Below the pieces are notes generated by a model. That model did no database searches. It saw only the letters and a program-made list of their open reading frames with translations, and was not told the origin of the DNA. DNA of 51,672 nt, taken from NCBI GenBank assembly GCA_029210815.1, contig JARGGB010000014.1, positions 1 to 51,672 of the forward strand, written 5' to 3'. The translations under genes were made by a program, and so were the position numbers. Positions 1 to 51,672 of the stretch are shown here, piece after piece (positions within the stretch are counted from its first letter, which is position 1; the number at the start of each line of letters is the position of its first letter). Source of the stretch: Candidatus Brevefilum sp. GTDB taxonomy: Bacteria > Chloroflexota > Anaerolineae > Anaerolineales > Anaerolineaceae.

Positions 1-371
1 TGCGTTTTACACAAGCCCAAGCTAATGTCTCTCAGCGGCGTAAGCGAAGTCAGATCCATTTACAAGATGGCAGAAACCTGCGGGCTGGTGTCGAGGCCAC
101 TGTCCGGCAGGTCAAACATCCTTTTCCAGCTGGCAAGTTGCCTGTCAGGGGTCAGTTCAGAGTCACTTGTTTAGTCATTGGATCGGCGATTATGAGTAAT
201 ATTCGCCGAATACGGCGTTACGAAGCGATGAAAGAGACCCAAAACAACGAAAAAAGGACAGAGATGAAGGGCAAGGGCACTCAGGCACATCCTTTTTTGT
301 CTTCTTTTTTGAATGTTATCCATTATTTCTTGGATACTTTTGCGTTTGATAATCGTGTATTTGGTTTTTAA
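1..371 (+). CDS. IS transposase, C-terminal end (partial)
   Basis: The reading frame is open from base 3 to the TAA at 369-371, about 122 residues, and its 5' part lies outside the window. The segment NLRAGVEATVRQVKHPFP followed by KLPVRGQFRVTC and IGSAIMSNIRRIRRY resembles the C-terminus of DDE transposases of the IS1182/ISNCY type. After that the protein has a basic, low-conservation tail of about 45 residues. The catalytic residues would lie upstream, so activity cannot be judged. The right edge of the window contains the N-terminus of a possibly related transposase in the same orientation. Confidence 0.7.
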   Translation, partial: RFTQAQANVSQRRKRSQIHLQDGRNLRAGVEATVRQVKHPFPAGKLPVRGQFRVTCLVIGSAIMSNIRRIRRYEAMKETQNNEKRTEMKGKGTQAHPFLSSFLNVIHYFLDTFAFDNRVFGF

Positions 372-425
372 AGTGCGTGTTTTTACAGTAGAGTCATTAA
401 TCAAAAATTTAATTTCAGAGATGCC

Positions 426-2528
426 ATGCCCCTTGAAAACGGTTACCGCCTAAATCAACGTTACAAAATAATTGACATCCTCGGGCAGGGCGGCATGGGG
501 GCTGTTTATCGAGCTGTCGATGAAAACCTGGATGTCACAGTTGCTATCAAAGAAAATGCGTTTTTCTCTGAAGATTATGCGCGCCAGTTCCAAAGAGAAG
601 CAAAAGTTTTAGCGTCTCTGCGGCACCCCAACCTGCCGCGGGTTTTTGATTATTTTGTCATCGCTCAGCAAGGGCAGTACCTGGTGATGGATTACATTGA
701 GGGGGACGACCTTCGCCAGTGGATGAACAAAGAAGGGGTTATTCCTGAAATTGATGTCATTCAAATTGGGATCGATATCTGTAATGCCCTGCTCTATTTA
801 CATTCCAGAACGCCGCCGATAACCCATCGAGATATTAAACCCGGCAACATCAAAATCACGCCTGAGGGGGAGGTCATCCTGGTTGATTTTGGCCTGGTGA
901 AAATCAATTACGACAAAGAATTGACCACAACGGCTGCCCGGGCAATGACCCCGGGTTATTCCCCACCAGAACAATATGGGGATACGCCTACAGACCACAG
1001 ATCCGACATTTTCTCCTTGGGCGCAACGCTTTATGCAGCATTAGCGGGCTACCTCCCTGAAGACAGCCTGTCAAGGACAACCGGCAAAGCAGACTTAACA
1101 CCGCTGAGAGATTACAACCCCGATGTCTCAGAATCACTTGAAATGGTGATAGAAAAAGCCCTGGCACTTCGTTACCAGGACCGCTGGCAAACAGCAGAAG
1201 ACTTTAAGCAAGCCCTTTTGGACGTCAAAGAAACAATCCCAAGAGAGGCGTGGCAAAGTGACCATGTGATTCTCTTTAAAGCACCCACAGCTTCAGATAA
1301 TGGTCCTAATTTATCAGAATACAACGGCAAAATTCAAGCGAACAATTTGTCCCGACCCCAAAAGCGATGGTTTAAACGTTTGGACCCGGTATGGATATTT
1401 TTCGCCAGTTTGCTTGCTGTAATGCTGTTGCTATTAGGTGCTTCGGCAATATGGCCGCAGAATTTCAGGGCGATTTGGGGTATGAACAGCACACCTACCC
1501 GCGCAAGAACCCTGTCAGTGATTGGGGTTAAAACGCCGGTGAACCCATCAGAAACGATGGGGGCGGCAGAAACAGCCCAAACACCCGATATGACAGCGAC
1601 ATTAATTGAATCTCTCCCTGCTGAGACAACACCCACGCCAACCAAAACCCCTACAGGCGGGGGCGCAGGGATGATCGCCTATGTTTCTGAGCGAACAGGC
1701 TTACCTCAAATATGGCTTTTGGATACCCTGACGGGTGCGACACAGCAGCTTACCCGTCTTGATGAAGGAGCCTGCCAGCCGGATTGGTCCCCTGGTGGTG
1801 ATGCAATTGTATTCTCATCACCCTGTTCAGGAAAGCGAACACGGCATGCAGGTGCCAGTTTATTTATCCTTGATCTTGAAGAAAATGCCCTGACACAATT
1901 AACGAAATCACTCGAAGGTGATTTTGATCCAGCCTGGTCTCCTGCAGGGGATTGGATAGCCTACACCTCATTATTAAATGGACAGCTTCAGCTATTCAAG
2001 ATCAATATATATGATCTCTCCGTTATCAAGCTGTCAGATGGTACTTATAACGAATTTGACCCTGCCTGGTCAAAGGGAGGTGGACAAATCGCTTTTGTCC
2101 GCACACGTGGGGCTGATCAGATTTGGATAATGAGTGCAGATGGTAAGGACCCAATCCAATTTTCATTGTCCGGCGTCATTGATAACAGCCACCCCTGCTG
2201 GTATCCGCAGGAAGGACTGATGCTTTACAGCCAGGTGCTTGGAGCGGGCAGTCCCTCGAAAAAATTATTCGGCATGCGGCTTGAAGATATTGGAAAACAT
2301 GAGGAATATCCAATTACACCAGCAAATCAGACAGATTATGTGCCGTTAATGGATAATGTGAGTGTATCTCCTGATGGGGTATGGCTTGCCTTTGATTACT
2401 GGTATTACGATGTACTTTCGGATATCTATATTATGAAGTTCCCGGGTGTAGACATGCGTCAGCTGACGAACGACCCTGCTTTAGATTATGAGCCGGCATG
2501 GCACCCGTCGCCGCCAGTCAATAATTAA
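426..2528 (+). CDS. Membrane-anchored Ser/Thr protein kinase with TolB-like propeller
   Basis: A Hanks-type kinase of 700 residues. The glycine loop GQGGMGAVYRA lies near residues 20-30, the ATP-binding lysine is K42, the catalytic loop HRDIKPGN starts at H134 and DFG is at 154-156, so the active site looks complete. A single membrane helix lies at about 322-344, followed by a Thr/Pro-rich linker. From about residue 410 to the end there are repeated PD40/TolB-type blades with motifs such as DPAWSPAGDWIAYTS. The expected topology is a cytoplasmic kinase with an extracytoplasmic propeller that could sense a ligand or the cell wall. The start ATG has no strong ribosome site. It is convergent with the amylosucrase gene, with only 16 bases between. 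The substrate is unknown. Confidence 0.9.
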   Translation: MPLENGYRLNQRYKIIDILGQGGMGAVYRAVDENLDVTVAIKENAFFSEDYARQFQREAKVLASLRHPNLPRVFDYFVIAQQGQYLVMDYIEGDDLRQWMNKEGVIPEIDVIQIGIDICNALLYLHSRTPPITHRDIKPGNIKITPEGEVILVDFGLVKINYDKELTTTAARAMTPGYSPPEQYGDTPTDHRSDIFSLGATLYAALAGYLPEDSLSRTTGKADLTPLRDYNPDVSESLEMVIEKALALRYQDRWQTAEDFKQALLDVKETIPREAWQSDHVILFKAPTASDNGPNLSEYNGKIQANNLSRPQKRWFKRLDPVWIFFASLLAVMLLLLGASAIWPQNFRAIWGMNSTPTRARTLSVIGVKTPVNPSETMGAAETAQTPDMTATLIESLPAETTPTPTKTPTGGGAGMIAYVSERTGLPQIWLLDTLTGATQQLTRLDEGACQPDWSPGGDAIVFSSPCSGKRTRHAGASLFILDLEENALTQLTKSLEGDFDPAWSPAGDWIAYTSLLNGQLQLFKINIYDLSVIKLSDGTYNEFDPAWSKGGGQIAFVRTRGADQIWIMSADGKDPIQFSLSGVIDNSHPCWYPQEGLMLYSQVLGAGSPSKKLFGMRLEDIGKHEEYPITPANQTDYVPLMDNVSVSPDGVWLAFDYWYYDVLSDIYIMKFPGVDMRQLTNDPALDYEPAWHPSPPVNN

Positions 2529-2544
2529 TATCTCACGCTCCCAA

Positions 2545-4521
2545 TTATTCTTTCAAATCACCTTGCAACCACATAAATTGAAAAGGTTCCATTTCCAGCT
2601 CTTCAGTTGAAGAAGTTGTTATGCTTGAAACAACATCTTTCAGTGTGATCTTCTCTTTGAAAAGATTCAGCTTTTTTAAGGAAAGGCTTTGGGAAAAATC
2701 ACTGAAATTATTCAAAAACAAGATTTGTTGGTCATGATCTTTGTGGAGATATCCAAAAACATGGGGATTGCCTGTGTAAATAAATTCAGGCACTGCCTCA
2801 CCGATGATGGAAAGCGATTTTCTTAACTGGATCAATTTCTGAAAGCCCTGGTAGATTCTTCCAGGAATGCTTTCTTCTTCCCCCCGTTTTGCATAGCGCT
2901 CTGGGTCAGCTTCAGGGCGATGAACCCAACGGCTGTCATCTGCTTTTGCAGGATCATCTTGATAGCTGTAGTCATTCAGTACCCCGACTTCATCACCTAA
3001 ATAGATCAGCGGAATGCCGCCAATTGACAATATAATGCTGTGTATCAGCAAAATCCTTCGGATGGCAAGATCGACCTCAACTTCGGTTTCTTCTTCAAGC
3101 GCCTTTTCTAGCCCTGCCAGTGAAGCAGTTGTTCCCGATATGCGTGCGTCTTTGGTTTTAGGGTTTTCCTGGAATGGCAAACCCCGGGCAAAACTGCCTT
3201 CAAAGCGACCGGTATAAAATGCGTTCAAGAATTGACGATGATCAAAAGCATTCACCCACAAATCAGCGGCATCCTCATCTGAAAATGTCCAGCCAATATC
3301 ATCGTGACATCGAACGTAATTCACCCAGGCGCAGCCATCCGGGATCTCAAAGCGTTTCTTCATCGAATACAACAAGAGGTTGACCTCTCTGGTTGCAAGG
3401 GTGTTCCACAGCAACGCCATCAGAAGCGGGTTATAAGAAAGCTGACACTCATCAGGATGGATATATTTAGCAACCTCATCAGGATGAACGATTGCCTCAG
3501 ATTTGAACAATAAAGCTGGCGCTGCAATGCGAGCAATCAGGTTATAAGCTTGAATGATGCTGTGGGCTTGCGGCAGGTTCTCACAACTGGTCCCCATTTC
3601 TTTCCAGATAAAGGCAACGGCGTCGAGGCGCAGCACTTCAACACCCTGGTTTGCCAGGAACAGCATCTCCCCTGCCATCTGGTTGAACACCTCCGGGTTG
3701 GCGTAATTTAAATCCCATTGATTGGAATGGAAAGTGGTCCACACCCATTGCCCGATATCATAAAAAAAGGTGAATGCGCCGGGATGTTCATCCGGAAATA
3801 TCTCTCGCAGGGTTTTTTCGTAAGCATTTGGTATCGTGCGGTCAGGGAACATCCGGTAATACTTCTGATAACGCTGCTCTCCTGCACGGGCGCTTACTGC
3901 CCATTCATGCTCATTTGAAGTGTGATTAAAGACGAAATCAATCACCAGGCTGATCCCTTCCTCTCTGAGTTCCTCTGCCAGGGTCTTGAGATCTTCCATC
4001 GTGCCTAATTTTAGGTCCACTTCTCGATAACTGCTGATGGCATACCCCCCGTCATTTTCACCTTCAGGAGATTTGAACAGGGGCATCAAGTGAAGATAAG
4101 TCAAACCAAGCTCTTTGAAGTATGGGATTTTATTTCGGATCCCTGATAAATCACCGGCAAAAAGATCGACATAGCACACGCCGCCAAGCATGCGGTGATC
4201 CTGGAACCAATTCGGTTGTCCCTCACGCAAAGCATCCAGTTTTTTAAGGTCACCAGGTCGGTCAATCCAGGCTTTCGTGATTTCAGTCAACAAAGATTCA
4301 AAATGAAAGAAGAAATCATATCGATGACCATATAAATCCACAAGAATGGAAAAGAGCGAAGGGAAATGCGTCTGAATCCGACGAATATATAACTTCCAGG
4401 CTTCTGGATGTGATTTCCGGAAAGCAGAAAAATGATCGTTTAACCGGGGGATCAATCGTTCAAGCGATTTTTTGGATTCTAATTCAATATCAAAATCAGG
4501 TTGATTGGGCTTATCAAGCAT
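2545..4521 (-). CDS. Amylosucrase (GH13 sucrose-using glucosyltransferase)
   Basis: A 658-residue GH13 enzyme. The conserved regions are DFVFNHTS, EVLRLDAVAF with nucleophile D300, KSEAIV with acid/base E342, and CHDDIGW with D407. These three positions keep the same spacing as the catalytic residues of Neisseria amylosucrase (286, 328, 393), which argues for amylosucrase or a close sucrose hydrolase over a general alpha-amylase. The enzyme would split sucrose, moving glucose onto an alpha-glucan and releasing fructose. The ATG at 4521 is preferred because GGAAG precedes it by 5 bases; a TTG at 4542 would add seven residues. It lies 34 bases downstream of fructokinase in the same operon, which fits use of the released fructose. 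Confidence 0.92.
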   Translation of the reverse strand: MLDKPNQPDFDIELESKKSLERLIPRLNDHFSAFRKSHPEAWKLYIRRIQTHFPSLFSILVDLYGHRYDFFFHFESLLTEITKAWIDRPGDLKKLDALREGQPNWFQDHRMLGGVCYVDLFAGDLSGIRNKIPYFKELGLTYLHLMPLFKSPEGENDGGYAISSYREVDLKLGTMEDLKTLAEELREEGISLVIDFVFNHTSNEHEWAVSARAGEQRYQKYYRMFPDRTIPNAYEKTLREIFPDEHPGAFTFFYDIGQWVWTTFHSNQWDLNYANPEVFNQMAGEMLFLANQGVEVLRLDAVAFIWKEMGTSCENLPQAHSIIQAYNLIARIAAPALLFKSEAIVHPDEVAKYIHPDECQLSYNPLLMALLWNTLATREVNLLLYSMKKRFEIPDGCAWVNYVRCHDDIGWTFSDEDAADLWVNAFDHRQFLNAFYTGRFEGSFARGLPFQENPKTKDARISGTTASLAGLEKALEEETEVEVDLAIRRILLIHSIILSIGGIPLIYLGDEVGVLNDYSYQDDPAKADDSRWVHRPEADPERYAKRGEEESIPGRIYQGFQKLIQLRKSLSIIGEAVPEFIYTGNPHVFGYLHKDHDQQILFLNNFSDFSQSLSLKKLNLFKEKITLKDVVSSITTSSTEELEMEPFQFMWLQGDLKE

Positions 4522-4555
4522 AATTTCTTCCTTTTTTGACAAAAATCAAATAAAT

Positions 4556-5533
4556 TTAAGACCATTGGATATCTATATTTCTTGATTCAAGGAACACGCG
4601 TACTTCCTGTGTCGTTGGCAAGGCTGGGATTGCTCCAAGCTGGGTCGTTGTGAGGGCACCAACAGCATTGGCATACAGGCACACCTTGCTCAAAATAGAT
4701 TCGTTGACTAATGCTTCCGGATGTTCACTCACACCTTTTAATAAACCAGCGACAAATCCATCGCCAGCACCGGTTGTATCAATGGCTTTTGCGCTGATTC
4801 CTTCAACAAAGCCCGCAAAACCTGGTGTGTAATAGCGGCAGCCTTCTTTCCCAAGTGTGACCACCAAAAGTTTTAGGTTTTCATGCCACAGGGAATTCAC
4901 CGCTTCGTCAATATCATCCAGCCCTGTCAGGAAGGTCAACTCGTCTTCACTGACTTTGATCAAATCCACTTTTTCCCATACACTGAGCATCCCATCCTTC
5001 GCAGCAGATGGATCAGACCAGAGGGCAAGGCGCAAGTTAGGATCATAGGAGATCAGCACGCCGTTTTCACGAGCAGCCGCCAGGGCAGCCAGGGTCGCAC
5101 TCCGCGAGGGTTCGGATATCAATGAGATCGAGCCAAAGTGGAATATTCTTGCATGTTTGATGAGCTGGTAGTCAACCTCATCAGGCGTGTACAGCATATC
5201 AGCACTGGGATGTCGGTAGAACATAAATTCGCGCTCGCCATCAGCCTTTAATGAGACAAAAGCAAGGGCTGTGCGTGCCTCGTGGGAAAAAACCAAACCC
5301 TGGGTGTTGACGCCTAAATCACTTAGCGTCTTTTCCAGGAATTCTCCAAAAGGATCATCGCCTACCTTTCCTAGGAAAGCGCATGAGATCCCTAACTTAG
5401 CCAGGCCTGCTGCCACATTTGCCGGGGCACCGCCGGGCGCTTTTTTAAATGCCGGCGCTTCAATTAGCGACACATTCGAAGTGGTTGGAACAAAATCAAT
5501 CAGTAACTCACCAAGAGTGACAATATCTGCCAT
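4556..5533 (-). CDS. Fructokinase, PfkB/ribokinase family
   Basis: 325 residues, typical for the family. The N-terminal signature GGAPANVAAGLAKLG and the C-terminal signature DTTGAGDGFVAGLL are both present; the catalytic base of the latter is D258. The enzyme would phosphorylate fructose with ATP. Fructose is inferred as the substrate because the downstream gene is an amylosucrase that releases it and the upstream gene is a LacI regulator. The start ATG follows AGGAG at a 9-base gap. Related PfkB sugar kinases such as 2-keto-3-deoxygluconate kinase cannot be excluded from sequence alone. Confidence 0.88.
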   Translation of the reverse strand: MADIVTLGELLIDFVPTTSNVSLIEAPAFKKAPGGAPANVAAGLAKLGISCAFLGKVGDDPFGEFLEKTLSDLGVNTQGLVFSHEARTALAFVSLKADGEREFMFYRHPSADMLYTPDEVDYQLIKHARIFHFGSISLISEPSRSATLAALAAARENGVLISYDPNLRLALWSDPSAAKDGMLSVWEKVDLIKVSEDELTFLTGLDDIDEAVNSLWHENLKLLVVTLGKEGCRYYTPGFAGFVEGISAKAIDTTGAGDGFVAGLLKGVSEHPEALVNESILSKVCLYANAVGALTTTQLGAIPALPTTQEVRVFLESRNIDIQWS

Positions 5534-5661
5534 TTGGTTACCGCTCCTTTTTTCTTATTATATCAACAGCACCCACAAAATTTTTCGAACCTCTCTCTAA
5601 AAAGTCTTCTCGAATGCTTAATTTAAGGTCGTGATCAAAATTTTTTAAACTTATGACATTT

Positions 5662-6675
5662 TTATGTTGTTTGACGTTCAATAATTTTCAAAGGCAATCG
5701 TACATGACGCAGCGGGCGATCAGGGTCCTTAATCCTTGATAACAGGATTTCAACGGCGAGGCGGCCTGACTCTTCCAGTGATTGTCGGATGGTTGACAGC
5801 CCAACATAACCGGCGATGTCCAGGTCGTCAAAGCCTAAGACTGCCAAATCCTCCGGGACTCGCAAACCCAAAGCCCGGGCTTTATTAACCACACCGAGCG
5901 CTTGCAGGTCAGTCGCAGCAAAGATTGCTGTTGGATGATTTTTCTGCTTCAAGATCGGTTCGATCTTCTCTTCCGCGTTTTGTACATCATATTCTGCTTT
6001 ACAGATAAATTCTGAAGGCAGGGATAAATTCCTCTCTCGGAGCGCTTTTTGAAAACCCTGTAAACGCTGCGTAATCGGGAGAATTGTATATTCCCGCAGC
6101 TCTGAAGTGTCGCCAATGAATCCAAAACTTTGATGTCCTTTATCAGCCAGGTAATTTCCTGCCATTTCACCACCTGCAAGGTCATCAATTTCAACAGTAT
6201 TCAGGTCAGGCCGTGGAAATTCAATTAATACGGTTTCAAGGTCATGCTGCATTAACTTATTCGCAGATTGATCACTGACCTTCAATGAAAGCAAGATCAA
6301 GCCGTCCAGATGCGCCGTTAAAGGCAAGGTAGCCAGGTAATGGTTGAGATGCTCTATAGACTCAACGGTGAAAATTGTCAATTCATAGGGCGTTGAAAGC
6401 AGACCCTCAGCAATCCCTCTAAGGCGTTGAACAAAGGCTGGTGCTGTGAAAAACGGGGTCAATACGCCGATGCGGGAGAAGCCTTTCATCGCTCGAGCGC
6501 GTGCCTCAGCTTTGGGGACAAAACCCAACCGATCAATGGCATCTTGAATGCGTTCCCGTGTGGGATCACTAACATGTGAGCTCGCATTGATTACGCGGGA
6601 GACAGTCGAAATGCTGACGCCTGCCGCCTTTGCGACATCATAAATGGTGGGGGGGCGGTTTTCTTTTTGGCTCAT
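5662..6675 (-). CDS. LacI-family transcriptional regulator of the sucrose genes
   Basis: About 337 residues from the ATG at 6675; a TTG four codons upstream (6687) is the alternative start. The N-terminal helix-turn-helix reads TIYDVAKAAGVSISTVSRVIN, cut here to the diagnostic part AGVSISTVSRVIN, followed by a hinge near residue 50. The rest is a periplasmic-binding-like sensor domain (for example AIFAATDLQALGVV and AVLGFDDLDIAGY). It is the first gene of a minus-strand run with fructokinase and amylosucrase and probably represses them in response to a sugar. Which sugar is unknown. The 128-base gap before fructokinase could hold a second promoter, although none is obvious. Confidence 0.9.
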   Translation of the reverse strand: MSQKENRPPTIYDVAKAAGVSISTVSRVINASSHVSDPTRERIQDAIDRLGFVPKAEARARAMKGFSRIGVLTPFFTAPAFVQRLRGIAEGLLSTPYELTIFTVESIEHLNHYLATLPLTAHLDGLILLSLKVSDQSANKLMQHDLETVLIEFPRPDLNTVEIDDLAGGEMAGNYLADKGHQSFGFIGDTSELREYTILPITQRLQGFQKALRERNLSLPSEFICKAEYDVQNAEEKIEPILKQKNHPTAIFAATDLQALGVVNKARALGLRVPEDLAVLGFDDLDIAGYVGLSTIRQSLEESGRLAVEILLSRIKDPDRPLRHVRLPLKIIERQTT

Positions 6676-6676
6676 A

Positions 6677-6689
6677 AATTGAATCAATT
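6677..6689. promoter_or_regulatory. Perfect 6-1-6 palindrome at the lacI-family start
   Basis: AATTGA-A-TCAATT lies immediately upstream of the regulator's ATG. A repressor bound here could block its own gene. The sequence lacks the central CG usual for LacI-family operators, so it may be incidental in AT-rich DNA. Confidence 0.25.
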
Positions 6690-6703
6690 CTATTTATTGG
6701 AAC

Positions 6704-6721
6704 AGCTTTCACGGAAGTGCT
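6704..6721. promoter_or_regulatory. Candidate LacI-family operator
   Basis: AGCTTTCACGGAAGTGCT is a semi-palindrome of the form AGC..T..CG..A..GCT with the central CG common in LacI-family sites. It sits just downstream of the regulator's predicted minus-strand promoter, a sensible place for autorepression. This is a pattern match only; no second copy was found before fructokinase. Confidence 0.3.
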
Positions 6722-6730
6722 TTCATGCTC

Positions 6731-6759
6731 ATATTAACATAATAATTTTTAGGAGTCAA
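6731..6759 (-). promoter_or_regulatory. Promoter of the sucrose operon regulator
   Basis: On the minus strand, TTGACT (plus positions 6754-6759), a 17-base spacer and TAATAT (6731-6736). Transcription would start near 6724, about 50 bases before the ATG at 6675. It is divergent from the aldo/keto reductase promoter. Confidence 0.5.
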
Positions 6760-6792
6760 ACAAAAGTGCATCCGTTTTCTTCTGCTGTTATT

Positions 6793-6821
6793 TTGAGCAA
6801 GTTTGACCCTTCGCGTATAAT
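6793..6821 (+). promoter_or_regulatory. Promoter of the aldo/keto reductase gene
   Basis: TTGAGC (6793-6798), a 17-base spacer and a perfect TATAAT (6816-6821). The predicted start near 6828 leaves a leader of about 57 bases with a strong AGGAGG before the ATG. Confidence 0.6.
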
Positions 6822-6884
6822 GATGTAACGAATAGAGGATCAATGCATCATATAAATAAAAAAAGAAAATATCAAGGAGGAATA

Positions 6885-7853
6885 ATGGAATATCGACATT
6901 TAGGTAAAGCAGGCGTGAAAGTATCAGAGCTTTCGCTCGGTGCCTGGGTAACATATGGGAACCAGTTTGGTGTTGAAGAAGCCAAGGGAATCATGGCAGC
7001 GGCTTACGATGCAGGTGTCAACTTCTTTGACAATGCAGAGGCATATGCCAACGGCCAGGCTGAGCTTATTATGGGAAAAGCCCTCAAAGAATTGGGCTGG
7101 GCACGCAAGGATTATCTAATTTCAACAAAGATTTTCTGGGGCGGCGAAGGTCCAAATGATCGCGGCCTTTCTTATAAACACATCGTGGAAGGCGTAAATA
7201 ACGCCCTTAAACGTTTGCAGTTAGATTATGTGGATTTTGTTTATGCACATCGACCCGATCCTGAAACACCAATTGAAGAAACCGTGTTTGCTTTCAACCA
7301 GGTGATTCGGCAGGGCAAGGCATTTTACTGGGGTACTTCGGAGTGGTCTGCTGCTGAAATAATGCGGGCGACAGATTTTGCAAGGCGTAATAATTTGCGT
7401 CCGCCTTCCATGGAACAGCCCCAATACAATATGTTCCACAGGCATCGTTTTGAAGACGAATACGCACCCCTGTATAAAGAGCTTGGTTATGGCACGACAA
7501 TCTGGAGCCCCCTGTACGGCGGCATGCTGACCGGCAAATATAATGAAGGCAAGATCCCCGAGGGCAGTCGTGCAAACCTGAGTGATTTTAAATGGATGAA
7601 GAAACGGGTTCAGGATGAGAAAAAACTGGCTGTCACCCGTGAATTGGCAAAAGTTGCTGAAGACCTGGGCGTATCCATGGCACAAATGTCACTGGCATGG
7701 GTTTTGAAGAACCCCAATGTGAGCACAGTAATTACCGGTGCCAGCAAGGTTTCCCAGGTGGAAGAAAATATGAAAGCCGTCGAGATCAAAGAAAAATTAA
7801 CCGATGATGTGATGGAACGCATTGAGAACATCATCCGTGTTATCGAAGACTGA
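6885..7853 (+). CDS. Aldo/keto reductase, Kv-beta-like (AKR6-type)
   Basis: 322 residues. The ATG at 6885 is chosen because AGGAGG lies just upstream; an in-frame ATG at 6843 would add 14 unlikely residues. The catalytic tetrad is visible: D49 and Y54 in FFDNAEAY, K82 in STKIFW, H122 in VYAHRPDP. The C-terminal NADPH-binding part includes [17 protein letters not shown]. The family reduces aldehydes and ketones with NADPH; the true substrate is unknown. The gene has its own promoter and ends at a clear terminator, so it is monocistronic. Confidence 0.9.
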
Positions 7854-7876
7854 GGCATATAATATCTGATGATAAA

Positions 7877-7904
7877 GGGCTGCTGATAACGGCAGCCCTT
7901 TTTT
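7877..7904 (+). terminator. Rho-independent terminator after the aldo/keto reductase
   Basis: GGGCTGC (7877-7883), an 8-base loop, GCAGCCC (7892-7898), then TTTTTT. The stop codon is about 23 bases upstream. Confidence 0.9.
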
Positions 7905-7941
7905 ATATTCCACGGTGAAAAAGCTTATCTCGCATAAAACT

Positions 7942-7989
7942 TCTATTCAAACCCAAATCGAGTTAAAATGAATAGAAAGCATCTATTCA
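7942..7989. repeat. Three copies of TCTATTCA upstream of polA
   Basis: TCTATTCA at 7942-7949, its exact reverse complement at 7969-7976, and a direct copy at 7982-7989, all within 70 bases of the polA ATG. The arrangement (forward, reverse, forward) could be protein binding sites. No known regulator is recognised. Confidence 0.5.
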
Positions 7990-8010
7990 ATAAAATAAAG
8001 GACTGCTCTT

Positions 8011-10803
8011 ATGCCCCCAGTTTTATATCTTCTTGACGGTCACGGCCTCGCTTACAGAGCTTACTATGCGCTAACAGCTGGCGGCACCCGCGCCAATGCG
8101 TTCCAGACAAGCAGCGGCGAGCCAACAGCTGGCGTTTATGGTTTTACCAGCATCCTCTTGCGCATCTTTGAACAGGAAAATCCAGATTACCTGGCGGTAG
8201 TATTTGATAAGGGAAAAACCTTTCGCCATGAGCTTTTTGATGACTATAAAGGCACGCGCGCGAAAATGCCGGAGGACCTCCGTTCGCAGGTAGAGCGCAT
8301 GCGTGAAATCGTCGATGCACTTAATATCCCCCGTTTAGAAATGGAGAATTATGAGGCTGATGACGTTCTCGGCAGCGTGGCACGTTGGGCTGCAGAAGAA
8401 AAAGGTTTGGGAGTGAAGATCATCACAGGGGATAAGGACTTATTACAACTGGTTACGGATCGGGTGGTGGTTAACCTGGCAGGCAGCAAGCTCTCAGATG
8501 CCAAAGACTACTTCCCTGAGGATGTAAAAAAGAAGCTTGGCGTTTTCCCTGAAAAGGTGGTGGATTTTAAAGCACTGTGTGGTGACCCCTCCGATAACAT
8601 CCCCGGTGTCAAAGGTGTCGGTGAAAAGACAGCAGTGAAGTTATTGGATGAATACGGTGATCTCGACGGCATCTTTGAACACATCGATGCGATATCCGGC
8701 CGGGCGAAATCTGCGCTTGAGGGAAGTAAAGAAGTCGCTTATCTGAGCCAAAAACTATCCCGCATTGTGACGGATCTGAAAGTAGATCTTAATCTTGAAC
8801 AGGCACGCATTGACCGGTTTAATCCCAAAGCAGTAGAAGACCTTTTCAGAGAATTGGAATTCCGAACACTGACAGACCAGCTCAATAGACTTGTGGGAAA
8901 GATGAAGCCAATTATGCCTGAGGGCGAAGAACAAATGGATTTGTTCCCTCAAAGTACCGAGTCTGCGTCATTCCCTGAAGCAGCAGGAGAAATAGGCACA
9001 ACAATTGTTAATTCACCCGAGGCTCTTTCAGAACTCATAAAAACCTTGAAAGATGCCGACATGATTGCTTTTGACACAGAAACCACGGATACGGACGTGA
9101 TGCGGGCAAAACTGGTCGGGATCTCCCTGGCAGTGAAGCCTGATCACGGCTATTACATTCCTGTCGGGCACAAAGAAGGCAAACAACTGCCGCTCAAGGA
9201 CGTCTTTGAAGCCCTTTCAGGGGTAATGACAGATCCTGAGATTGGAAAAGCAGGTCATAACCTTAAATACGACTACCTGGTCCTAAAACGAGCCGGATTG
9301 ATCGTTTCACCGCTTACATTTGACACCATGATTGCAGAGTGGTTGATCAACCCTGCATCACGCAACCTGGGATTAAAAAACCTGGCATGGGTGCGCCTGG
9401 GATATGAAATGACCCAAATTGAAGCATTGATTGGCAAAGGGAGCAGCCAAAAGACAATGGATAAAGTATCCATCGTCGATGCTGCCAGCTATGCCGCAGC
9501 AGATGCAGCGATTTGCCTGCGCTTGATACCTGAGTTGAGAAATGATTTGGAAGCACAAAAAGCTAATGAGCTCTTCAAAACCATGGAGATGCCCCTTATA
9601 CCTGTTTTAGCTGCTATGGAAGAAGCGGGCATTATGCTGGACCAGGCATTCTTTGAAAACTTTTCGCATGAATTGGAAGAAAGCCTGGGCACAATTGAGG
9701 ATAAGATCCAGACTGCAGTCGGTTACGAATTCAACCTGAATTCAACGCAGCAGCTATCCCAGGCGTTATTTGAAGACCTGGGATTAACACCCCCGGATCG
9801 GGCACGGAAAACATCCTCAGGTTATTATTCCACGGCTGCCTCCGTTTTAGAGGCAATGAAGGGGCAGCACCCGGTGATCGACTGGACGCTTGAGTATCGG
9901 GAGCTCGAAAAACTGCGGTCAACTTATGTCGATTCCCTACCGCTGCAAATCAACCCGGAAACGGGACGAGTCCATACTTCCTTCAACCAAACTGGCACGG
10001 TGACAGGTCGTATTGCCTCCTCTGATCCCAACTTGCAGAATATCCCCACCCGAACAGAAATTGGACGGCGCGTTCGCAATGGATTCATTGCCAGCGAGGG
10101 TTGGGAACTGCTGGCTGTCGACTATTCTCAAATTGAACTGCGGATTGTCGCACACATGTCCCAGGACAAAGCCATGCTGGCCGCCTTTAATGCCGGTCAG
10201 GATATTCACGCCACAACAGCCGCAGCCGTTCACAACATTGACCTGGACGAGGTCACGCCGGAGATGCGGCGCCATGCCAAGGCGATCAATTTCGGTCTGA
10301 TTTATGGAATGAGCGCATATGGGCTGACCAACGCTACCGATTTAACCCTTGCAGAAGCGGAGAACTTTATCGCCACATATTTCGAGAAGTTCCCCGGTGT
10401 AAAGAATTTCCTGGATGGCATTCGAGAGACAGCAGCAGAGCAGGGCTATGTGGAAACATTGCTTGGTCGGCGGCGTTACTTCCCCAACCTGAAGCGCGGG
10501 GCGAGTTATGCAATCAGGCAGCGTGAAGAACGTGAAGCAATCAATGCGCCCATCCAGGGCACAGCTGCGGATATCATCAAAATTGCCATGCTTGAACTGC
10601 CGGATGAAATAGCCAAGATAGAATTAAATGCGCGAATGCTGCTGCAAGTTCACGATGAGCTGATCTTTGAGGTGCCTCAAAAGGAATTGCAAGAAACCCT
10701 TGGACTGGTAACCCGCGTTATGGAAAACGCCTACAGCCTGGATATCCCGCTCAGCACGGAGGCTAAGGCTGGCCCCAGTTGGGGAGATATGAAAAAACTT
10801 TAA
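8011..10803 (+). CDS. polA: DNA polymerase I
   Basis: 930 residues with all three classical parts. The 5' nuclease occupies about 1-290 (YLLDGHGLAYRAYYAL, GDPSDNIPGVKGVGEKTA). The 3'-5' proofreading domain at about 340-510 keeps its acidic residues D355 and E357 and the later YAAADAA motif, so proofreading is probably active. The polymerase domain has motif A DYSQIELR (D704), motif B RRHAKAINFGLIYG and motif C VHDE (H881-E883). Function: Okazaki fragment processing and gap repair. AAGGA precedes the ATG by 8 bases. It is convergent with the transporter gene that follows. Confidence 0.97.
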   Translation: MPPVLYLLDGHGLAYRAYYALTAGGTRANAFQTSSGEPTAGVYGFTSILLRIFEQENPDYLAVVFDKGKTFRHELFDDYKGTRAKMPEDLRSQVERMREIVDALNIPRLEMENYEADDVLGSVARWAAEEKGLGVKIITGDKDLLQLVTDRVVVNLAGSKLSDAKDYFPEDVKKKLGVFPEKVVDFKALCGDPSDNIPGVKGVGEKTAVKLLDEYGDLDGIFEHIDAISGRAKSALEGSKEVAYLSQKLSRIVTDLKVDLNLEQARIDRFNPKAVEDLFRELEFRTLTDQLNRLVGKMKPIMPEGEEQMDLFPQSTESASFPEAAGEIGTTIVNSPEALSELIKTLKDADMIAFDTETTDTDVMRAKLVGISLAVKPDHGYYIPVGHKEGKQLPLKDVFEALSGVMTDPEIGKAGHNLKYDYLVLKRAGLIVSPLTFDTMIAEWLINPASRNLGLKNLAWVRLGYEMTQIEALIGKGSSQKTMDKVSIVDAASYAAADAAICLRLIPELRNDLEAQKANELFKTMEMPLIPVLAAMEEAGIMLDQAFFENFSHELEESLGTIEDKIQTAVGYEFNLNSTQQLSQALFEDLGLTPPDRARKTSSGYYSTAASVLEAMKGQHPVIDWTLEYRELEKLRSTYVDSLPLQINPETGRVHTSFNQTGTVTGRIASSDPNLQNIPTRTEIGRRVRNGFIASEGWELLAVDYSQIELRIVAHMSQDKAMLAAFNAGQDIHATTAAAVHNIDLDEVTPEMRRHAKAINFGLIYGMSAYGLTNATDLTLAEAENFIATYFEKFPGVKNFLDGIRETAAEQGYVETLLGRRRYFPNLKRGASYAIRQREEREAINAPIQGTAADIIKIAMLELPDEIAKIELNARMLLQVHDELIFEVPQKELQETLGLVTRVMENAYSLDIPLSTEAKAGPSWGDMKKL

Positions 10804-10828
10804 TTCAGGTCAGTCAATAACTTAATGT

Positions 10829-11875
10829 TCAGTCATGCTCATGGCGATGATGGAGATCAGGCCAGTGGGGATGACTGTGTTCCTGGGTTTGATGTTCATG
10901 TTCGTGACTGTGACGGTAGGATTTTCCTTCAGTCTCTGGATGGAAATGGTTATGGTGTTGATCAGGGTGGTAGTGGGTGTGACTGTGGACAAAGGGTTGA
11001 TGCAAGTGCTGATGGGCGTGGCTCTCTCGGAACAAGATAAACACCGAGCCTAAGAACAGGAAGAACGCCCCTATTTGGTAAATGGATAAAGTGCCGCCAA
11101 ATAAAAGTGAAAATAATAGGCCAAAAAAAGGTGCACTCGAAAATATAAATTGTGCGCGTGTCGCACCAAGCTGTTGAGCAGCGCTGATATAAAGCATGAT
11201 CGACAAGCCATAAGCTAAAGCGCCTAACCCAAGTCCGGCGATCGTGTTCACCAAACCGGCATGATAAGAGCCTACAAGAAGGCCCAAAATCAAATTGACC
11301 GAGCCTGCAACCAATCCTTTCCAAAATGTGCTTTCTGCGGGAGAGATACCGTCGATCAATGCGGTTAGGTGGTTATCCAATCCCCAGCTTATGCAAGCAA
11401 GCGCAATCAGCCCTGCAGCCTTGAATCCTGCAACACCTCCCTCCAATGCCAGGAGCGTTGCCGCAGCGAGGATTCCCAAACTTGCCAGCCAACCTTTCTT
11501 TGATAGATGATCATCAAAAAAGAAATATCCGATGATCACCGTCGCTACCATTTCCATATTCAGCCACAATGACACTGAGGCAGCCGCGGCAATCCGAAGC
11601 CCGCCCATAAGAAATAAAGGTCCTAAAATACCGCCGAAAAATATTGCGCCGGACAATCTTAAGATATTTTTCCGAGACATTCGACGCAGCGTTTGTGCTG
11701 GGTGTTTACCAATAAAGAATACACTCACGCCTAAAGCTGCACCCAGATAAAGCAAGCCAGCTAACTGGAAGTCATTTAAATGGTCGAGGAGTGGTTTCCC
11801 AAGAGGTGCAGATGCCCCAAACAAAATGGCAGCAATAAACCCGGATAGTATCCCAAAACGCTTTGAATCATTCAT
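10829..11875 (-). CDS. EamA/DMT-family transporter with histidine-rich C-terminal tail
   Basis: 348 residues. Residues 1 to about 284 form about ten membrane helices of the drug/metabolite transporter fold, with the EamA-like start GFIAAILFGASAPLGKPLL and an internal duplication. Residues 285-348 form a soluble tail with about 23 histidines in 64 residues, such as HSHTHYHPDQHHNHFH. Such tails commonly bind zinc, nickel, cobalt or copper, so this DMT protein may export or be gated by a metal; that is an inference, since the family mostly moves small organic solutes. It lies 136 bases downstream of dnaA on the same strand. Confidence 0.85.
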   Translation of the reverse strand: MNDSKRFGILSGFIAAILFGASAPLGKPLLDHLNDFQLAGLLYLGAALGVSVFFIGKHPAQTLRRMSRKNILRLSGAIFFGGILGPLFLMGGLRIAAAASVSLWLNMEMVATVIIGYFFFDDHLSKKGWLASLGILAAATLLALEGGVAGFKAAGLIALACISWGLDNHLTALIDGISPAESTFWKGLVAGSVNLILGLLVGSYHAGLVNTIAGLGLGALAYGLSIMLYISAAQQLGATRAQFIFSSAPFFGLLFSLLFGGTLSIYQIGAFFLFLGSVFILFRESHAHQHLHQPFVHSHTHYHPDQHHNHFHPETEGKSYRHSHEHEHQTQEHSHPHWPDLHHRHEHD

Positions 11876-12011
11876 TGCTTATTAAGTGAGAATAATTGGC
11901 AGTCATAGTGATATAGATTATCCCCCAAACCAAATTATTCATCAATTCCCTTTTACAAATAAGGGTGTTTCAGAACGGCTTATAATCCAAAACCAACTTA
12001 TTTGATCGATC

Positions 12012-13358
12012 TTAAATTGCGACGCTAACCCGCCCATAGAGACGTTCACGAATTTGTAAAATTTGCCGGCGTAAATGCTCATCCGTTTCCATCAGGTTGT
12101 TGACCTTGTCACAGGCATAAATCACAGTGGTATGGTCCCGCCCGCCAACAATTTCGCCGATTTGAGGCAGCGATACGCCTCCTTCTTCGCGCATCAAATA
12201 CATTGCAATCTGGCGCGGAAGGGCAACCTCCCGTGTGCGCTCCCGACCCAAAAGGCGATCATTGGAAACACCAAAAGTTTTTGAAACTTCGTCCAACACA
12301 TCATCTGGCTGCAGATCCATCCCCTGTGGGAGGAAATCTGTCAGGGCGTTATGTGCCAATTCTAAGGTTAGCGGCACACCGGTCAGGTCAGAATAAGCCA
12401 GAACGCGATTCAGGGCACCTTCAAGTTCACGAATATTGGATTGCACCTGTCTGGCGATCATTTCAAGAATATCAGCCGGAACCTGTCGCCCCGCTCGCTC
12501 TGCTTTTGCCCTCAGAATGGCTAAACGGGTTTCAACATCCGGGGGTTGAATATCTGCCGTCAACCCCCATTCGAAGCGTGAGCGCAGGCGTTCCTCCAGC
12601 GTCACAAGGGCTTTGGGTGATCGATCGGAAGAGATGACGATTTGTTTGTTTTGTCCGTGCAGAGTGTTGAATGTGTGAAAAAATTCTTCCTGTGTGGACT
12701 CTTTACCAGCAATGAATTGGATATCATCGATGAGAAGCACGTCAATCTGGCGATATTTCTCACGGAAGGCTGGTGTGGTATGCGTTCGGATGGCATTGAT
12801 CAGGTCGTTGGTGAATTCTTCTGAAGAAACATACAGAACATTCAAATTCGCCGGCTGGCAGGCATTGCCGATGGCGTGTAGAAGGTGCGTTTTTCCCAAT
12901 CCAACACCGCCGTAAAGAAATAAGGGGTTATAGGCGCGTGCCGGGCTTTCCGCAACAGCCATACAGGCAGCATGCGCAAGGCGGTTATCCGCGCCAACCA
13001 CAAAATTATCAAAACGGTAGCGGCTGTTGATATTTGTAATTTCATTTGGAAGGAGTGCTTTCTTTGCATCTGCCTTTTGGACTTCAGATTCTGGAATGGA
13101 TGTGTTCGTCGAATGAACTTTAATTTCAGTTGTTACGGGTGTTCCGATCATGCCTGTTAGCAATCTTGAGAGTTTGGCGCTTAAGCGGTCATCGAGCCAA
13201 TCACGGGCGTATGCATTTTTGACACCAATTGTAAAAAGGCTTGTTTCCTCATCATAACCAAGAAATTGTGCGCTGCTGACCCATGTATCAAAGGACGCCT
13301 TTGACATTTCAAGTTGTAGCTGACCAATGGTAGCCTGCCAGGCATGTTCTGCTTTCAT
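12012..13358 (-). CDS. dnaA: Chromosomal replication initiator DnaA
   Basis: 448 residues, normal length. Domain I covers about 1-85, followed by a short linker. The AAA+ domain has Walker A GGVGLGKTHL (K156) and Walker B LLIDDIQFI. Domain IV ends with the DNA-binding signature GGRDHTTVIYACDKV. Role: binds the origin and melts it in an ATP-dependent way. The ATG at 13358 follows GGAAG. dnaN, recF and gyrB are not adjacent, and polA lies beyond the transporter. Confidence 0.97.
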   Translation of the reverse strand: MKAEHAWQATIGQLQLEMSKASFDTWVSSAQFLGYDEETSLFTIGVKNAYARDWLDDRLSAKLSRLLTGMIGTPVTTEIKVHSTNTSIPESEVQKADAKKALLPNEITNINSRYRFDNFVVGADNRLAHAACMAVAESPARAYNPLFLYGGVGLGKTHLLHAIGNACQPANLNVLYVSSEEFTNDLINAIRTHTTPAFREKYRQIDVLLIDDIQFIAGKESTQEEFFHTFNTLHGQNKQIVISSDRSPKALVTLEERLRSRFEWGLTADIQPPDVETRLAILRAKAERAGRQVPADILEMIARQVQSNIRELEGALNRVLAYSDLTGVPLTLELAHNALTDFLPQGMDLQPDDVLDEVSKTFGVSNDRLLGRERTREVALPRQIAMYLMREEGGVSLPQIGEIVGGRDHTTVIYACDKVNNLMETDEHLRRQILQIRERLYGRVSVAI

Positions 13359-13419
13359 TCAACTTCCTTTCTTCCATGTGCTGCGGTGAGCCAGCGATGA
13401 AAATCGATCTGATGTAAAA

Positions 13420-13453
13420 ATAACCACTGCTTATATTTTTATAATGTGGTTAT
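13420..13453. repeat. Inverted repeat in front of dnaA
   Basis: ATAACCAC (13420-13427) and GTGGTTAT (13446-13453), 18 bases apart, with TTATATTTTTATAAT-like DNA between. It is 62 bases upstream of the dnaA ATG and could be a pair of weak DnaA sites controlling dnaA itself. Confidence 0.4.
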
Positions 13454-13686
13454 CTTTTAACACTTATATCTTTCCAATGATGGTTTCCCTTGCCCACTTG
13501 GTTGGAAAGTGATTAGTATTTTAACGGGAATCAAAATTAATCACAAGCGGATTCTGCTCTTTTTTGCTAAAAATTCCATATATTTTAAGACAAGCCAACC
13601 TTAAAAAATATGATTCTTTTATTAAGTATTAAATACCTGGATTAGATAAATGTTGAGCTCTGCTTTAAGGGATATCACCCCAGTCC

Positions 13687-13706
13687 AACCCCTATATATG
13701 GGGGTT
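13687..13706. repeat. Short hairpin AACCCC/GGGGTT
   Basis: A 6-bp GC-rich stem with an AT-only loop (TATATATG) in an otherwise AT-rich region, 329 bases upstream of dnaA. There is no T-run, so it is not a simple terminator for the upstream gene. Confidence 0.4.
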
Positions 13707-13809
13707 AATTATTAAATATGCCATTAATTGACGTATTTAGGGGATTGGCAATTAATCGATTTTGCGAGAAAATGCTCATATGTTCGAAGTTTTGATTCTT
13801 AATTTGGAA

Positions 13810-15129
13810 TCAGTCATTTTTGTCCTGAATCATCATATTTGCCGCTCGACGTCCAATTTCAACCGCAAAATTTGTTCCTCGATCCCAGGGGTAGACCTGG
13901 CTCATACTGGCAAAATACAGCCCTTCAATCGGAGTTCGAATAGCTGGAATAGTCTGCGAGTGATTTACCAGTGGCACGGGTTGCGCGTATTTTGTTCGGT
14001 ACAACCAGGTCTTATTTACCCAATCAGGTGAAAAATCGGGGTTAAATTTTTTAAGATGTGGCAGAAATTTTTCTTCCAATTCTGATTTCGAAAGGTCAAA
14101 GTAAGCGTGATCCTGGGGAAGATAGTCACCAATATAGAGGATATGATCGCCGCCAAAGTATTCAGACTTAACAAAGTTGGTGTGTTCCACAAGGGACAGG
14201 AATGGGAATCCGGCTGCTTTCGGAATGTTATACCAGTAATAGCCCTCGCGGGATAATTGGTGTTTAAGGGATACCACCATTACAACAGCCCCCATGCTGT
14301 TCAATGACAGCAGCCCATCCAGGTAGGTTTTCGGCAGATCGGGTGCTAAGCGTGCCAGCAAACCGGGGGATGTGGTTACAAGTGTCTGGGAGAAATTGTC
14401 GGTCTGCCCTTCCGCCGTTGTGATCAAAATGCCGTTGTTGTCAGCAGCTTTGATCTCTGTTACATGCGATTCAAGTCGAATTTCAACGCCTATCTGCTCA
14501 AGGCGTTCGGCAAATTTATCAGCAAAAACCTGGAAGCCTCCCTCAAAAGTTCCCAATCGGGTCGTTCGAGCATGCAGCCGCGCCCAGAACCATGCCATAT
14601 TAACAACTCTTGCATAGCCCTCGCCAAATTTCCCGATCATCATCGGTTCCCACATGGATTCGTAAACCTTGTCCCCTGCCCACTTACGCATCCACGTATC
14701 AACGGTGGTTTTTTCAAGGGCTTGCCAGTTGTTTGTCAGCCGCAGATATAAACCAATCAGCCCAAAACGGATTTTGTTGATCCCCCACCCCAGACCAGGA
14801 TACATTAATGCTGCAGTTATGGAGTCAAAGGGATAAAATTTCCCTCGGTAGTACATCACCGTGGTGGGCTTTGGGAAAATAACCTGATCTGACCAGCCTA
14901 ATTCGTCTATCAAACCCAGCATGTGTTCGTCAGAATGAAACCAGTGATGATAAAAGCGCTCAACGGTCCAATCCCAGTGGGGCTCCTTAAAGCCTGCTGC
15001 CAGCCCGCCAACGTGGTCCGATGCTTCAAAAATGACAACTTTATTACCTGCCATTGCCAGGTCATATGCTGCTGACAAGCCGCCAATCCCAGCCCCTACG
15101 ACGGCGATGCTTTGTTTTTCTTTATTCAT
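13810..15129 (-). CDS. FAD-dependent oxidoreductase (protoporphyrinogen oxidase/amine oxidase superfamily)
   Basis: 439 residues. The N-terminal dinucleotide site is VVGAGIGGLSAAYDLA followed by VVIFEASDHVGGLA, and the C-terminal FAD motif region is EGLYFASMSQVYPWDRGTNFAVEIGRRAA. The overall pattern matches COG1232-type proteins, which include protoporphyrinogen oxidases, phytoene-desaturase-like enzymes and UDP-galactopyranose mutase relatives; I cannot choose between them. Its start overlaps the end of the upstream UPF0104 gene by 8 bases, so the two are co-translated, which suggests a role in lipid-linked or envelope metabolism. Confidence 0.8.
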   Translation of the reverse strand: MNKEKQSIAVVGAGIGGLSAAYDLAMAGNKVVIFEASDHVGGLAAGFKEPHWDWTVERFYHHWFHSDEHMLGLIDELGWSDQVIFPKPTTVMYYRGKFYPFDSITAALMYPGLGWGINKIRFGLIGLYLRLTNNWQALEKTTVDTWMRKWAGDKVYESMWEPMMIGKFGEGYARVVNMAWFWARLHARTTRLGTFEGGFQVFADKFAERLEQIGVEIRLESHVTEIKAADNNGILITTAEGQTDNFSQTLVTTSPGLLARLAPDLPKTYLDGLLSLNSMGAVVMVVSLKHQLSREGYYWYNIPKAAGFPFLSLVEHTNFVKSEYFGGDHILYIGDYLPQDHAYFDLSKSELEEKFLPHLKKFNPDFSPDWVNKTWLYRTKYAQPVPLVNHSQTIPAIRTPIEGLYFASMSQVYPWDRGTNFAVEIGRRAANMMIQDKND

Positions 15130-16180
15130 GGTTTACCTCTTCAATATCCTGTGGCGTGAGGGCCTTAGTTTGGGCTTCCATTTCACTTGCATCCATGGTC
15201 CATTTCAAACCTTCTCGCACAAAATAGATCGTTCCTAACAGGGTGATAGGCGCCCATAATGCAATCCGAAGGACAAGAATATATCCCAGGGCGGGTTCTG
15301 CGGCGATGCCATAGGCTTCAAGCATGGCGCGCCCAGCTGCATCAAAGGTCCCCAGCCCCCCGGGTGCAGCAGGTATCAATAACACCAAATTGACGACCCC
15401 GTTTAGCAGCATTAGTTGCCCGAAATTAAGGTTCAATCCCAGGGCTTGGTTAACGCTCCAGTACAATCCTGTTTCAAGAATCCAAATCAGGATGGAGGTC
15501 AGAAAAATCATTAAGGCATCTGTCGGTGAACGCAGGCTCATCAAACCTTCAAGGAAGCGATCCGCAATATTCATGACTGGTTCACGCAAGCGCTCCGGGA
15601 GAATTTTATTGACAATGTATTGGATCAGGCTGCTGGCTCGTTTTGGGAACATCGCAATTAAAATAAAAACCCCCAATCCAGCGAGGAAGATCACCACTGC
15701 CCAGGTCGCAAGGCTTCCCAACTGTGCAAAGGTGCCAATATTGGATAAACCGGTCAGCTGCCTGAGGTTGAGCAGCACAAAGCCGATAATCACCACAGCG
15801 TCAAAGATTCGCTCCACAACGATTGTTGCCAGGGAACCAGAAATTGAAACATCCTCACGTCGTTTGACCACCACAGAACGGAGCACTTCGCCCATCCTCA
15901 GGGGGAAGACGTTATTACCCATATAGCCGATATTGATGATTGGGAAAAGGGTTTTAATGCTGACCTTTTCGAGGGGTTTGAGCAGGTACTGCCAGCGCCA
16001 GGTGCGCACCAGCACGCCAATGAAATAAATAACCAGACCTGGGATAAGCCACAACAGCTTTATTTCCCTGAGGGTTTGCCATAGTTCCCGATAATTAATT
16101 TCTCTGAAAGCCAGGTATAAAAAGGCTGCTGAGATGATCAGTCCCAACCAGATAATCCACCGCTTCGTATTTCGTTTCAT
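15122..16180 (-). CDS. UPF0104/lysylphosphatidylglycerol synthase-like membrane protein
   Basis: 352 residues from the ATG at 16180, with about eight membrane helices. It resembles the transmembrane part of MprF (PF03706, COG0392): RTWRWQYLLKPL, the conserved MGNNVFPLRMGEVLR, and a late AAPGGLGTFDA segment. It has no C-terminal aminoacyl transferase domain, so it probably acts as a flippase or lipid-modifying membrane protein. An upstream extension to 16246 would run into the divergent ABC-F promoter and is disfavoured, although no strong ribosome site marks 16180. It is the first gene of a two-gene operon with the FAD oxidoreductase. Confidence 0.82.
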   Translation of the reverse strand: MKRNTKRWIIWLGLIISAAFLYLAFREINYRELWQTLREIKLLWLIPGLVIYFIGVLVRTWRWQYLLKPLEKVSIKTLFPIINIGYMGNNVFPLRMGEVLRSVVVKRREDVSISGSLATIVVERIFDAVVIIGFVLLNLRQLTGLSNIGTFAQLGSLATWAVVIFLAGLGVFILIAMFPKRASSLIQYIVNKILPERLREPVMNIADRFLEGLMSLRSPTDALMIFLTSILIWILETGLYWSVNQALGLNLNFGQLMLLNGVVNLVLLIPAAPGGLGTFDAAGRAMLEAYGIAAEPALGYILVLRIALWAPITLLGTIYFVREGLKWTMDASEMEAQTKALTPQDIEEVNHE

Positions 16181-16274
16181 AAAAGAAATTCTACCATGCA
16201 CATGTGCGTAAAGAGAGGAATGATTCACCTTTGCCATGGATGGCAATTAGGATTATTAAAAGGATTGAAAATGG

Positions 16275-16280
16275 TATACT
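16275..16280 (+). promoter_or_regulatory. -10 box suggesting a leaderless ABC-F transcript
   Basis: TATACT ends only 7 bases before the ATG at 16288, so a transcript using it would begin at or next to the start codon. The -35 region is weak (ATTATT). Confidence 0.4.
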
Positions 16281-16287
16281 TTGCACG

Positions 16288-18216
16288 ATGTCATTAATCA
16301 CTGCAAATAACCTTTCAAAATCATTTGGTGCACAGGATATCTTTGAGGATATCTCTTTATCCATACCTCGCGGTGCCCGGATTGCGCTGGTAGGTTCGAA
16401 TGGCGTTGGAAAGACCACCCTTATTCGGATCCTGATCGGACAGGATTTTCCCAATTCAGGTGTTGTTCAGCATGCAAAGGAATTGACCATCGGGTATTTG
16501 CCCCAGGAAGCAAGCCTGGCAGCAAAAGGGACATTATGGCAAACCTGTTTAGAGGTTTTTTCCGATCTCATTGATATGGAAGAAGCCTTGAAAGAATGGA
16601 TGCAGGCCATGGCGGACCCTGAGCAATCAGATGAAGCGGTAACAAGATACGGCAGCCTGGAACAAGCTTTCGAGCAGCAGGGGGGATATACCTATGAGAT
16701 GCGCATCAAACAAACTTTATCCGGTCTCGGGTTTGACGAAGAGGACTTTCATCGACCGATTACACAACTTTCAGGTGGGGAACGAACGCGAGCACTCCTG
16801 GCGAAACTGCTTCTGGAGAGTCCTGATGTGATGATGCTGGATGAGCCGACCAATCACCTCGATATTGAGGCAGTGGAATGGCTTGAATCCTTTTTCAAGG
16901 ATTGGGATGGGGCATTGGTGGTCGTCTCCCATGACCGTTACTTCCTTGACCAGGTCGCTGAGACGATTTGGGAAATGACGCCTGCCCTCGAGGTTTACAG
17001 CGGCAATTATTCTACGTATCTTGCCCAACGTGAAGAACGTTATGCCCGTCGATTAGCGGAATATGAAGCGCAAACAGCCTTTATCGAAAAAGAACAGGAA
17101 TTTATCCGGCGTAATATTGCCGGTCAGAATACCAGCCAGGCAAAAGGACGACGGCGTCGATTGGAACGCTTGCTGGAGGATTCGCGCCTTGCACCGCCGC
17201 CAAGTGAACCGCGTCGGATGCACATCAACCTCAACACACGCGACCGCTCCGGTGATATCGTCTTACGAACACATAATTTAGAAGTAGGTTACCACGATGA
17301 AGGCAAGCCCTTATTCTCATGCCCTGACTTGCTCCTACAGCGGCAGGAATGTGCAGCAATTATCGGGCCGAACGGTGCCGGCAAGACGACCTTCCTGAAA
17401 ACAATACTGGAAAAGATCCCGCCTTATTCTGGAAAAGTGACAATTGGCGCAAGTTTGGTGATCGGCTATTTTGCACAGGCACATGAGGGTTTAGATCCTG
17501 ACAGAACTTTGATGACGGAAATCGACAGTGTCTCACCAAATATGCTGCCTGCTGAGATCCGCAATTACCTGGCGAAGTTCTTATTCACGGGTGACAATGT
17601 GTTCCGCAAAGTTGGCACCCTGTCTGGTGGAGAGCGCGGGCGCCTGGCGCTGGCAAAATTATCACTCTCTGATGCCAATTTACTGCTGTTGGATGAGCCG
17701 ACCAACCACCTGGATTTACCAACACAGGAGGTTTTGGAATCGGTCCTTTCTAATTTCCCTGGTACAATCTTGCTGGTCTCCCATGACCGCTACCTTATTG
17801 ACTCCCTGGCATCTCAAATTTGGGAAGTGGAACCTCAGGGCAGAAGTTTACAGGTATTCAGAGGGTCATATACGCAATTCAAAGCCCATCAATTAAAGAT
17901 GGCGGGCGTGAGTGATCTGAAAGACCCGGAGGGCACTGATGTGATCCATGACCGATCATCGTCCACACAGCAAAAACCATCAGAAAAAACGCTCTCAAAA
18001 TATGAACGTCGAAAAGCCGCCAATCGCCTTGAAGAGATCGAGAAAAAAATTCAGACGCTGGAATCAAAACAAAAAACAATATCTGATGAATTGATAAACC
18101 CACCAGCGGATTCTAATCGGGTTTTAAAGCTGGGTGAAGATTATGTTTCCTTGCAAGGACAGATCGAGTCATTGATGGAAGAATGGTCTGAATTGCATGA
18201 AAAACTTGCAGATTGA
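16288..18216 (+). CDS. ABC-F family ATPase
   Basis: 642 residues with two nucleotide-binding domains and no membrane helices. Domain 1 has GSNGVGKTTL, LSGGERTRALLAKLL and MMLDEPTNHLD; domain 2 has GPNGAGKTTF, LSGGERGRLALAKL and LLLDEPTNHLD. A charged linker lies at about 260-300 and a C-terminal coiled coil at about 560-642. This layout matches Uup/YdiF-like ABC-F proteins, which act on the ribosome in translation rescue or, in some cases, antibiotic protection. A GTG at 16204 would add 28 residues, but domain homology begins at the ATG (MSLITANNLSKSFG). Confidence 0.92.
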   Translation: MSLITANNLSKSFGAQDIFEDISLSIPRGARIALVGSNGVGKTTLIRILIGQDFPNSGVVQHAKELTIGYLPQEASLAAKGTLWQTCLEVFSDLIDMEEALKEWMQAMADPEQSDEAVTRYGSLEQAFEQQGGYTYEMRIKQTLSGLGFDEEDFHRPITQLSGGERTRALLAKLLLESPDVMMLDEPTNHLDIEAVEWLESFFKDWDGALVVVSHDRYFLDQVAETIWEMTPALEVYSGNYSTYLAQREERYARRLAEYEAQTAFIEKEQEFIRRNIAGQNTSQAKGRRRRLERLLEDSRLAPPPSEPRRMHINLNTRDRSGDIVLRTHNLEVGYHDEGKPLFSCPDLLLQRQECAAIIGPNGAGKTTFLKTILEKIPPYSGKVTIGASLVIGYFAQAHEGLDPDRTLMTEIDSVSPNMLPAEIRNYLAKFLFTGDNVFRKVGTLSGGERGRLALAKLSLSDANLLLLDEPTNHLDLPTQEVLESVLSNFPGTILLVSHDRYLIDSLASQIWEVEPQGRSLQVFRGSYTQFKAHQLKMAGVSDLKDPEGTDVIHDRSSSTQQKPSEKTLSKYERRKAANRLEEIEKKIQTLESKQKTISDELINPPADSNRVLKLGEDYVSLQGQIESLMEEWSELHEKLAD

Positions 18217-18404
18217 TCTGTTGATTGTTGTTTGAATAAATTTTCTTTGTTGAAATTTTGATTATTTGGCTTAACAAAGTCCTCTAATAATTCCTGACCT
18301 CAACATCTCCTTATTAAACAAATACATCGGGGTAAAATAAGATATGGTAATTGCGTGGTTTATAACAAATCACCTAATTTGATCGTTTATACGGGAGGTT
18401 GACC

Positions 18405-19412
18405 ATGAGCAAGACATCTAAAAACATCTTCAAAGGCCTGGGATGGGGACTTGGCAGTGTGCTTACAAGTGCAGCGGCAGCTGCAGCCGGCTGGATCATT
18501 TACAGCCGTAAGTACATTCGCCACGACGCTGAACTTGTTAAAGCCATTGAAGCGGATCGAAAAGATTTTTACTCAGAACACGCCGGGAGACTCAGTTATT
18601 ATGTGGATCGCAGTGAGAAGGGCGTACCGCTGGTCTTATTGCACAGCATCAATGCCGCACCAAGCGCATTTGAGATGAAACCCATTTTTGAACGGTTTCG
18701 AGGTGAACGCCCGGTATTTGCACTGGACCTTCCGGGATACGGTTTTTCCGATCGATCTGACCGGCTTTATTCACCACAGCTCTTTCAACAAGCCATCCTT
18801 GATTTTCTAAAGGAAGTGGTCGGCGAACCGGCAGATGTGGTGACCCTGTCCTTGAGCAGTGAATTTGCTGCCCTTGCTGCACAGGAAAACGATGAGTTCT
18901 TCCGATCGATTGTGATGCTGTCACCGACAGGATTTGATCAGCCAAAGACAGATCGATTGTCTCAACGAGCAGAAAAGCGCGGCACAAAGAATACAGTATA
19001 TGCAGGTCTGGCTGTACCATTGTGGAACCGCCCATTTTATGACCTGGTTGCAAGCCGACCAAGCATCCAATTCTTCCTCAACAAGAGTTTTGAAGGCCTG
19101 GTACCGGAGCGCTTTGTGGATTATGCCTACCAGACCGCGCATCAACCCGGTGCGGAGTTTGCCCCAACCTATTTCTTGAGCGGCAAACTCTTTACTCATT
19201 CAGTACGGGAAAACGTTTATAAGACATTGGAAACCCCTGTACTGGTGATCTATGATCGCGATCCATACACACGGTTTGACATGCTGCCGATTTTGCTTAA
19301 AGAGAAAGAAAACTGGGAAGCAGAACGTGTTTCCCCAACAAAGGGTTTACCCCACTGGGAACAGCCCGAAAAAACCTTCAAAGCAATGGAAGCTTTTTGG
19401 TCTGAAGTTTAA
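18405..19412 (+). CDS. Membrane-anchored alpha/beta hydrolase
   Basis: 335 residues. The ATG at 18405 follows GGGAGG by 6 bases. An N-terminal hydrophobic segment (about residues 10-30) probably anchors the protein. The core is an alpha/beta hydrolase with LLHSINAAPSAFEMKPIF, then FALDLPGYGFSDR. The nucleophile elbow is unusual: SLSSE, with S151 the likely nucleophile, instead of the common GxSxG. A late Asp (IYDRDPYTRFD) and His (GLPHWEQPE) complete a plausible triad. The substrate is unknown. The gene ends at a strong terminator. Confidence 0.85.
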   Translation: MSKTSKNIFKGLGWGLGSVLTSAAAAAAGWIIYSRKYIRHDAELVKAIEADRKDFYSEHAGRLSYYVDRSEKGVPLVLLHSINAAPSAFEMKPIFERFRGERPVFALDLPGYGFSDRSDRLYSPQLFQQAILDFLKEVVGEPADVVTLSLSSEFAALAAQENDEFFRSIVMLSPTGFDQPKTDRLSQRAEKRGTKNTVYAGLAVPLWNRPFYDLVASRPSIQFFLNKSFEGLVPERFVDYAYQTAHQPGAEFAPTYFLSGKLFTHSVRENVYKTLETPVLVIYDRDPYTRFDMLPILLKEKENWEAERVSPTKGLPHWEQPEKTFKAMEAFWSEV

Positions 19413-19460
19413 TACTGCAGTAATTTTCACATAAGCCTTTTTGCATAAAAAGATGACTAA

Positions 19461-19490
19461 TTGGCCTGAGGTTATCAGGCCAATTTTTTT
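19461..19490 (+). terminator. Rho-independent terminator after the hydrolase
   Basis: TTGGCCTGA (19461-19469), GGTTA loop, TCAGGCCAA (19475-19483), then seven T. It is a perfect 9-bp stem. Confidence 0.95.
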
Positions 19491-19847
19491 GATTATTTTT
19501 TGAATTAATCGAAACTTTGGTGTGAGAGGATTTTGTCCTCAACCCAAAAAGCATGGGGGTCAGCACAAGATGACTTGAATTTATGAGATCTTTCATAGCT
19601 ATATCGACCTGAAGGTCTCACTCCAGAAAATTGTTTTGCTATTTTAAGTTGAAAATAAAATTTTGATTGGGAGAGGAAGCACCCATCACTTCTCACCACT
19701 TACCTCTCACTAAAAATCGCGTCAACATAAATCAGGACGACACACTAATACCCAGTACCCAATACCTCGTACCCAATACCTGGTACCAAATACCCAAACC
19801 CTGTATACTATAATTTGATTTTTTCACACGCAAGAAAAGGATCATCA
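19491..19847. other. Intergenic region before the ABC exporter
   Basis: No credible gene. It holds a composite hairpin (TTTGG and GAGGA pairing with TCCTC and CCAAA, about 19516-19547), a palindromic GACCTGAAGGTC (about 19609-19620), a four-copy 14-bp tandem repeat (19747-19802) and overlapping -10 like boxes TATACT/TATAAT (19804-19814) for the exporter operon. The -35 is not convincing. Confidence 0.5.
19747..19802 (+). repeat. Four tandem copies of a 14-bp unit
   Basis: AATACCCAGTACCC, AATACCTCGTACCC, AATACCTGGTACCA and AATACCCAAACCCT follow without gaps. The repeat ends next to the -10 box of the ABC exporter operon, so a change in copy number or a bound protein could affect that promoter. 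It has no spacers and is not a CRISPR. Confidence 0.85.
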
Positions 19848-20846
19848 ATGGCAGAGCCAATCATCACCGTTAAGAACCTGACCAAGGTCTACCGTGTCCC
19901 TGAGCGCGCTCCCGGACTGAGCGCATCCATCCGTGGACTGTTCAAACCGAAATTCCAGGATGTCGAAGCTGTAACCGACATCAACTTCACAATTCGACCT
20001 GGAGAGATGGTCGGGTTGATCGGGCCCAACGGTGCCGGCAAAACAACCACCCTCAAAATGCTATCCGGTTTGCTCTACCCAACGGGTGGCGAAGCTAAAG
20101 TTTCAGGCTATACACCGTGGGATCGGAAAGCTGAGTATCTTCAACGGATCAGCATGGTGATGGGCAACCGCAGTGCAATGAACTGGGATATTCCGCCCCT
20201 GGACAGTTTCAGGGTCCTATCTAAAATTTACAAAGTGCCCCAAGACCAGTACCAGCGCACCCTGGACGAGTTGATCACACTGCTGGATATGGAAGCTTTG
20301 CTCAAAAAGCCCGTTCGTAACCTTTCATTAGGTGAGCGCATGAAGTGCGAGCTTGTTGCAGGTCTGCTCTACCAGCCGGATGTGCTCTTTTTAGATGAGC
20401 CCACCCTTGGGTTGGACGTCGCCATGCAAAGACGCTTACGGATTTTCCTCAAACAATACAATCAGCAGCACCAGGTATCGGTGATCCTCACCAGCCATTA
20501 CATGGCTGACGTTTCCGCCTTATGCGAAAGGGTAATGCTGATCCACCACGGCAGGCTAATCTTCGACGGCGCCTTGCAAGAACTTGCGGATAAGCTTGCC
20601 CCTTTCAAGCTGGTCAAACTGCAATTCACCACCCCACCCACAAACCTGGAAGGGTTTTTAACCCAATTCCCATCGGTTGAATACCTGCCTTCAGAAAATG
20701 GGCATCATATATTGCGCATCGCCCGGTCTGATGTGCCAAAGGTTACTGCAGAAATCCTTTCAAACCTGCCCGTTGCCGACCTTTCCGTCGAAGACCCGCC
20801 AATTGAAGCAGTCATCGACCAGATTTACGAGGAGGGAAAAGTATGA
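19848..20846 (+). CDS. ABC exporter ATP-binding protein (COG4586-type)
   Basis: 332 residues. The ATG at 19848 follows AAGG by 7 bases. Walker A GPNGAGKTTTLK, signature NLSLGERMKCELVAGLL and Walker B VLFLDEPTLGLDVAMQ are all present. The QRISMVMGNRSAMNWDIPP stretch is characteristic of the COG4586 group that pairs with two ABC-2 type permeases. It overlaps the first permease by ATGA, so translation is coupled. The substrate is unknown; the group is often annotated as multidrug or polysaccharide/lipid export. Confidence 0.92.
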   Translation: MAEPIITVKNLTKVYRVPERAPGLSASIRGLFKPKFQDVEAVTDINFTIRPGEMVGLIGPNGAGKTTTLKMLSGLLYPTGGEAKVSGYTPWDRKAEYLQRISMVMGNRSAMNWDIPPLDSFRVLSKIYKVPQDQYQRTLDELITLLDMEALLKKPVRNLSLGERMKCELVAGLLYQPDVLFLDEPTLGLDVAMQRRLRIFLKQYNQQHQVSVILTSHYMADVSALCERVMLIHHGRLIFDGALQELADKLAPFKLVKLQFTTPPTNLEGFLTQFPSVEYLPSENGHHILRIARSDVPKVTAEILSNLPVADLSVEDPPIEAVIDQIYEEGKV

Positions 20847-21634
20847 ATCACCAGGGCGGTTGGGAACTGATTAAAAACACATGGCAATCCTGGCTCCAGC
20901 ACCGAGGTTTTTTCTTCCTTCTGGCTTTTGGCTGGATGCTGCCCTTGCTGGTGTACCTGATGATCTGGTCTGCCGCAGCAAGCGAGGGCTCACTGGCTGG
21001 CTTATCGCAAGACGCATTGGCGGGTTATTACCTTGTCCTGGTATTGGTAAACCAGCTTACCTACGCAACGACAAACTGGACGGTTGGCGACAACATCCGC
21101 ATGGGGCAAATCAGCCGATGGTTAATCCAACCCATGTCACCCCTATACCACGCCCTTTCCTCTGAAATTGCAGGGAAGGTTGTCTTCATGCTCTTTTCCA
21201 TCCCTGTGACCGCATTCCTTGCGTTGATATTTCGACCGCAATTTAACCTGAGCTGGCAGCAAAGCCTTTTATTCATCCCCTCAATTTTGCTTGCCTGGGC
21301 TTTGCGTTTTTTCTGGGGTTACTGGCTGGCTTTGCTGGCATTCTGGGCAACACGGGCTGATTCCCTGCTGGCATTACAGGACACCATGATCTTCTTGCTC
21401 GGCGGGCACCTGGCGCCGATCCGGCTTTTGCCAAATTGGATGCAGTCCCTGGCAAAGATTTTACCTTTTCGATATATGTCTGCTTTTCCCGTAGAAATTC
21501 TGACAGGTTTTCTCGATAAAAACGAGAGCCTTACCGGTCTTTTGATCCAGCTTGGTTGGACCAGTACAGCTTATCTGCTTTACCGTCTGGTATGGACGCG
21601 GGGTGTCCGTCATTACGAGGCGGTTGGAGGTTAA
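20843..21634 (+). CDS. ABC-2 type permease, first subunit
   Basis: 263 residues with about six hydrophobic segments (for example FFFLLAFGWMLPLLVYLMIW). The pattern, including NQLTYATTNWTVGDNIRMG and WLIQPMSPLYHALSSEIAGK, fits the COG4587 membrane subunit. It is translationally coupled to the ATPase gene and followed by the second permease after 2 bases. Confidence 0.88.
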   Translation: MNHQGGWELIKNTWQSWLQHRGFFFLLAFGWMLPLLVYLMIWSAAASEGSLAGLSQDALAGYYLVLVLVNQLTYATTNWTVGDNIRMGQISRWLIQPMSPLYHALSSEIAGKVVFMLFSIPVTAFLALIFRPQFNLSWQQSLLFIPSILLAWALRFFWGYWLALLAFWATRADSLLALQDTMIFLLGGHLAPIRLLPNWMQSLAKILPFRYMSAFPVEILTGFLDKNESLTGLLIQLGWTSTAYLLYRLVWTRGVRHYEAVGG

Positions 21635-21636
21635 GG

Positions 21637-22428
21637 ATGCAAGCATTGCGATTGATATTCGAATTTTTCAAAGTATCTACCCAGGCAGAAATGGCACATC
21701 GAGCTAATTTTTTCATCCGCTTTCTAAATGCTATCCTGAACCTGGCTACGGGGGTACTCAGCTTGACGGTGATCTTCAACCAGGTGGAGAGCATCAAGGG
21801 TTGGGACATGCCTTCTGCCATGGCTTTGCTCGGCGTTTACCTGCTGCTTGCTGCCCTTCGTGGGCTTTTTATCGGGCCAAGCCTGGAATCCGTAGCAGGG
21901 ATGGACGGTGAAATTTGGCAGGGCACATTCGACTTTACCCTTCTGCGCCCTGTGGATAAACAATTTTTAGTCAGCTTCCGCCATTGGCGGGTCTTGATGC
22001 TGTTTGACCTGTGCCTGGCACTGGGGGTTCTCGGCTATGCCATTCACCTCATGCAAGCCGAACTGACCCTGCTGGCGGTGATGGGATTTATCATCACCTT
22101 AATTGCCGGTGCCGCCCTTCTGTATGCCGCTCTGCTGGCTTTTTCAGCCCTTGTTTTCTGGAATTCAGGTTTTCTATTCACCTGGATTATCAACGATTTA
22201 TTCCAGCTTGCACGCTATCCTGTGGAGCTTTACCCTGGCTGGCTGCGCCTGGTGCTGACATGGATCATCCCGGTGGGATTGATGACAACAATCCCTGCCC
22301 AGGCGCTTTCAGGAAAGCTGTCCTGGCAGTGGATGATCCTCACACTGCTGTTCACCATTGGCGCCCTGATAGGTGCCTCCTGGCTATTTCGCCAGGGTTT
22401 AAAGAAATACACCAGCGCATCAAGCTGA
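21637..22428 (+). CDS. ABC-2 type permease, second subunit
   Basis: 263 residues from the ATG at 21637, supported by GGAGG six bases upstream. A farther start at 21556 would overlap the first permease by about 80 bases and is rejected. It has about six membrane segments and the COG3694-like features RGLFIGPSLESVAGMDGEIW and FTLLRPVDKQFLVS. It completes a heteromeric exporter. Next comes a 117-base gap and a secreted protease gene. Confidence 0.88.
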   Translation: MQALRLIFEFFKVSTQAEMAHRANFFIRFLNAILNLATGVLSLTVIFNQVESIKGWDMPSAMALLGVYLLLAALRGLFIGPSLESVAGMDGEIWQGTFDFTLLRPVDKQFLVSFRHWRVLMLFDLCLALGVLGYAIHLMQAELTLLAVMGFIITLIAGAALLYAALLAFSALVFWNSGFLFTWIINDLFQLARYPVELYPGWLRLVLTWIIPVGLMTTIPAQALSGKLSWQWMILTLLFTIGALIGASWLFRQGLKKYTSASS

Positions 22429-22545
22429 TCAAAAAAGGCAGCATACTCAGAGGCATCATAGAGAAAACCCTTCACGCCATATTGCCACTTTTCAAGAGTA
22501 AATGTATGATAAAGCTATTATGTATGCTATTTTCCAGGGGTTAAG

Positions 22546-24819
22546 ATGACCCGTAATTATATTCAATGGCTGATCCTCGCATCACTTTTGCTTGGATTAG
22601 TCCTTCCCAGCACAGATGCAGACGGCGGATCTGAGCCAGTTGGCGTTCGTATATTTACTTCTGGTGCGATCAGCTTGCAAAGTGCAATTTCGGTTGATGC
22701 ATCCGTGATTGATTATGGCAGCTTCCAGTGGACGGTTCTTACAAAAGATGCACTCGCAAACCTGGATGAGCAGGGTTTGACTTTCCAGGTGGTTGAAGAC
22801 CCTTATACATTGAACCTGGGAGGTCAAGATTTCGACCCCCTTCTTATTGAGCCATCGTTTCCTGATGAATGGTCGCAGGTGCCAATTGTACCCGAACCTT
22901 CCTTGCGGTTGATCCAATTTCACGGTCCGACAAAAGCAGAATGGCTCAATGAATTAGAAGCCGATGGACTCATCCCATTGCAATATATTCACCCCTTCAC
23001 CTATCTTGTTTGGGGCGCATCCGACGCCGTCCAAAAATCAGCCCAAAGATATTTCGTGCGCTGGACTGGTGATTATTTACCCGCTTATGCCGTACAGACG
23101 AAAAACCGGGTTTTGGACAGCGAACCAAGCCTCTTTCGGGCGATGACCCTCCCTCAAGCTGGGCTGGATAAAATAATTGCAGCCCTTGAATCCCTCGGTG
23201 CCAGCCAAATAACTTATGCCCGCAACCTCGACCCGGCTTTTGACCTGGTCAGTTTTATTCTCCTTGGCGACCAGCTAAGCGCTGCAGCATCTTTGCCCGG
23301 CATTTACAGCATCCAGCCTGTACCAACGGACGGCGGCGACCGGGGTGAGATGAGCAACCAGGTAAATGCGGGAAACATGGATGCCAGCAATCGCGCCTTT
23401 CCCGGCTATCAAGCCTGGCTGGCGCAATTAAATTTGTCCGGCAGCGGCGTGGTCATCGCCAATGTGGACAGCGGTATTTTAGAGACGCACCCCGATTTAA
23501 TTAATCGCATGTCAGGCTGTATTGGCAGCAGCTGCGGCAGCAGCATTACTGGCAGCAACCACGGCACTCACACTGCCGGGATCATGGCTGGCGATGGGTC
23601 TTCCGGGGTGCGGGATGCTAACGGATTCCTGCGCGGCCTGGGCATGGCGCCCGGTGCAAACCTGATCGAACAGGTCTATAATCCTATCTATCAACAGGAA
23701 AACGGCATGCTGACACTAATGACCGAATCCCACCGCAACGGCGCAGAAATCTCTGGCAACAGCTGGGGTCCCTCAGGGACGCCGCAAGGTTATGACTACG
23801 ACACCCGCCTGGTGGATTTCGGCGTTCGTGATGCAGACCCCGAAACACCTGGGGACCAGGAGCTGACCTATGTGCTCTCGATTATGAATGGAAATGGTGG
23901 TACATCAACCCAGGGAACACCGGATGAGGCAAAAAATACCTTCACAATAGGCTCAACCTTTATGCAATCTTCCCTTGGGACACAATACCTCAACATCAAC
24001 GACCTTTCATATAATACCGCCCACGGACCAGCCCTTGACGGCAGGAACATTCCGCACATGGTCGCACCAGGCTGTAATGTTGACTCTACTTATATGACCA
24101 GCCTGCACAGTCTGATGTGCGGTACAAGCATGGCATCACCCCATGTTTCCGGTGCTGCAGCCTTATTTTATGAGCACTATCGAAACCAGTTTGGCGCAGA
24201 CCCCAGCCCTGCGCTTGTCAAGGCTGCCTTTTTACCTGCAGCGCATGATCTTTCAGGGAATAAAGATGCAGACGGGGGCATCCTTGGTCACCCCTTCGAT
24301 GCCAAACAGGGTTGGGGACGGTTGGACGCAGATGCTGTTTTAGATCCTGCAATGCCCGTCCTATACTATGACCAGGAAATTATTCTTCATAATACAGGTG
24401 AGTTTTGGGGGGGTTTCCTCAAAGGTGAGCTTGATGAACTTCGAGTTATGCTGGTTTGGACGGATGCCCCGGGGCACGGTTTGGGCGGCACAACGCCAGC
24501 CTGGGTCAACGACCTCGATTTATCTGTCTCAGTCAACGGGCGAACCTATTATGGCAATAATTTCGGATCAGACGGTTTTTCAGTGCCTGATGGACCGCCG
24601 GATAGGAGGAATAACACGGAGGGTATTTTCCTGAAGAATTTATATTCAGACAATGTCTCTATTACAGTAACAGCAGCGAACATTGCTGGTGATGGTGTTC
24701 CCAATCTTGGCGACGACACCGACCAGGATTTTGCACTCGCAGTTTATTATTCTCTTGCAGGCAAAACATATAAATACATTCTTCCGTTGATTTATAATAA
24801 CGCCCTATTGAATGATTAA
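22546..24819 (+). CDS. Secreted subtilisin-like serine protease (S8)
   Basis: 757 residues. The first 27 residues form a signal peptide (IQWLILASLLLGLVLP). The long N-terminal region to about residue 290 is probably a propeptide or accessory domain. The catalytic triad is intact: D308 in NVDSGILETHPDL, H339 in NHGTHTAG, S528 in CGTSMASPHVSG. After the catalytic domain comes a C-terminal beta-rich domain (about 610-740) like those of S8 proteases with a P-domain-like end. The last residues, YKYILPLIYNN, are a hydrophobic tail of a type I associate with secreted Chloroflexi proteins. Role: extracellular protein breakdown. Whether the ABC exporter upstream is related is unknown. Confidence 0.92.
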   Translation: MTRNYIQWLILASLLLGLVLPSTDADGGSEPVGVRIFTSGAISLQSAISVDASVIDYGSFQWTVLTKDALANLDEQGLTFQVVEDPYTLNLGGQDFDPLLIEPSFPDEWSQVPIVPEPSLRLIQFHGPTKAEWLNELEADGLIPLQYIHPFTYLVWGASDAVQKSAQRYFVRWTGDYLPAYAVQTKNRVLDSEPSLFRAMTLPQAGLDKIIAALESLGASQITYARNLDPAFDLVSFILLGDQLSAAASLPGIYSIQPVPTDGGDRGEMSNQVNAGNMDASNRAFPGYQAWLAQLNLSGSGVVIANVDSGILETHPDLINRMSGCIGSSCGSSITGSNHGTHTAGIMAGDGSSGVRDANGFLRGLGMAPGANLIEQVYNPIYQQENGMLTLMTESHRNGAEISGNSWGPSGTPQGYDYDTRLVDFGVRDADPETPGDQELTYVLSIMNGNGGTSTQGTPDEAKNTFTIGSTFMQSSLGTQYLNINDLSYNTAHGPALDGRNIPHMVAPGCNVDSTYMTSLHSLMCGTSMASPHVSGAAALFYEHYRNQFGADPSPALVKAAFLPAAHDLSGNKDADGGILGHPFDAKQGWGRLDADAVLDPAMPVLYYDQEIILHNTGEFWGGFLKGELDELRVMLVWTDAPGHGLGGTTPAWVNDLDLSVSVNGRTYYGNNFGSDGFSVPDGPPDRRNNTEGIFLKNLYSDNVSITVTAANIAGDGVPNLGDDTDQDFALAVYYSLAGKTYKYILPLIYNNALLND

Positions 24820-24853
24820 GGAACAAACCATCAAAGAAACCCGTCTGAATATT

Positions 24854-26422
24854 ATGAAAAATACCAACCGAAACAGGGGTGAAAACCAAAGAAAAGGGCA
24901 AAACAGATTAATTATCTTAATTGTTTTAATCAGCCTGTCCCTTGCTGGCTGCCATTTTCCAACACCTACGCCAGTATCAACGGACTTAAACCCCCAGCAG
25001 CAGACGGAGGTTTCAGGCATCCTTAACCCACCAGACCTGGCGACAGCCCTACCTTCTGAAACACCCCCGGTGACCCTTCCCACAGCTGAAAGTCCCCAGG
25101 AAGAAACCCTGCTTGATGGTCACCTTCGCTACCGAACACAGCAGGGGGACACCCTTGCCGCAATTGCCTTACGTTTTGATGTGCCGGTGGATTCTATCCA
25201 ATCCGCTGTTTCATTGTCTGAAGAAGGCTTGCTGCCAACTGGCATCCAGCTTCAAATCCCCGACATCCTCGAAGAACACCTGCCCTTCAACACACCCTAT
25301 CTCCCTGATAGCGAGGTCATATACGGACCATTCGTTGGTGATTTTAATGTCCTGGCATTTGTAGAAGCAGCAGGCGGGTTTCTATCAACCTATCAAGAAG
25401 AAGTCAAAGAAAAGAGCCTGACTGGGGCTGAGATCGTCAACAAAGTTGCAAATGAGACCAGCACCAACCCGCGCTTGCTGCTGGCTTTCCTGGAATATCA
25501 ATCTGGCTGGGTGTTTGGCTATCCCCTCGACGCAACCAGAGACCCATACCCGATAGGTTTCGGCGCAACTCTTGACACCGGCCTGTACAAAGAATTAATG
25601 ATCAGCGCCAGAGTGCTTGCTCAAGGTTTTTACGGTTGGCGGGACGGGAGCCGGCTAAACCTTTCCTTCTATGGGGGCAGAACCGCAAGGCTGGCACCGG
25701 AATTAAATGCCGGCAGCGCTGCCATTATGGCTTTGTTCGGGAGCCTCTACTTACCAGAAGCCTGGGAAAACCACATGTTTGGTGACGACTCTTTTCTGAG
25801 TTTTTTCCGTGAAATCTTCGGTGACGAACTCGCCCGGGCAGCCGCTGTTGAACCCTATCTTTCACACACAATTCAACAGCCCGAGTTGGCGCTGCCCTTT
25901 GCCATCGGTGAAGCATGGTCCTTTACAGGTGGACCGCACATCACCTGGCAAACGGGAACACCCAGGGGGGCGGTCGATTTTGCACCTATCACCGGCGAGC
26001 CAGCCTGCGCCGTCTCAGCATGGTGGACAACGGCTGCTGCTTCTGGATTGGTTGTGCGCTCAGATTGGAATGTCGTTGCCCTTGACCTGGATGGGGATGG
26101 CGATGAAGGCACTGGCTGGGTATTGATCTACATGCATATCGCTGAGAAGGATAAGCCCGCTGTCGGCACCTGGCTGGAAAAAGATGAGAAATTAGGGCAT
26201 CCATCCTGCGAAGGCGGCAACTCAACGGGGACTCACGTCCACTTTGCACGGAAATATAACGGGGAATGGTTCGGCGTAGGCGACCCCCTGCCGATGGTTC
26301 TCAGCGGTTGGAGGGTATTCGCAGGTGATAGGCGCTATGAAGGTTTTATGCAAAAAGGCGAGCTGATCGTCACTGCGGTTCCCTACGGCTCAAGCGATGC
26401 AAAAATCATCCGGGATGAGTGA
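24854..26422 (+). CDS. LysM lipoprotein with degenerate M23-like domain
   Basis: 522 residues from the ATG at 24854; an ATG at 24812 overlapping the protease stop is the alternative and would add 14 residues. It has a lipoprotein signal with lipobox LAGC (C33), a Thr/Pro-rich linker, a LysM domain at about 92-140 (RYRTQQGDTLAAIALRFDV), a middle domain, and a C-terminal M23/LytM-like domain. In that domain the first zinc ligand of HxxxD is replaced (RGAVD, R371 in place of His), while HxH is kept (THVHF, H461 and H463). A loop rich in Asp/Gly (DLDGDGDE) lies between. It probably binds peptidoglycan, but hydrolysis is doubtful. Confidence 0.85.
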   Translation: MKNTNRNRGENQRKGQNRLIILIVLISLSLAGCHFPTPTPVSTDLNPQQQTEVSGILNPPDLATALPSETPPVTLPTAESPQEETLLDGHLRYRTQQGDTLAAIALRFDVPVDSIQSAVSLSEEGLLPTGIQLQIPDILEEHLPFNTPYLPDSEVIYGPFVGDFNVLAFVEAAGGFLSTYQEEVKEKSLTGAEIVNKVANETSTNPRLLLAFLEYQSGWVFGYPLDATRDPYPIGFGATLDTGLYKELMISARVLAQGFYGWRDGSRLNLSFYGGRTARLAPELNAGSAAIMALFGSLYLPEAWENHMFGDDSFLSFFREIFGDELARAAAVEPYLSHTIQQPELALPFAIGEAWSFTGGPHITWQTGTPRGAVDFAPITGEPACAVSAWWTTAAASGLVVRSDWNVVALDLDGDGDEGTGWVLIYMHIAEKDKPAVGTWLEKDEKLGHPSCEGGNSTGTHVHFARKYNGEWFGVGDPLPMVLSGWRVFAGDRRYEGFMQKGELIVTAVPYGSSDAKIIRDE

Positions 26423-26535
26423 GAATAAATAAGGGGAATAGATTTTTATAGCACTTTTACAATTTCCAACAATTATCATCATCATGGAGTGAGGCTCCTG
26501 CCCTGAGGAGAGTTTAGGCTGATATTGTATATTTG

Positions 26536-26573
26536 CTCCTTAAACAAATGATTAATCATTTTGTTTAGTGGAG
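26536..26573. repeat. Large imperfect palindrome between convergent genes
   Basis: CTCC at 26536-26539 pairs with GGAG at 26570-26573. Inside, TAAACAAATGAT pairs with ATCATTTTGTTTA with one bulged base. It lies between the LysM lipoprotein gene and glutamate racemase, which converge, so it may serve as a two-way transcription stop, although there is no long T-run. Two smaller GC hairpins flank it: GGAG/CTCC near 26487 and GGGG/CCCC at 26615-26627. Confidence 0.6.
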
Positions 26574-26640
26574 TAATTTGCATTACAGACAGTCACAAAA
26601 ATAAATAGTTACTCGGGGTGAAGCCCCTCGCTCCAGATAT

Positions 26641-27474
26641 TTATTCTGACAAATGCAATCTGTCATTCCACTTCACTTGCTGAACATCCCCCGCTTCTCC
26701 CAATAACTTTGGGTGAAGCTCTTCAAAAGCTTGTAAATCGCCGCTGGTATAAAAACGCAGTGTCCCCCGTGATTCACCCGGATTAAGTAAAGAGCGCTCC
26801 AGCAGTAAACGGCGTACCTGCCGAGCGACGGCCGGTGCCGGGTCAATCGTCCGCACCTCCGGTCCGGTAATTTCCTCTATCACTGGGATCACAAAAGGAT
26901 AATGGGTACAGCCCATCACCACCGTATCAATCCCTGCCTCGACCATGGGATCCAGAGCTTCATGAAGAATGCCCCGCACCTTTGGCGAATCAAGATTACC
27001 CGCTTCAATTTCTTCCACCAAGCCAGGACAGATGCTTTTGTAGATGCTGACATGCTGGGCGAAACGCTCCACCACTGAGGCATACAGGTCTCCTGCAAAG
27101 GTGGTTGGCGTAGCAAGCACACCTACTTTACCGGTGTGCGTCCTCTGCGCTGCCGGCTTTACTGCCGGTTCCATGCCCACAAAGGGAACCGATGGGAACT
27201 TCTCCCGCAATTCATGCAAAGCAGCAGCCGATGCCGCATTACAGGCGACCACAATTAGCTTGGCACGACGTTCGAGCAAGAAACGGGTGATCTCAACCGC
27301 AAACCGCCGGATTTTCTTCTTTGACTTAGGACCATAAGGGATATGCGCCTGATCGGCAAGATAGAGGACATCCTCGTTGGGAAGTTCCCTGCGAACTGCT
27401 CGCAGCACAGAGAGCCCGCCAACACCGGAATCAAACATGCCTATGGGTTGCTGAGAAGAAAACTTTGTAACCAT
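26641..27474 (-). CDS. murI: Glutamate racemase
   Basis: 277 residues. Interconverts L- and D-glutamate for peptidoglycan synthesis. The N-terminus IGMFDSGVGGLSVLRAV is diagnostic, and both catalytic cysteines are present: C78 in VACNAAS and C189 in MGCTHYP. It lies 53 bases downstream of the radical SAM gene on the same strand. Confidence 0.95.
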   Translation of the reverse strand: MVTKFSSQQPIGMFDSGVGGLSVLRAVRRELPNEDVLYLADQAHIPYGPKSKKKIRRFAVEITRFLLERRAKLIVVACNAASAAALHELREKFPSVPFVGMEPAVKPAAQRTHTGKVGVLATPTTFAGDLYASVVERFAQHVSIYKSICPGLVEEIEAGNLDSPKVRGILHEALDPMVEAGIDTVVMGCTHYPFVIPVIEEITGPEVRTIDPAPAVARQVRRLLLERSLLNPGESRGTLRFYTSGDLQAFEELHPKLLGEAGDVQQVKWNDRLHLSE

Positions 27475-27527
27475 CAGGTAAATTCTATCACGGGGGAAAG
27501 AAATTATGACGTTTATTTCGGTGACGC

Positions 27528-28457
27528 CTAAACAGCCAACCGATTCAAGCCGAGACGCCGGGCAATGGCAATCACCGCCTGGTATTCCTCGAGTCTAACT
27601 CGCTGATTCAGTTCCGGGTATTCACCGGCTTTATAGGCAGGATGATACTGCGCCATAATATTTAGATAAACCTGCTTTGAAACCTTTTCTGACAGGAACT
27701 TCAAAATGGTTTCGCTGCCAGCCAATCCATTGGGCAGGACAAGGTGGCGCACAAGCAAACCACGATAAGCAACCCCTTGATCATCCAATTTCAGATCACC
27801 CACCTGGCGCTGCATCTCCAGAACAGCCAGCTGATTTACTGTAGGGTAATTCTTAACGCGAGAATACTTCCATGCAGTAAGTTCATTCCCATATTTCATA
27901 TCAGGCATGTAGATATCCACCACACTATCCAGCAAAGAAAGCATTGCAATTGAGTCGTAACCCCCGGTGTTATAAACAAGGGGAATCTTTAATCCGGATT
28001 GGGCAGCTAGATGGACGCCGGCTAAAATTTGGGGCACGATGTGAGAGGGGGAGACAAAATTGATGTTATGACAGCCGGCAGACTGGAGATCGAGCATCAT
28101 TTTTGCTAATTCCTCAGGATGAACCTCGCTCCCTGCAGAACGCTGGCTGATGTCCGAATTCTGACAATAAACACAGCGTAAATTACAGCGGCTGAAAAAG
28201 ATTGTTCCTGATCCCCGGTTACCGCTGATGGGACTTTCTTCTCCATGATGTGGGAAATAGCTGCTGACCTGGGGAATTTCACCCGTTTGACAAATTCCAT
28301 GCTCACCCTTAAGGCGATTGACCCCGCATTCCAGGGGACAAACATCGCAATTCGCCAGGTGTTGGTAGGCTTGATGAACACGTTCTTCCAGTATGCCCTG
28401 GTCCAGTAACTTCAAATAAACGGGGGCGTTTTCGCTGTGCATAATTAAATTATACAT
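27528..28457 (-). CDS. Radical SAM protein, PflX-like (COG1313)
   Basis: 309 residues. The cluster motif CNLRCVYC gives C91, C95 and C98 for the 4Fe-4S/SAM site. An upstream cysteine set, CDVCPLECGVNRLKGEHGIC, is typical of PflX/PflA-like proteins. A second in-frame ATG five codons in is possible as the start. The family resembles pyruvate formate-lyase activating enzymes, but no glycyl radical enzyme lies nearby, so the partner is unknown. Confidence 0.85.
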   Translation of the reverse strand: MYNLIMHSENAPVYLKLLDQGILEERVHQAYQHLANCDVCPLECGVNRLKGEHGICQTGEIPQVSSYFPHHGEESPISGNRGSGTIFFSRCNLRCVYCQNSDISQRSAGSEVHPEELAKMMLDLQSAGCHNINFVSPSHIVPQILAGVHLAAQSGLKIPLVYNTGGYDSIAMLSLLDSVVDIYMPDMKYGNELTAWKYSRVKNYPTVNQLAVLEMQRQVGDLKLDDQGVAYRGLLVRHLVLPNGLAGSETILKFLSEKVSKQVYLNIMAQYHPAYKAGEYPELNQRVRLEEYQAVIAIARRLGLNRLAV

Positions 28458-28615
28458 TCACGCCACTGGGAAAATTAAAAGAGCTTGCCTCCAAATGAAA
28501 CAACCTCTTTCTCAGCGGCCACGGGTTGTGACCAGTCACCCTTTAAATTTAATAATCTGTGTGTCATTTGCCAAAATTAAAAAATGGTGCACCCACGCTC
28601 TGGGCAAATTACCAC

Positions 28616-28633
28616 AAATCAATTAATTGATTT
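28616..28633. repeat. Perfect 18-bp palindrome abutting the amidohydrolase stop
   Basis: AAATCAATTAATTGATTT is its own reverse complement and touches the last codon of the amidohydrolase gene. It has no T-run on the minus strand. It could be a protein-binding site or chance in AT-rich DNA. Confidence 0.5.
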
Positions 28634-29767
28634 TCATCCTGTGAAAAAAGCTTTAGCCATAGTAACGGATGAGGTGTCTCCCCCCAGTTCTGGTTCAAGC
28701 TGGGCGATCGCATTGATCATCAGTTCTAACCGCTGACATTCGTCCACGATAGCATCAAAATTCAAATATTTAGGCCTGCCGCCTACGAACTTCCAGAAAT
28801 TTTTAAAGTAGATCTTATCCAATACCGCGTCTGGCAGGTGAATGCCCTGAAATACAGCCTTACTTCCACCAAACAGGAAACCTTCGTGCGTCAGTTTAAA
28901 GGGACCGTCCACTTCCAAAAAAGCACGCACTACTTCGATGCGAGATAAACTTTCTTCGACCTGGATCCCCGGTATACAATCGGTCATCAAGGCTCGCGCG
29001 CCAATATCCGTGCCATAAATAATCCGATCCTGGTACTTGATAAAGAAATCACGTACCCTATCAGGGTCTTTAGAAAAATTCGAATACATCTCAATACCCG
29101 GGGTCAAGTCTACCCGCATGTTAGGATACCGATCTAAATATTCCCCCAGGCGTTCAAGCTGGGCAGATAAAAAGAAAAAGTGGGCAAATGTGACGTTCAA
29201 TATGGGGTGCCGGTCTAAAACATTCAACACCTGGCGATATTGATCTTCATTAGCCACAAATGTGTCGTCGCTATAATCCCATCCCATTTCCCTCGCCCAC
29301 GCCGGGATCTTCTCAGGATCCCAGAATTCTTCTGGATCATTGACATGAAAAATCAAAGGCGTCTGGGTGTCCGCCATTTTTTCCCAGTAAGGCGCAAAAA
29401 GCGGGGCATCAAAGTCAGGGATGGGTAAACGTTTACGGATTGCGGGTTTACCCTCGATCATTTTGATCCCATCAACCCCCATTTCCATCAGGTCATCCAC
29501 GTAATTTGCAAATGTTTGACCTGCTATTTCAGGTGCCATAAACAAAGGAGATATATCAAGATTACCAAAAACAAAAACCTTGTGCGGATAAAGTCCCTTT
29601 AAATGCAGGGCATCTGGCAGTAGGCTGAGTCGCTTTTCGTCAGGTGTGGACACCACAGCCAGTTGATTAACACCCGCTTCCGCCAGCATGGGCATCAAAG
29701 TCACACCACATGAATAATGGGGATAATGAACATGTGCATCAATGATCCTGCGTTTTCTAAACTCCAT
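28634..29767 (-). CDS. Amidohydrolase family protein (amidohydrolase_2, COG2159)
   Basis: 377 residues of a metal-dependent TIM-barrel hydrolase. It has IIDAHVHY at the N-terminus (HxH metal ligands), FHVND near residue 142, VTFAHFF for a later metal histidine, and IYGTD near 260 with the conserved Asp. Members hydrolyse or decarboxylate varied substrates; none can be named here. GGAGGG precedes the ATG. A minus-strand TATAAT lies at 29814-29819, about 45 bases upstream, with a weak -35. The gene is separated from its neighbours by 167-176 bases, so it is probably transcribed alone. Confidence 0.85.
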   Translation of the reverse strand: MEFRKRRIIDAHVHYPHYSCGVTLMPMLAEAGVNQLAVVSTPDEKRLSLLPDALHLKGLYPHKVFVFGNLDISPLFMAPEIAGQTFANYVDDLMEMGVDGIKMIEGKPAIRKRLPIPDFDAPLFAPYWEKMADTQTPLIFHVNDPEEFWDPEKIPAWAREMGWDYSDDTFVANEDQYRQVLNVLDRHPILNVTFAHFFFLSAQLERLGEYLDRYPNMRVDLTPGIEMYSNFSKDPDRVRDFFIKYQDRIIYGTDIGARALMTDCIPGIQVEESLSRIEVVRAFLEVDGPFKLTHEGFLFGGSKAVFQGIHLPDAVLDKIYFKNFWKFVGGRPKYLNFDAIVDECQRLELMINAIAQLEPELGGDTSSVTMAKAFFTG

Positions 29768-29934
29768 GCTCCCTCCAAAAAAAATTGCTCAGCCCAATTT
29801 GAGAACCATAGAAATTATAATGCGTTTTTCCAGTAAATTCGTATGATCTCAGAATAACACAAATTAGTATTTGTCAGGATGACGTGCAGCAAGACAATGT
29901 CAGGTGAATAAATCCGTGGGTAATGCCAGGGTCA

Positions 29935-30927
29935 TTATTCTTGTTTTCGCTGGGTTTTAAAGGGATAAATCGCAGCCATCAACGCGGCGGTATCGTCCAG
30001 TTTAACGCCCAATTTTGAAATCGCCAACCTCGGCAGCTGGCGCGCCTCACCGCCGCCGTGCTTCAACACAGCATCTCGCAGCGGCGTCAGGAGGGCTTCT
30101 CCCAACAAATCCCCCGGGTGACCAAAAACAATCCAATCTGGATCAAATGAAAAGATCAACCATAATAAGGCTTTTCCCAAATAATCGGCTGCTTCCTCAA
30201 CCACGGCCAGGGCATCCGAAACCCCTGCGTGGACAAGGCGAACAATTTCGTAGGGTCGTGGCGGTGATGGCCAGCGTTCAGGGAATCTGAGTGCTGCCAA
30301 ATCTGCCATGCCATAACTGCTCGCAAAGCCGGTCAGGGAACCAGGCGCTCCCAGCCCAGCCGGGCCGCCCTTTTCCATACGCATGATACCAATATCACCA
30401 GCCGCGTCATTGGCTCCGTGATAGATGCCCCCATTCAAAATCATACCGACTGACACAACCGGCTCCATATCAATGAAGAGCATGTTGTCCACGCCAATAC
30501 CGGCACCAAAAAATGCTTCTGCCAATGCTGCTGCATTGCTGCGATGTTCAATGAACACGGGCAGGTTATAACGCACCGCCAGTCGACCCTTAAGTTGAGC
30601 ATCTTCCCATTGCGGTAAATCCGGCGGAGACAGGACGGTTCCTTTTAGGATATCCAGCGGACCGCTAACAGCCACAGAGATCACACCCGGGGTTGCCAAT
30701 CCCTGGGCACGACAAACTTTTAGCAATTTATCCACCTGGCTGCAAATCGCATCAAAGCATTCCAGGAAAGGCGCTTTAGAAGGCGTCTCCATTTGCATAC
30801 GTTCGTAAATTAAACCATTCATATCCCCATAAACAATGCTTGTCTTGGGTCCGCTGATGTTCAACCCAAGGATTTTAGTTGTGATCGAAAAGTCATTAAC
30901 GATCGCTTCCGTGGAGCGGGTTACCAT
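29935..30927 (-). CDS. ROK-family protein with degenerate active site
   Basis: 330 residues with a ROK (repressor, ORF, kinase) fold: VISVAVSGPLDILKGTVLSPP and SNAAALAEAFFGAG are recognisable. The key residues are missing. The ENDAN motif that carries the catalytic Asp reads EHRSN (R129 at the Asp position), the N-terminal phosphate loop is GLNISGPKTS, and the zinc-binding His and CxCGxxGC cysteines are absent (GDIGIMRMEKGGPAGLG). There is no helix-turn-helix. It is probably a sugar-binding or regulatory protein that no longer phosphorylates sugars. Confidence 0.75.
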   Translation of the reverse strand: MVTRSTEAIVNDFSITTKILGLNISGPKTSIVYGDMNGLIYERMQMETPSKAPFLECFDAICSQVDKLLKVCRAQGLATPGVISVAVSGPLDILKGTVLSPPDLPQWEDAQLKGRLAVRYNLPVFIEHRSNAAALAEAFFGAGIGVDNMLFIDMEPVVSVGMILNGGIYHGANDAAGDIGIMRMEKGGPAGLGAPGSLTGFASSYGMADLAALRFPERWPSPPRPYEIVRLVHAGVSDALAVVEEAADYLGKALLWLIFSFDPDWIVFGHPGDLLGEALLTPLRDAVLKHGGGEARQLPRLAISKLGVKLDDTAALMAAIYPFKTQRKQE

Positions 30928-31069
30928 TGAGTGCTGGCCTTATCTCCTATTTTTCAAATACACGCCGCAAGCTTCCTTCATCCTTCAAAATACCTCTCAC
31001 AATTATGATAGATCAAGGCGGCAAAACAATTATAACGTCAATCGGGTGCACTAAAATGTTGTAGAAAAT

Positions 31070-31125
31070 AGAGCCTCTACGTTATGATGAGGGTCAGAAA
31101 ACCAAAAACATCATAGAGAGGCTCT
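31070..31125. repeat. Hairpin at the edge of the ISKra4-like remnant
   Basis: AGAGCCTCT (31070-31078) and ATGATG (31084-31089) pair with CATCAT (31109-31114) and AGAGGCTCT (31117-31125). The perfect 9-bp outer arms suggest an IS end or a translation-control hairpin just before the transposase remnant. Confidence 0.7.
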
Positions 31126-31148
31126 GAGATGAATTATAGCACAAAGCC

Positions 31149-31427
31149 GTGACGGACATAACAAATATATTAGCAACGGAAGCCAATCAAGCCATTGAAC
31201 AGGGAGAATTCATAAACATAACTGAATTGGAAAACTGGATTCGAGAAGTGACGAAAATGGTTGGGCAATAAGCTTTTCAGCAGACACTTGAACAAGAAGA
31301 CCAGAAATTGGGGAGCTCGGTTGAGTGTGAATGTGGTGGTTTAGCCAAGCGAATATCAACACGGCCTGCCAAGATAGTGAGTGTGTTTGGGGTTGTAGAA
31401 TATTGTCGGTCCTATTACGGATTTAGG
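31149..31427 (+). pseudogene. ISKra4-like transposase remnant
   Basis: A reading frame from GTG 31149 gives TDITNILATEANQAIEQG, then an in-frame TAA at 31269-31271, and continues with CECGGLAKRISTRPAKIVSV and VEYCRSYYG. This resembles the N-terminal zinc-finger-like region of ISKra4-family transposases. The frame ends where the IS3 element begins at 31428. No continuation is visible on the far side of that element, so part was deleted. Confidence 0.65.
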
Positions 31428-31638
31428 TGGTCAAGACTCTTTAGACAGTAAAACAGGTGCAATTAAGGTGGAGTTTTCCTTTCTATAGTTTTTAACATGC
31501 TTGATACAGTAAAGATTCATAATAAATCCATTCCACAGAATTCTGCCGGACTGGTACAATCAAATCGTTGGTGCAGAGGATAGAGCTCCGGTGGAGACCG
31601 ACTCGAGCGCTGCCCAACGCCGTTGCCAGGGCAGAGGG

Positions 31639-32535
31639 TTATGTGACAACATTTAACTCTCTGCTCTCTGCATTCAGCCCTGGCAATGGCTCAAAAGCGA
31701 AAAACTCACTGCCCCTCCTGGAGGGACTTTCATCTGGACAATAGACCTCTCCTGGGGTGCAATAGGCTAATGATTGATGGGGGCGTTCATGATTATAAAA
31801 GTTCAGGTAGCGGTTAATGGCAAAGCGAGCTTCTCTAGGACTTTGGTAATCATTCAAGTAAACTTCCTCGTACTTGACAGAGCGCCACAGTCTCTCGTTG
31901 AAAATATTGTCCATGGCTCGCCCGCGGCCATCCATGCTGATACGGATACCGGCATCCAGTAAACGCTGAGTATATTGGGGACTGGTGAAGTGGCTACCCT
32001 GGTCGCTGTTCCAGATCTCGGGTTGATTTTGAGCCAGGGCTTGATCCACTGATCGCAACACAAAGGGTATTTCCAGGGTTTGATCTAATTCCCAAGCAAC
32101 GACATAGCGTGAAAACCAGTCCAGGATAGCCACCAAGTACATCCAACCACCAGACAGGCGAATATAGGTGATGTCAATTGACCAAACCTGGTTGGGTCTT
32201 TCAATACGTAACCCTCGCAGAAGATAAGGATATACTTTGTGTTCTGGATGAGGTTGACTCAGGTTTGGACCAGGGGCAATACCCGCAATCCCCATTTCTC
32301 GCATATATTTCTGCACTGTTGGCCGTGAAATTGTCTTGCCTTCCCGCCGCAAGACCGCTGTCATCTTCCGGGAACCATAGAAGGGATGGTCAGTGTAGAG
32401 CTCGTCGATGCGATGCTTACAGGCGATTTCTTGAGCTGATGGGGCGACCGGATGGTAATACAAACTAGCCCGGCTTAAGCCCAGTAACTGCGCCTGGGTT
32501 TTCAGTGAAATTTTGGGGTTGTGTCGTTCAATCAT
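31639..32535 (-). CDS. IS3-family transposase OrfB (DDE integrase)
   Basis: 298 residues. An N-terminal HTH_21-type segment (LGLSRASLYYHP) is followed by the rve core with the three catalytic acids: D in WSIDITYI, D in NSDQGSHF, and E in NERLWRSVKYEE. The usual C-terminal YNHERPHQSL is present. Its ATG overlaps the orfA stop as ATGA; the family often makes an OrfAB fusion by frameshifting, and translational coupling is another possibility here. It looks intact. Confidence 0.93.
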   Translation of the reverse strand: MIERHNPKISLKTQAQLLGLSRASLYYHPVAPSAQEIACKHRIDELYTDHPFYGSRKMTAVLRREGKTISRPTVQKYMREMGIAGIAPGPNLSQPHPEHKVYPYLLRGLRIERPNQVWSIDITYIRLSGGWMYLVAILDWFSRYVVAWELDQTLEIPFVLRSVDQALAQNQPEIWNSDQGSHFTSPQYTQRLLDAGIRISMDGRGRAMDNIFNERLWRSVKYEEVYLNDYQSPREARFAINRYLNFYNHERPHQSLAYCTPGEVYCPDESPSRRGSEFFAFEPLPGLNAESRELNVVT

Positions 32536-32852
32536 TTTGTAGCGGTCACTTCTCGATAAATTCGATGCCAGATTTTTTTGAGCCAGGTCAGTTGAGTGTT
32601 CAACCTCCCGATCTCAGCATATAACTCTTGTAGCTGACGCTCGTGCATGGCTTTCGTAGCTTTTTCACTCTTGTGCTCCTCCTCAAAAACCTTAGGAATT
32701 CCTTCCAGTGCTTGCGCTTTCCACTTGTACAGCTGGTTGGGATGGATGCCATACTCGGAGGCTATTTGGACAATTGGTCGTTCTTCTTTCAGAATTTCCA
32801 GTACGATTTGTGCTTTTTGTTTGGCGGTGTAGCGTTTTCTCATGTGTCTCAT
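32532..32852 (-). CDS. IS3-family transposase OrfA (HTH)
   Basis: 106 residues. A helix-turn-helix of the HTH_8 type (IASEYGIHPNQLYKWKAQAL) is followed by a leucine-rich coiled coil (LQELYAEIGRLNTQL). It binds the IS ends. The ATG at 32843, three codons inside, has better spacing from AAGGTGG than the one at 32852. The inner arm of the terminal repeat overlaps this ribosome site. Confidence 0.9.
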   Translation of the reverse strand: MRHMRKRYTAKQKAQIVLEILKEERPIVQIASEYGIHPNQLYKWKAQALEGIPKVFEEEHKSEKATKAMHERQLQELYAEIGRLNTQLTWLKKIWHRIYREVTATK

Positions 32853-32945
32853 ACCACCTTATTTTTTGCCATTTTTGTGTCTAAATTTACTTTACCACTT
32901 AAGATGTCAACACTGTGGCAAGAAAAAGCATGGGGTAGAAACCCT

Positions 32946-32980
32946 TTGACAATATATCAGAACTGACAAATAAGGTCAGT
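32946..32980 (+). promoter_or_regulatory. Promoter with overlapping palindrome for the broken TA pair
   Basis: TTGACA (32946-32951), a 17-base spacer and AATAAG (32969-32974). A palindrome ACTGAC/GTCAGT (32962-32967 and 32975-32980) brackets the -10 box, as expected for a site where a TA antitoxin represses its own operon. The toxin ATG follows 2 bases later. Confidence 0.5.
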
Positions 32981-32982
32981 AT

Positions 32983-33270
32983 ATGAGAACTCAAGATAAA
33001 CCCATTGCGTGGCTCCATGGTGAGATCAAAACTCCTCCGTTCTAAAAGGGAGCAAGGTTAGCGGCCGGTTTATTAATACGCTGGGTACAGAAGGGAGAGC
33101 AATTATCGATACCACACTTTCGCCCAATGCAGATAATCGGTAAAGCCTATTATGAATTGAGGATCAAAGACAAAGATAAGGTGTCGAGAATAATTTTTCA
33201 TATTGGAGATGATGTAATTGCTATACTGGAGGTTTTTTCGAAGAAATCTAAAGGACACCAAAATATGTGA
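32983..33270 (+). pseudogene. HigB/RelE-like toxin (phage Gp49-like), inactivated
   Basis: The frame from ATG 32983 reads KPIAWLHGEIKTPPF, then TAA at 33043-33045, then KGARLAAGLLIRW and ELRIKDKDKVSRIIFHIG and VIAILEVFSKKSK, ending at TGA 33268-33270. This matches the Gp49-like/HigB (DUF891) RNase toxin family. The stop replaces a residue within an otherwise colinear protein. Near the end a shift of frame (TPKYV in another frame) suggests a second lesion. The toxin cannot be made full length without readthrough. Confidence 0.75.
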
Positions 33271-33587
33271 GTGAAAACAGCAACAAAAGGCGACAAGAGC
33301 TAGAAGCCAAAGGCTGGAAATTTGGCGGAATTGAGGATTCTCTTGATCTGACTGATGTAGAATTAGAATATATTTAATTGAAAATCATTCTCAGTGAGAT
33401 GGTGAGAGATTGCCGGGAAGGGAGAGGTTTATCTCAGGTTTCTACTGTAAAAATCCTTAAATCAAGTCAATCACGCATATCTAAAATTGAAACGGCAGAC
33501 CCTGCTGTGTCTATTGACTTGCAGATTAGATCACTCCTGGCTTTAGGCGCTTTCAAACAAGATATCGGGCAGAAGATTGCTTGTTAG
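33267..33587 (+). pseudogene. XRE-family antitoxin, interrupted by a stop codon
   Basis: From GTG 33267, overlapping the toxin stop, the frame reads VSENSNKRRQELEAKGWKFG and LDLTDVELEYI, then TAA at 33375-33377. It continues in the same frame as a helix-turn-helix: LSQVSTVKILKSSQSRISKIE and PAVSIDLQIRSLLALGA. The family normally has these two parts joined in a protein of about 100 residues, as here (107 codons). A TTG at 33378 could restart translation of the DNA-binding half (69 residues). Confidence 0.75.
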
Positions 33588-33690
33588 TTACAAACTAATA
33601 AGAGACCAAAGCGAATTCGCTGCCGGTAGGAAGGCTGGATAAAAGCCATCATGTGCTTCTTTTGCGGTTGGTTTCCTAGGTAACAAAGCT

Positions 33691-33733
33691 CTGCTCCCCC
33701 TTTGTGCCTATAGGCGTATCAAAGGGGGAGCAG
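33691..33733. repeat. Perfect 14-bp inverted repeat (strong hairpin)
   Basis: CTGCTCCCCCTTTG (33691-33704) and CAAAGGGGGAGCAG (33720-33733), 15 bases apart, with GCCTATAGGC inside the loop. It may be a small palindromic mobile element, an IS end remnant, or a transcription stop between the TA debris and the convergent membrane protein gene. Confidence 0.85.
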
Positions 33734-33767
33734 AAAAATGTCAGAAAATTAATGTCGGGACTTAAAT

Positions 33768-34205
33768 CTAAGCGTCATTCATGCTTGGACGATCTACGAG
33801 ATTGACCACACCACCCATCAAAATGATTATCCAACCTAACAAAAATCCCCAAAAGCCATAGAGGATTTCACGATTGATACCCTCAGCGGGCGTGGTCAGG
33901 AATTGCTGAAACATGAGGAGCAGCACAACGACACTGGTGATCAGCACGCCATAGGAATCCCCAAAAGCTAATCGCTGGCGACGGATAAAGCTGATCATCA
34001 GCATGACCGCCGCCAATGAAAGCATCACCATCAAGTTCCCGTTGTAGCCATCTTTCGCGTTCGTGCCAACCGCCAGCTCCCAACCGCTGTATTCCTGCAT
34101 GGGTTCATCCCCGCAGGACGTCAGCACCCATGGCATAAAAAAGAAGATTAATGCCAGAAGCAGGCCGGGGGAGATGATCTTATAACCTCTGGGCAGTTTT
34201 TTCAT
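33768..34205 (-). CDS. Small membrane protein of unknown function
   Basis: 145 residues with four predicted membrane helices (about 12-30, 57-75, 84-104, 116-138). An extracytoplasmic loop between the first two holds the Cys and acidic residues SCGDEPMQEYSGWEL. AAGGAG lies 8 bases before the ATG, supporting a real gene. No family is recognised. It is divergent from the lipid-synthase operon, and nothing ties it functionally to that operon. Confidence 0.7.
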   Translation of the reverse strand: MKKLPRGYKIISPGLLLALIFFFMPWVLTSCGDEPMQEYSGWELAVGTNAKDGYNGNLMVMLSLAAVMLMISFIRRQRLAFGDSYGVLITSVVVLLLMFQQFLTTPAEGINREILYGFWGFLLGWIIILMGGVVNLVDRPSMNDA

Positions 34206-34369
34206 CAGGGTGTCTCCTTAATAAAATGGATTGACGTCATCAAAAAGTCGATGGTATATAAAATAACACAAATGGGTGGATAAAGTTTCCTTTAGTCGAT
34301 TCGAGAGAAAAAATAAAAATTCAATATCAAGCGTGTTAACCTTGTTAAACGAGATGATTAAAATAGCAT

Positions 34370-34398
34370 TTACCAGATTTCTCTAAGGAAATTATAGT
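34370..34398 (+). promoter_or_regulatory. Candidate promoter of the lipid-synthase operon
   Basis: TTACCA (34370-34375), a 17-base spacer and TATAGT (34393-34398). The -35 box matches 4 of 6 consensus bases and the -10 box 5 of 6. No other site in the leader is better. Confidence 0.35.
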
Positions 34399-34475
34399 GT
34401 TTCTTCCCCCGACAATTTCAATTGATCGATCTAAGGTTCATAACTTTAATGGATTTCTTGTGTTATTAGTTAACG

Positions 34476-34495
34476 AGGCCGACAAAAATCGGCTT
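34476..34495 (+). promoter_or_regulatory. Hairpin in the operon leader
   Basis: AGGCCGA (34476-34482) pairs with TCGGCTT (34489-34495), including one G-U pair, around a CAAAAA loop. No T-run follows, so it is not a terminator by itself. It may affect mRNA stability or bind a regulator. Confidence 0.4.
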
Positions 34496-34571
34496 GTTAC
34501 CAACTTCAGTTTCTAATTCACACCGGTAACATATCTGGATAATCGTAGATATTTGAAAGTTGAGGAACGCC

Positions 34572-37500
34572 ATGAAACCTATTGCCATAATCGGCATGTC
34601 CGCTATCTTCCCTCAGGCAGAAAATCTTCAGGATTACTGGGATAACATTCTCAACGAGGTCGATTGCATCACGGATGTGCCGCCCTCCCGCTGGGAGATC
34701 GCCGATTACTATGATCCTGATCCCAAAGCGCCGGACAAATCCTATAGCAAACGCGGTGGTTTTATTCCGGATATCGATTTCAATCCCTTTGAATTCGGTT
34801 TACCGCCCAACATTCTTGAAGCAACGGATGTCTCACAGCTATTGGCGCTGGTGGCTGCCAAAGCCTGTCTGGAAGACGGTGGCTATGGCGATTCAGAAGG
34901 GGTGTCCCGGGAAAATGTCGGGGTGATCTTGGGTATGGTCGGCGTCGGCAGCAAATTGATGCATCCCCTGATGGACCGCTTGCAATATCCGGTCTGGGAT
35001 AAAGTTCTAAAAAGTTACGGCATCGCCGAGCGTGATCGCCAAGGAATAATCGAAAAAATCAAGCTGGCCTACCCAAAATGGGAAGAGAACTCCTTCCCGG
35101 GGGCGATCGGGAATGTGGTCGCCGGGCGGATCGCTAATCGATTTGACCTGGGCGGCACAAACTGCGTGATCGATGCCGCCTGCGCCAGCTCGCTGGCAGC
35201 CATTCGGATGGCTGTCGGGGAACTGGTGGAAGGTCACGCCGACATGATGATCTCCGGCGGGGTGGATACCGATAATTCCATTGGCGCTTACCTTTGTTTC
35301 AGCAAAACGCCGGCTTTTTCCCCCGGTGAAAAGGTGCGCACTTTTGATCAGGAATCCGATGGGATGCTGATGGGGGAGGGCATCGGAATGGTGCTCATGA
35401 AGCGATTGGAGGACGCCCAACGCGATGGTGACCGGGTCTATGCCGTCATCAAAGGCGTGGGCAGTTCCAGTGACGGACGCTACAAATCCATTTACGCGCC
35501 CCGGCCTGAAGGGCAATCTCTGGCATTGACGCGGGCGTATGCTGATGCAGGTTTCAGTCCGGCCACGGTGGGGTTGATTGAAGCGCATGGCACCGGGACA
35601 ATGGCTGGCGACCCGGCTGAATTTCAGGGGTTAAACGCAGTGTTTTCTACTGAGAATGCCAGCCTTCAAACCATTGCGTTGGGGAGCGTCAAATCACAAA
35701 TCGGTCACACCAAGGCTGCCGCAGGCGTTGCCAGCATCATCAAAACTGCGCTGGCGCTGCACAATAAAATCCTCCCGCCAACGATCAATGTGGACCAACC
35801 CAATCCAATCTTAGCGATTGAAACATCCCCATTTTATATTCATACCACCGCACAACCCTGGGTAGATCCCCTTAAGTACCCCCGGCGAGCGGGTGTGAGT
35901 GCCTTTGGTTTTGGCGGGACCAATTTTCATGTTGTTTTGGAGGAGAATGAAACAGAGCACACCGCCGCTTATCGCACGAGTTCAAGCGGAAAAGTAATCC
36001 TTCTTTCAGCCGAAGATCCCCAGAAGTTGTCTGAAAAATGCAGTCAAGTGCTTGTAAGCTTGCAAGCGCCGTCTGCTTCTACTTTTGCCGAGCTTTGTGC
36101 ACAATCTGACGTTGCAGCGCTTCCCCCATCACATGCCAGACTTGGTTTTGTTGCCAATAACGCCCCGGAAGCTCTAACAAAGCTTGAGATCGCGCTGGAT
36201 ATGATCACCCGTGCAGAAGGCGAAGAATCAGCGGAACATCCTTCAGGTGTCTTTTATCGTGCAAGGGGTTTTGCTGAAGATGAAAAAGTTGTGGCGCTGT
36301 TCCCCGGGCAGGGATCCCAATATGTCAATATGGGGTCCGAGGTAGCGATGAATTTTCCTGAAGTTCGTCAGGCAATGGCAAAGATGGATGCGCTGTTTTT
36401 GGAGGATAATCAGCCCCGCTTATCAAAAACCGTCTATCCAATCTCTGTCTTCAACCAGGAAGAGAGGGACGCTCAAACGCGCAAGCTCACCCAAACCCAA
36501 TTCGCCCAACCGGCCATTGGCGCCCTGAGCATGGGATTGTATCAGCTGCTGTCAAAGGCTGGCTTCGACCCCGATTTTGTTGCGGGTCACAGTTTTGGGG
36601 AACTGACTGCGCTCTGGGCAGCGGGTGTTTATTCGGATGCAGCGTTCCTGTTTCTGGCCAAGGCGCGCGGTGAAGCCATGGCCCCTCCCTCCGATCCGGA
36701 TTTTGATTCCGGTACGATGCTGGCGGTTAAAGGGGATATCCAACAACTCAAAGAGGATCTTCAAGATTTCCCAGATGTCCGTTTGGCAAACCACAACGCG
36801 AACAATCAGGTGGTTCTGGCAGGAACCAAAACCGCTATAGCGAAGATTCAAGAAGCTTTGACCGAAAAAGAGTATAAGGTCTTCCCGCTGAATGTATCGG
36901 CAGCCTTCCATACCCCCCTGGTGGCGCATGCCCAGAAACCCTTTGCAGACGCGCTCCAGCAGATTAAATTTCACAAGCCGAAAACACCCGTCTTTTCAAA
37001 TTCTACAGGGGAAGAATACCCTACTGCCATTGCGGCGATGCAAAGCATTCTAAAAGATCATATATTGAACTCCGTGAATTTCAAGGCGGAAATTGAGGCC
37101 CTTTATGCTGCAGGTGGGCGGGTTTTTGTTGAGATTGGTCCCAAAAGTGTGCTGACAGGCTTGGTTAACAATATCCTGGACGGCAAGCCTCATGTAACAT
37201 TGGCTTTGAACCCGAGCGCGAAAAAGGACAGCGACCGGCAGCTGCGAGAAGCCATCGCCCAATTATGTGTGTTGGGGCTTCCTTTGCACCAATTTGATCC
37301 CTATGCCTTTCCCCTAGCACAGCTAGAGCCCCAAAAGTCGGCGGTCACTGTCCGGTTGAATGGAGGGCTGTACCTGTCAGAAGAAACCAAGGCTGCGTTC
37401 CAAAATGCGATCGCTCAACAGGATACCCTTGAAATGCAAACACCCCCTGAAGTTCATGCGGGTAAATCTGAGGCAATATCGCTTGTATTGACAGAAGGTG

Positions 37501-39416
37501 AAAAAATTGGAGCGGGGAATCAAAGTCAGGAAAAGCCCGATTCGCAGTCATCTATTGCTGGCGTGAGTTCCATCCAGGAAGACATGACCAGTGTGCATCA
37601 AAAATTCCTGGAAAATGACTTTGAATACAGCCAAATCTTCAGCCAGTTGACCCAACAAGAGTTGGCTTTGCTTAAGAGCTCGTCTGCGCAGAAAAATCTC
37701 GAACAAATCAATACGGCTTTACAAACACTTGATCACAGTATCCAGCAATTTCATCAACACCAAGCAACGACTCTGCGAATCCAGGAACAATACCTTAAGA
37801 ACCAAACCAGTCTACTGAAATATGCCTTGAATGGTGATGACACTCCCAAGACAACCGGTTCCTCTACTACTATTAGAGAGTATGACTCTAAGCGAAGATC
37901 AGATGACCCGGTCCGTTCTGGACAAGTAAAATCTTTAACGGAAGCATCATTAAGTGAAGCAGGTTTTCAGGACGCGCCAAAGGAGCCATCGAATGAGACA
38001 ACAGCTTCTTTGCCGTCAGAAAAAATGCTGGTGCTAGGTCAAAAAATGGATCTTGAGCTGCTGACCACCTCGTTGTTACAGATTGTGAGTGAGAAAACAG
38101 GCTACAGCCCGGAGATGCTGGATTTAGAGATGGATCTGGAAGCCGATTTAGGAATCGATTCCATCAAACGCGTGGAAATTCTTGGCGCTATGCAAGCGAG
38201 CTTTCCTAATTTGCCACAACCGGAACCGAGCCTTCTTGCCGAGCTGCGGACGCTGGAGGAGATTGTCGCCATGCTCTTCGCAGGGTCTGAAAAGGGTATC
38301 GAACCCCAAAATTTACAACAACCTACTTCCCCTTCTCGAATAACCGAGCTTCAGGATCCTGTTCAGGTGGACGGGGGTGGATCGCTACCTGATAAAGCTA
38401 CTCTTCAAACTGCGCTGCTGAACATCGTCAGCGCAAAAACGGGTTATTCCCCGGAGATGCTGGATTTGGAGATGGATTTGGAAGCCGACCTGGGTATCGA
38501 CTCCATCAAGCGGGTCGAGATCCTCGGCGCTTTACAGGAGCAATTTCCAGATATTCCTGCTGTCGATCCATCAACGTTGGTGGAATTCCATACGCTAAGG
38601 CAAATCATTGATGCCCTATCGCTGTCTGAGATGATGGAAAATAAACTGGACGATTCCACTCTCCCTACTGAAACTGACCGTCAAACGACCTTACGTCATA
38701 TCATCTCTCTCCAATCGCTGCCATTGCCTGACCGCCTTGTTTCTCCTTCGAACCACAAAAGCACCGTTCTGGTGACAGATGATGGCGGACACCTGACCAC
38801 CGAACTGGCAGAGCGATTGACGACTTCTGATAGGCAGGTGGTGGTACTCTCGTTGCCAGAAAATCTCGTCCCAGAAAATACCACCCTGCCGGAATCCATT
38901 GAGCATGTTGTACTGCACGATGTTTCAGAAACCACTCTCGCGTCCACGCTGAAGGGGATTGAAACTTCTCATGGGCAGATTGACACCTTTATCCACCTGG
39001 ATCCGAGCAGTAACGGGACAAAACCCTTCGGTGACGCGGAAAAAACCATTCTAAAGTTGATTTTTTTCACCGCCAAACACCTTCAAAAGTCCCTGACCCA
39101 GGTCGGAGAAAACGGGAGTCGGGCTGCTTTTATAACCGTCACGCGTCTGGATGGCCAATTCGGGTTATCCCAAACGTTGGACATTGAACCGCTCAAAGGT
39201 GGCTATTTTGGTCTGACGAAATCCCTGAACCTGGAATGGGACCATGTCTTCTGCCGTGCGATAGATTTAGCGCCGGATTTGGATCCTCAAACTGCCGCGG
39301 GGCATATTACCGCCGAGCTGCAGGACCCTAACAGGTTGCTTAGCGAGGTTGCCTATGATAAATATGGCCGGTACACGTTGACAGTCCAGGCATCAGAAAA
39401 TGAGGCCTCAATATGA
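34572..39416 (+). CDS. PfaA-like synthase: KS-AT-ACP-ACP plus N-terminal half of KR
   Basis: 1614 residues from the ATG at 34572 (AGGA five bases upstream; a TTG at 34560 is rejected). The KS is at about 1-440 with C204 (DAACASS), H339 (EAHGTG) and H379 (QIGHTK). The AT is at about 560-880 with S674 (GHSFGE) and H780 (AAFHTP), a malonyl-type signature as in PfaA. A helical Gln-rich linker follows (about 990-1100). Two ACPs share DLGIDSIKRVEILGA, with phosphopantetheine serines S1197 and S1311. Residues from about 1395 form the structural, non-catalytic half of a PKS ketoreductase (GYFGLTKSLNLEWD). The catalytic half is on the next gene, joined by an ATGA overlap. This is the chain-building subunit of a PUFA/secondary-lipid type synthase. 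No release domain is present. Confidence 0.93.
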   Translation: MKPIAIIGMSAIFPQAENLQDYWDNILNEVDCITDVPPSRWEIADYYDPDPKAPDKSYSKRGGFIPDIDFNPFEFGLPPNILEATDVSQLLALVAAKACLEDGGYGDSEGVSRENVGVILGMVGVGSKLMHPLMDRLQYPVWDKVLKSYGIAERDRQGIIEKIKLAYPKWEENSFPGAIGNVVAGRIANRFDLGGTNCVIDAACASSLAAIRMAVGELVEGHADMMISGGVDTDNSIGAYLCFSKTPAFSPGEKVRTFDQESDGMLMGEGIGMVLMKRLEDAQRDGDRVYAVIKGVGSSSDGRYKSIYAPRPEGQSLALTRAYADAGFSPATVGLIEAHGTGTMAGDPAEFQGLNAVFSTENASLQTIALGSVKSQIGHTKAAAGVASIIKTALALHNKILPPTINVDQPNPILAIETSPFYIHTTAQPWVDPLKYPRRAGVSAFGFGGTNFHVVLEENETEHTAAYRTSSSGKVILLSAEDPQKLSEKCSQVLVSLQAPSASTFAELCAQSDVAALPPSHARLGFVANNAPEALTKLEIALDMITRAEGEESAEHPSGVFYRARGFAEDEKVVALFPGQGSQYVNMGSEVAMNFPEVRQAMAKMDALFLEDNQPRLSKTVYPISVFNQEERDAQTRKLTQTQFAQPAIGALSMGLYQLLSKAGFDPDFVAGHSFGELTALWAAGVYSDAAFLFLAKARGEAMAPPSDPDFDSGTMLAVKGDIQQLKEDLQDFPDVRLANHNANNQVVLAGTKTAIAKIQEALTEKEYKVFPLNVSAAFHTPLVAHAQKPFADALQQIKFHKPKTPVFSNSTGEEYPTAIAAMQSILKDHILNSVNFKAEIEALYAAGGRVFVEIGPKSVLTGLVNNILDGKPHVTLALNPSAKKDSDRQLREAIAQLCVLGLPLHQFDPYAFPLAQLEPQKSAVTVRLNGGLYLSEETKAAFQNAIAQQDTLEMQTPPEVHAGKSEAISLVLTEGEKIGAGNQSQEKPDSQSSIAGVSSIQEDMTSVHQKFLENDFEYSQIFSQLTQQELALLKSSSAQKNLEQINTALQTLDHSIQQFHQHQATTLRIQEQYLKNQTSLLKYALNGDDTPKTTGSSTTIREYDSKRRSDDPVRSGQVKSLTEASLSEAGFQDAPKEPSNETTASLPSEKMLVLGQKMDLELLTTSLLQIVSEKTGYSPEMLDLEMDLEADLGIDSIKRVEILGAMQASFPNLPQPEPSLLAELRTLEEIVAMLFAGSEKGIEPQNLQQPTSPSRITELQDPVQVDGGGSLPDKATLQTALLNIVSAKTGYSPEMLDLEMDLEADLGIDSIKRVEILGALQEQFPDIPAVDPSTLVEFHTLRQIIDALSLSEMMENKLDDSTLPTETDRQTTLRHIISLQSLPLPDRLVSPSNHKSTVLVTDDGGHLTTELAERLTTSDRQVVVLSLPENLVPENTTLPESIEHVVLHDVSETTLASTLKGIETSHGQIDTFIHLDPSSNGTKPFGDAEKTILKLIFFTAKHLQKSLTQVGENGSRAAFITVTRLDGQFGLSQTLDIEPLKGGYFGLTKSLNLEWDHVFCRAIDLAPDLDPQTAAGHITAELQDPNRLLSEVAYDKYGRYTLTVQASENEASI

Positions 39417-41188
39417 CCAAGCCAAAGGTGATTGACAAAAATTCTGTGGTGCTTGCCAGTGGCGGCGCGCGTGGGATCACAGCGCAATGCGTGGTTCAGC
39501 TGGCACAAGCATTTCCTGCTCACTATCTTCTCCTCGGTAGAACGGCAATCGATCAAGTTTTGCCAGACTGGGCAGAAGCTGATCTGGACGACAAGGAACT
39601 CAAAGAACGGATTATGGTCGAGCTGGTTGAAAGAGATGAAAAAACCACCCTGCGGCGCATAGAGAACCGTTTCAAGCAAATCCGCGCCCAACAGGAAGTC
39701 CAAGCGACCCTTGCACAAATCACTCAAACCGGTGCCACTGTAGACTATATCCAGGCAGACGTCACCGAGGCAGATGTGTTGCGGGAGCGCCTTTCGCTTC
39801 CCATCCAAAAGTATGGGCCGGTCTCGGGTATTATCCATGGCGCTGGGGCGCTGGCAGACCGAAAAATTGAGAAAAAGAGCCAAGAAGATTTTGACCGGGT
39901 GACAGAACCAAAAATTGATGGCTTCAAGAACTTGCTCACCATGGCGCCGGTGCAATCCCTGGATTTCTTGATTCTCTTCTCTTCAATTGTGGGGGTCTTT
40001 GGCAATATCGGTCAAACCGACTATGCCCTAGCGAACGAAGTATTAAACAAGGCAGCTTACCAGGCAAAGCGGGAAAATCCGGATTGCCGAGTCATTTCAA
40101 TCAATTGGGGTCCCTGGGAGACGGGTATGGTCACTCCTGAACTAAAACGCCTGTTTACCGCTCGGGGTATGGCTTTGGTCTCCGCTGAAAGCGGCCCGCA
40201 AGCCATGGTCGACGAGCTGACATCCCCTCGGACGACACAAGCGGATCCGGTCCAGATAATCATCGGCGCTATTCCCACCCGCCCAGCTCAAGCACTCTCC
40301 GATGTTTTGAAAACACATAAGATCAGCCGCCAGCTGAGCCTGAAGGCTAACCCATTTCTATCTGATCATAAAATCGGTGATCATCCTGTCTTGCCCGCTA
40401 CCTGCGCCGCGGCCTGGATCGCCAATAGCTGTGAGCAGCTCTATCCCGGGTACTCGTTATTTCAGATGGATAACTTCAAGGTCTTAAAAGGAATTATATT
40501 CAACGAAACTTTGGCAAGCGAACACTGGTTAGAAATCGCTGAAACCGAGAAAATCTCCGGAGAGAAAATTCAATGCACAGCGAAGATCTTCAGCCAGCGG
40601 AGGGATGGGAAGCCGCTGTTCCATTACACAGCTGACCTGGTGCTTCTGGCAGAGGTGCCGCCCGCGCCATCCCACAGGCTGCGCGATCAGCTTAACAATC
40701 TCGAACAGGAGCAGATCCGGAGCGATGCGCTTTATCAGGATGGCACCTTATTTCACGGCCCAGCCTTCCAGGGCGTACGGCGTGTCCTGGATATTGATAA
40801 GAACGGCCTGGTTTTGGAATGCTTCCTACCTGCTATGGCCCCCGCAGATCAAGGGCAGTTCTCGGCCCACACCGCCAACCCCTTTATGAATGACACCATT
40901 GTGCAATCCTTACTGATTTGGACTCAGCATTTCCTCCAAATGCCCTGTTTACCCTCGCACTTAGAGCAGTTGACACAATATCGTCCTGTCGTGTTTGACC
41001 AACGCTATCTGGTGAACATGCAGGTGATCGCTCAAACCGAAACAGCCATCGTGGCTGATATTTATGTCACCGATGAAGAAGGCATACTGTATGAAAAATT
41101 CACGCGCCTGCAGGGCACGATCAGCCCGCTGCTCAATCGTTTTATTGGCAGTAAGACGAACCAGAAGGTGTCTCCGACCAATGCGTGA
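39413..41188 (+). CDS. Catalytic half of KR plus PKS-type dehydratase (rest of PfaA)
   Basis: 591 residues. Residues 1-300 are the catalytic KR half: the NADPH site ASGGARGIT (about 15-23), catalytic S191 and Y204 (SSIVGVFGNIGQTDYALANE). Residues about 310-590 form a PKS dehydratase fold with H319 (FLSDHKIGDHPVLP), then LFHGPAFQGVRR and NPFMNDTIVQ, where the second catalytic Asp is expected. In classical PfaA, KR and DH follow the ACPs on the same chain, so this gene plus the previous one equals a PfaA cut inside the KR. GAGG lies 7 bases before the ATG, so independent initiation is credible. The two KR halves must meet for activity. Confidence 0.9.
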   Translation: MTKPKVIDKNSVVLASGGARGITAQCVVQLAQAFPAHYLLLGRTAIDQVLPDWAEADLDDKELKERIMVELVERDEKTTLRRIENRFKQIRAQQEVQATLAQITQTGATVDYIQADVTEADVLRERLSLPIQKYGPVSGIIHGAGALADRKIEKKSQEDFDRVTEPKIDGFKNLLTMAPVQSLDFLILFSSIVGVFGNIGQTDYALANEVLNKAAYQAKRENPDCRVISINWGPWETGMVTPELKRLFTARGMALVSAESGPQAMVDELTSPRTTQADPVQIIIGAIPTRPAQALSDVLKTHKISRQLSLKANPFLSDHKIGDHPVLPATCAAAWIANSCEQLYPGYSLFQMDNFKVLKGIIFNETLASEHWLEIAETEKISGEKIQCTAKIFSQRRDGKPLFHYTADLVLLAEVPPAPSHRLRDQLNNLEQEQIRSDALYQDGTLFHGPAFQGVRRVLDIDKNGLVLECFLPAMAPADQGQFSAHTANPFMNDTIVQSLLIWTQHFLQMPCLPSHLEQLTQYRPVVFDQRYLVNMQVIAQTETAIVADIYVTDEEGILYEKFTRLQGTISPLLNRFIGSKTNQKVSPTNA

Positions 41189-43514
41189 ATTCAGACAATT
41201 CCCTCCGCTGGCGATTATCGGCATGGCAGTGCAGGGTGAACGCTTTGATACCCTGGATGCCCTTGGCGCCCAGATTTTCCATGGCAGAGACCACCTGGTT
41301 TCCAATGCGCATGAACCACGCATCAATCGAAACCGGCAATCAGAGATGGAAAGAGTCATTCATGCGTTGTGCCCGGATAGCGTCAATGTCGGTGTAATCG
41401 CTTTTCCTTCATTAGATAGGGGCAAGATTGCTTTCTCCGATAACGCAAAGCGGATCCATTTTTTACCCGATCCAGCGGAAAATCTTGTGGATGCCTGGAC
41501 GGCTAGCTGCGAGTGGTTATCAGATAATCCAGAAGAATTTGCGCTTATACTTGAAGACGATCCCGCACAGGAAACCGTGTTTGGTCTGTTGCTTTCTACG
41601 GAAGATCAAGCGATGAAAACCGCTCAGACAAGCTTTGCCAAGGTTACTGGTGTCCCTTCACCTTCTGAAAGGCAAGAGGGTTCTTCTTTGAAAGAGAGTT
41701 TTGCTGCAGCATTGGATCAGGCCAAGATCGCCCCAGGTGAGGTCGGGCTGGTCGTCCTGCCCTCAAGTTTGGAAACAGCATCTGAACTGGGACAGTCTGA
41801 GAAACTGATCGCGGCGCTGCCAGCGTCAAACGGACGAACCTGCGCACTTTCAGGCAGCCGGGGCGGGCTTCAATCGATGATCAAGTCAGTATGGTGCTTG
41901 AATCATCGTCTGATTCCTGGCACGTCCGATTGGCAGGCGCCTGAAGAGCCTGCAGCTTGGCAAGGATCACCTTACTATGTTCCAGCAAAATCGCGTCCAT
42001 GGTTCCTCAACGGCGTAGGGATAGGCCGTGTAGCAGTGACTCTCTCTGCCCATACGGGAGAACCGGATGGTCTTTTCGTGCTGCGTGAGGGTGACCGAAC
42101 AAAGACAGCCGTGAAGTCGAGTTGGGGTCAGGAGCCATTGGTAATCTTTCCGGTAGGAGGGCGAACCCGGCAGGAGTTGATCACTCATCTATCTCATTTG
42201 CAAGACGAAGTCAGCAGGGGCGCAAATCTCAAGGCATTGTCTGCCCATAAGATGCTGCCCTACCATGCCAAACATCAAACGGGTGGCTGGGTGGCCAGTA
42301 TTCTGGGGTCGACTCGGGAAGCTGTCCTCCGTGAGATCACCTTTGCATTGAAGGGCATACCCGTTGCTTTGGATAAGAGCGCCGACTGGCAGACGCCCCA
42401 GGGGAGTTACTTTGCACCAGCGCCGCTCGGGAATGCGGGCACAGTGTCATTCGTCTATCCGGGGGCTTTTAACACATATCCCGGGGTTGCCCAGGATGTC
42501 CTGTATCTTTTCCCCACCCTTAAGGACCGCATGGAAGCGGTCAGCAAAAACTTTACCGCATTATTGAATGAAAAACTACTTTATCCCCGCCGGATGACGG
42601 CTTTATCGCCTTCTGAGCTATCTGCTGCAGAAGGGGAGCTGGTGGACGATCCATTAACCATGCTGACTTCGGGTATTACCCTATCCACCCTGTTCACGCT
42701 TCTTCTCCATAATGTGTTGGGTGTGCATGCCTCTTCGGCGTTTGGGTATAGTCTCGGCGAGATCAGCATGATGTTCGCCAATGGGGTCTGGACTCAGGTC
42801 GACGAAGCCAACGCGACGCTCCAGGGGTCACCGCTCTTTCATACCCGGCTGACAGGTCCGAAAAATGCTGTCCGTGAACACTGGAATCTTCCTCCAGAAT
42901 CTTTACCAGGGGAGCCATGCCCTATCTGGGAAAATTATATCCTGATGTCTTCTCCAGAAGATGCCAAGGTTGTGGCGCAGGCTGAACCGCGGGTTTTCAT
43001 CACCCATATCAACACCCCCGGTCAGATCGTTATCGGGGGAGATCCGGCGGCCTGCCAACGGATGATTGCTCGTTTGGGCTGTCGTTCCCTTCAGGCGCCT
43101 TTCAATACCGTTCTCCATTGCGAGGCGATGCGCTCTGAGTATCAGGCGTTATATCGGCTGGTCTCGTGGCCGGCCTCAGGCTCTGCTAAAGCAAAATTCT
43201 ATACCGCAGCTGCCAACCAGCCGGTACCGCTGACTCAAAGTGCAATCGCTGAACAAATTGCAGCCGGACTCTGCCATCAGCTTGATTTCACCAGACTGGT
43301 CAATCAGGTTTATGCAGATGGCGCCAGGGTGTTCATTGAGTTAGGAGCGGGTTCTAATTGCACGCGTTGGATTGATGAGACCTTGAAAGATAAGCCGCAC
43401 GCCGCCTTCTCTGTTAATCGGAAGGGCTTGGACGACCACACCGCGGTGAGTCAGCTGCTGGCAAGATTGATCAGCCAGAATATCCCTGTTTCACTATCGG
43501 CTTTGGGGATTTGA
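41181..43514 (+). CDS. PfaB-like protein: degenerate KS remnant plus acyltransferase
   Basis: 777 residues from the ATG at 41181, overlapping the previous gene by 8 bases; a start at 41064 would overlap far more. The first 330 residues keep pieces of a ketosynthase (PPLAIIGMAVQGERFDTLD; CALSGSRGGLQSMIKSVWCL where a KS has its catalytic histidine) but lack the active-site Cys and His. The rest is an AT: KGIPVALDKSADWQTPQGS, FVYPGAFNTYPGVAQD, and the nucleophile S524 in GYSLGEISMMFANG. This order and the GxSLGEISM motif match PfaB. PfaB is thought to influence which product a PUFA synthase makes. Confidence 0.87.
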   Translation: MREFRQFPPLAIIGMAVQGERFDTLDALGAQIFHGRDHLVSNAHEPRINRNRQSEMERVIHALCPDSVNVGVIAFPSLDRGKIAFSDNAKRIHFLPDPAENLVDAWTASCEWLSDNPEEFALILEDDPAQETVFGLLLSTEDQAMKTAQTSFAKVTGVPSPSERQEGSSLKESFAAALDQAKIAPGEVGLVVLPSSLETASELGQSEKLIAALPASNGRTCALSGSRGGLQSMIKSVWCLNHRLIPGTSDWQAPEEPAAWQGSPYYVPAKSRPWFLNGVGIGRVAVTLSAHTGEPDGLFVLREGDRTKTAVKSSWGQEPLVIFPVGGRTRQELITHLSHLQDEVSRGANLKALSAHKMLPYHAKHQTGGWVASILGSTREAVLREITFALKGIPVALDKSADWQTPQGSYFAPAPLGNAGTVSFVYPGAFNTYPGVAQDVLYLFPTLKDRMEAVSKNFTALLNEKLLYPRRMTALSPSELSAAEGELVDDPLTMLTSGITLSTLFTLLLHNVLGVHASSAFGYSLGEISMMFANGVWTQVDEANATLQGSPLFHTRLTGPKNAVREHWNLPPESLPGEPCPIWENYILMSSPEDAKVVAQAEPRVFITHINTPGQIVIGGDPAACQRMIARLGCRSLQAPFNTVLHCEAMRSEYQALYRLVSWPASGSAKAKFYTAAANQPVPLTQSAIAEQIAAGLCHQLDFTRLVNQVYADGARVFIELGAGSNCTRWIDETLKDKPHAAFSVNRKGLDDHTAVSQLLARLISQNIPVSLSALGI

Positions 43515-43521
43515 GGAGCGC

Positions 43522-44811
43522 ATGTCATCAGAATTGGAAAACACCATCCGCAGTCGCTATGCACACTCGGTCTCAGACCATTCCCGTGATCTGGCAACCC
43601 TCCAGAAGCAGTTTCTAGCAATCCGAAAGATGGACTTACAGCGAATCTCGCATAGCCTTTCGAGATTAATTAGTGCGGTTGAGCCAGCGACTCAACCGGA
43701 TGATCTGGTCCCCTTATTCTCGAGGGAGTGGTTAGAGAATTTTGCGACAGGCGACATCGTCCAAAGTCTGGGGCCGCACTACGCCGTCTATCAGGGTCGT
43801 AGATGCCCTCGCATTCCAAACGGCGACTTTCTGTTGATTTCGCGTATACGTACCATTCAAGGGACCCAAAATCAATTCAATGGCCCCATCAGCATTACCG
43901 CTGAATTTGACGTCCCACCCGATGCCTGGTTCCTGGAAGATGGATTCAGTGGAGATTGTCCGCTATCGATCCTCATGGAAATAGCGCTTCAACCCTGCGG
44001 TGTTTTATCAGCCTGGCTCGGAACCTCACTGCGCTTTCCTGCTGAAAACTATTACTTCAGAAATCTGAACGGCACACTCCAACGCACTAAAACGGTTGAT
44101 CTGCGCGGAAAAACGGTCCTGACCCGGGCAAAGCTGACCAAGACCACCTTCAATGGACGGATCATCCTCCAGTATTTTCATTTTGAAACATTCTGCGAGA
44201 ATGAGATGATCTTGACAGGTACTTCGTCCTTTGGCTATTTCCCCGCCGAAATGATGGCCGCTCAAATGGGTTTGGAAGGCGGCGCGCCCTCTGAGCCGTG
44301 GGGAAGGAAGGCAGCAAATACCTCTAAACTGGTTCAAATCCTGCCCAATAATTCACATCTTTTTCCAAATCAGCCCACCGGTAAATTGCGGATGATTGAT
44401 GAGGTCTGGATTTCCCGCGGCGGCGGGAAGCATAACCGCGGATATAGCATAGCGTCCCGCCGAAACGCTCCCGAGGATTGGTTTTATGCCAATCATTTCT
44501 TTCAGGACCCTGTCATGCCAGGCTCATTGGGGCTGGAAGGTTTCCTCCAGGCTTTCAAGGCTTTGATCCATGCGTTGACTGGGTCAGAAAAGCCGATCAT
44601 TGGGATGCCCGGGCTGGTTCTTGAATGGAAATATCGCGGCCAGGTCCTGCCCTCCCATGAAAAAATGTGGGTCGAGGTTCATCTAAAAGATCGGCAGTCA
44701 ACACCAGGTGGGCCTGTTTTCACCGCGGACGGGGGGCTCTGGGCGGACGATATTCGAATTTACGAGATAAAAAACCTGGTTCTTCAACAGATTGAAGGAA
44801 ATTGCTTATGA
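43522..44811 (+). CDS. FabA-like double-hotdog dehydratase (C-terminal part of PfaC)
   Basis: 429 residues. Residues about 60-230 form a first hotdog (FATGDIVQSLGPHYAVYQGR, PDAWFLEDGFSGDCP, ILMEIALQPCG). Residues about 270-420 form a second with ANHFFQDPVMPGSLGLEGF, the FabA-type His and active-site region. This tandem matches the DH-DH end of PfaC, which dehydrates and can isomerise to cis double bonds. The KS and chain-length-factor domains that precede it in PfaC are absent here and elsewhere in the operon. GAGGAG precedes the ATG. It overlaps the next gene by ATGA. Confidence 0.88.
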   Translation: MSSELENTIRSRYAHSVSDHSRDLATLQKQFLAIRKMDLQRISHSLSRLISAVEPATQPDDLVPLFSREWLENFATGDIVQSLGPHYAVYQGRRCPRIPNGDFLLISRIRTIQGTQNQFNGPISITAEFDVPPDAWFLEDGFSGDCPLSILMEIALQPCGVLSAWLGTSLRFPAENYYFRNLNGTLQRTKTVDLRGKTVLTRAKLTKTTFNGRIILQYFHFETFCENEMILTGTSSFGYFPAEMMAAQMGLEGGAPSEPWGRKAANTSKLVQILPNNSHLFPNQPTGKLRMIDEVWISRGGGKHNRGYSIASRRNAPEDWFYANHFFQDPVMPGSLGLEGFLQAFKALIHALTGSEKPIIGMPGLVLEWKYRGQVLPSHEKMWVEVHLKDRQSTPGGPVFTADGGLWADDIRIYEIKNLVLQQIEGNCL

Positions 44812-46385
44812 CAACCACACACTTGACCCCCACCATCCTAGCGGACTCGCCTGAAAACCGAGATATCCTCACAGCGATCAACAAGCCCTTTTGGATTTCT
44901 TGGGATAAGGCGACCCGTAGGGTGCAGTTATCTCAGGGACAATCTGATCGGTTCGTTGATAAACATGACCGCCAGATTCCCGGCATCGCCATTGAACAAT
45001 TAGGCACTGCCAGTTTCCGTGAGACATACGGTATGCGCTGTGCCTTTTATGCTGGTGCCATGGCGAACGAGATTGCTTCCACAGACATGGTGATTGCCCT
45101 GGGGAAAGCGGGCTTGATGGGATCATTTGGTGCAGCTGGCTTGACCATCAGCCGTCTGGAAAAGGCAATCGAAGAAATTCAAACGGCGCTTCCGCAGGGT
45201 CCTTACGCCTTCAATCTAATTCACAGTCCTTACGAAGCAGGCCTGGAAGAACAGGTGGTGGAGCGCTATCTCCGCAAAAAGATCGACGTTGTAGAGGCAT
45301 CGGCCTTCCTGAAATTAACCCCTTCCATCGTCCATTATCGAGCTACGGGCTTACATGCCAGCCCAACTGGCGAGGTGGCGATCACGAATCGGGTGATTGC
45401 CAAGCTGTCCCGAACGGAGGTCGCCGAGCAATTCCTTCAGCCTGCTCCCGCCAGTATTCTGGAAAAACTCTGCGAGGAGGGGAAAATTACCCGGGAGCAG
45501 GTGGTGTTGGCCGGACGGGTGCCCATGGCTGATGATATCACGGTGGAGGCAGATTCCGGTGGGCATACCGATAATCGCCCTCTGAATTGCCTGATGCCAA
45601 CCATGCTGGCATTGCGCGACCGGATGCAAGAAAAATATGATTATACGGTGCCGGTGCGGATTGGCGCGGGGGGTGGCATTTCAACCCCGACAGCCGTGCT
45701 GGGAGCGTTCATGATGGGGGCTGCCTATGTGGTCACCGGCTCGATCAATCAAGCCTGTGTCGAGTCCGGGGCATCCCCGCACACCAAACGCCTGTTGGGG
45801 GAGGCGGGAATGGCGGATGTCACCATGGCGCCCTCTGCAGACATGTTTGAAATGGGCGTCAAAGTCCAGGTTTTAAAACGGGGCACACTGTTTCCCATGC
45901 GGGCGCTCAAGCTCTATGAGATTTATACCCGCTATGACTCCATTGACGCTATCCCCTCGGAGGAACGCCAGAAACTTGAAATACAGATATTCCAAAGGGA
46001 GTTGGAGTCCGTCTGGCAGGAGACTGTCAGGTTCTTTGAGGTTCGTGATCCGATGCAAATTGAGCGGGCTGAGGCCAATCCCAAGAGAAAAATGGCATTG
46101 ATCTTCCGCTGGTATCTGGGGCTTTCTTCAAGGTGGTCCAACATCGGCGAACCCAATCGGGAGATGGATTATCAGATCTGGTGCGGCCCTGCGATGGGTA
46201 GTTTCAACGACTGGACGGACGGGACTTATCTGGCCGAACCAGACAACCGGCGGATTGTGGACGTGACCCTGCATTTGTTTGCCGGCGCAGTCTATCTGTA
46301 CCGGATCCAGCTGCTGAAGCTGCTCGGCGTTCAGGTCCCTGTGGGCTTGTCAGGTTATACGCCGCAGTCAGCCCTGGAGGCTTGA
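44808..46385 (+). CDS. PfaD-like FMN enoyl reductase
   Basis: 525 residues from the ATG at 44808, with GAAGGA about 9 bases upstream. It is a TIM-barrel of the nitronate monooxygenase/2-nitropropane dioxygenase type. Features are YGMRCAFYAGAMANEIAST, the PfaD-specific DITVEADSGGHTDNRP, VRIGAGGGISTP for FMN phosphate binding, and a C-terminal extension (MALIFRWYLGLSSRWSNIGE, YQIWCGPAMGSFNDW) found in PfaD but not in short relatives. It reduces enoyl intermediates on the synthase using FMN and NAD(P)H, acting in trans. Confidence 0.93.
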   Translation: MTTTHLTPTILADSPENRDILTAINKPFWISWDKATRRVQLSQGQSDRFVDKHDRQIPGIAIEQLGTASFRETYGMRCAFYAGAMANEIASTDMVIALGKAGLMGSFGAAGLTISRLEKAIEEIQTALPQGPYAFNLIHSPYEAGLEEQVVERYLRKKIDVVEASAFLKLTPSIVHYRATGLHASPTGEVAITNRVIAKLSRTEVAEQFLQPAPASILEKLCEEGKITREQVVLAGRVPMADDITVEADSGGHTDNRPLNCLMPTMLALRDRMQEKYDYTVPVRIGAGGGISTPTAVLGAFMMGAAYVVTGSINQACVESGASPHTKRLLGEAGMADVTMAPSADMFEMGVKVQVLKRGTLFPMRALKLYEIYTRYDSIDAIPSEERQKLEIQIFQRELESVWQETVRFFEVRDPMQIERAEANPKRKMALIFRWYLGLSSRWSNIGEPNREMDYQIWCGPAMGSFNDWTDGTYLAEPDNRRIVDVTLHLFAGAVYLYRIQLLKLLGVQVPVGLSGYTPQSALEA

Positions 46386-46386
46386 C

Positions 46387-47142
46387 ATGCGTTTGGTGCC
46401 CTGGCAGGAACTCAATCGCTGGTGTTTGCCAACCTTCGGGAGTCCTCTGATTGTCTCAGCACAGCTGGAAGGAAAAACTGGCGCGCAGTTTTTTGGCTTA
46501 CTATCAGAGAATGAAAAAGCACGCGTTTCACGGTTGAAGAATCGGGCGGTAGCTGAACGATGGGTGATCACCCATGGGATCCTGCGACTTGTTCTGGGTC
46601 AGATTCTCCAGATGGCACCACAGAGGCTCAAGTTTGGGGAAAACCGGTATCAAAAACCGTTCCTGTCGTGCCCAGCAGATTCTAACCTTTCTTTTAATCT
46701 TTCACATTCCGAAGAATTTCTTTTGATTGCACTTACCAAAGGCAGGCGAATTGGAATTGACGTGGAGAGATTGTCACCTGACAGGGATTTTGCAGCCATT
46801 GCCCCACTCGTTTTTTCTCCTGAAGAGCAAGCCCTCCTATCCTGTTCAAGTGATCCCCGCCTAGATTTCTATACGCTCTGGACGGCCAAAGAAGCCATTC
46901 TCAAGGCAACCGGGCGAGGCTTTTCATTCCCGCCTCGCCAGGTGCAGTTAACAATAAAAGATACCGCTCTTACAATTGTAAATCTACCGGTCGAATTGTC
47001 CAAAGATGGCGCCTGTGCCCTCACACCCTTCCAACCAGAAACAGGCTATGCGGCTGCGGTCGCCATCCTGAATGAACCGTCCGGTGACTTGCAAACTGTG
47101 GGGATAGCCGCTCCCCATCTGAGCAGAGCGCTGGTTTATTAA
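46387..47142 (+). CDS. Sfp-type 4'-phosphopantetheinyl transferase (PfaE-like)
   Basis: 251 residues. The magnesium/CoA motif GIDVER has D125 and E127, and WTAKEAILKATGRG has K168 and E169. It loads the phosphopantetheine arm onto the two ACPs, without which the synthase is inactive. It starts 1 base after the PfaD stop, so it is part of the operon. In classical pfa clusters the equivalent enzyme is PfaE. Confidence 0.92.
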   Translation: MRLVPWQELNRWCLPTFGSPLIVSAQLEGKTGAQFFGLLSENEKARVSRLKNRAVAERWVITHGILRLVLGQILQMAPQRLKFGENRYQKPFLSCPADSNLSFNLSHSEEFLLIALTKGRRIGIDVERLSPDRDFAAIAPLVFSPEEQALLSCSSDPRLDFYTLWTAKEAILKATGRGFSFPPRQVQLTIKDTALTIVNLPVELSKDGACALTPFQPETGYAAAVAILNEPSGDLQTVGIAAPHLSRALVY

Positions 47143-47162
47143 GTGAAAGCCATAGTGATACG

Positions 47163-48710
47163 ATGAATGAGAATCAAGAAGATCAATACCTGCAAATTCA
47201 GAACGCCGCCAGATTGGGCGGGGGTCAGGGGCGGATTGACAAACAACATGCCGCCGGGAAATTAACCGCCCGGGAACGCATTGGTAAATTATTGGATCCG
47301 GGCACCTTTATCGAGACCGGGCTGTATGTCTCCCATCGGTCAAGTGGTTTTGGCATGGAAGATAAGCGGTATGCAACGGATGGTGTGATTACGGGGTGGG
47401 GGAAGATCAATGGTCATCGGGTATATGTTTTTGCGCAGGACTTTACCATCCTGGGAGGCTCCCTGGGAGAAGCGCATGGTCGGAAGATCGCCCAACTGAT
47501 GGACCTGGCTTATCAGAACGGCGCGCCGCTGATCGGAATCAACGACTCCGGCGGGGCACGCATCCAGGAGGGGGTTGATTCTCTGGCTGCTTATGGAGAG
47601 ATATTTTATCGCAATACCCGCGCCTCCGGCGTAACCCCCCAAATCTCCCTGATCATGGGACCCTGCGCAGGGGGAGCCGTCTATTCCCCGGGCATCACGG
47701 ACTTTGTGTTTATGCTTGACCAGAATGCCTTTATGTTTATCACCGGCCCGGAGGTCATCAAAGCGGTCACCCATGAAGAGGTCACCTTTGAGACCCTGGG
47801 GGGTGCAGTGATGCACAGTGAAAAGAGCGGCGTGGCCCATTTCACCGCGCCGGATGAGGAAGCCCTATTCAACCAGCTGCGTTGGCTGCTGTCTTACCTG
47901 CCCCCCAATAATCTCACACCCCCGCCCGTCATCCCCGCCACAGACGATCCTCAACGGTTGACGCCAGAGTTGAAAACGATCGTTCCTGATGAACAGAATC
48001 AGCCCTATGACATGCACGGCGTGATCGAAGTTCTTGTTGACGACGGTGAGTTTTTAGAAGTGCAGCCCGGTTACGCCCAAAATATCCTCGTCGGATTTGG
48101 CCGGTTGGATGGGCACCCGGTTGGCTGGATCGCCAATCAGCCGGGCTTCCTCGCCGGGGTTTTGGATATCGATGCTGCCGATAAAAGCGCCCGGTTTATC
48201 CGCTTTTGTGATGCCTTTCATATCCCGCTGGTCACGCTGGTGGATACCCCCGGTTTCCTGCCAGGCAGCGACCAGGAACATGATGGCATAATTCGCCACG
48301 GCGCCAAGTTGATCTATGCTTATGCGGAGGCGACGGTGCCCAAGCTGGCGATTATCCTGCGGAAAGCCTACGGTGGCGCCTATATTGTCATGTCTTCCAA
48401 ACACCTGAGGAGTGATTACAACCTGGCCTGGCCGCAGGCTGAAATTGCCGTGATGGGGCCAGAAGGCGCTGTAAAAATAATCTTCCGCAATGAGATCAAG
48501 ACAGCTGAAGACCCGGGTGCTGCTGCCCAAGAACGTGCGCGTCAATATCGTGAAGAGTTCGCCAATCCGTATTTGGCAGCATCCCGCGGCTATGTGGATG
48601 ATATCATCCTCCCGCGCGAGAGCCGCCTTCGTCTGATAGCAGCTCTGGAAAGCCTGCTGGATAAACGCCAGAACACGCCACCTCGAAAACACGGCAACAT
48701 CCCATTGTGA
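47163..48710 (+). CDS. Acyl-CoA carboxylase carboxyltransferase subunit (AccD/PccB/MmdA type)
   Basis: 515 residues with both lobes of the carboxyltransferase fold: N-lobe NDSGGARIQEGVDSL and GPCAGGAVYSPGITDF, C-lobe RKAYGGAYIVMSSKHL and DYNLAWPQAEIAVMG. It moves a carboxyl group from biotin to acyl-CoA. The Asp before YNLAW lies in the region that separates propionyl- from acetyl-CoA preference in actinobacterial enzymes, so propionyl-CoA is possible. The malonyl-type AT in the operon suggests acetyl-CoA instead. Substrate unresolved. It begins 20 bases after the PPTase gene, with a weak ribosome site. No decarboxylase membrane subunit is nearby. Confidence 0.9.
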   Translation: MNENQEDQYLQIQNAARLGGGQGRIDKQHAAGKLTARERIGKLLDPGTFIETGLYVSHRSSGFGMEDKRYATDGVITGWGKINGHRVYVFAQDFTILGGSLGEAHGRKIAQLMDLAYQNGAPLIGINDSGGARIQEGVDSLAAYGEIFYRNTRASGVTPQISLIMGPCAGGAVYSPGITDFVFMLDQNAFMFITGPEVIKAVTHEEVTFETLGGAVMHSEKSGVAHFTAPDEEALFNQLRWLLSYLPPNNLTPPPVIPATDDPQRLTPELKTIVPDEQNQPYDMHGVIEVLVDDGEFLEVQPGYAQNILVGFGRLDGHPVGWIANQPGFLAGVLDIDAADKSARFIRFCDAFHIPLVTLVDTPGFLPGSDQEHDGIIRHGAKLIYAYAEATVPKLAIILRKAYGGAYIVMSSKHLRSDYNLAWPQAEIAVMGPEGAVKIIFRNEIKTAEDPGAAAQERARQYREEFANPYLAASRGYVDDIILPRESRLRLIAALESLLDKRQNTPPRKHGNIPL

Positions 48711-48717
48711 GGACACT

Positions 48718-50208
48718 ATGAAAATTTTAGTTGCCAACCGCGGAGAAATCGCCTTAAGAATTTTGCGTTCCTGTCGCGAGCTGGGTTTTCCCAGCGTGGC
48801 AGTTTATTCGGCAGCGGATCAGGACTCCCTGCCTGCGAGGTATGCTGATGAAGCGGTCTCGATTGGTGGTACGCCCGCCCGGGAAAGTTATTTGAACACG
48901 GGTCACGTCCTCAAAGCAGCTATTGAATCTGGCGCTGAGGCCGTCCACCCGGGCTATGGGTTTCTTTCGGAAAACGCAGATTTCGCTCAGGCGGTGGAAG
49001 ATGCCGGTCTGATCTTCATCGGCCCCAGCCCTGAAACGCTGGCGCTCACCGGCGATAAACTGGCTGCCCGCCGCATCGCACGCCAGGCCGGGTTGCCGGT
49101 TCTTCCCGGACCGGATCAAGCCATTTTGGAAACGGTGACAGATGCACAGCTGGCTAAAGTCAATTACCCGGTCTTGATCAAAGCCGTCTCTGGCGGAGGG
49201 GGGCGGGGCATTCGGTTGGCTAATAATCTGACGGAGCTGGAAGAAATGATCCTGGCTGCCCGGCAGGAAGCCAAGGCAGCCTTTGGGGATGACTCGGTCT
49301 ATTTCGAACCCCTAGTCCAACAGGCTCGGCATGTCGAGATTCAAATCCTGGGTGATGGGCATGGCAGGATCCTCGCGCTGGGGGAGCGTGAATGCTCCAT
49401 CCAGCGCCGTCACCAGAAACTGATCGAGGAATCCCCTGCCCCCAGCCTGAGTCCCACCATGCGCCAGAATCTGTACCAGGCTGCCCTCACCCTGGGAAAA
49501 ACGCTGAACTACCGCAGTCTGGGCACGGTGGAATTTCTCCTCAATGAAACGGGCGGCTTCTATTTTATCGAGGTCAACCCTCGCATCCAGGTGGAACACC
49601 CGGTAACCGAGATGGTCACCGGGGTTGATCTGGTCAGCGCCCAGCTTCGCCTGGCAGCCGGACAACCTTTTAAATATGCTCAGAAGGATATTCATCCCCG
49701 TGGTTCTGCCATCGAAGCCAGGGTTCTTGCGGAAGACCCTGAAAACGGGTTTCTCCCGGCAACCGGAGAAATCACATATTTGAAAGAACCGGGCGGGCCA
49801 GGCGTGCGAGTTGATTCTGCGCTTTATGTTGGGCAAGAGATCACCGCCGATTATGATTCCCTGATTGCTAAAGTCATTGTATGGGCCGAAGAACGCCAGA
49901 CCACCATTCAAAGGCTTCAACGCGCACTAAATGAATTTCAGATTGGCGGCATCCCCACTGATATCGAGCTGTTGCTTCAAATCATTGATTCAGAGCACTT
50001 CAACCAGGGCAGCGCAAACACCACTTATCTGGAAACCTTTCAATTCGTGCCAAATGGGAATGAAGAAACCCTGAAAGAAGATATGGCGCTGGCAGCTGCC
50101 TTGTTGGCACATCAAAGCCTGGCACACCCGCAGATAGCCCAATCACACAACATCGCAAGCGGATGGCAGTCTCAAGCCTGGAAAGAACAGATGCGTTACA
50201 ATTTTTAG
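48718..50208 (+). CDS. Biotin carboxylase subunit of acyl-CoA carboxylase
   Basis: 496 residues. It starts MKILVANRGEIALRIL, and the ATP-grasp glycine loop is VSGGGGRGIRL near 160-170. EVNPRIQVEHPVTEMVTG is near 285-302, and YDSLIAKV is in the C-terminal part. It carboxylates biotin with ATP and bicarbonate. It has no attached biotin carrier; that is the next gene. GAGG precedes the ATG, 7 bases after the carboxyltransferase stop. Confidence 0.94.
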   Translation: MKILVANRGEIALRILRSCRELGFPSVAVYSAADQDSLPARYADEAVSIGGTPARESYLNTGHVLKAAIESGAEAVHPGYGFLSENADFAQAVEDAGLIFIGPSPETLALTGDKLAARRIARQAGLPVLPGPDQAILETVTDAQLAKVNYPVLIKAVSGGGGRGIRLANNLTELEEMILAARQEAKAAFGDDSVYFEPLVQQARHVEIQILGDGHGRILALGERECSIQRRHQKLIEESPAPSLSPTMRQNLYQAALTLGKTLNYRSLGTVEFLLNETGGFYFIEVNPRIQVEHPVTEMVTGVDLVSAQLRLAAGQPFKYAQKDIHPRGSAIEARVLAEDPENGFLPATGEITYLKEPGGPGVRVDSALYVGQEITADYDSLIAKVIVWAEERQTTIQRLQRALNEFQIGGIPTDIELLLQIIDSEHFNQGSANTTYLETFQFVPNGNEETLKEDMALAAALLAHQSLAHPQIAQSHNIASGWQSQAWKEQMRYNF

Positions 50209-50229
50209 AACCTATCCTGGGAGATCACG

Positions 50230-50715
50230 ATGACCCTTTATACGGTGTCCGTTGGCACAAAAAAATACCAGGTAGCTGTTTCAGATCAAGCCGTTGAGAT
50301 CAATGGCCAATCAACACACGCGGCGCTTGTAAAGGTCGATGGCCAGGGACTGTATCAGCTTGACAAGGATAACCAGAAACAAGATATCCTGATCCAGGCG
50401 CTGGGTAAGGGCCAATACTCCTTAAATGTTGCTGGCAGACAAAGTATTGTCAGCGTTGAAAAAACCAGCAGTCAATCACAGCGGAAAGTGAATAAGCATG
50501 TCGAGGGGGATATCAAAGCGCCAATTTCAGGTGTAGTGGTCAAAGTAAATGTGGTGGTGGGGGATCGGGTTAGCACAGAGGATGTCGTACTGGTATTAGA
50601 ATCGATGAAAATGCAGATGCTGATCCGAGCTCCTTTGGATGGTATAGTGACCGCTGTTCATGTGACCTCTGGCACTCAGCTTGCTAAGGGCGACTCAATA
50701 GTGACAATTGAATAG
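50230..50715 (+). CDS. Biotin carboxyl carrier protein
   Basis: 161 residues. A variable N-terminal half is followed by a biotinyl domain (about 90-161) with LVLESMKMQM; K127 is the biotinylated lysine. The variable half resembles the C-terminal region of propionyl-CoA carboxylase alpha chains and of decarboxylase gamma subunits. It is the last gene of the operon, 21 bases after biotin carboxylase. No BirA biotin ligase gene is in the window. Confidence 0.92.
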   Translation: MTLYTVSVGTKKYQVAVSDQAVEINGQSTHAALVKVDGQGLYQLDKDNQKQDILIQALGKGQYSLNVAGRQSIVSVEKTSSQSQRKVNKHVEGDIKAPISGVVVKVNVVVGDRVSTEDVVLVLESMKMQMLIRAPLDGIVTAVHVTSGTQLAKGDSIVTIE

Positions 50716-51056
50716 GAAGATATTTGGAGCAATGGGTTCCCCAAATAGTGCAGAATCACATCGCCCAAATTTAGATTTTTCTGTAAAAAGACCCTATTTC
50801 GATCATAATTAAATTGCTTGGGTCGAAGGAGCTTAAGAAAACGGCCACAGAAATGCAGAAAAGATTATTTATGCGAAAAAGCCAATTGTGTTTCCCGAGA
50901 AAAACGCATGTTGTCGGGCGGGGTGAGCCGAAACCAACCTTGCCCTAAGCTCATTGTAATAATTTTTGCCGGTTACCCTTAGGCGCTAGCCTGGGTAGAT
51001 ACCGTGCGGGATCAGACGTTTTACGTTCGGACCAGAACCGTTCTTATTACTGATGG
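50716..51056 (+). other. Intergenic region with several hairpins, possible structured RNA
   Basis: No credible gene. Stems include ATTTGG/CCAAAT (50722-50746), CCCGA/TCGGG (50894-50918), GGGC/GCCC enclosing GG/CC pairs (50916-50945), ACCC-AGGC/GCCT-GGGT (50975-50996) and GTTC/GAAC near 51025-51038. The GC-rich, structured part from about 50890 runs straight into the terminator at 51057, as a small RNA or long 3' UTR would. I could not match it to RNase P, tmRNA, 6S or a known riboswitch. Confidence 0.35.
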
Positions 51057-51089
51057 GCGTCAATCCAGCTCACACATGACGCTTTTTTT
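51057..51089 (+). terminator. Rho-independent terminator downstream of the lipid-synthase operon
   Basis: GCGTCA (51057-51062) pairs with TGACGC (51077-51082) across a 14-base loop, followed by seven T (51083-51089). It lies 342 bases after the biotin carrier stop. Confidence 0.75.
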
Positions 51090-51115
51090 CTGGTAGAATA
51101 AAGAAGCAAAACCTT

Positions 51116-51163
51116 GAAAATTTCTATCCCCGCCGCAAGGGGACAGGGTATTACGAAATTTTC
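51116..51163. repeat. Nested inverted repeat
   Basis: GAAAATTTC (51116-51124) and GAAATTTTC (51155-51163) are exact complements. Between them CCCC and GGGG form an inner stem. With the next palindrome it looks like palindromic mobile-element debris before the IS. Confidence 0.6.
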
Positions 51164-51196
51164 TCCTCCGGATCAGGTTTTGCCTTATACATGGAA

Positions 51197-51217
51197 CCCA
51201 CGCAGCAAGCTGCGGGG
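51197..51217. repeat. Palindromic CGCAGC-AA-GCTGCG element
   Basis: CGCAGC (51201-51206), AA, GCTGCG (51209-51214), extended by CCC on the left and GGG on the right with one bulged A. It has the form of a dispersed REP-like palindrome. Confidence 0.6.
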
Positions 51218-51405
51218 TATTCTGCTTCTCAGAATAAATACAGTTTATTGTGTTTTTCCTTTTTTATTTTCCTTTGAATTTATGAGTCTACTGAAAAAAC
51301 GACTGGACAAATTTTATCCTAATTATCGATTCGCGAAAAATTGAAGTTTCACCTATAATTATAACCAGGACAGTTCAAAAGAGCGGCGAATCAAGGAAGC
51401 AGAAA

Positions 51406-51672
51406 ATGTTCAAAGAGAATAATCAGCATTTGCAACCTTATCTTATCAGCAATATCAACGATCTTCCAGAAAAACAACGGAGTTTGTTAGGAAACTCCTG
51501 GGCAGGGACATTTTACCAAGAGGTATTTTGTAGAATAGACGAACAGCTCTTCAGTGAGTTGTACGTAGATTTCCCGTCCCGACCGAATGCGCCGGTCAAC
51601 GAACTAGTTAGTTTGGAAATTTTGAAAGCAGGACAAGGGTGGACGGATGAAGAAATGTGGCATCATTACCTA
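51406..51672 (+). CDS. IS transposase, N-terminal end (partial, runs off the window)
   Basis: 89 codons from ATG 51406 to the window edge with no stop. It reads MFKENNQHLQPYLISNINDL, then SRPNAPVNELVSLEILKAG and GWTDEEMWHHYL. This is the DUF772/InsH-like N-terminal domain of IS1182/IS5-type transposases. It may belong to the same family as the C-terminal fragment at bases 1-371, but no overlapping part is available for comparison. Confidence 0.8.
   Translation, partial: MFKENNQHLQPYLISNINDLPEKQRSLLGNSWAGTFYQEVFCRIDEQLFSELYVDFPSRPNAPVNELVSLEILKAGQGWTDEEMWHHYL

Follow-up and report, generated by a model that had tools for sequence, protein, structure and literature searches.

A Pfa-like type I synthase operon with its own acyl-CoA carboxylase, a candidate primary fatty acid synthase in Anaerolineaceae

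Genes and domains of the operon

The analysed window, a stretch of 51,672 nucleotides, contains nine open reading frames on the forward strand between positions 34572 and 50715 (Table 1), which follow each other from g1 to g9 with gaps or overlaps of -4, -8, +7, -4, +1, +20, +7, and +21 bases. All nine are present. A sequence-only reading of this DNA had already proposed nine same-strand genes with these gaps, which the starts of the reading frames confirm exactly, and had interpreted them as a lipid synthase with a built-in 4'-phosphopantetheinyl transferase (PPTase) and a carboxylase, identities that are borne out by matches to Pfam and NCBIfam models. Pfam revealed no glycosyltransferase, desaturase, or thioesterase inside the nine genes. 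Scanning for promoters and terminators gave several weak matches without sign of function in the intergenic region upstream of the operon, a search of the window against Rfam matched no RNA element, and the reading frame at 51406, which is cut by the contig end, has no Pfam match. The G+C content of the operon is 52.5% compared to 47.3% in the window upstream of it, and a pair of transposases is located 1.7 kb upstream. Based on these two features it is possible that the operon has been acquired recently.

Table 1. Genes of the operon and the region preceding it
Feature	Position	Strand	Assignment
Intergenic region upstream of operon	34206..34571		Putative promoter location; no ORF of at least 100 aa
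g1	34572..39416	+	PfaA-like KS-AT-ACP-ACP and N-terminal half of split KR
g2	39413..41188	+	KR-DH; separate gene for the C-terminal part of PfaA
g3	41181..43514	+	PfaB, degenerate KS* and acyltransferase
g4	43522..44811	+	One FabA-type dehydratase unit: inactive-looking hot-dog and hot-dog with His and Glu
g5	44808..46385	+	PfaD enoyl reductase
g6	46387..47142	+	4'-phosphopantetheinyl transferase (PPTase)
g7	47163..48710	+	Acyl-CoA carboxyltransferase
g8	48718..50208	+	Biotin carboxylase
g9	50230..50715	+	Biotin carboxyl carrier protein (BCCP)

The first two genes share one NCBIfam model, the PfaA model TIGR02813, which g1 (PF00109, PF02801, PF00698, and two PF00550 domains) matches with 1640.8 bits and g2 (PF08659, PF21089, PF14765) with 447.4 bits at model positions 1991-2579. 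The motifs DAACASS, EAHGTGT, KSQIGH, GHSFG, AAFHT, and two copies of LGIDSIK are found in g1. In total, the expected active-site motifs were found in the KS, the AT, both ACPs, the KR, the second half of g4, the PPTase, and the BCCP. The score of g3 against the PfaB model TIGR02816 is 142.5 bits, 1.8 bits short of the cut-off of 144.3; its predicted structure (pLDDT 79) has the PfaB crystal structure 9ry8 as best match in the PDB (target TM 0.85), and the motif GYSLGE is present. The KS* of g3 is strongly diverged: in an alignment of 14 sequences sharing the architecture of the operon, at least one of which (L129) lacks most of this part, every column before residue 272 stays below 80%. A wider alignment of 12 sequences retains three invariant residues in this part. 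The PfaD assignment of g5 is based on TIGR02814 (661.7 bits) and the PDB entry 4yx6, a PfaD (E 1.4e-196). The PPTase g6 matches PF01648 with 64.8 bits, and its best NCBIfam match, HetI, is below the cut-off (110.9 versus 370 bits).

PF07977 is matched by residues 285-417 of g4 (119.8 bits) and, weakly, a second time by its first half. According to the alignments the first hot-dog half lacks a conserved His, and the second keeps His and Glu. Because g4 aligns twice, over most of its length, to the fused KS-CLF-AT-DH-DH proteins of relatives (L029 and others), one of the two FabA-type units of PfaC is missing in addition to the KS-CLF. Thus, the DH-DH protein of the sequence-only reading is in fact one FabA-type unit made of two hot-dog halves, and its description of the domain set as PfaA-E minus the KS-CLF is correct in the absence of the KS-CLF but overlooks the absent FabA-type unit.

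The last three genes encode a full three-subunit acyl-CoA carboxylase comprising carboxyltransferase (CT), biotin carboxylase, and BCCP with a biotin site. The CT g7 is of the MmdA/PccB type (PF01039, 657.9 bits; PDB 1vrg, a PccB, E 1.1e-203), g8 contains PF00289, PF02786, and PF02785 and scores above the cut-off of NF006367, and g9 contains PF00364 with the biotin site ESMKM. Within GGAYIVM g7 has an Ile, at a position that might have some influence on acyl-CoA choice in Streptomyces carboxylases. The only other CT of the host (C7) adjoins a BCCP and OAD_beta, which is the arrangement of a decarboxylase, and was therefore rejected as a second acetyl-CoA carboxylase (ACC).

Ketosynthases and synthase forms in the host family

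The host genome encodes one true ketosynthase (KS), that of g1; three further weak PF00109 matches are thiolases. Neither FabF nor any other KS was found outside the operon, nor a FabH-like protein at E<=1e-40. In the host's family one of 147 genomes has FabF (E<=1e-85), compared to 118 of 120 genomes taken from the class outside this family, and FabH above the cut-off is found in none of the 147. FabF could in principle lie in the 4% of the host genome that is missing, but this can be rejected, because 146 of the 147 family genomes lack it as well. The absence of FabZ is not informative, since PF07977 is not matched in the sister genomes G149 and G185 either, although they carry FabF. A KS (E<=1e-25) is found in 64 family genomes, of which 62 have a single KS locus and two (G004 and G132) have two, and 83 have none at this threshold; in the host's own genus the KS is missing in 13 of 16 genomes. 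FabH-like proteins do not explain the KS-less genomes, given that they are present in 50 of the 147 at E<=1e-40, none above the cut-off, and not significantly associated with the KS (p 0.22). PfaD accompanies the KS in 61 of the 64 genomes and 79 genomes have neither (Fisher p 1.7e-32), although the significance in these tests is overstated by taking genomes as independent and ignoring phylogeny.

The synthases of the family have two architectures, that of the studied operon (form B) and a sister architecture (form A). Form A comprises 47 genomes assigned by elimination, with 19 KS sequences placed in the form-A clade, and the KS-bearing genomes G002, G029, and G056 were left without class. 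Both forms occur together in one genome only. The gene order of the operon is contiguous in five other genomes (L125 in G106, L175 and L007 in G065, L124 in G060, L129 in G107, L130 in G104) and is therefore not a chance arrangement; G105 and G109 are consistent with it but interrupted by contig ends. The FabA-type unit was found in all six form-B genomes tested compared to none of the five form-A genomes tested. In a KS tree of 61 of 101 sequences, from which near-duplicates and redundant Nostoc sequences had been removed, the g1 KS groups with cyanobacterial Pfa/Hgl-like loci and another Chloroflexi genome (17 sequences, SH-aLRT 100), and the form-A KSs, which are about 42-45% identical to the g1 KS, form their own separate clade. 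The same carboxylase trio adjoins the form-B synthase in several genera and is located directly upstream of the form-A synthase in five relatives (L164, L166-L169), so that in some genomes it is linked to either architecture. This linkage between carboxylase and synthase is real.

A probable role in primary fatty acid synthesis and its alternatives

The operon probably is the primary de novo fatty acid synthase of its host, as the absence of any other KS suggests. In the explanation that we prefer, with a probability of about one half, it would be a self-supplied iterative type I synthase that takes the place of FAS II, its products being ordinary and mainly saturated fatty acids of the membrane. 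As expected from family membership and intact motifs, g7 to g9 would carboxylate acetyl-CoA to malonyl-CoA, g6 would arm both ACPs of g1, the AT of g1 would load malonyl units and its KS condense them, and KR (g1/g2), DH (g2 and/or g4), and ER (g5) would complete each cycle. The acyltransferase of g3 may either load the starter or release the chain. The product would be mainly saturated with roughly C14-C18, branched starters being possible, and the operon would substitute for the FabF-type FAS II that the family has lost.

This reading as a primary synthase is favoured because the host's one true KS is in g1, FabF is so rare in the family compared to the remaining class, FabH above the cut-off is absent from the family, KS and PfaD go together, the other CT of the host sits in a decarboxylase arrangement, each of the two forms has the trio linked to it in some genomes, and no tailoring gene is found inside the nine genes. 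In addition, form A supplies the only KS of four cultured relatives, for which the major fatty acids listed are straight saturated and iso/anteiso chains of C14-C20; the paper on strain SW7 states that no species apart from this strain showed unsaturated ones. There is also precedent for a core function, since FabB and FabF mutants can be complemented with KS domains taken from the PUFA synthase of a thraustochytrid (excerpts of PMC9702510) and pfa genes complement the loss of fabD in Escherichia coli (excerpts of PMC8174602). That the host is an anaerobic Chloroflexota, as had been supposed, agrees with its named relatives, which are Anaerolineaceae, a group of obligate anaerobes.

Several observations point away from a primary synthase. 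More than half of the family genomes, including most of the host's genus, have no KS. G066 agrees with Leptolinea tardivitalis YMTK-2, whose fatty acids have been published, and yet neither a KS nor a PfaD was matched in it. Uptake or a KS-independent route may therefore supply fatty acids, and the operon could be accessory. All listed cultured strains use yeast extract so that uptake is possible there, and those with fatty acid data carry form A and not form B. Besides one discrete ACP-like gene, the host retains a second protein of the ACPS type, and the clade of the g1 KS includes cyanobacterial sequences from Pfa/Hgl-like loci.

It could also be, although we regard this as somewhat doubtful, that the operon corresponds to the secondary lipid synthases of Shulse and Allen (2011, PMC3098273) and makes a specialised long or modified acyl chain, while the host takes up its bulk fatty acids or makes them by an unrecognised route that involves no PF00109 ketosynthase. 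The grouping of the g1 KS, the many relatives living without any KS, the G+C contrast and transposases that would fit a recent acquisition, and the block g1-g6 that is present in one and absent from the other of two genomes of one genus agree with this. However, secondary synthases are by definition additional to core synthesis and there is no FAS II ketosynthase beside the operon in the host, so that the term specialised, as opposed to primary, is doubtful; of the sequence-only claim of a specialised lipid synthase the whole type I synthase remains. The nearly universal single KS locus and the rarity of genomes with both forms also argue against it, as does the lack of modifying genes in the operon and, by eye, of a common tailoring gene in the listed flanks of five related operons, few of whose flanking genes were profiled.

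Concerning the carboxylase, it is unlikely that the trio is a neighbour with a role of its own, as propionyl-CoA or general acyl-CoA carboxylase, instead of a dedicated supplier, an idea that would be compatible with the other readings. The MmdA/PccB type of the closest models and structures of g7, the location of g7-like CTs remote from the synthase in some genomes (e.g. G069, G005, and G112), and G066, which has kept the trio without a synthase, speak for it. The linkage of the trio to both forms is opposed to it, and the form-A-linked and form-B-linked CTs do not form one recent cluster in the CT tree, in which several forks are weakly supported. Moreover, 27 of the 28 family genomes with a high-scoring g7-like CT have a KS, a score-based set of CTs with at least 735 bits plus fragments in G055 (internal stop) and G110 that leaves out the next CTs from G033, G002, and G035 (61-62% identity, all with KS). 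The CT of G066 is found on a long branch within the operon-linked clade, which suggests a later loss of the synthase.

An oxygen-independent synthesis of unsaturated or polyunsaturated fatty acids, close to the unusual, possibly unsaturated lipids originally envisaged, is very unlikely: PfaA, PfaB, PfaD, and PPTase homologues are present, g4 keeps His and Glu, and FabA-type domains are described as isomerising (excerpts of PMC9702510), but the KS-CLF, described there as required for particular elongation steps in PUFA synthases, and one of two FabA-type units are absent, two ACPs compare to four to six in Type A (excerpts of PMC3098273), and the cultured relatives, none of which has form B, are listed without unsaturated major fatty acids. 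Because the FabA-type unit is confined to form B among the genomes tested, some unsaturation is possible.

Returning to the primary-synthase reading, it is quite possible, albeit tentative, that the Anaerolineaceae-like family has discarded the type II KS and that Pfa-like type I synthases with a PfaD reductase have taken over primary fatty acid synthesis. In this scenario the two architectures, with their separate KS clades, would both be coupled in some genomes with an acyl-CoA carboxylase of their own, and KS-based synthesis would later have disappeared from over half of the family genomes sampled, or would never have existed there. If a Pfa-like synthase is the family's only KS, a core bacterial pathway would have been replaced in nature, the operon would be a compact nine-gene module leading from acetyl-CoA to an acyl chain, and membrane building in common anaerobic sludge and sediment bacteria would be explained. 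The KS-less genomes pose the question of whether they are fatty acid auxotrophs or use another route. Pfa-like synthases have been described as accessory systems alongside FAS II, and among the open-access literature matches listed there was no report of FAS II loss or of a type I fatty acid synthase in Anaerolineae.

Comparison with known systems

Judged by its predicted domains, the operon is not a PUFA synthase. It has the PfaA order of KS, MAT, tandem ACP, and KR, split between g1 and g2 and with two ACPs, as well as PfaB, PfaD, and PPTase, but neither the KS-CLF didomain of PfaC, there being no second KS in operon or genome, nor two FabA-type units. In the broad sense of a secondary lipid synthase, it has at least one KS, ACP, and KR, the usual tandem ACPs, and a KS of the PfaA group; since the host encodes neither FabF nor a further KS, it would not be accessory to a core synthase in the same genome unless that core route is independent of a KS. 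According to excerpts of PMC3098273, the operon resembles pfaEABCD of Types A and B in its PfaA, PfaB, PfaD, and PPTase homologues and tandem ACPs, and Type B in a PfaB with degenerate KS. In contrast to pfaEABCD, it has no KS-CLF, only one FabA-type unit, two ACPs, a PfaA split over two genes, an attached carboxylase trio, and a host without a FAS II ketosynthase.

The Type R cluster (Roseiflexus, Koribacter, and others) shares the occurrence in Chloroflexi and the combination of synthase and PPTase, but has KS-MAT-CLF-ACP-KR in a single protein, and its core cluster is described without PfaB or PfaD in the excerpts of PMC3098273. The same excerpts describe a gene for one ACC subunit that lies between pfaA and pfaE in Koribacter, a single subunit in one genome compared to the trio of the operon. 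The earlier statement that classical pfa clusters do not carry the carboxylase thus holds insofar as a carboxylase is near seven of 80 PfaD loci examined, all seven in Chloroflexota, and is limited by this Koribacter gene.

Cyanobacterial hgl or Type G islands have a related KS (Calothrix and Xenococcaceae sequences in the same clade), PfaD, a split PfaA in several loci, and a CLF/KS*-AT protein. They differ in often having a second KS or a KS-CLF fusion together with tailoring or PKS genes, and no carboxylase gene was matched in the cyanobacterial loci examined (flanks up to 10 kb). PKSs related to these islands occur in Chloroflexi and in other groups (excerpts of PMC11804610), so that homologues in Chloroflexi are already known. 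Form A, for example in Bellilinea caldifistulae (L152), differs in that its synthase is a single protein of some 2,800 aa, PfaD is encoded on the opposite strand, and the five genomes tested lack a FabA-type unit; it shares with the operon one KS per genome, PfaD, PPTase, and, in five genomes, the upstream carboxylase trio.

Gene content and conservation of the operon

The window is a complete contig (C5, 51,672 bases) of a 2.66 Mb host assembly that is 95.9% complete. The ORF coordinates agree with the sequence-only reading in giving nine genes separated by junctions of -4, -8, +7, -4, +1, +20, +7, and +21 bases, and motifs expected for the encoded proteins were found. The structure predicted for g3 with AlphaFold2 (mean pLDDT 79) fits the PfaB crystal structure 9ry8 (E 1.2e-40, target TM 0.85), and alignments show that its pseudo-ketosynthase has strongly diverged and that the acyltransferase serine motif is retained. 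In the alignments g4 divides into two hot-dog halves, and a conserved His is missing from the first. Because g4 is equivalent to a single FabA-type unit of the two present in fused proteins such as that of locus L029, the earlier equation of the domain set with PfaA-E minus the KS-CLF didomain is right about the KS-CLF but overlooks that one FabA-type unit is absent as well.

Features of the window and of related loci
Feature	Position	Strand	Assignment	Basis
Operon	34572-50715	+	nine genes, g1-g9	ORF coordinates
g1 + g2		+	PfaA in two pieces	profile search
g3		+	PfaB	profile search
g4		+	single FabA-type dehydratase unit	profile search
g5		+	PfaD	profile search
g6		+	PPTase	profile search
g7, g8, g9		+	carboxyltransferase, biotin carboxylase, BCCP	profile search
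Frame truncated by contig end	51406-51672	+	no Pfam match
Two transposase genes	31639-32852	-	integrase core, HTH_Tnp_1
Gene missing from G066	L175:13834-16413 (G065)		weakly YfhO-like, 860 aa
Discrete host gene	L171:5488-5745 (G000:C1)		ACP-like, unusual motif DLKADSMDQFF

A homologue scan with g5 kept at least 80 loci, whose neighbourhoods comprise flanks of up to 10 kb, often ended by contig ends. Among the matches listed, carboxylase genes lie beside the g5 homologue in 7 of 80 loci, all assigned to Chloroflexota by title. Five further genomes have the nine genes contiguous in this order (Pelolinea sp. C20, L125; Leptolinea sp. HRD-7, L175 + L007; FK_Sedi_A_Bin.25, L124; and those of L129 and L130), and in G105 and G109 the order is consistent but spread over separate contigs. 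Three loci are variants: L133 has a divergent trio of carboxylase genes and no match to g4, L126 lacks a local PPTase and biotin carboxylase, and L128 matches g1-g4 only.

Ketosynthases of the host and its family

The host encodes one true ketosynthase (KS) by PF00109, that of g1, and its three weak PF00109 matches are thiolases. A thiolase-like gene of the host (L086, G000:C24) adjoins one whose product is similar to the KAS III C-terminus, and together they resemble an HMG-CoA synthase pair of a mevalonate route. FabF (E<=1e-85) was found in one and FabH above its cut-off in none of the 147 family genomes; in the comparison set from other families of the class (120 genomes with completeness of 90% or more) FabF is present in 118. 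True KSs (E<=1e-25) are present in 64 family genomes, at a single locus in 62 and at two loci in G004 and G132. KS and PfaD occur together in 61 genomes, PfaD only in four (two weak), KS only in three, and neither in 79 (Fisher p 1.7e-32, phylogeny ignored). Of 300 genomes sampled from the phylum, 292 have a KS; six of the eight without belong to the host's family. Based on these counts, the family has lost the elongating enzyme of FAS II, and its KS-bearing members have a Pfa-like synthase instead, except G029, whose KS is a FabF. This genome context alters the meaning of the operon. The FabF of G029 (L119, G029:C15), the sole one of the family sample, comes from an assembly of 70% completeness in the genus of the window, and may represent either transfer or contamination.

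The synthases have two architectures. The window-type architecture (form B) is found in 15 of the 147 genomes and 11 genus groups, 14 genomes being called from the KS tree and G065 from its locus. In this tree form B is one clade (17 rows, SH-aLRT 100) together with two rows from cyanobacteria and one from another Chloroflexi genome, and form A is a separate clade (19 rows, SH-aLRT 100). Form A, assigned by elimination to 47 genomes, is a single protein some 2,800 aa long, with Pfam KS, AT, ACPs, KR, and DH in the one profiled; most of the examples inspected have an adjoining PPTase, and PfaD is on the opposite strand. FabA-type units were found in six of six form-B versus none of five form-A genomes tested, and both forms are present together only in G004. 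G132 has two form-A-like KS loci (C69 and C74, the latter L169), one of them preceded by the carboxylase trio. In two form-B genomes (G104:C6, L144; G107:C1, L145) there is an open frame about 1,945 aa long that contains two carrier domains and is possibly NRPS-like.

The carboxylase trio

The host's sole other carboxyltransferase sits with a BCCP and an OAD_beta subunit, an arrangement as in Na+-pumping decarboxylases. High-scoring g7-like carboxyltransferases, a set delimited by score, are found in 28 of the 147 family genomes. Of these 28, 27 have a KS, and all 15 form-B genomes are among them. In addition, the trio, in the order carboxyltransferase, biotin carboxylase, BCCP, immediately precedes form A in L164, which comes from the host's own genus, and in L166, L167, L168, and L169. 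Its linkage with two distinct synthases speaks for a functional connection, which would most simply be malonyl-CoA supply. The trio can also persist without a synthase, as in G066: compared with HRD-7 (G065) of the same genus group, both locus flanks are syntenic (L176, L170 versus L175 + L007), g1-g6 and the weakly YfhO-like gene are absent, and the trio is kept. Because the G066 carboxyltransferase is on a long branch inside an operon-linked clade, the tree suggests that the synthase was lost in this lineage.

Role and expected product

Against a primary role of the operon, 83 of the 147 family genomes, including 13 of the 16 that belong to the host's genus, have no KS at E<=1e-25 (PF00109), and these genomes (e.g. 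G022-G028, G036, G037, and G066) include ones that are 95-99% complete. G066 fits L. tardivitalis YMTK-2 (46.82% GC; 43.7, 50.0, and 47.0% in three stretches sampled from G066), a strain whose fatty acids have been published (PMC4070665), and G036 fits strain TC1 (41.35% GC; one stretch has 39.6%). The KS-less bacteria would have to import fatty acids, unless the family has a route that needs no PF00109 ketosynthase; given such a route the operon could be accessory. A further point against a primary role is that the host retains one discrete ACP-like gene away from other fatty acid genes. The operon was possibly acquired by transfer, because its G+C is 52.5% versus 47.3% upstream and a transposase pair, presumably IS3-like, lies 1.7 kb upstream of it.

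The sequence-only reading had proposed a PUFA-synthase-like operon that would give unusual, possibly unsaturated lipids. Its observation is confirmed and its interpretation is supported in part: of the PUFA synthase features tested, two are absent, the KS-CLF and a second FabA-type unit. A passage of the review PMC9702510 describes PUFA synthesis as using two KS domains of differing chain preference and FabA-type isomerisation, and thraustochytrid synthase KS domains as complementing FabB and FabF mutants; according to the abstract of PMC8174602, pfa genes make up for the loss of fabD in E. coli. Table 1 of PMC4070665 gives major fatty acids of cultured Anaerolineae, e.g. C16:0, C14:0, and i-C15:0 in Bellilinea caldifistulae, and the text of that paper says that no species besides its own strain SW7 had shown unsaturated fatty acids. 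Four Table 1 species (A. thermolimosa, B. caldifistulae, L. arvoryzae, and T. daxensis) match genomes with form A as only KS, and none of the four has form B. From these fatty acids, the KS and FabA roles, and the complementations, we would expect the products to be saturated for the most part, with g4 as a possible source of some unsaturation.

The reading that fits the operon best is a type I fatty acid synthase that is self-supplied and alone in its genome. No prior report of such a stand-alone operon was found in the open-access literature searched. Compared with known systems, it is a novel variant within the Pfa/Hgl-like synthase family.
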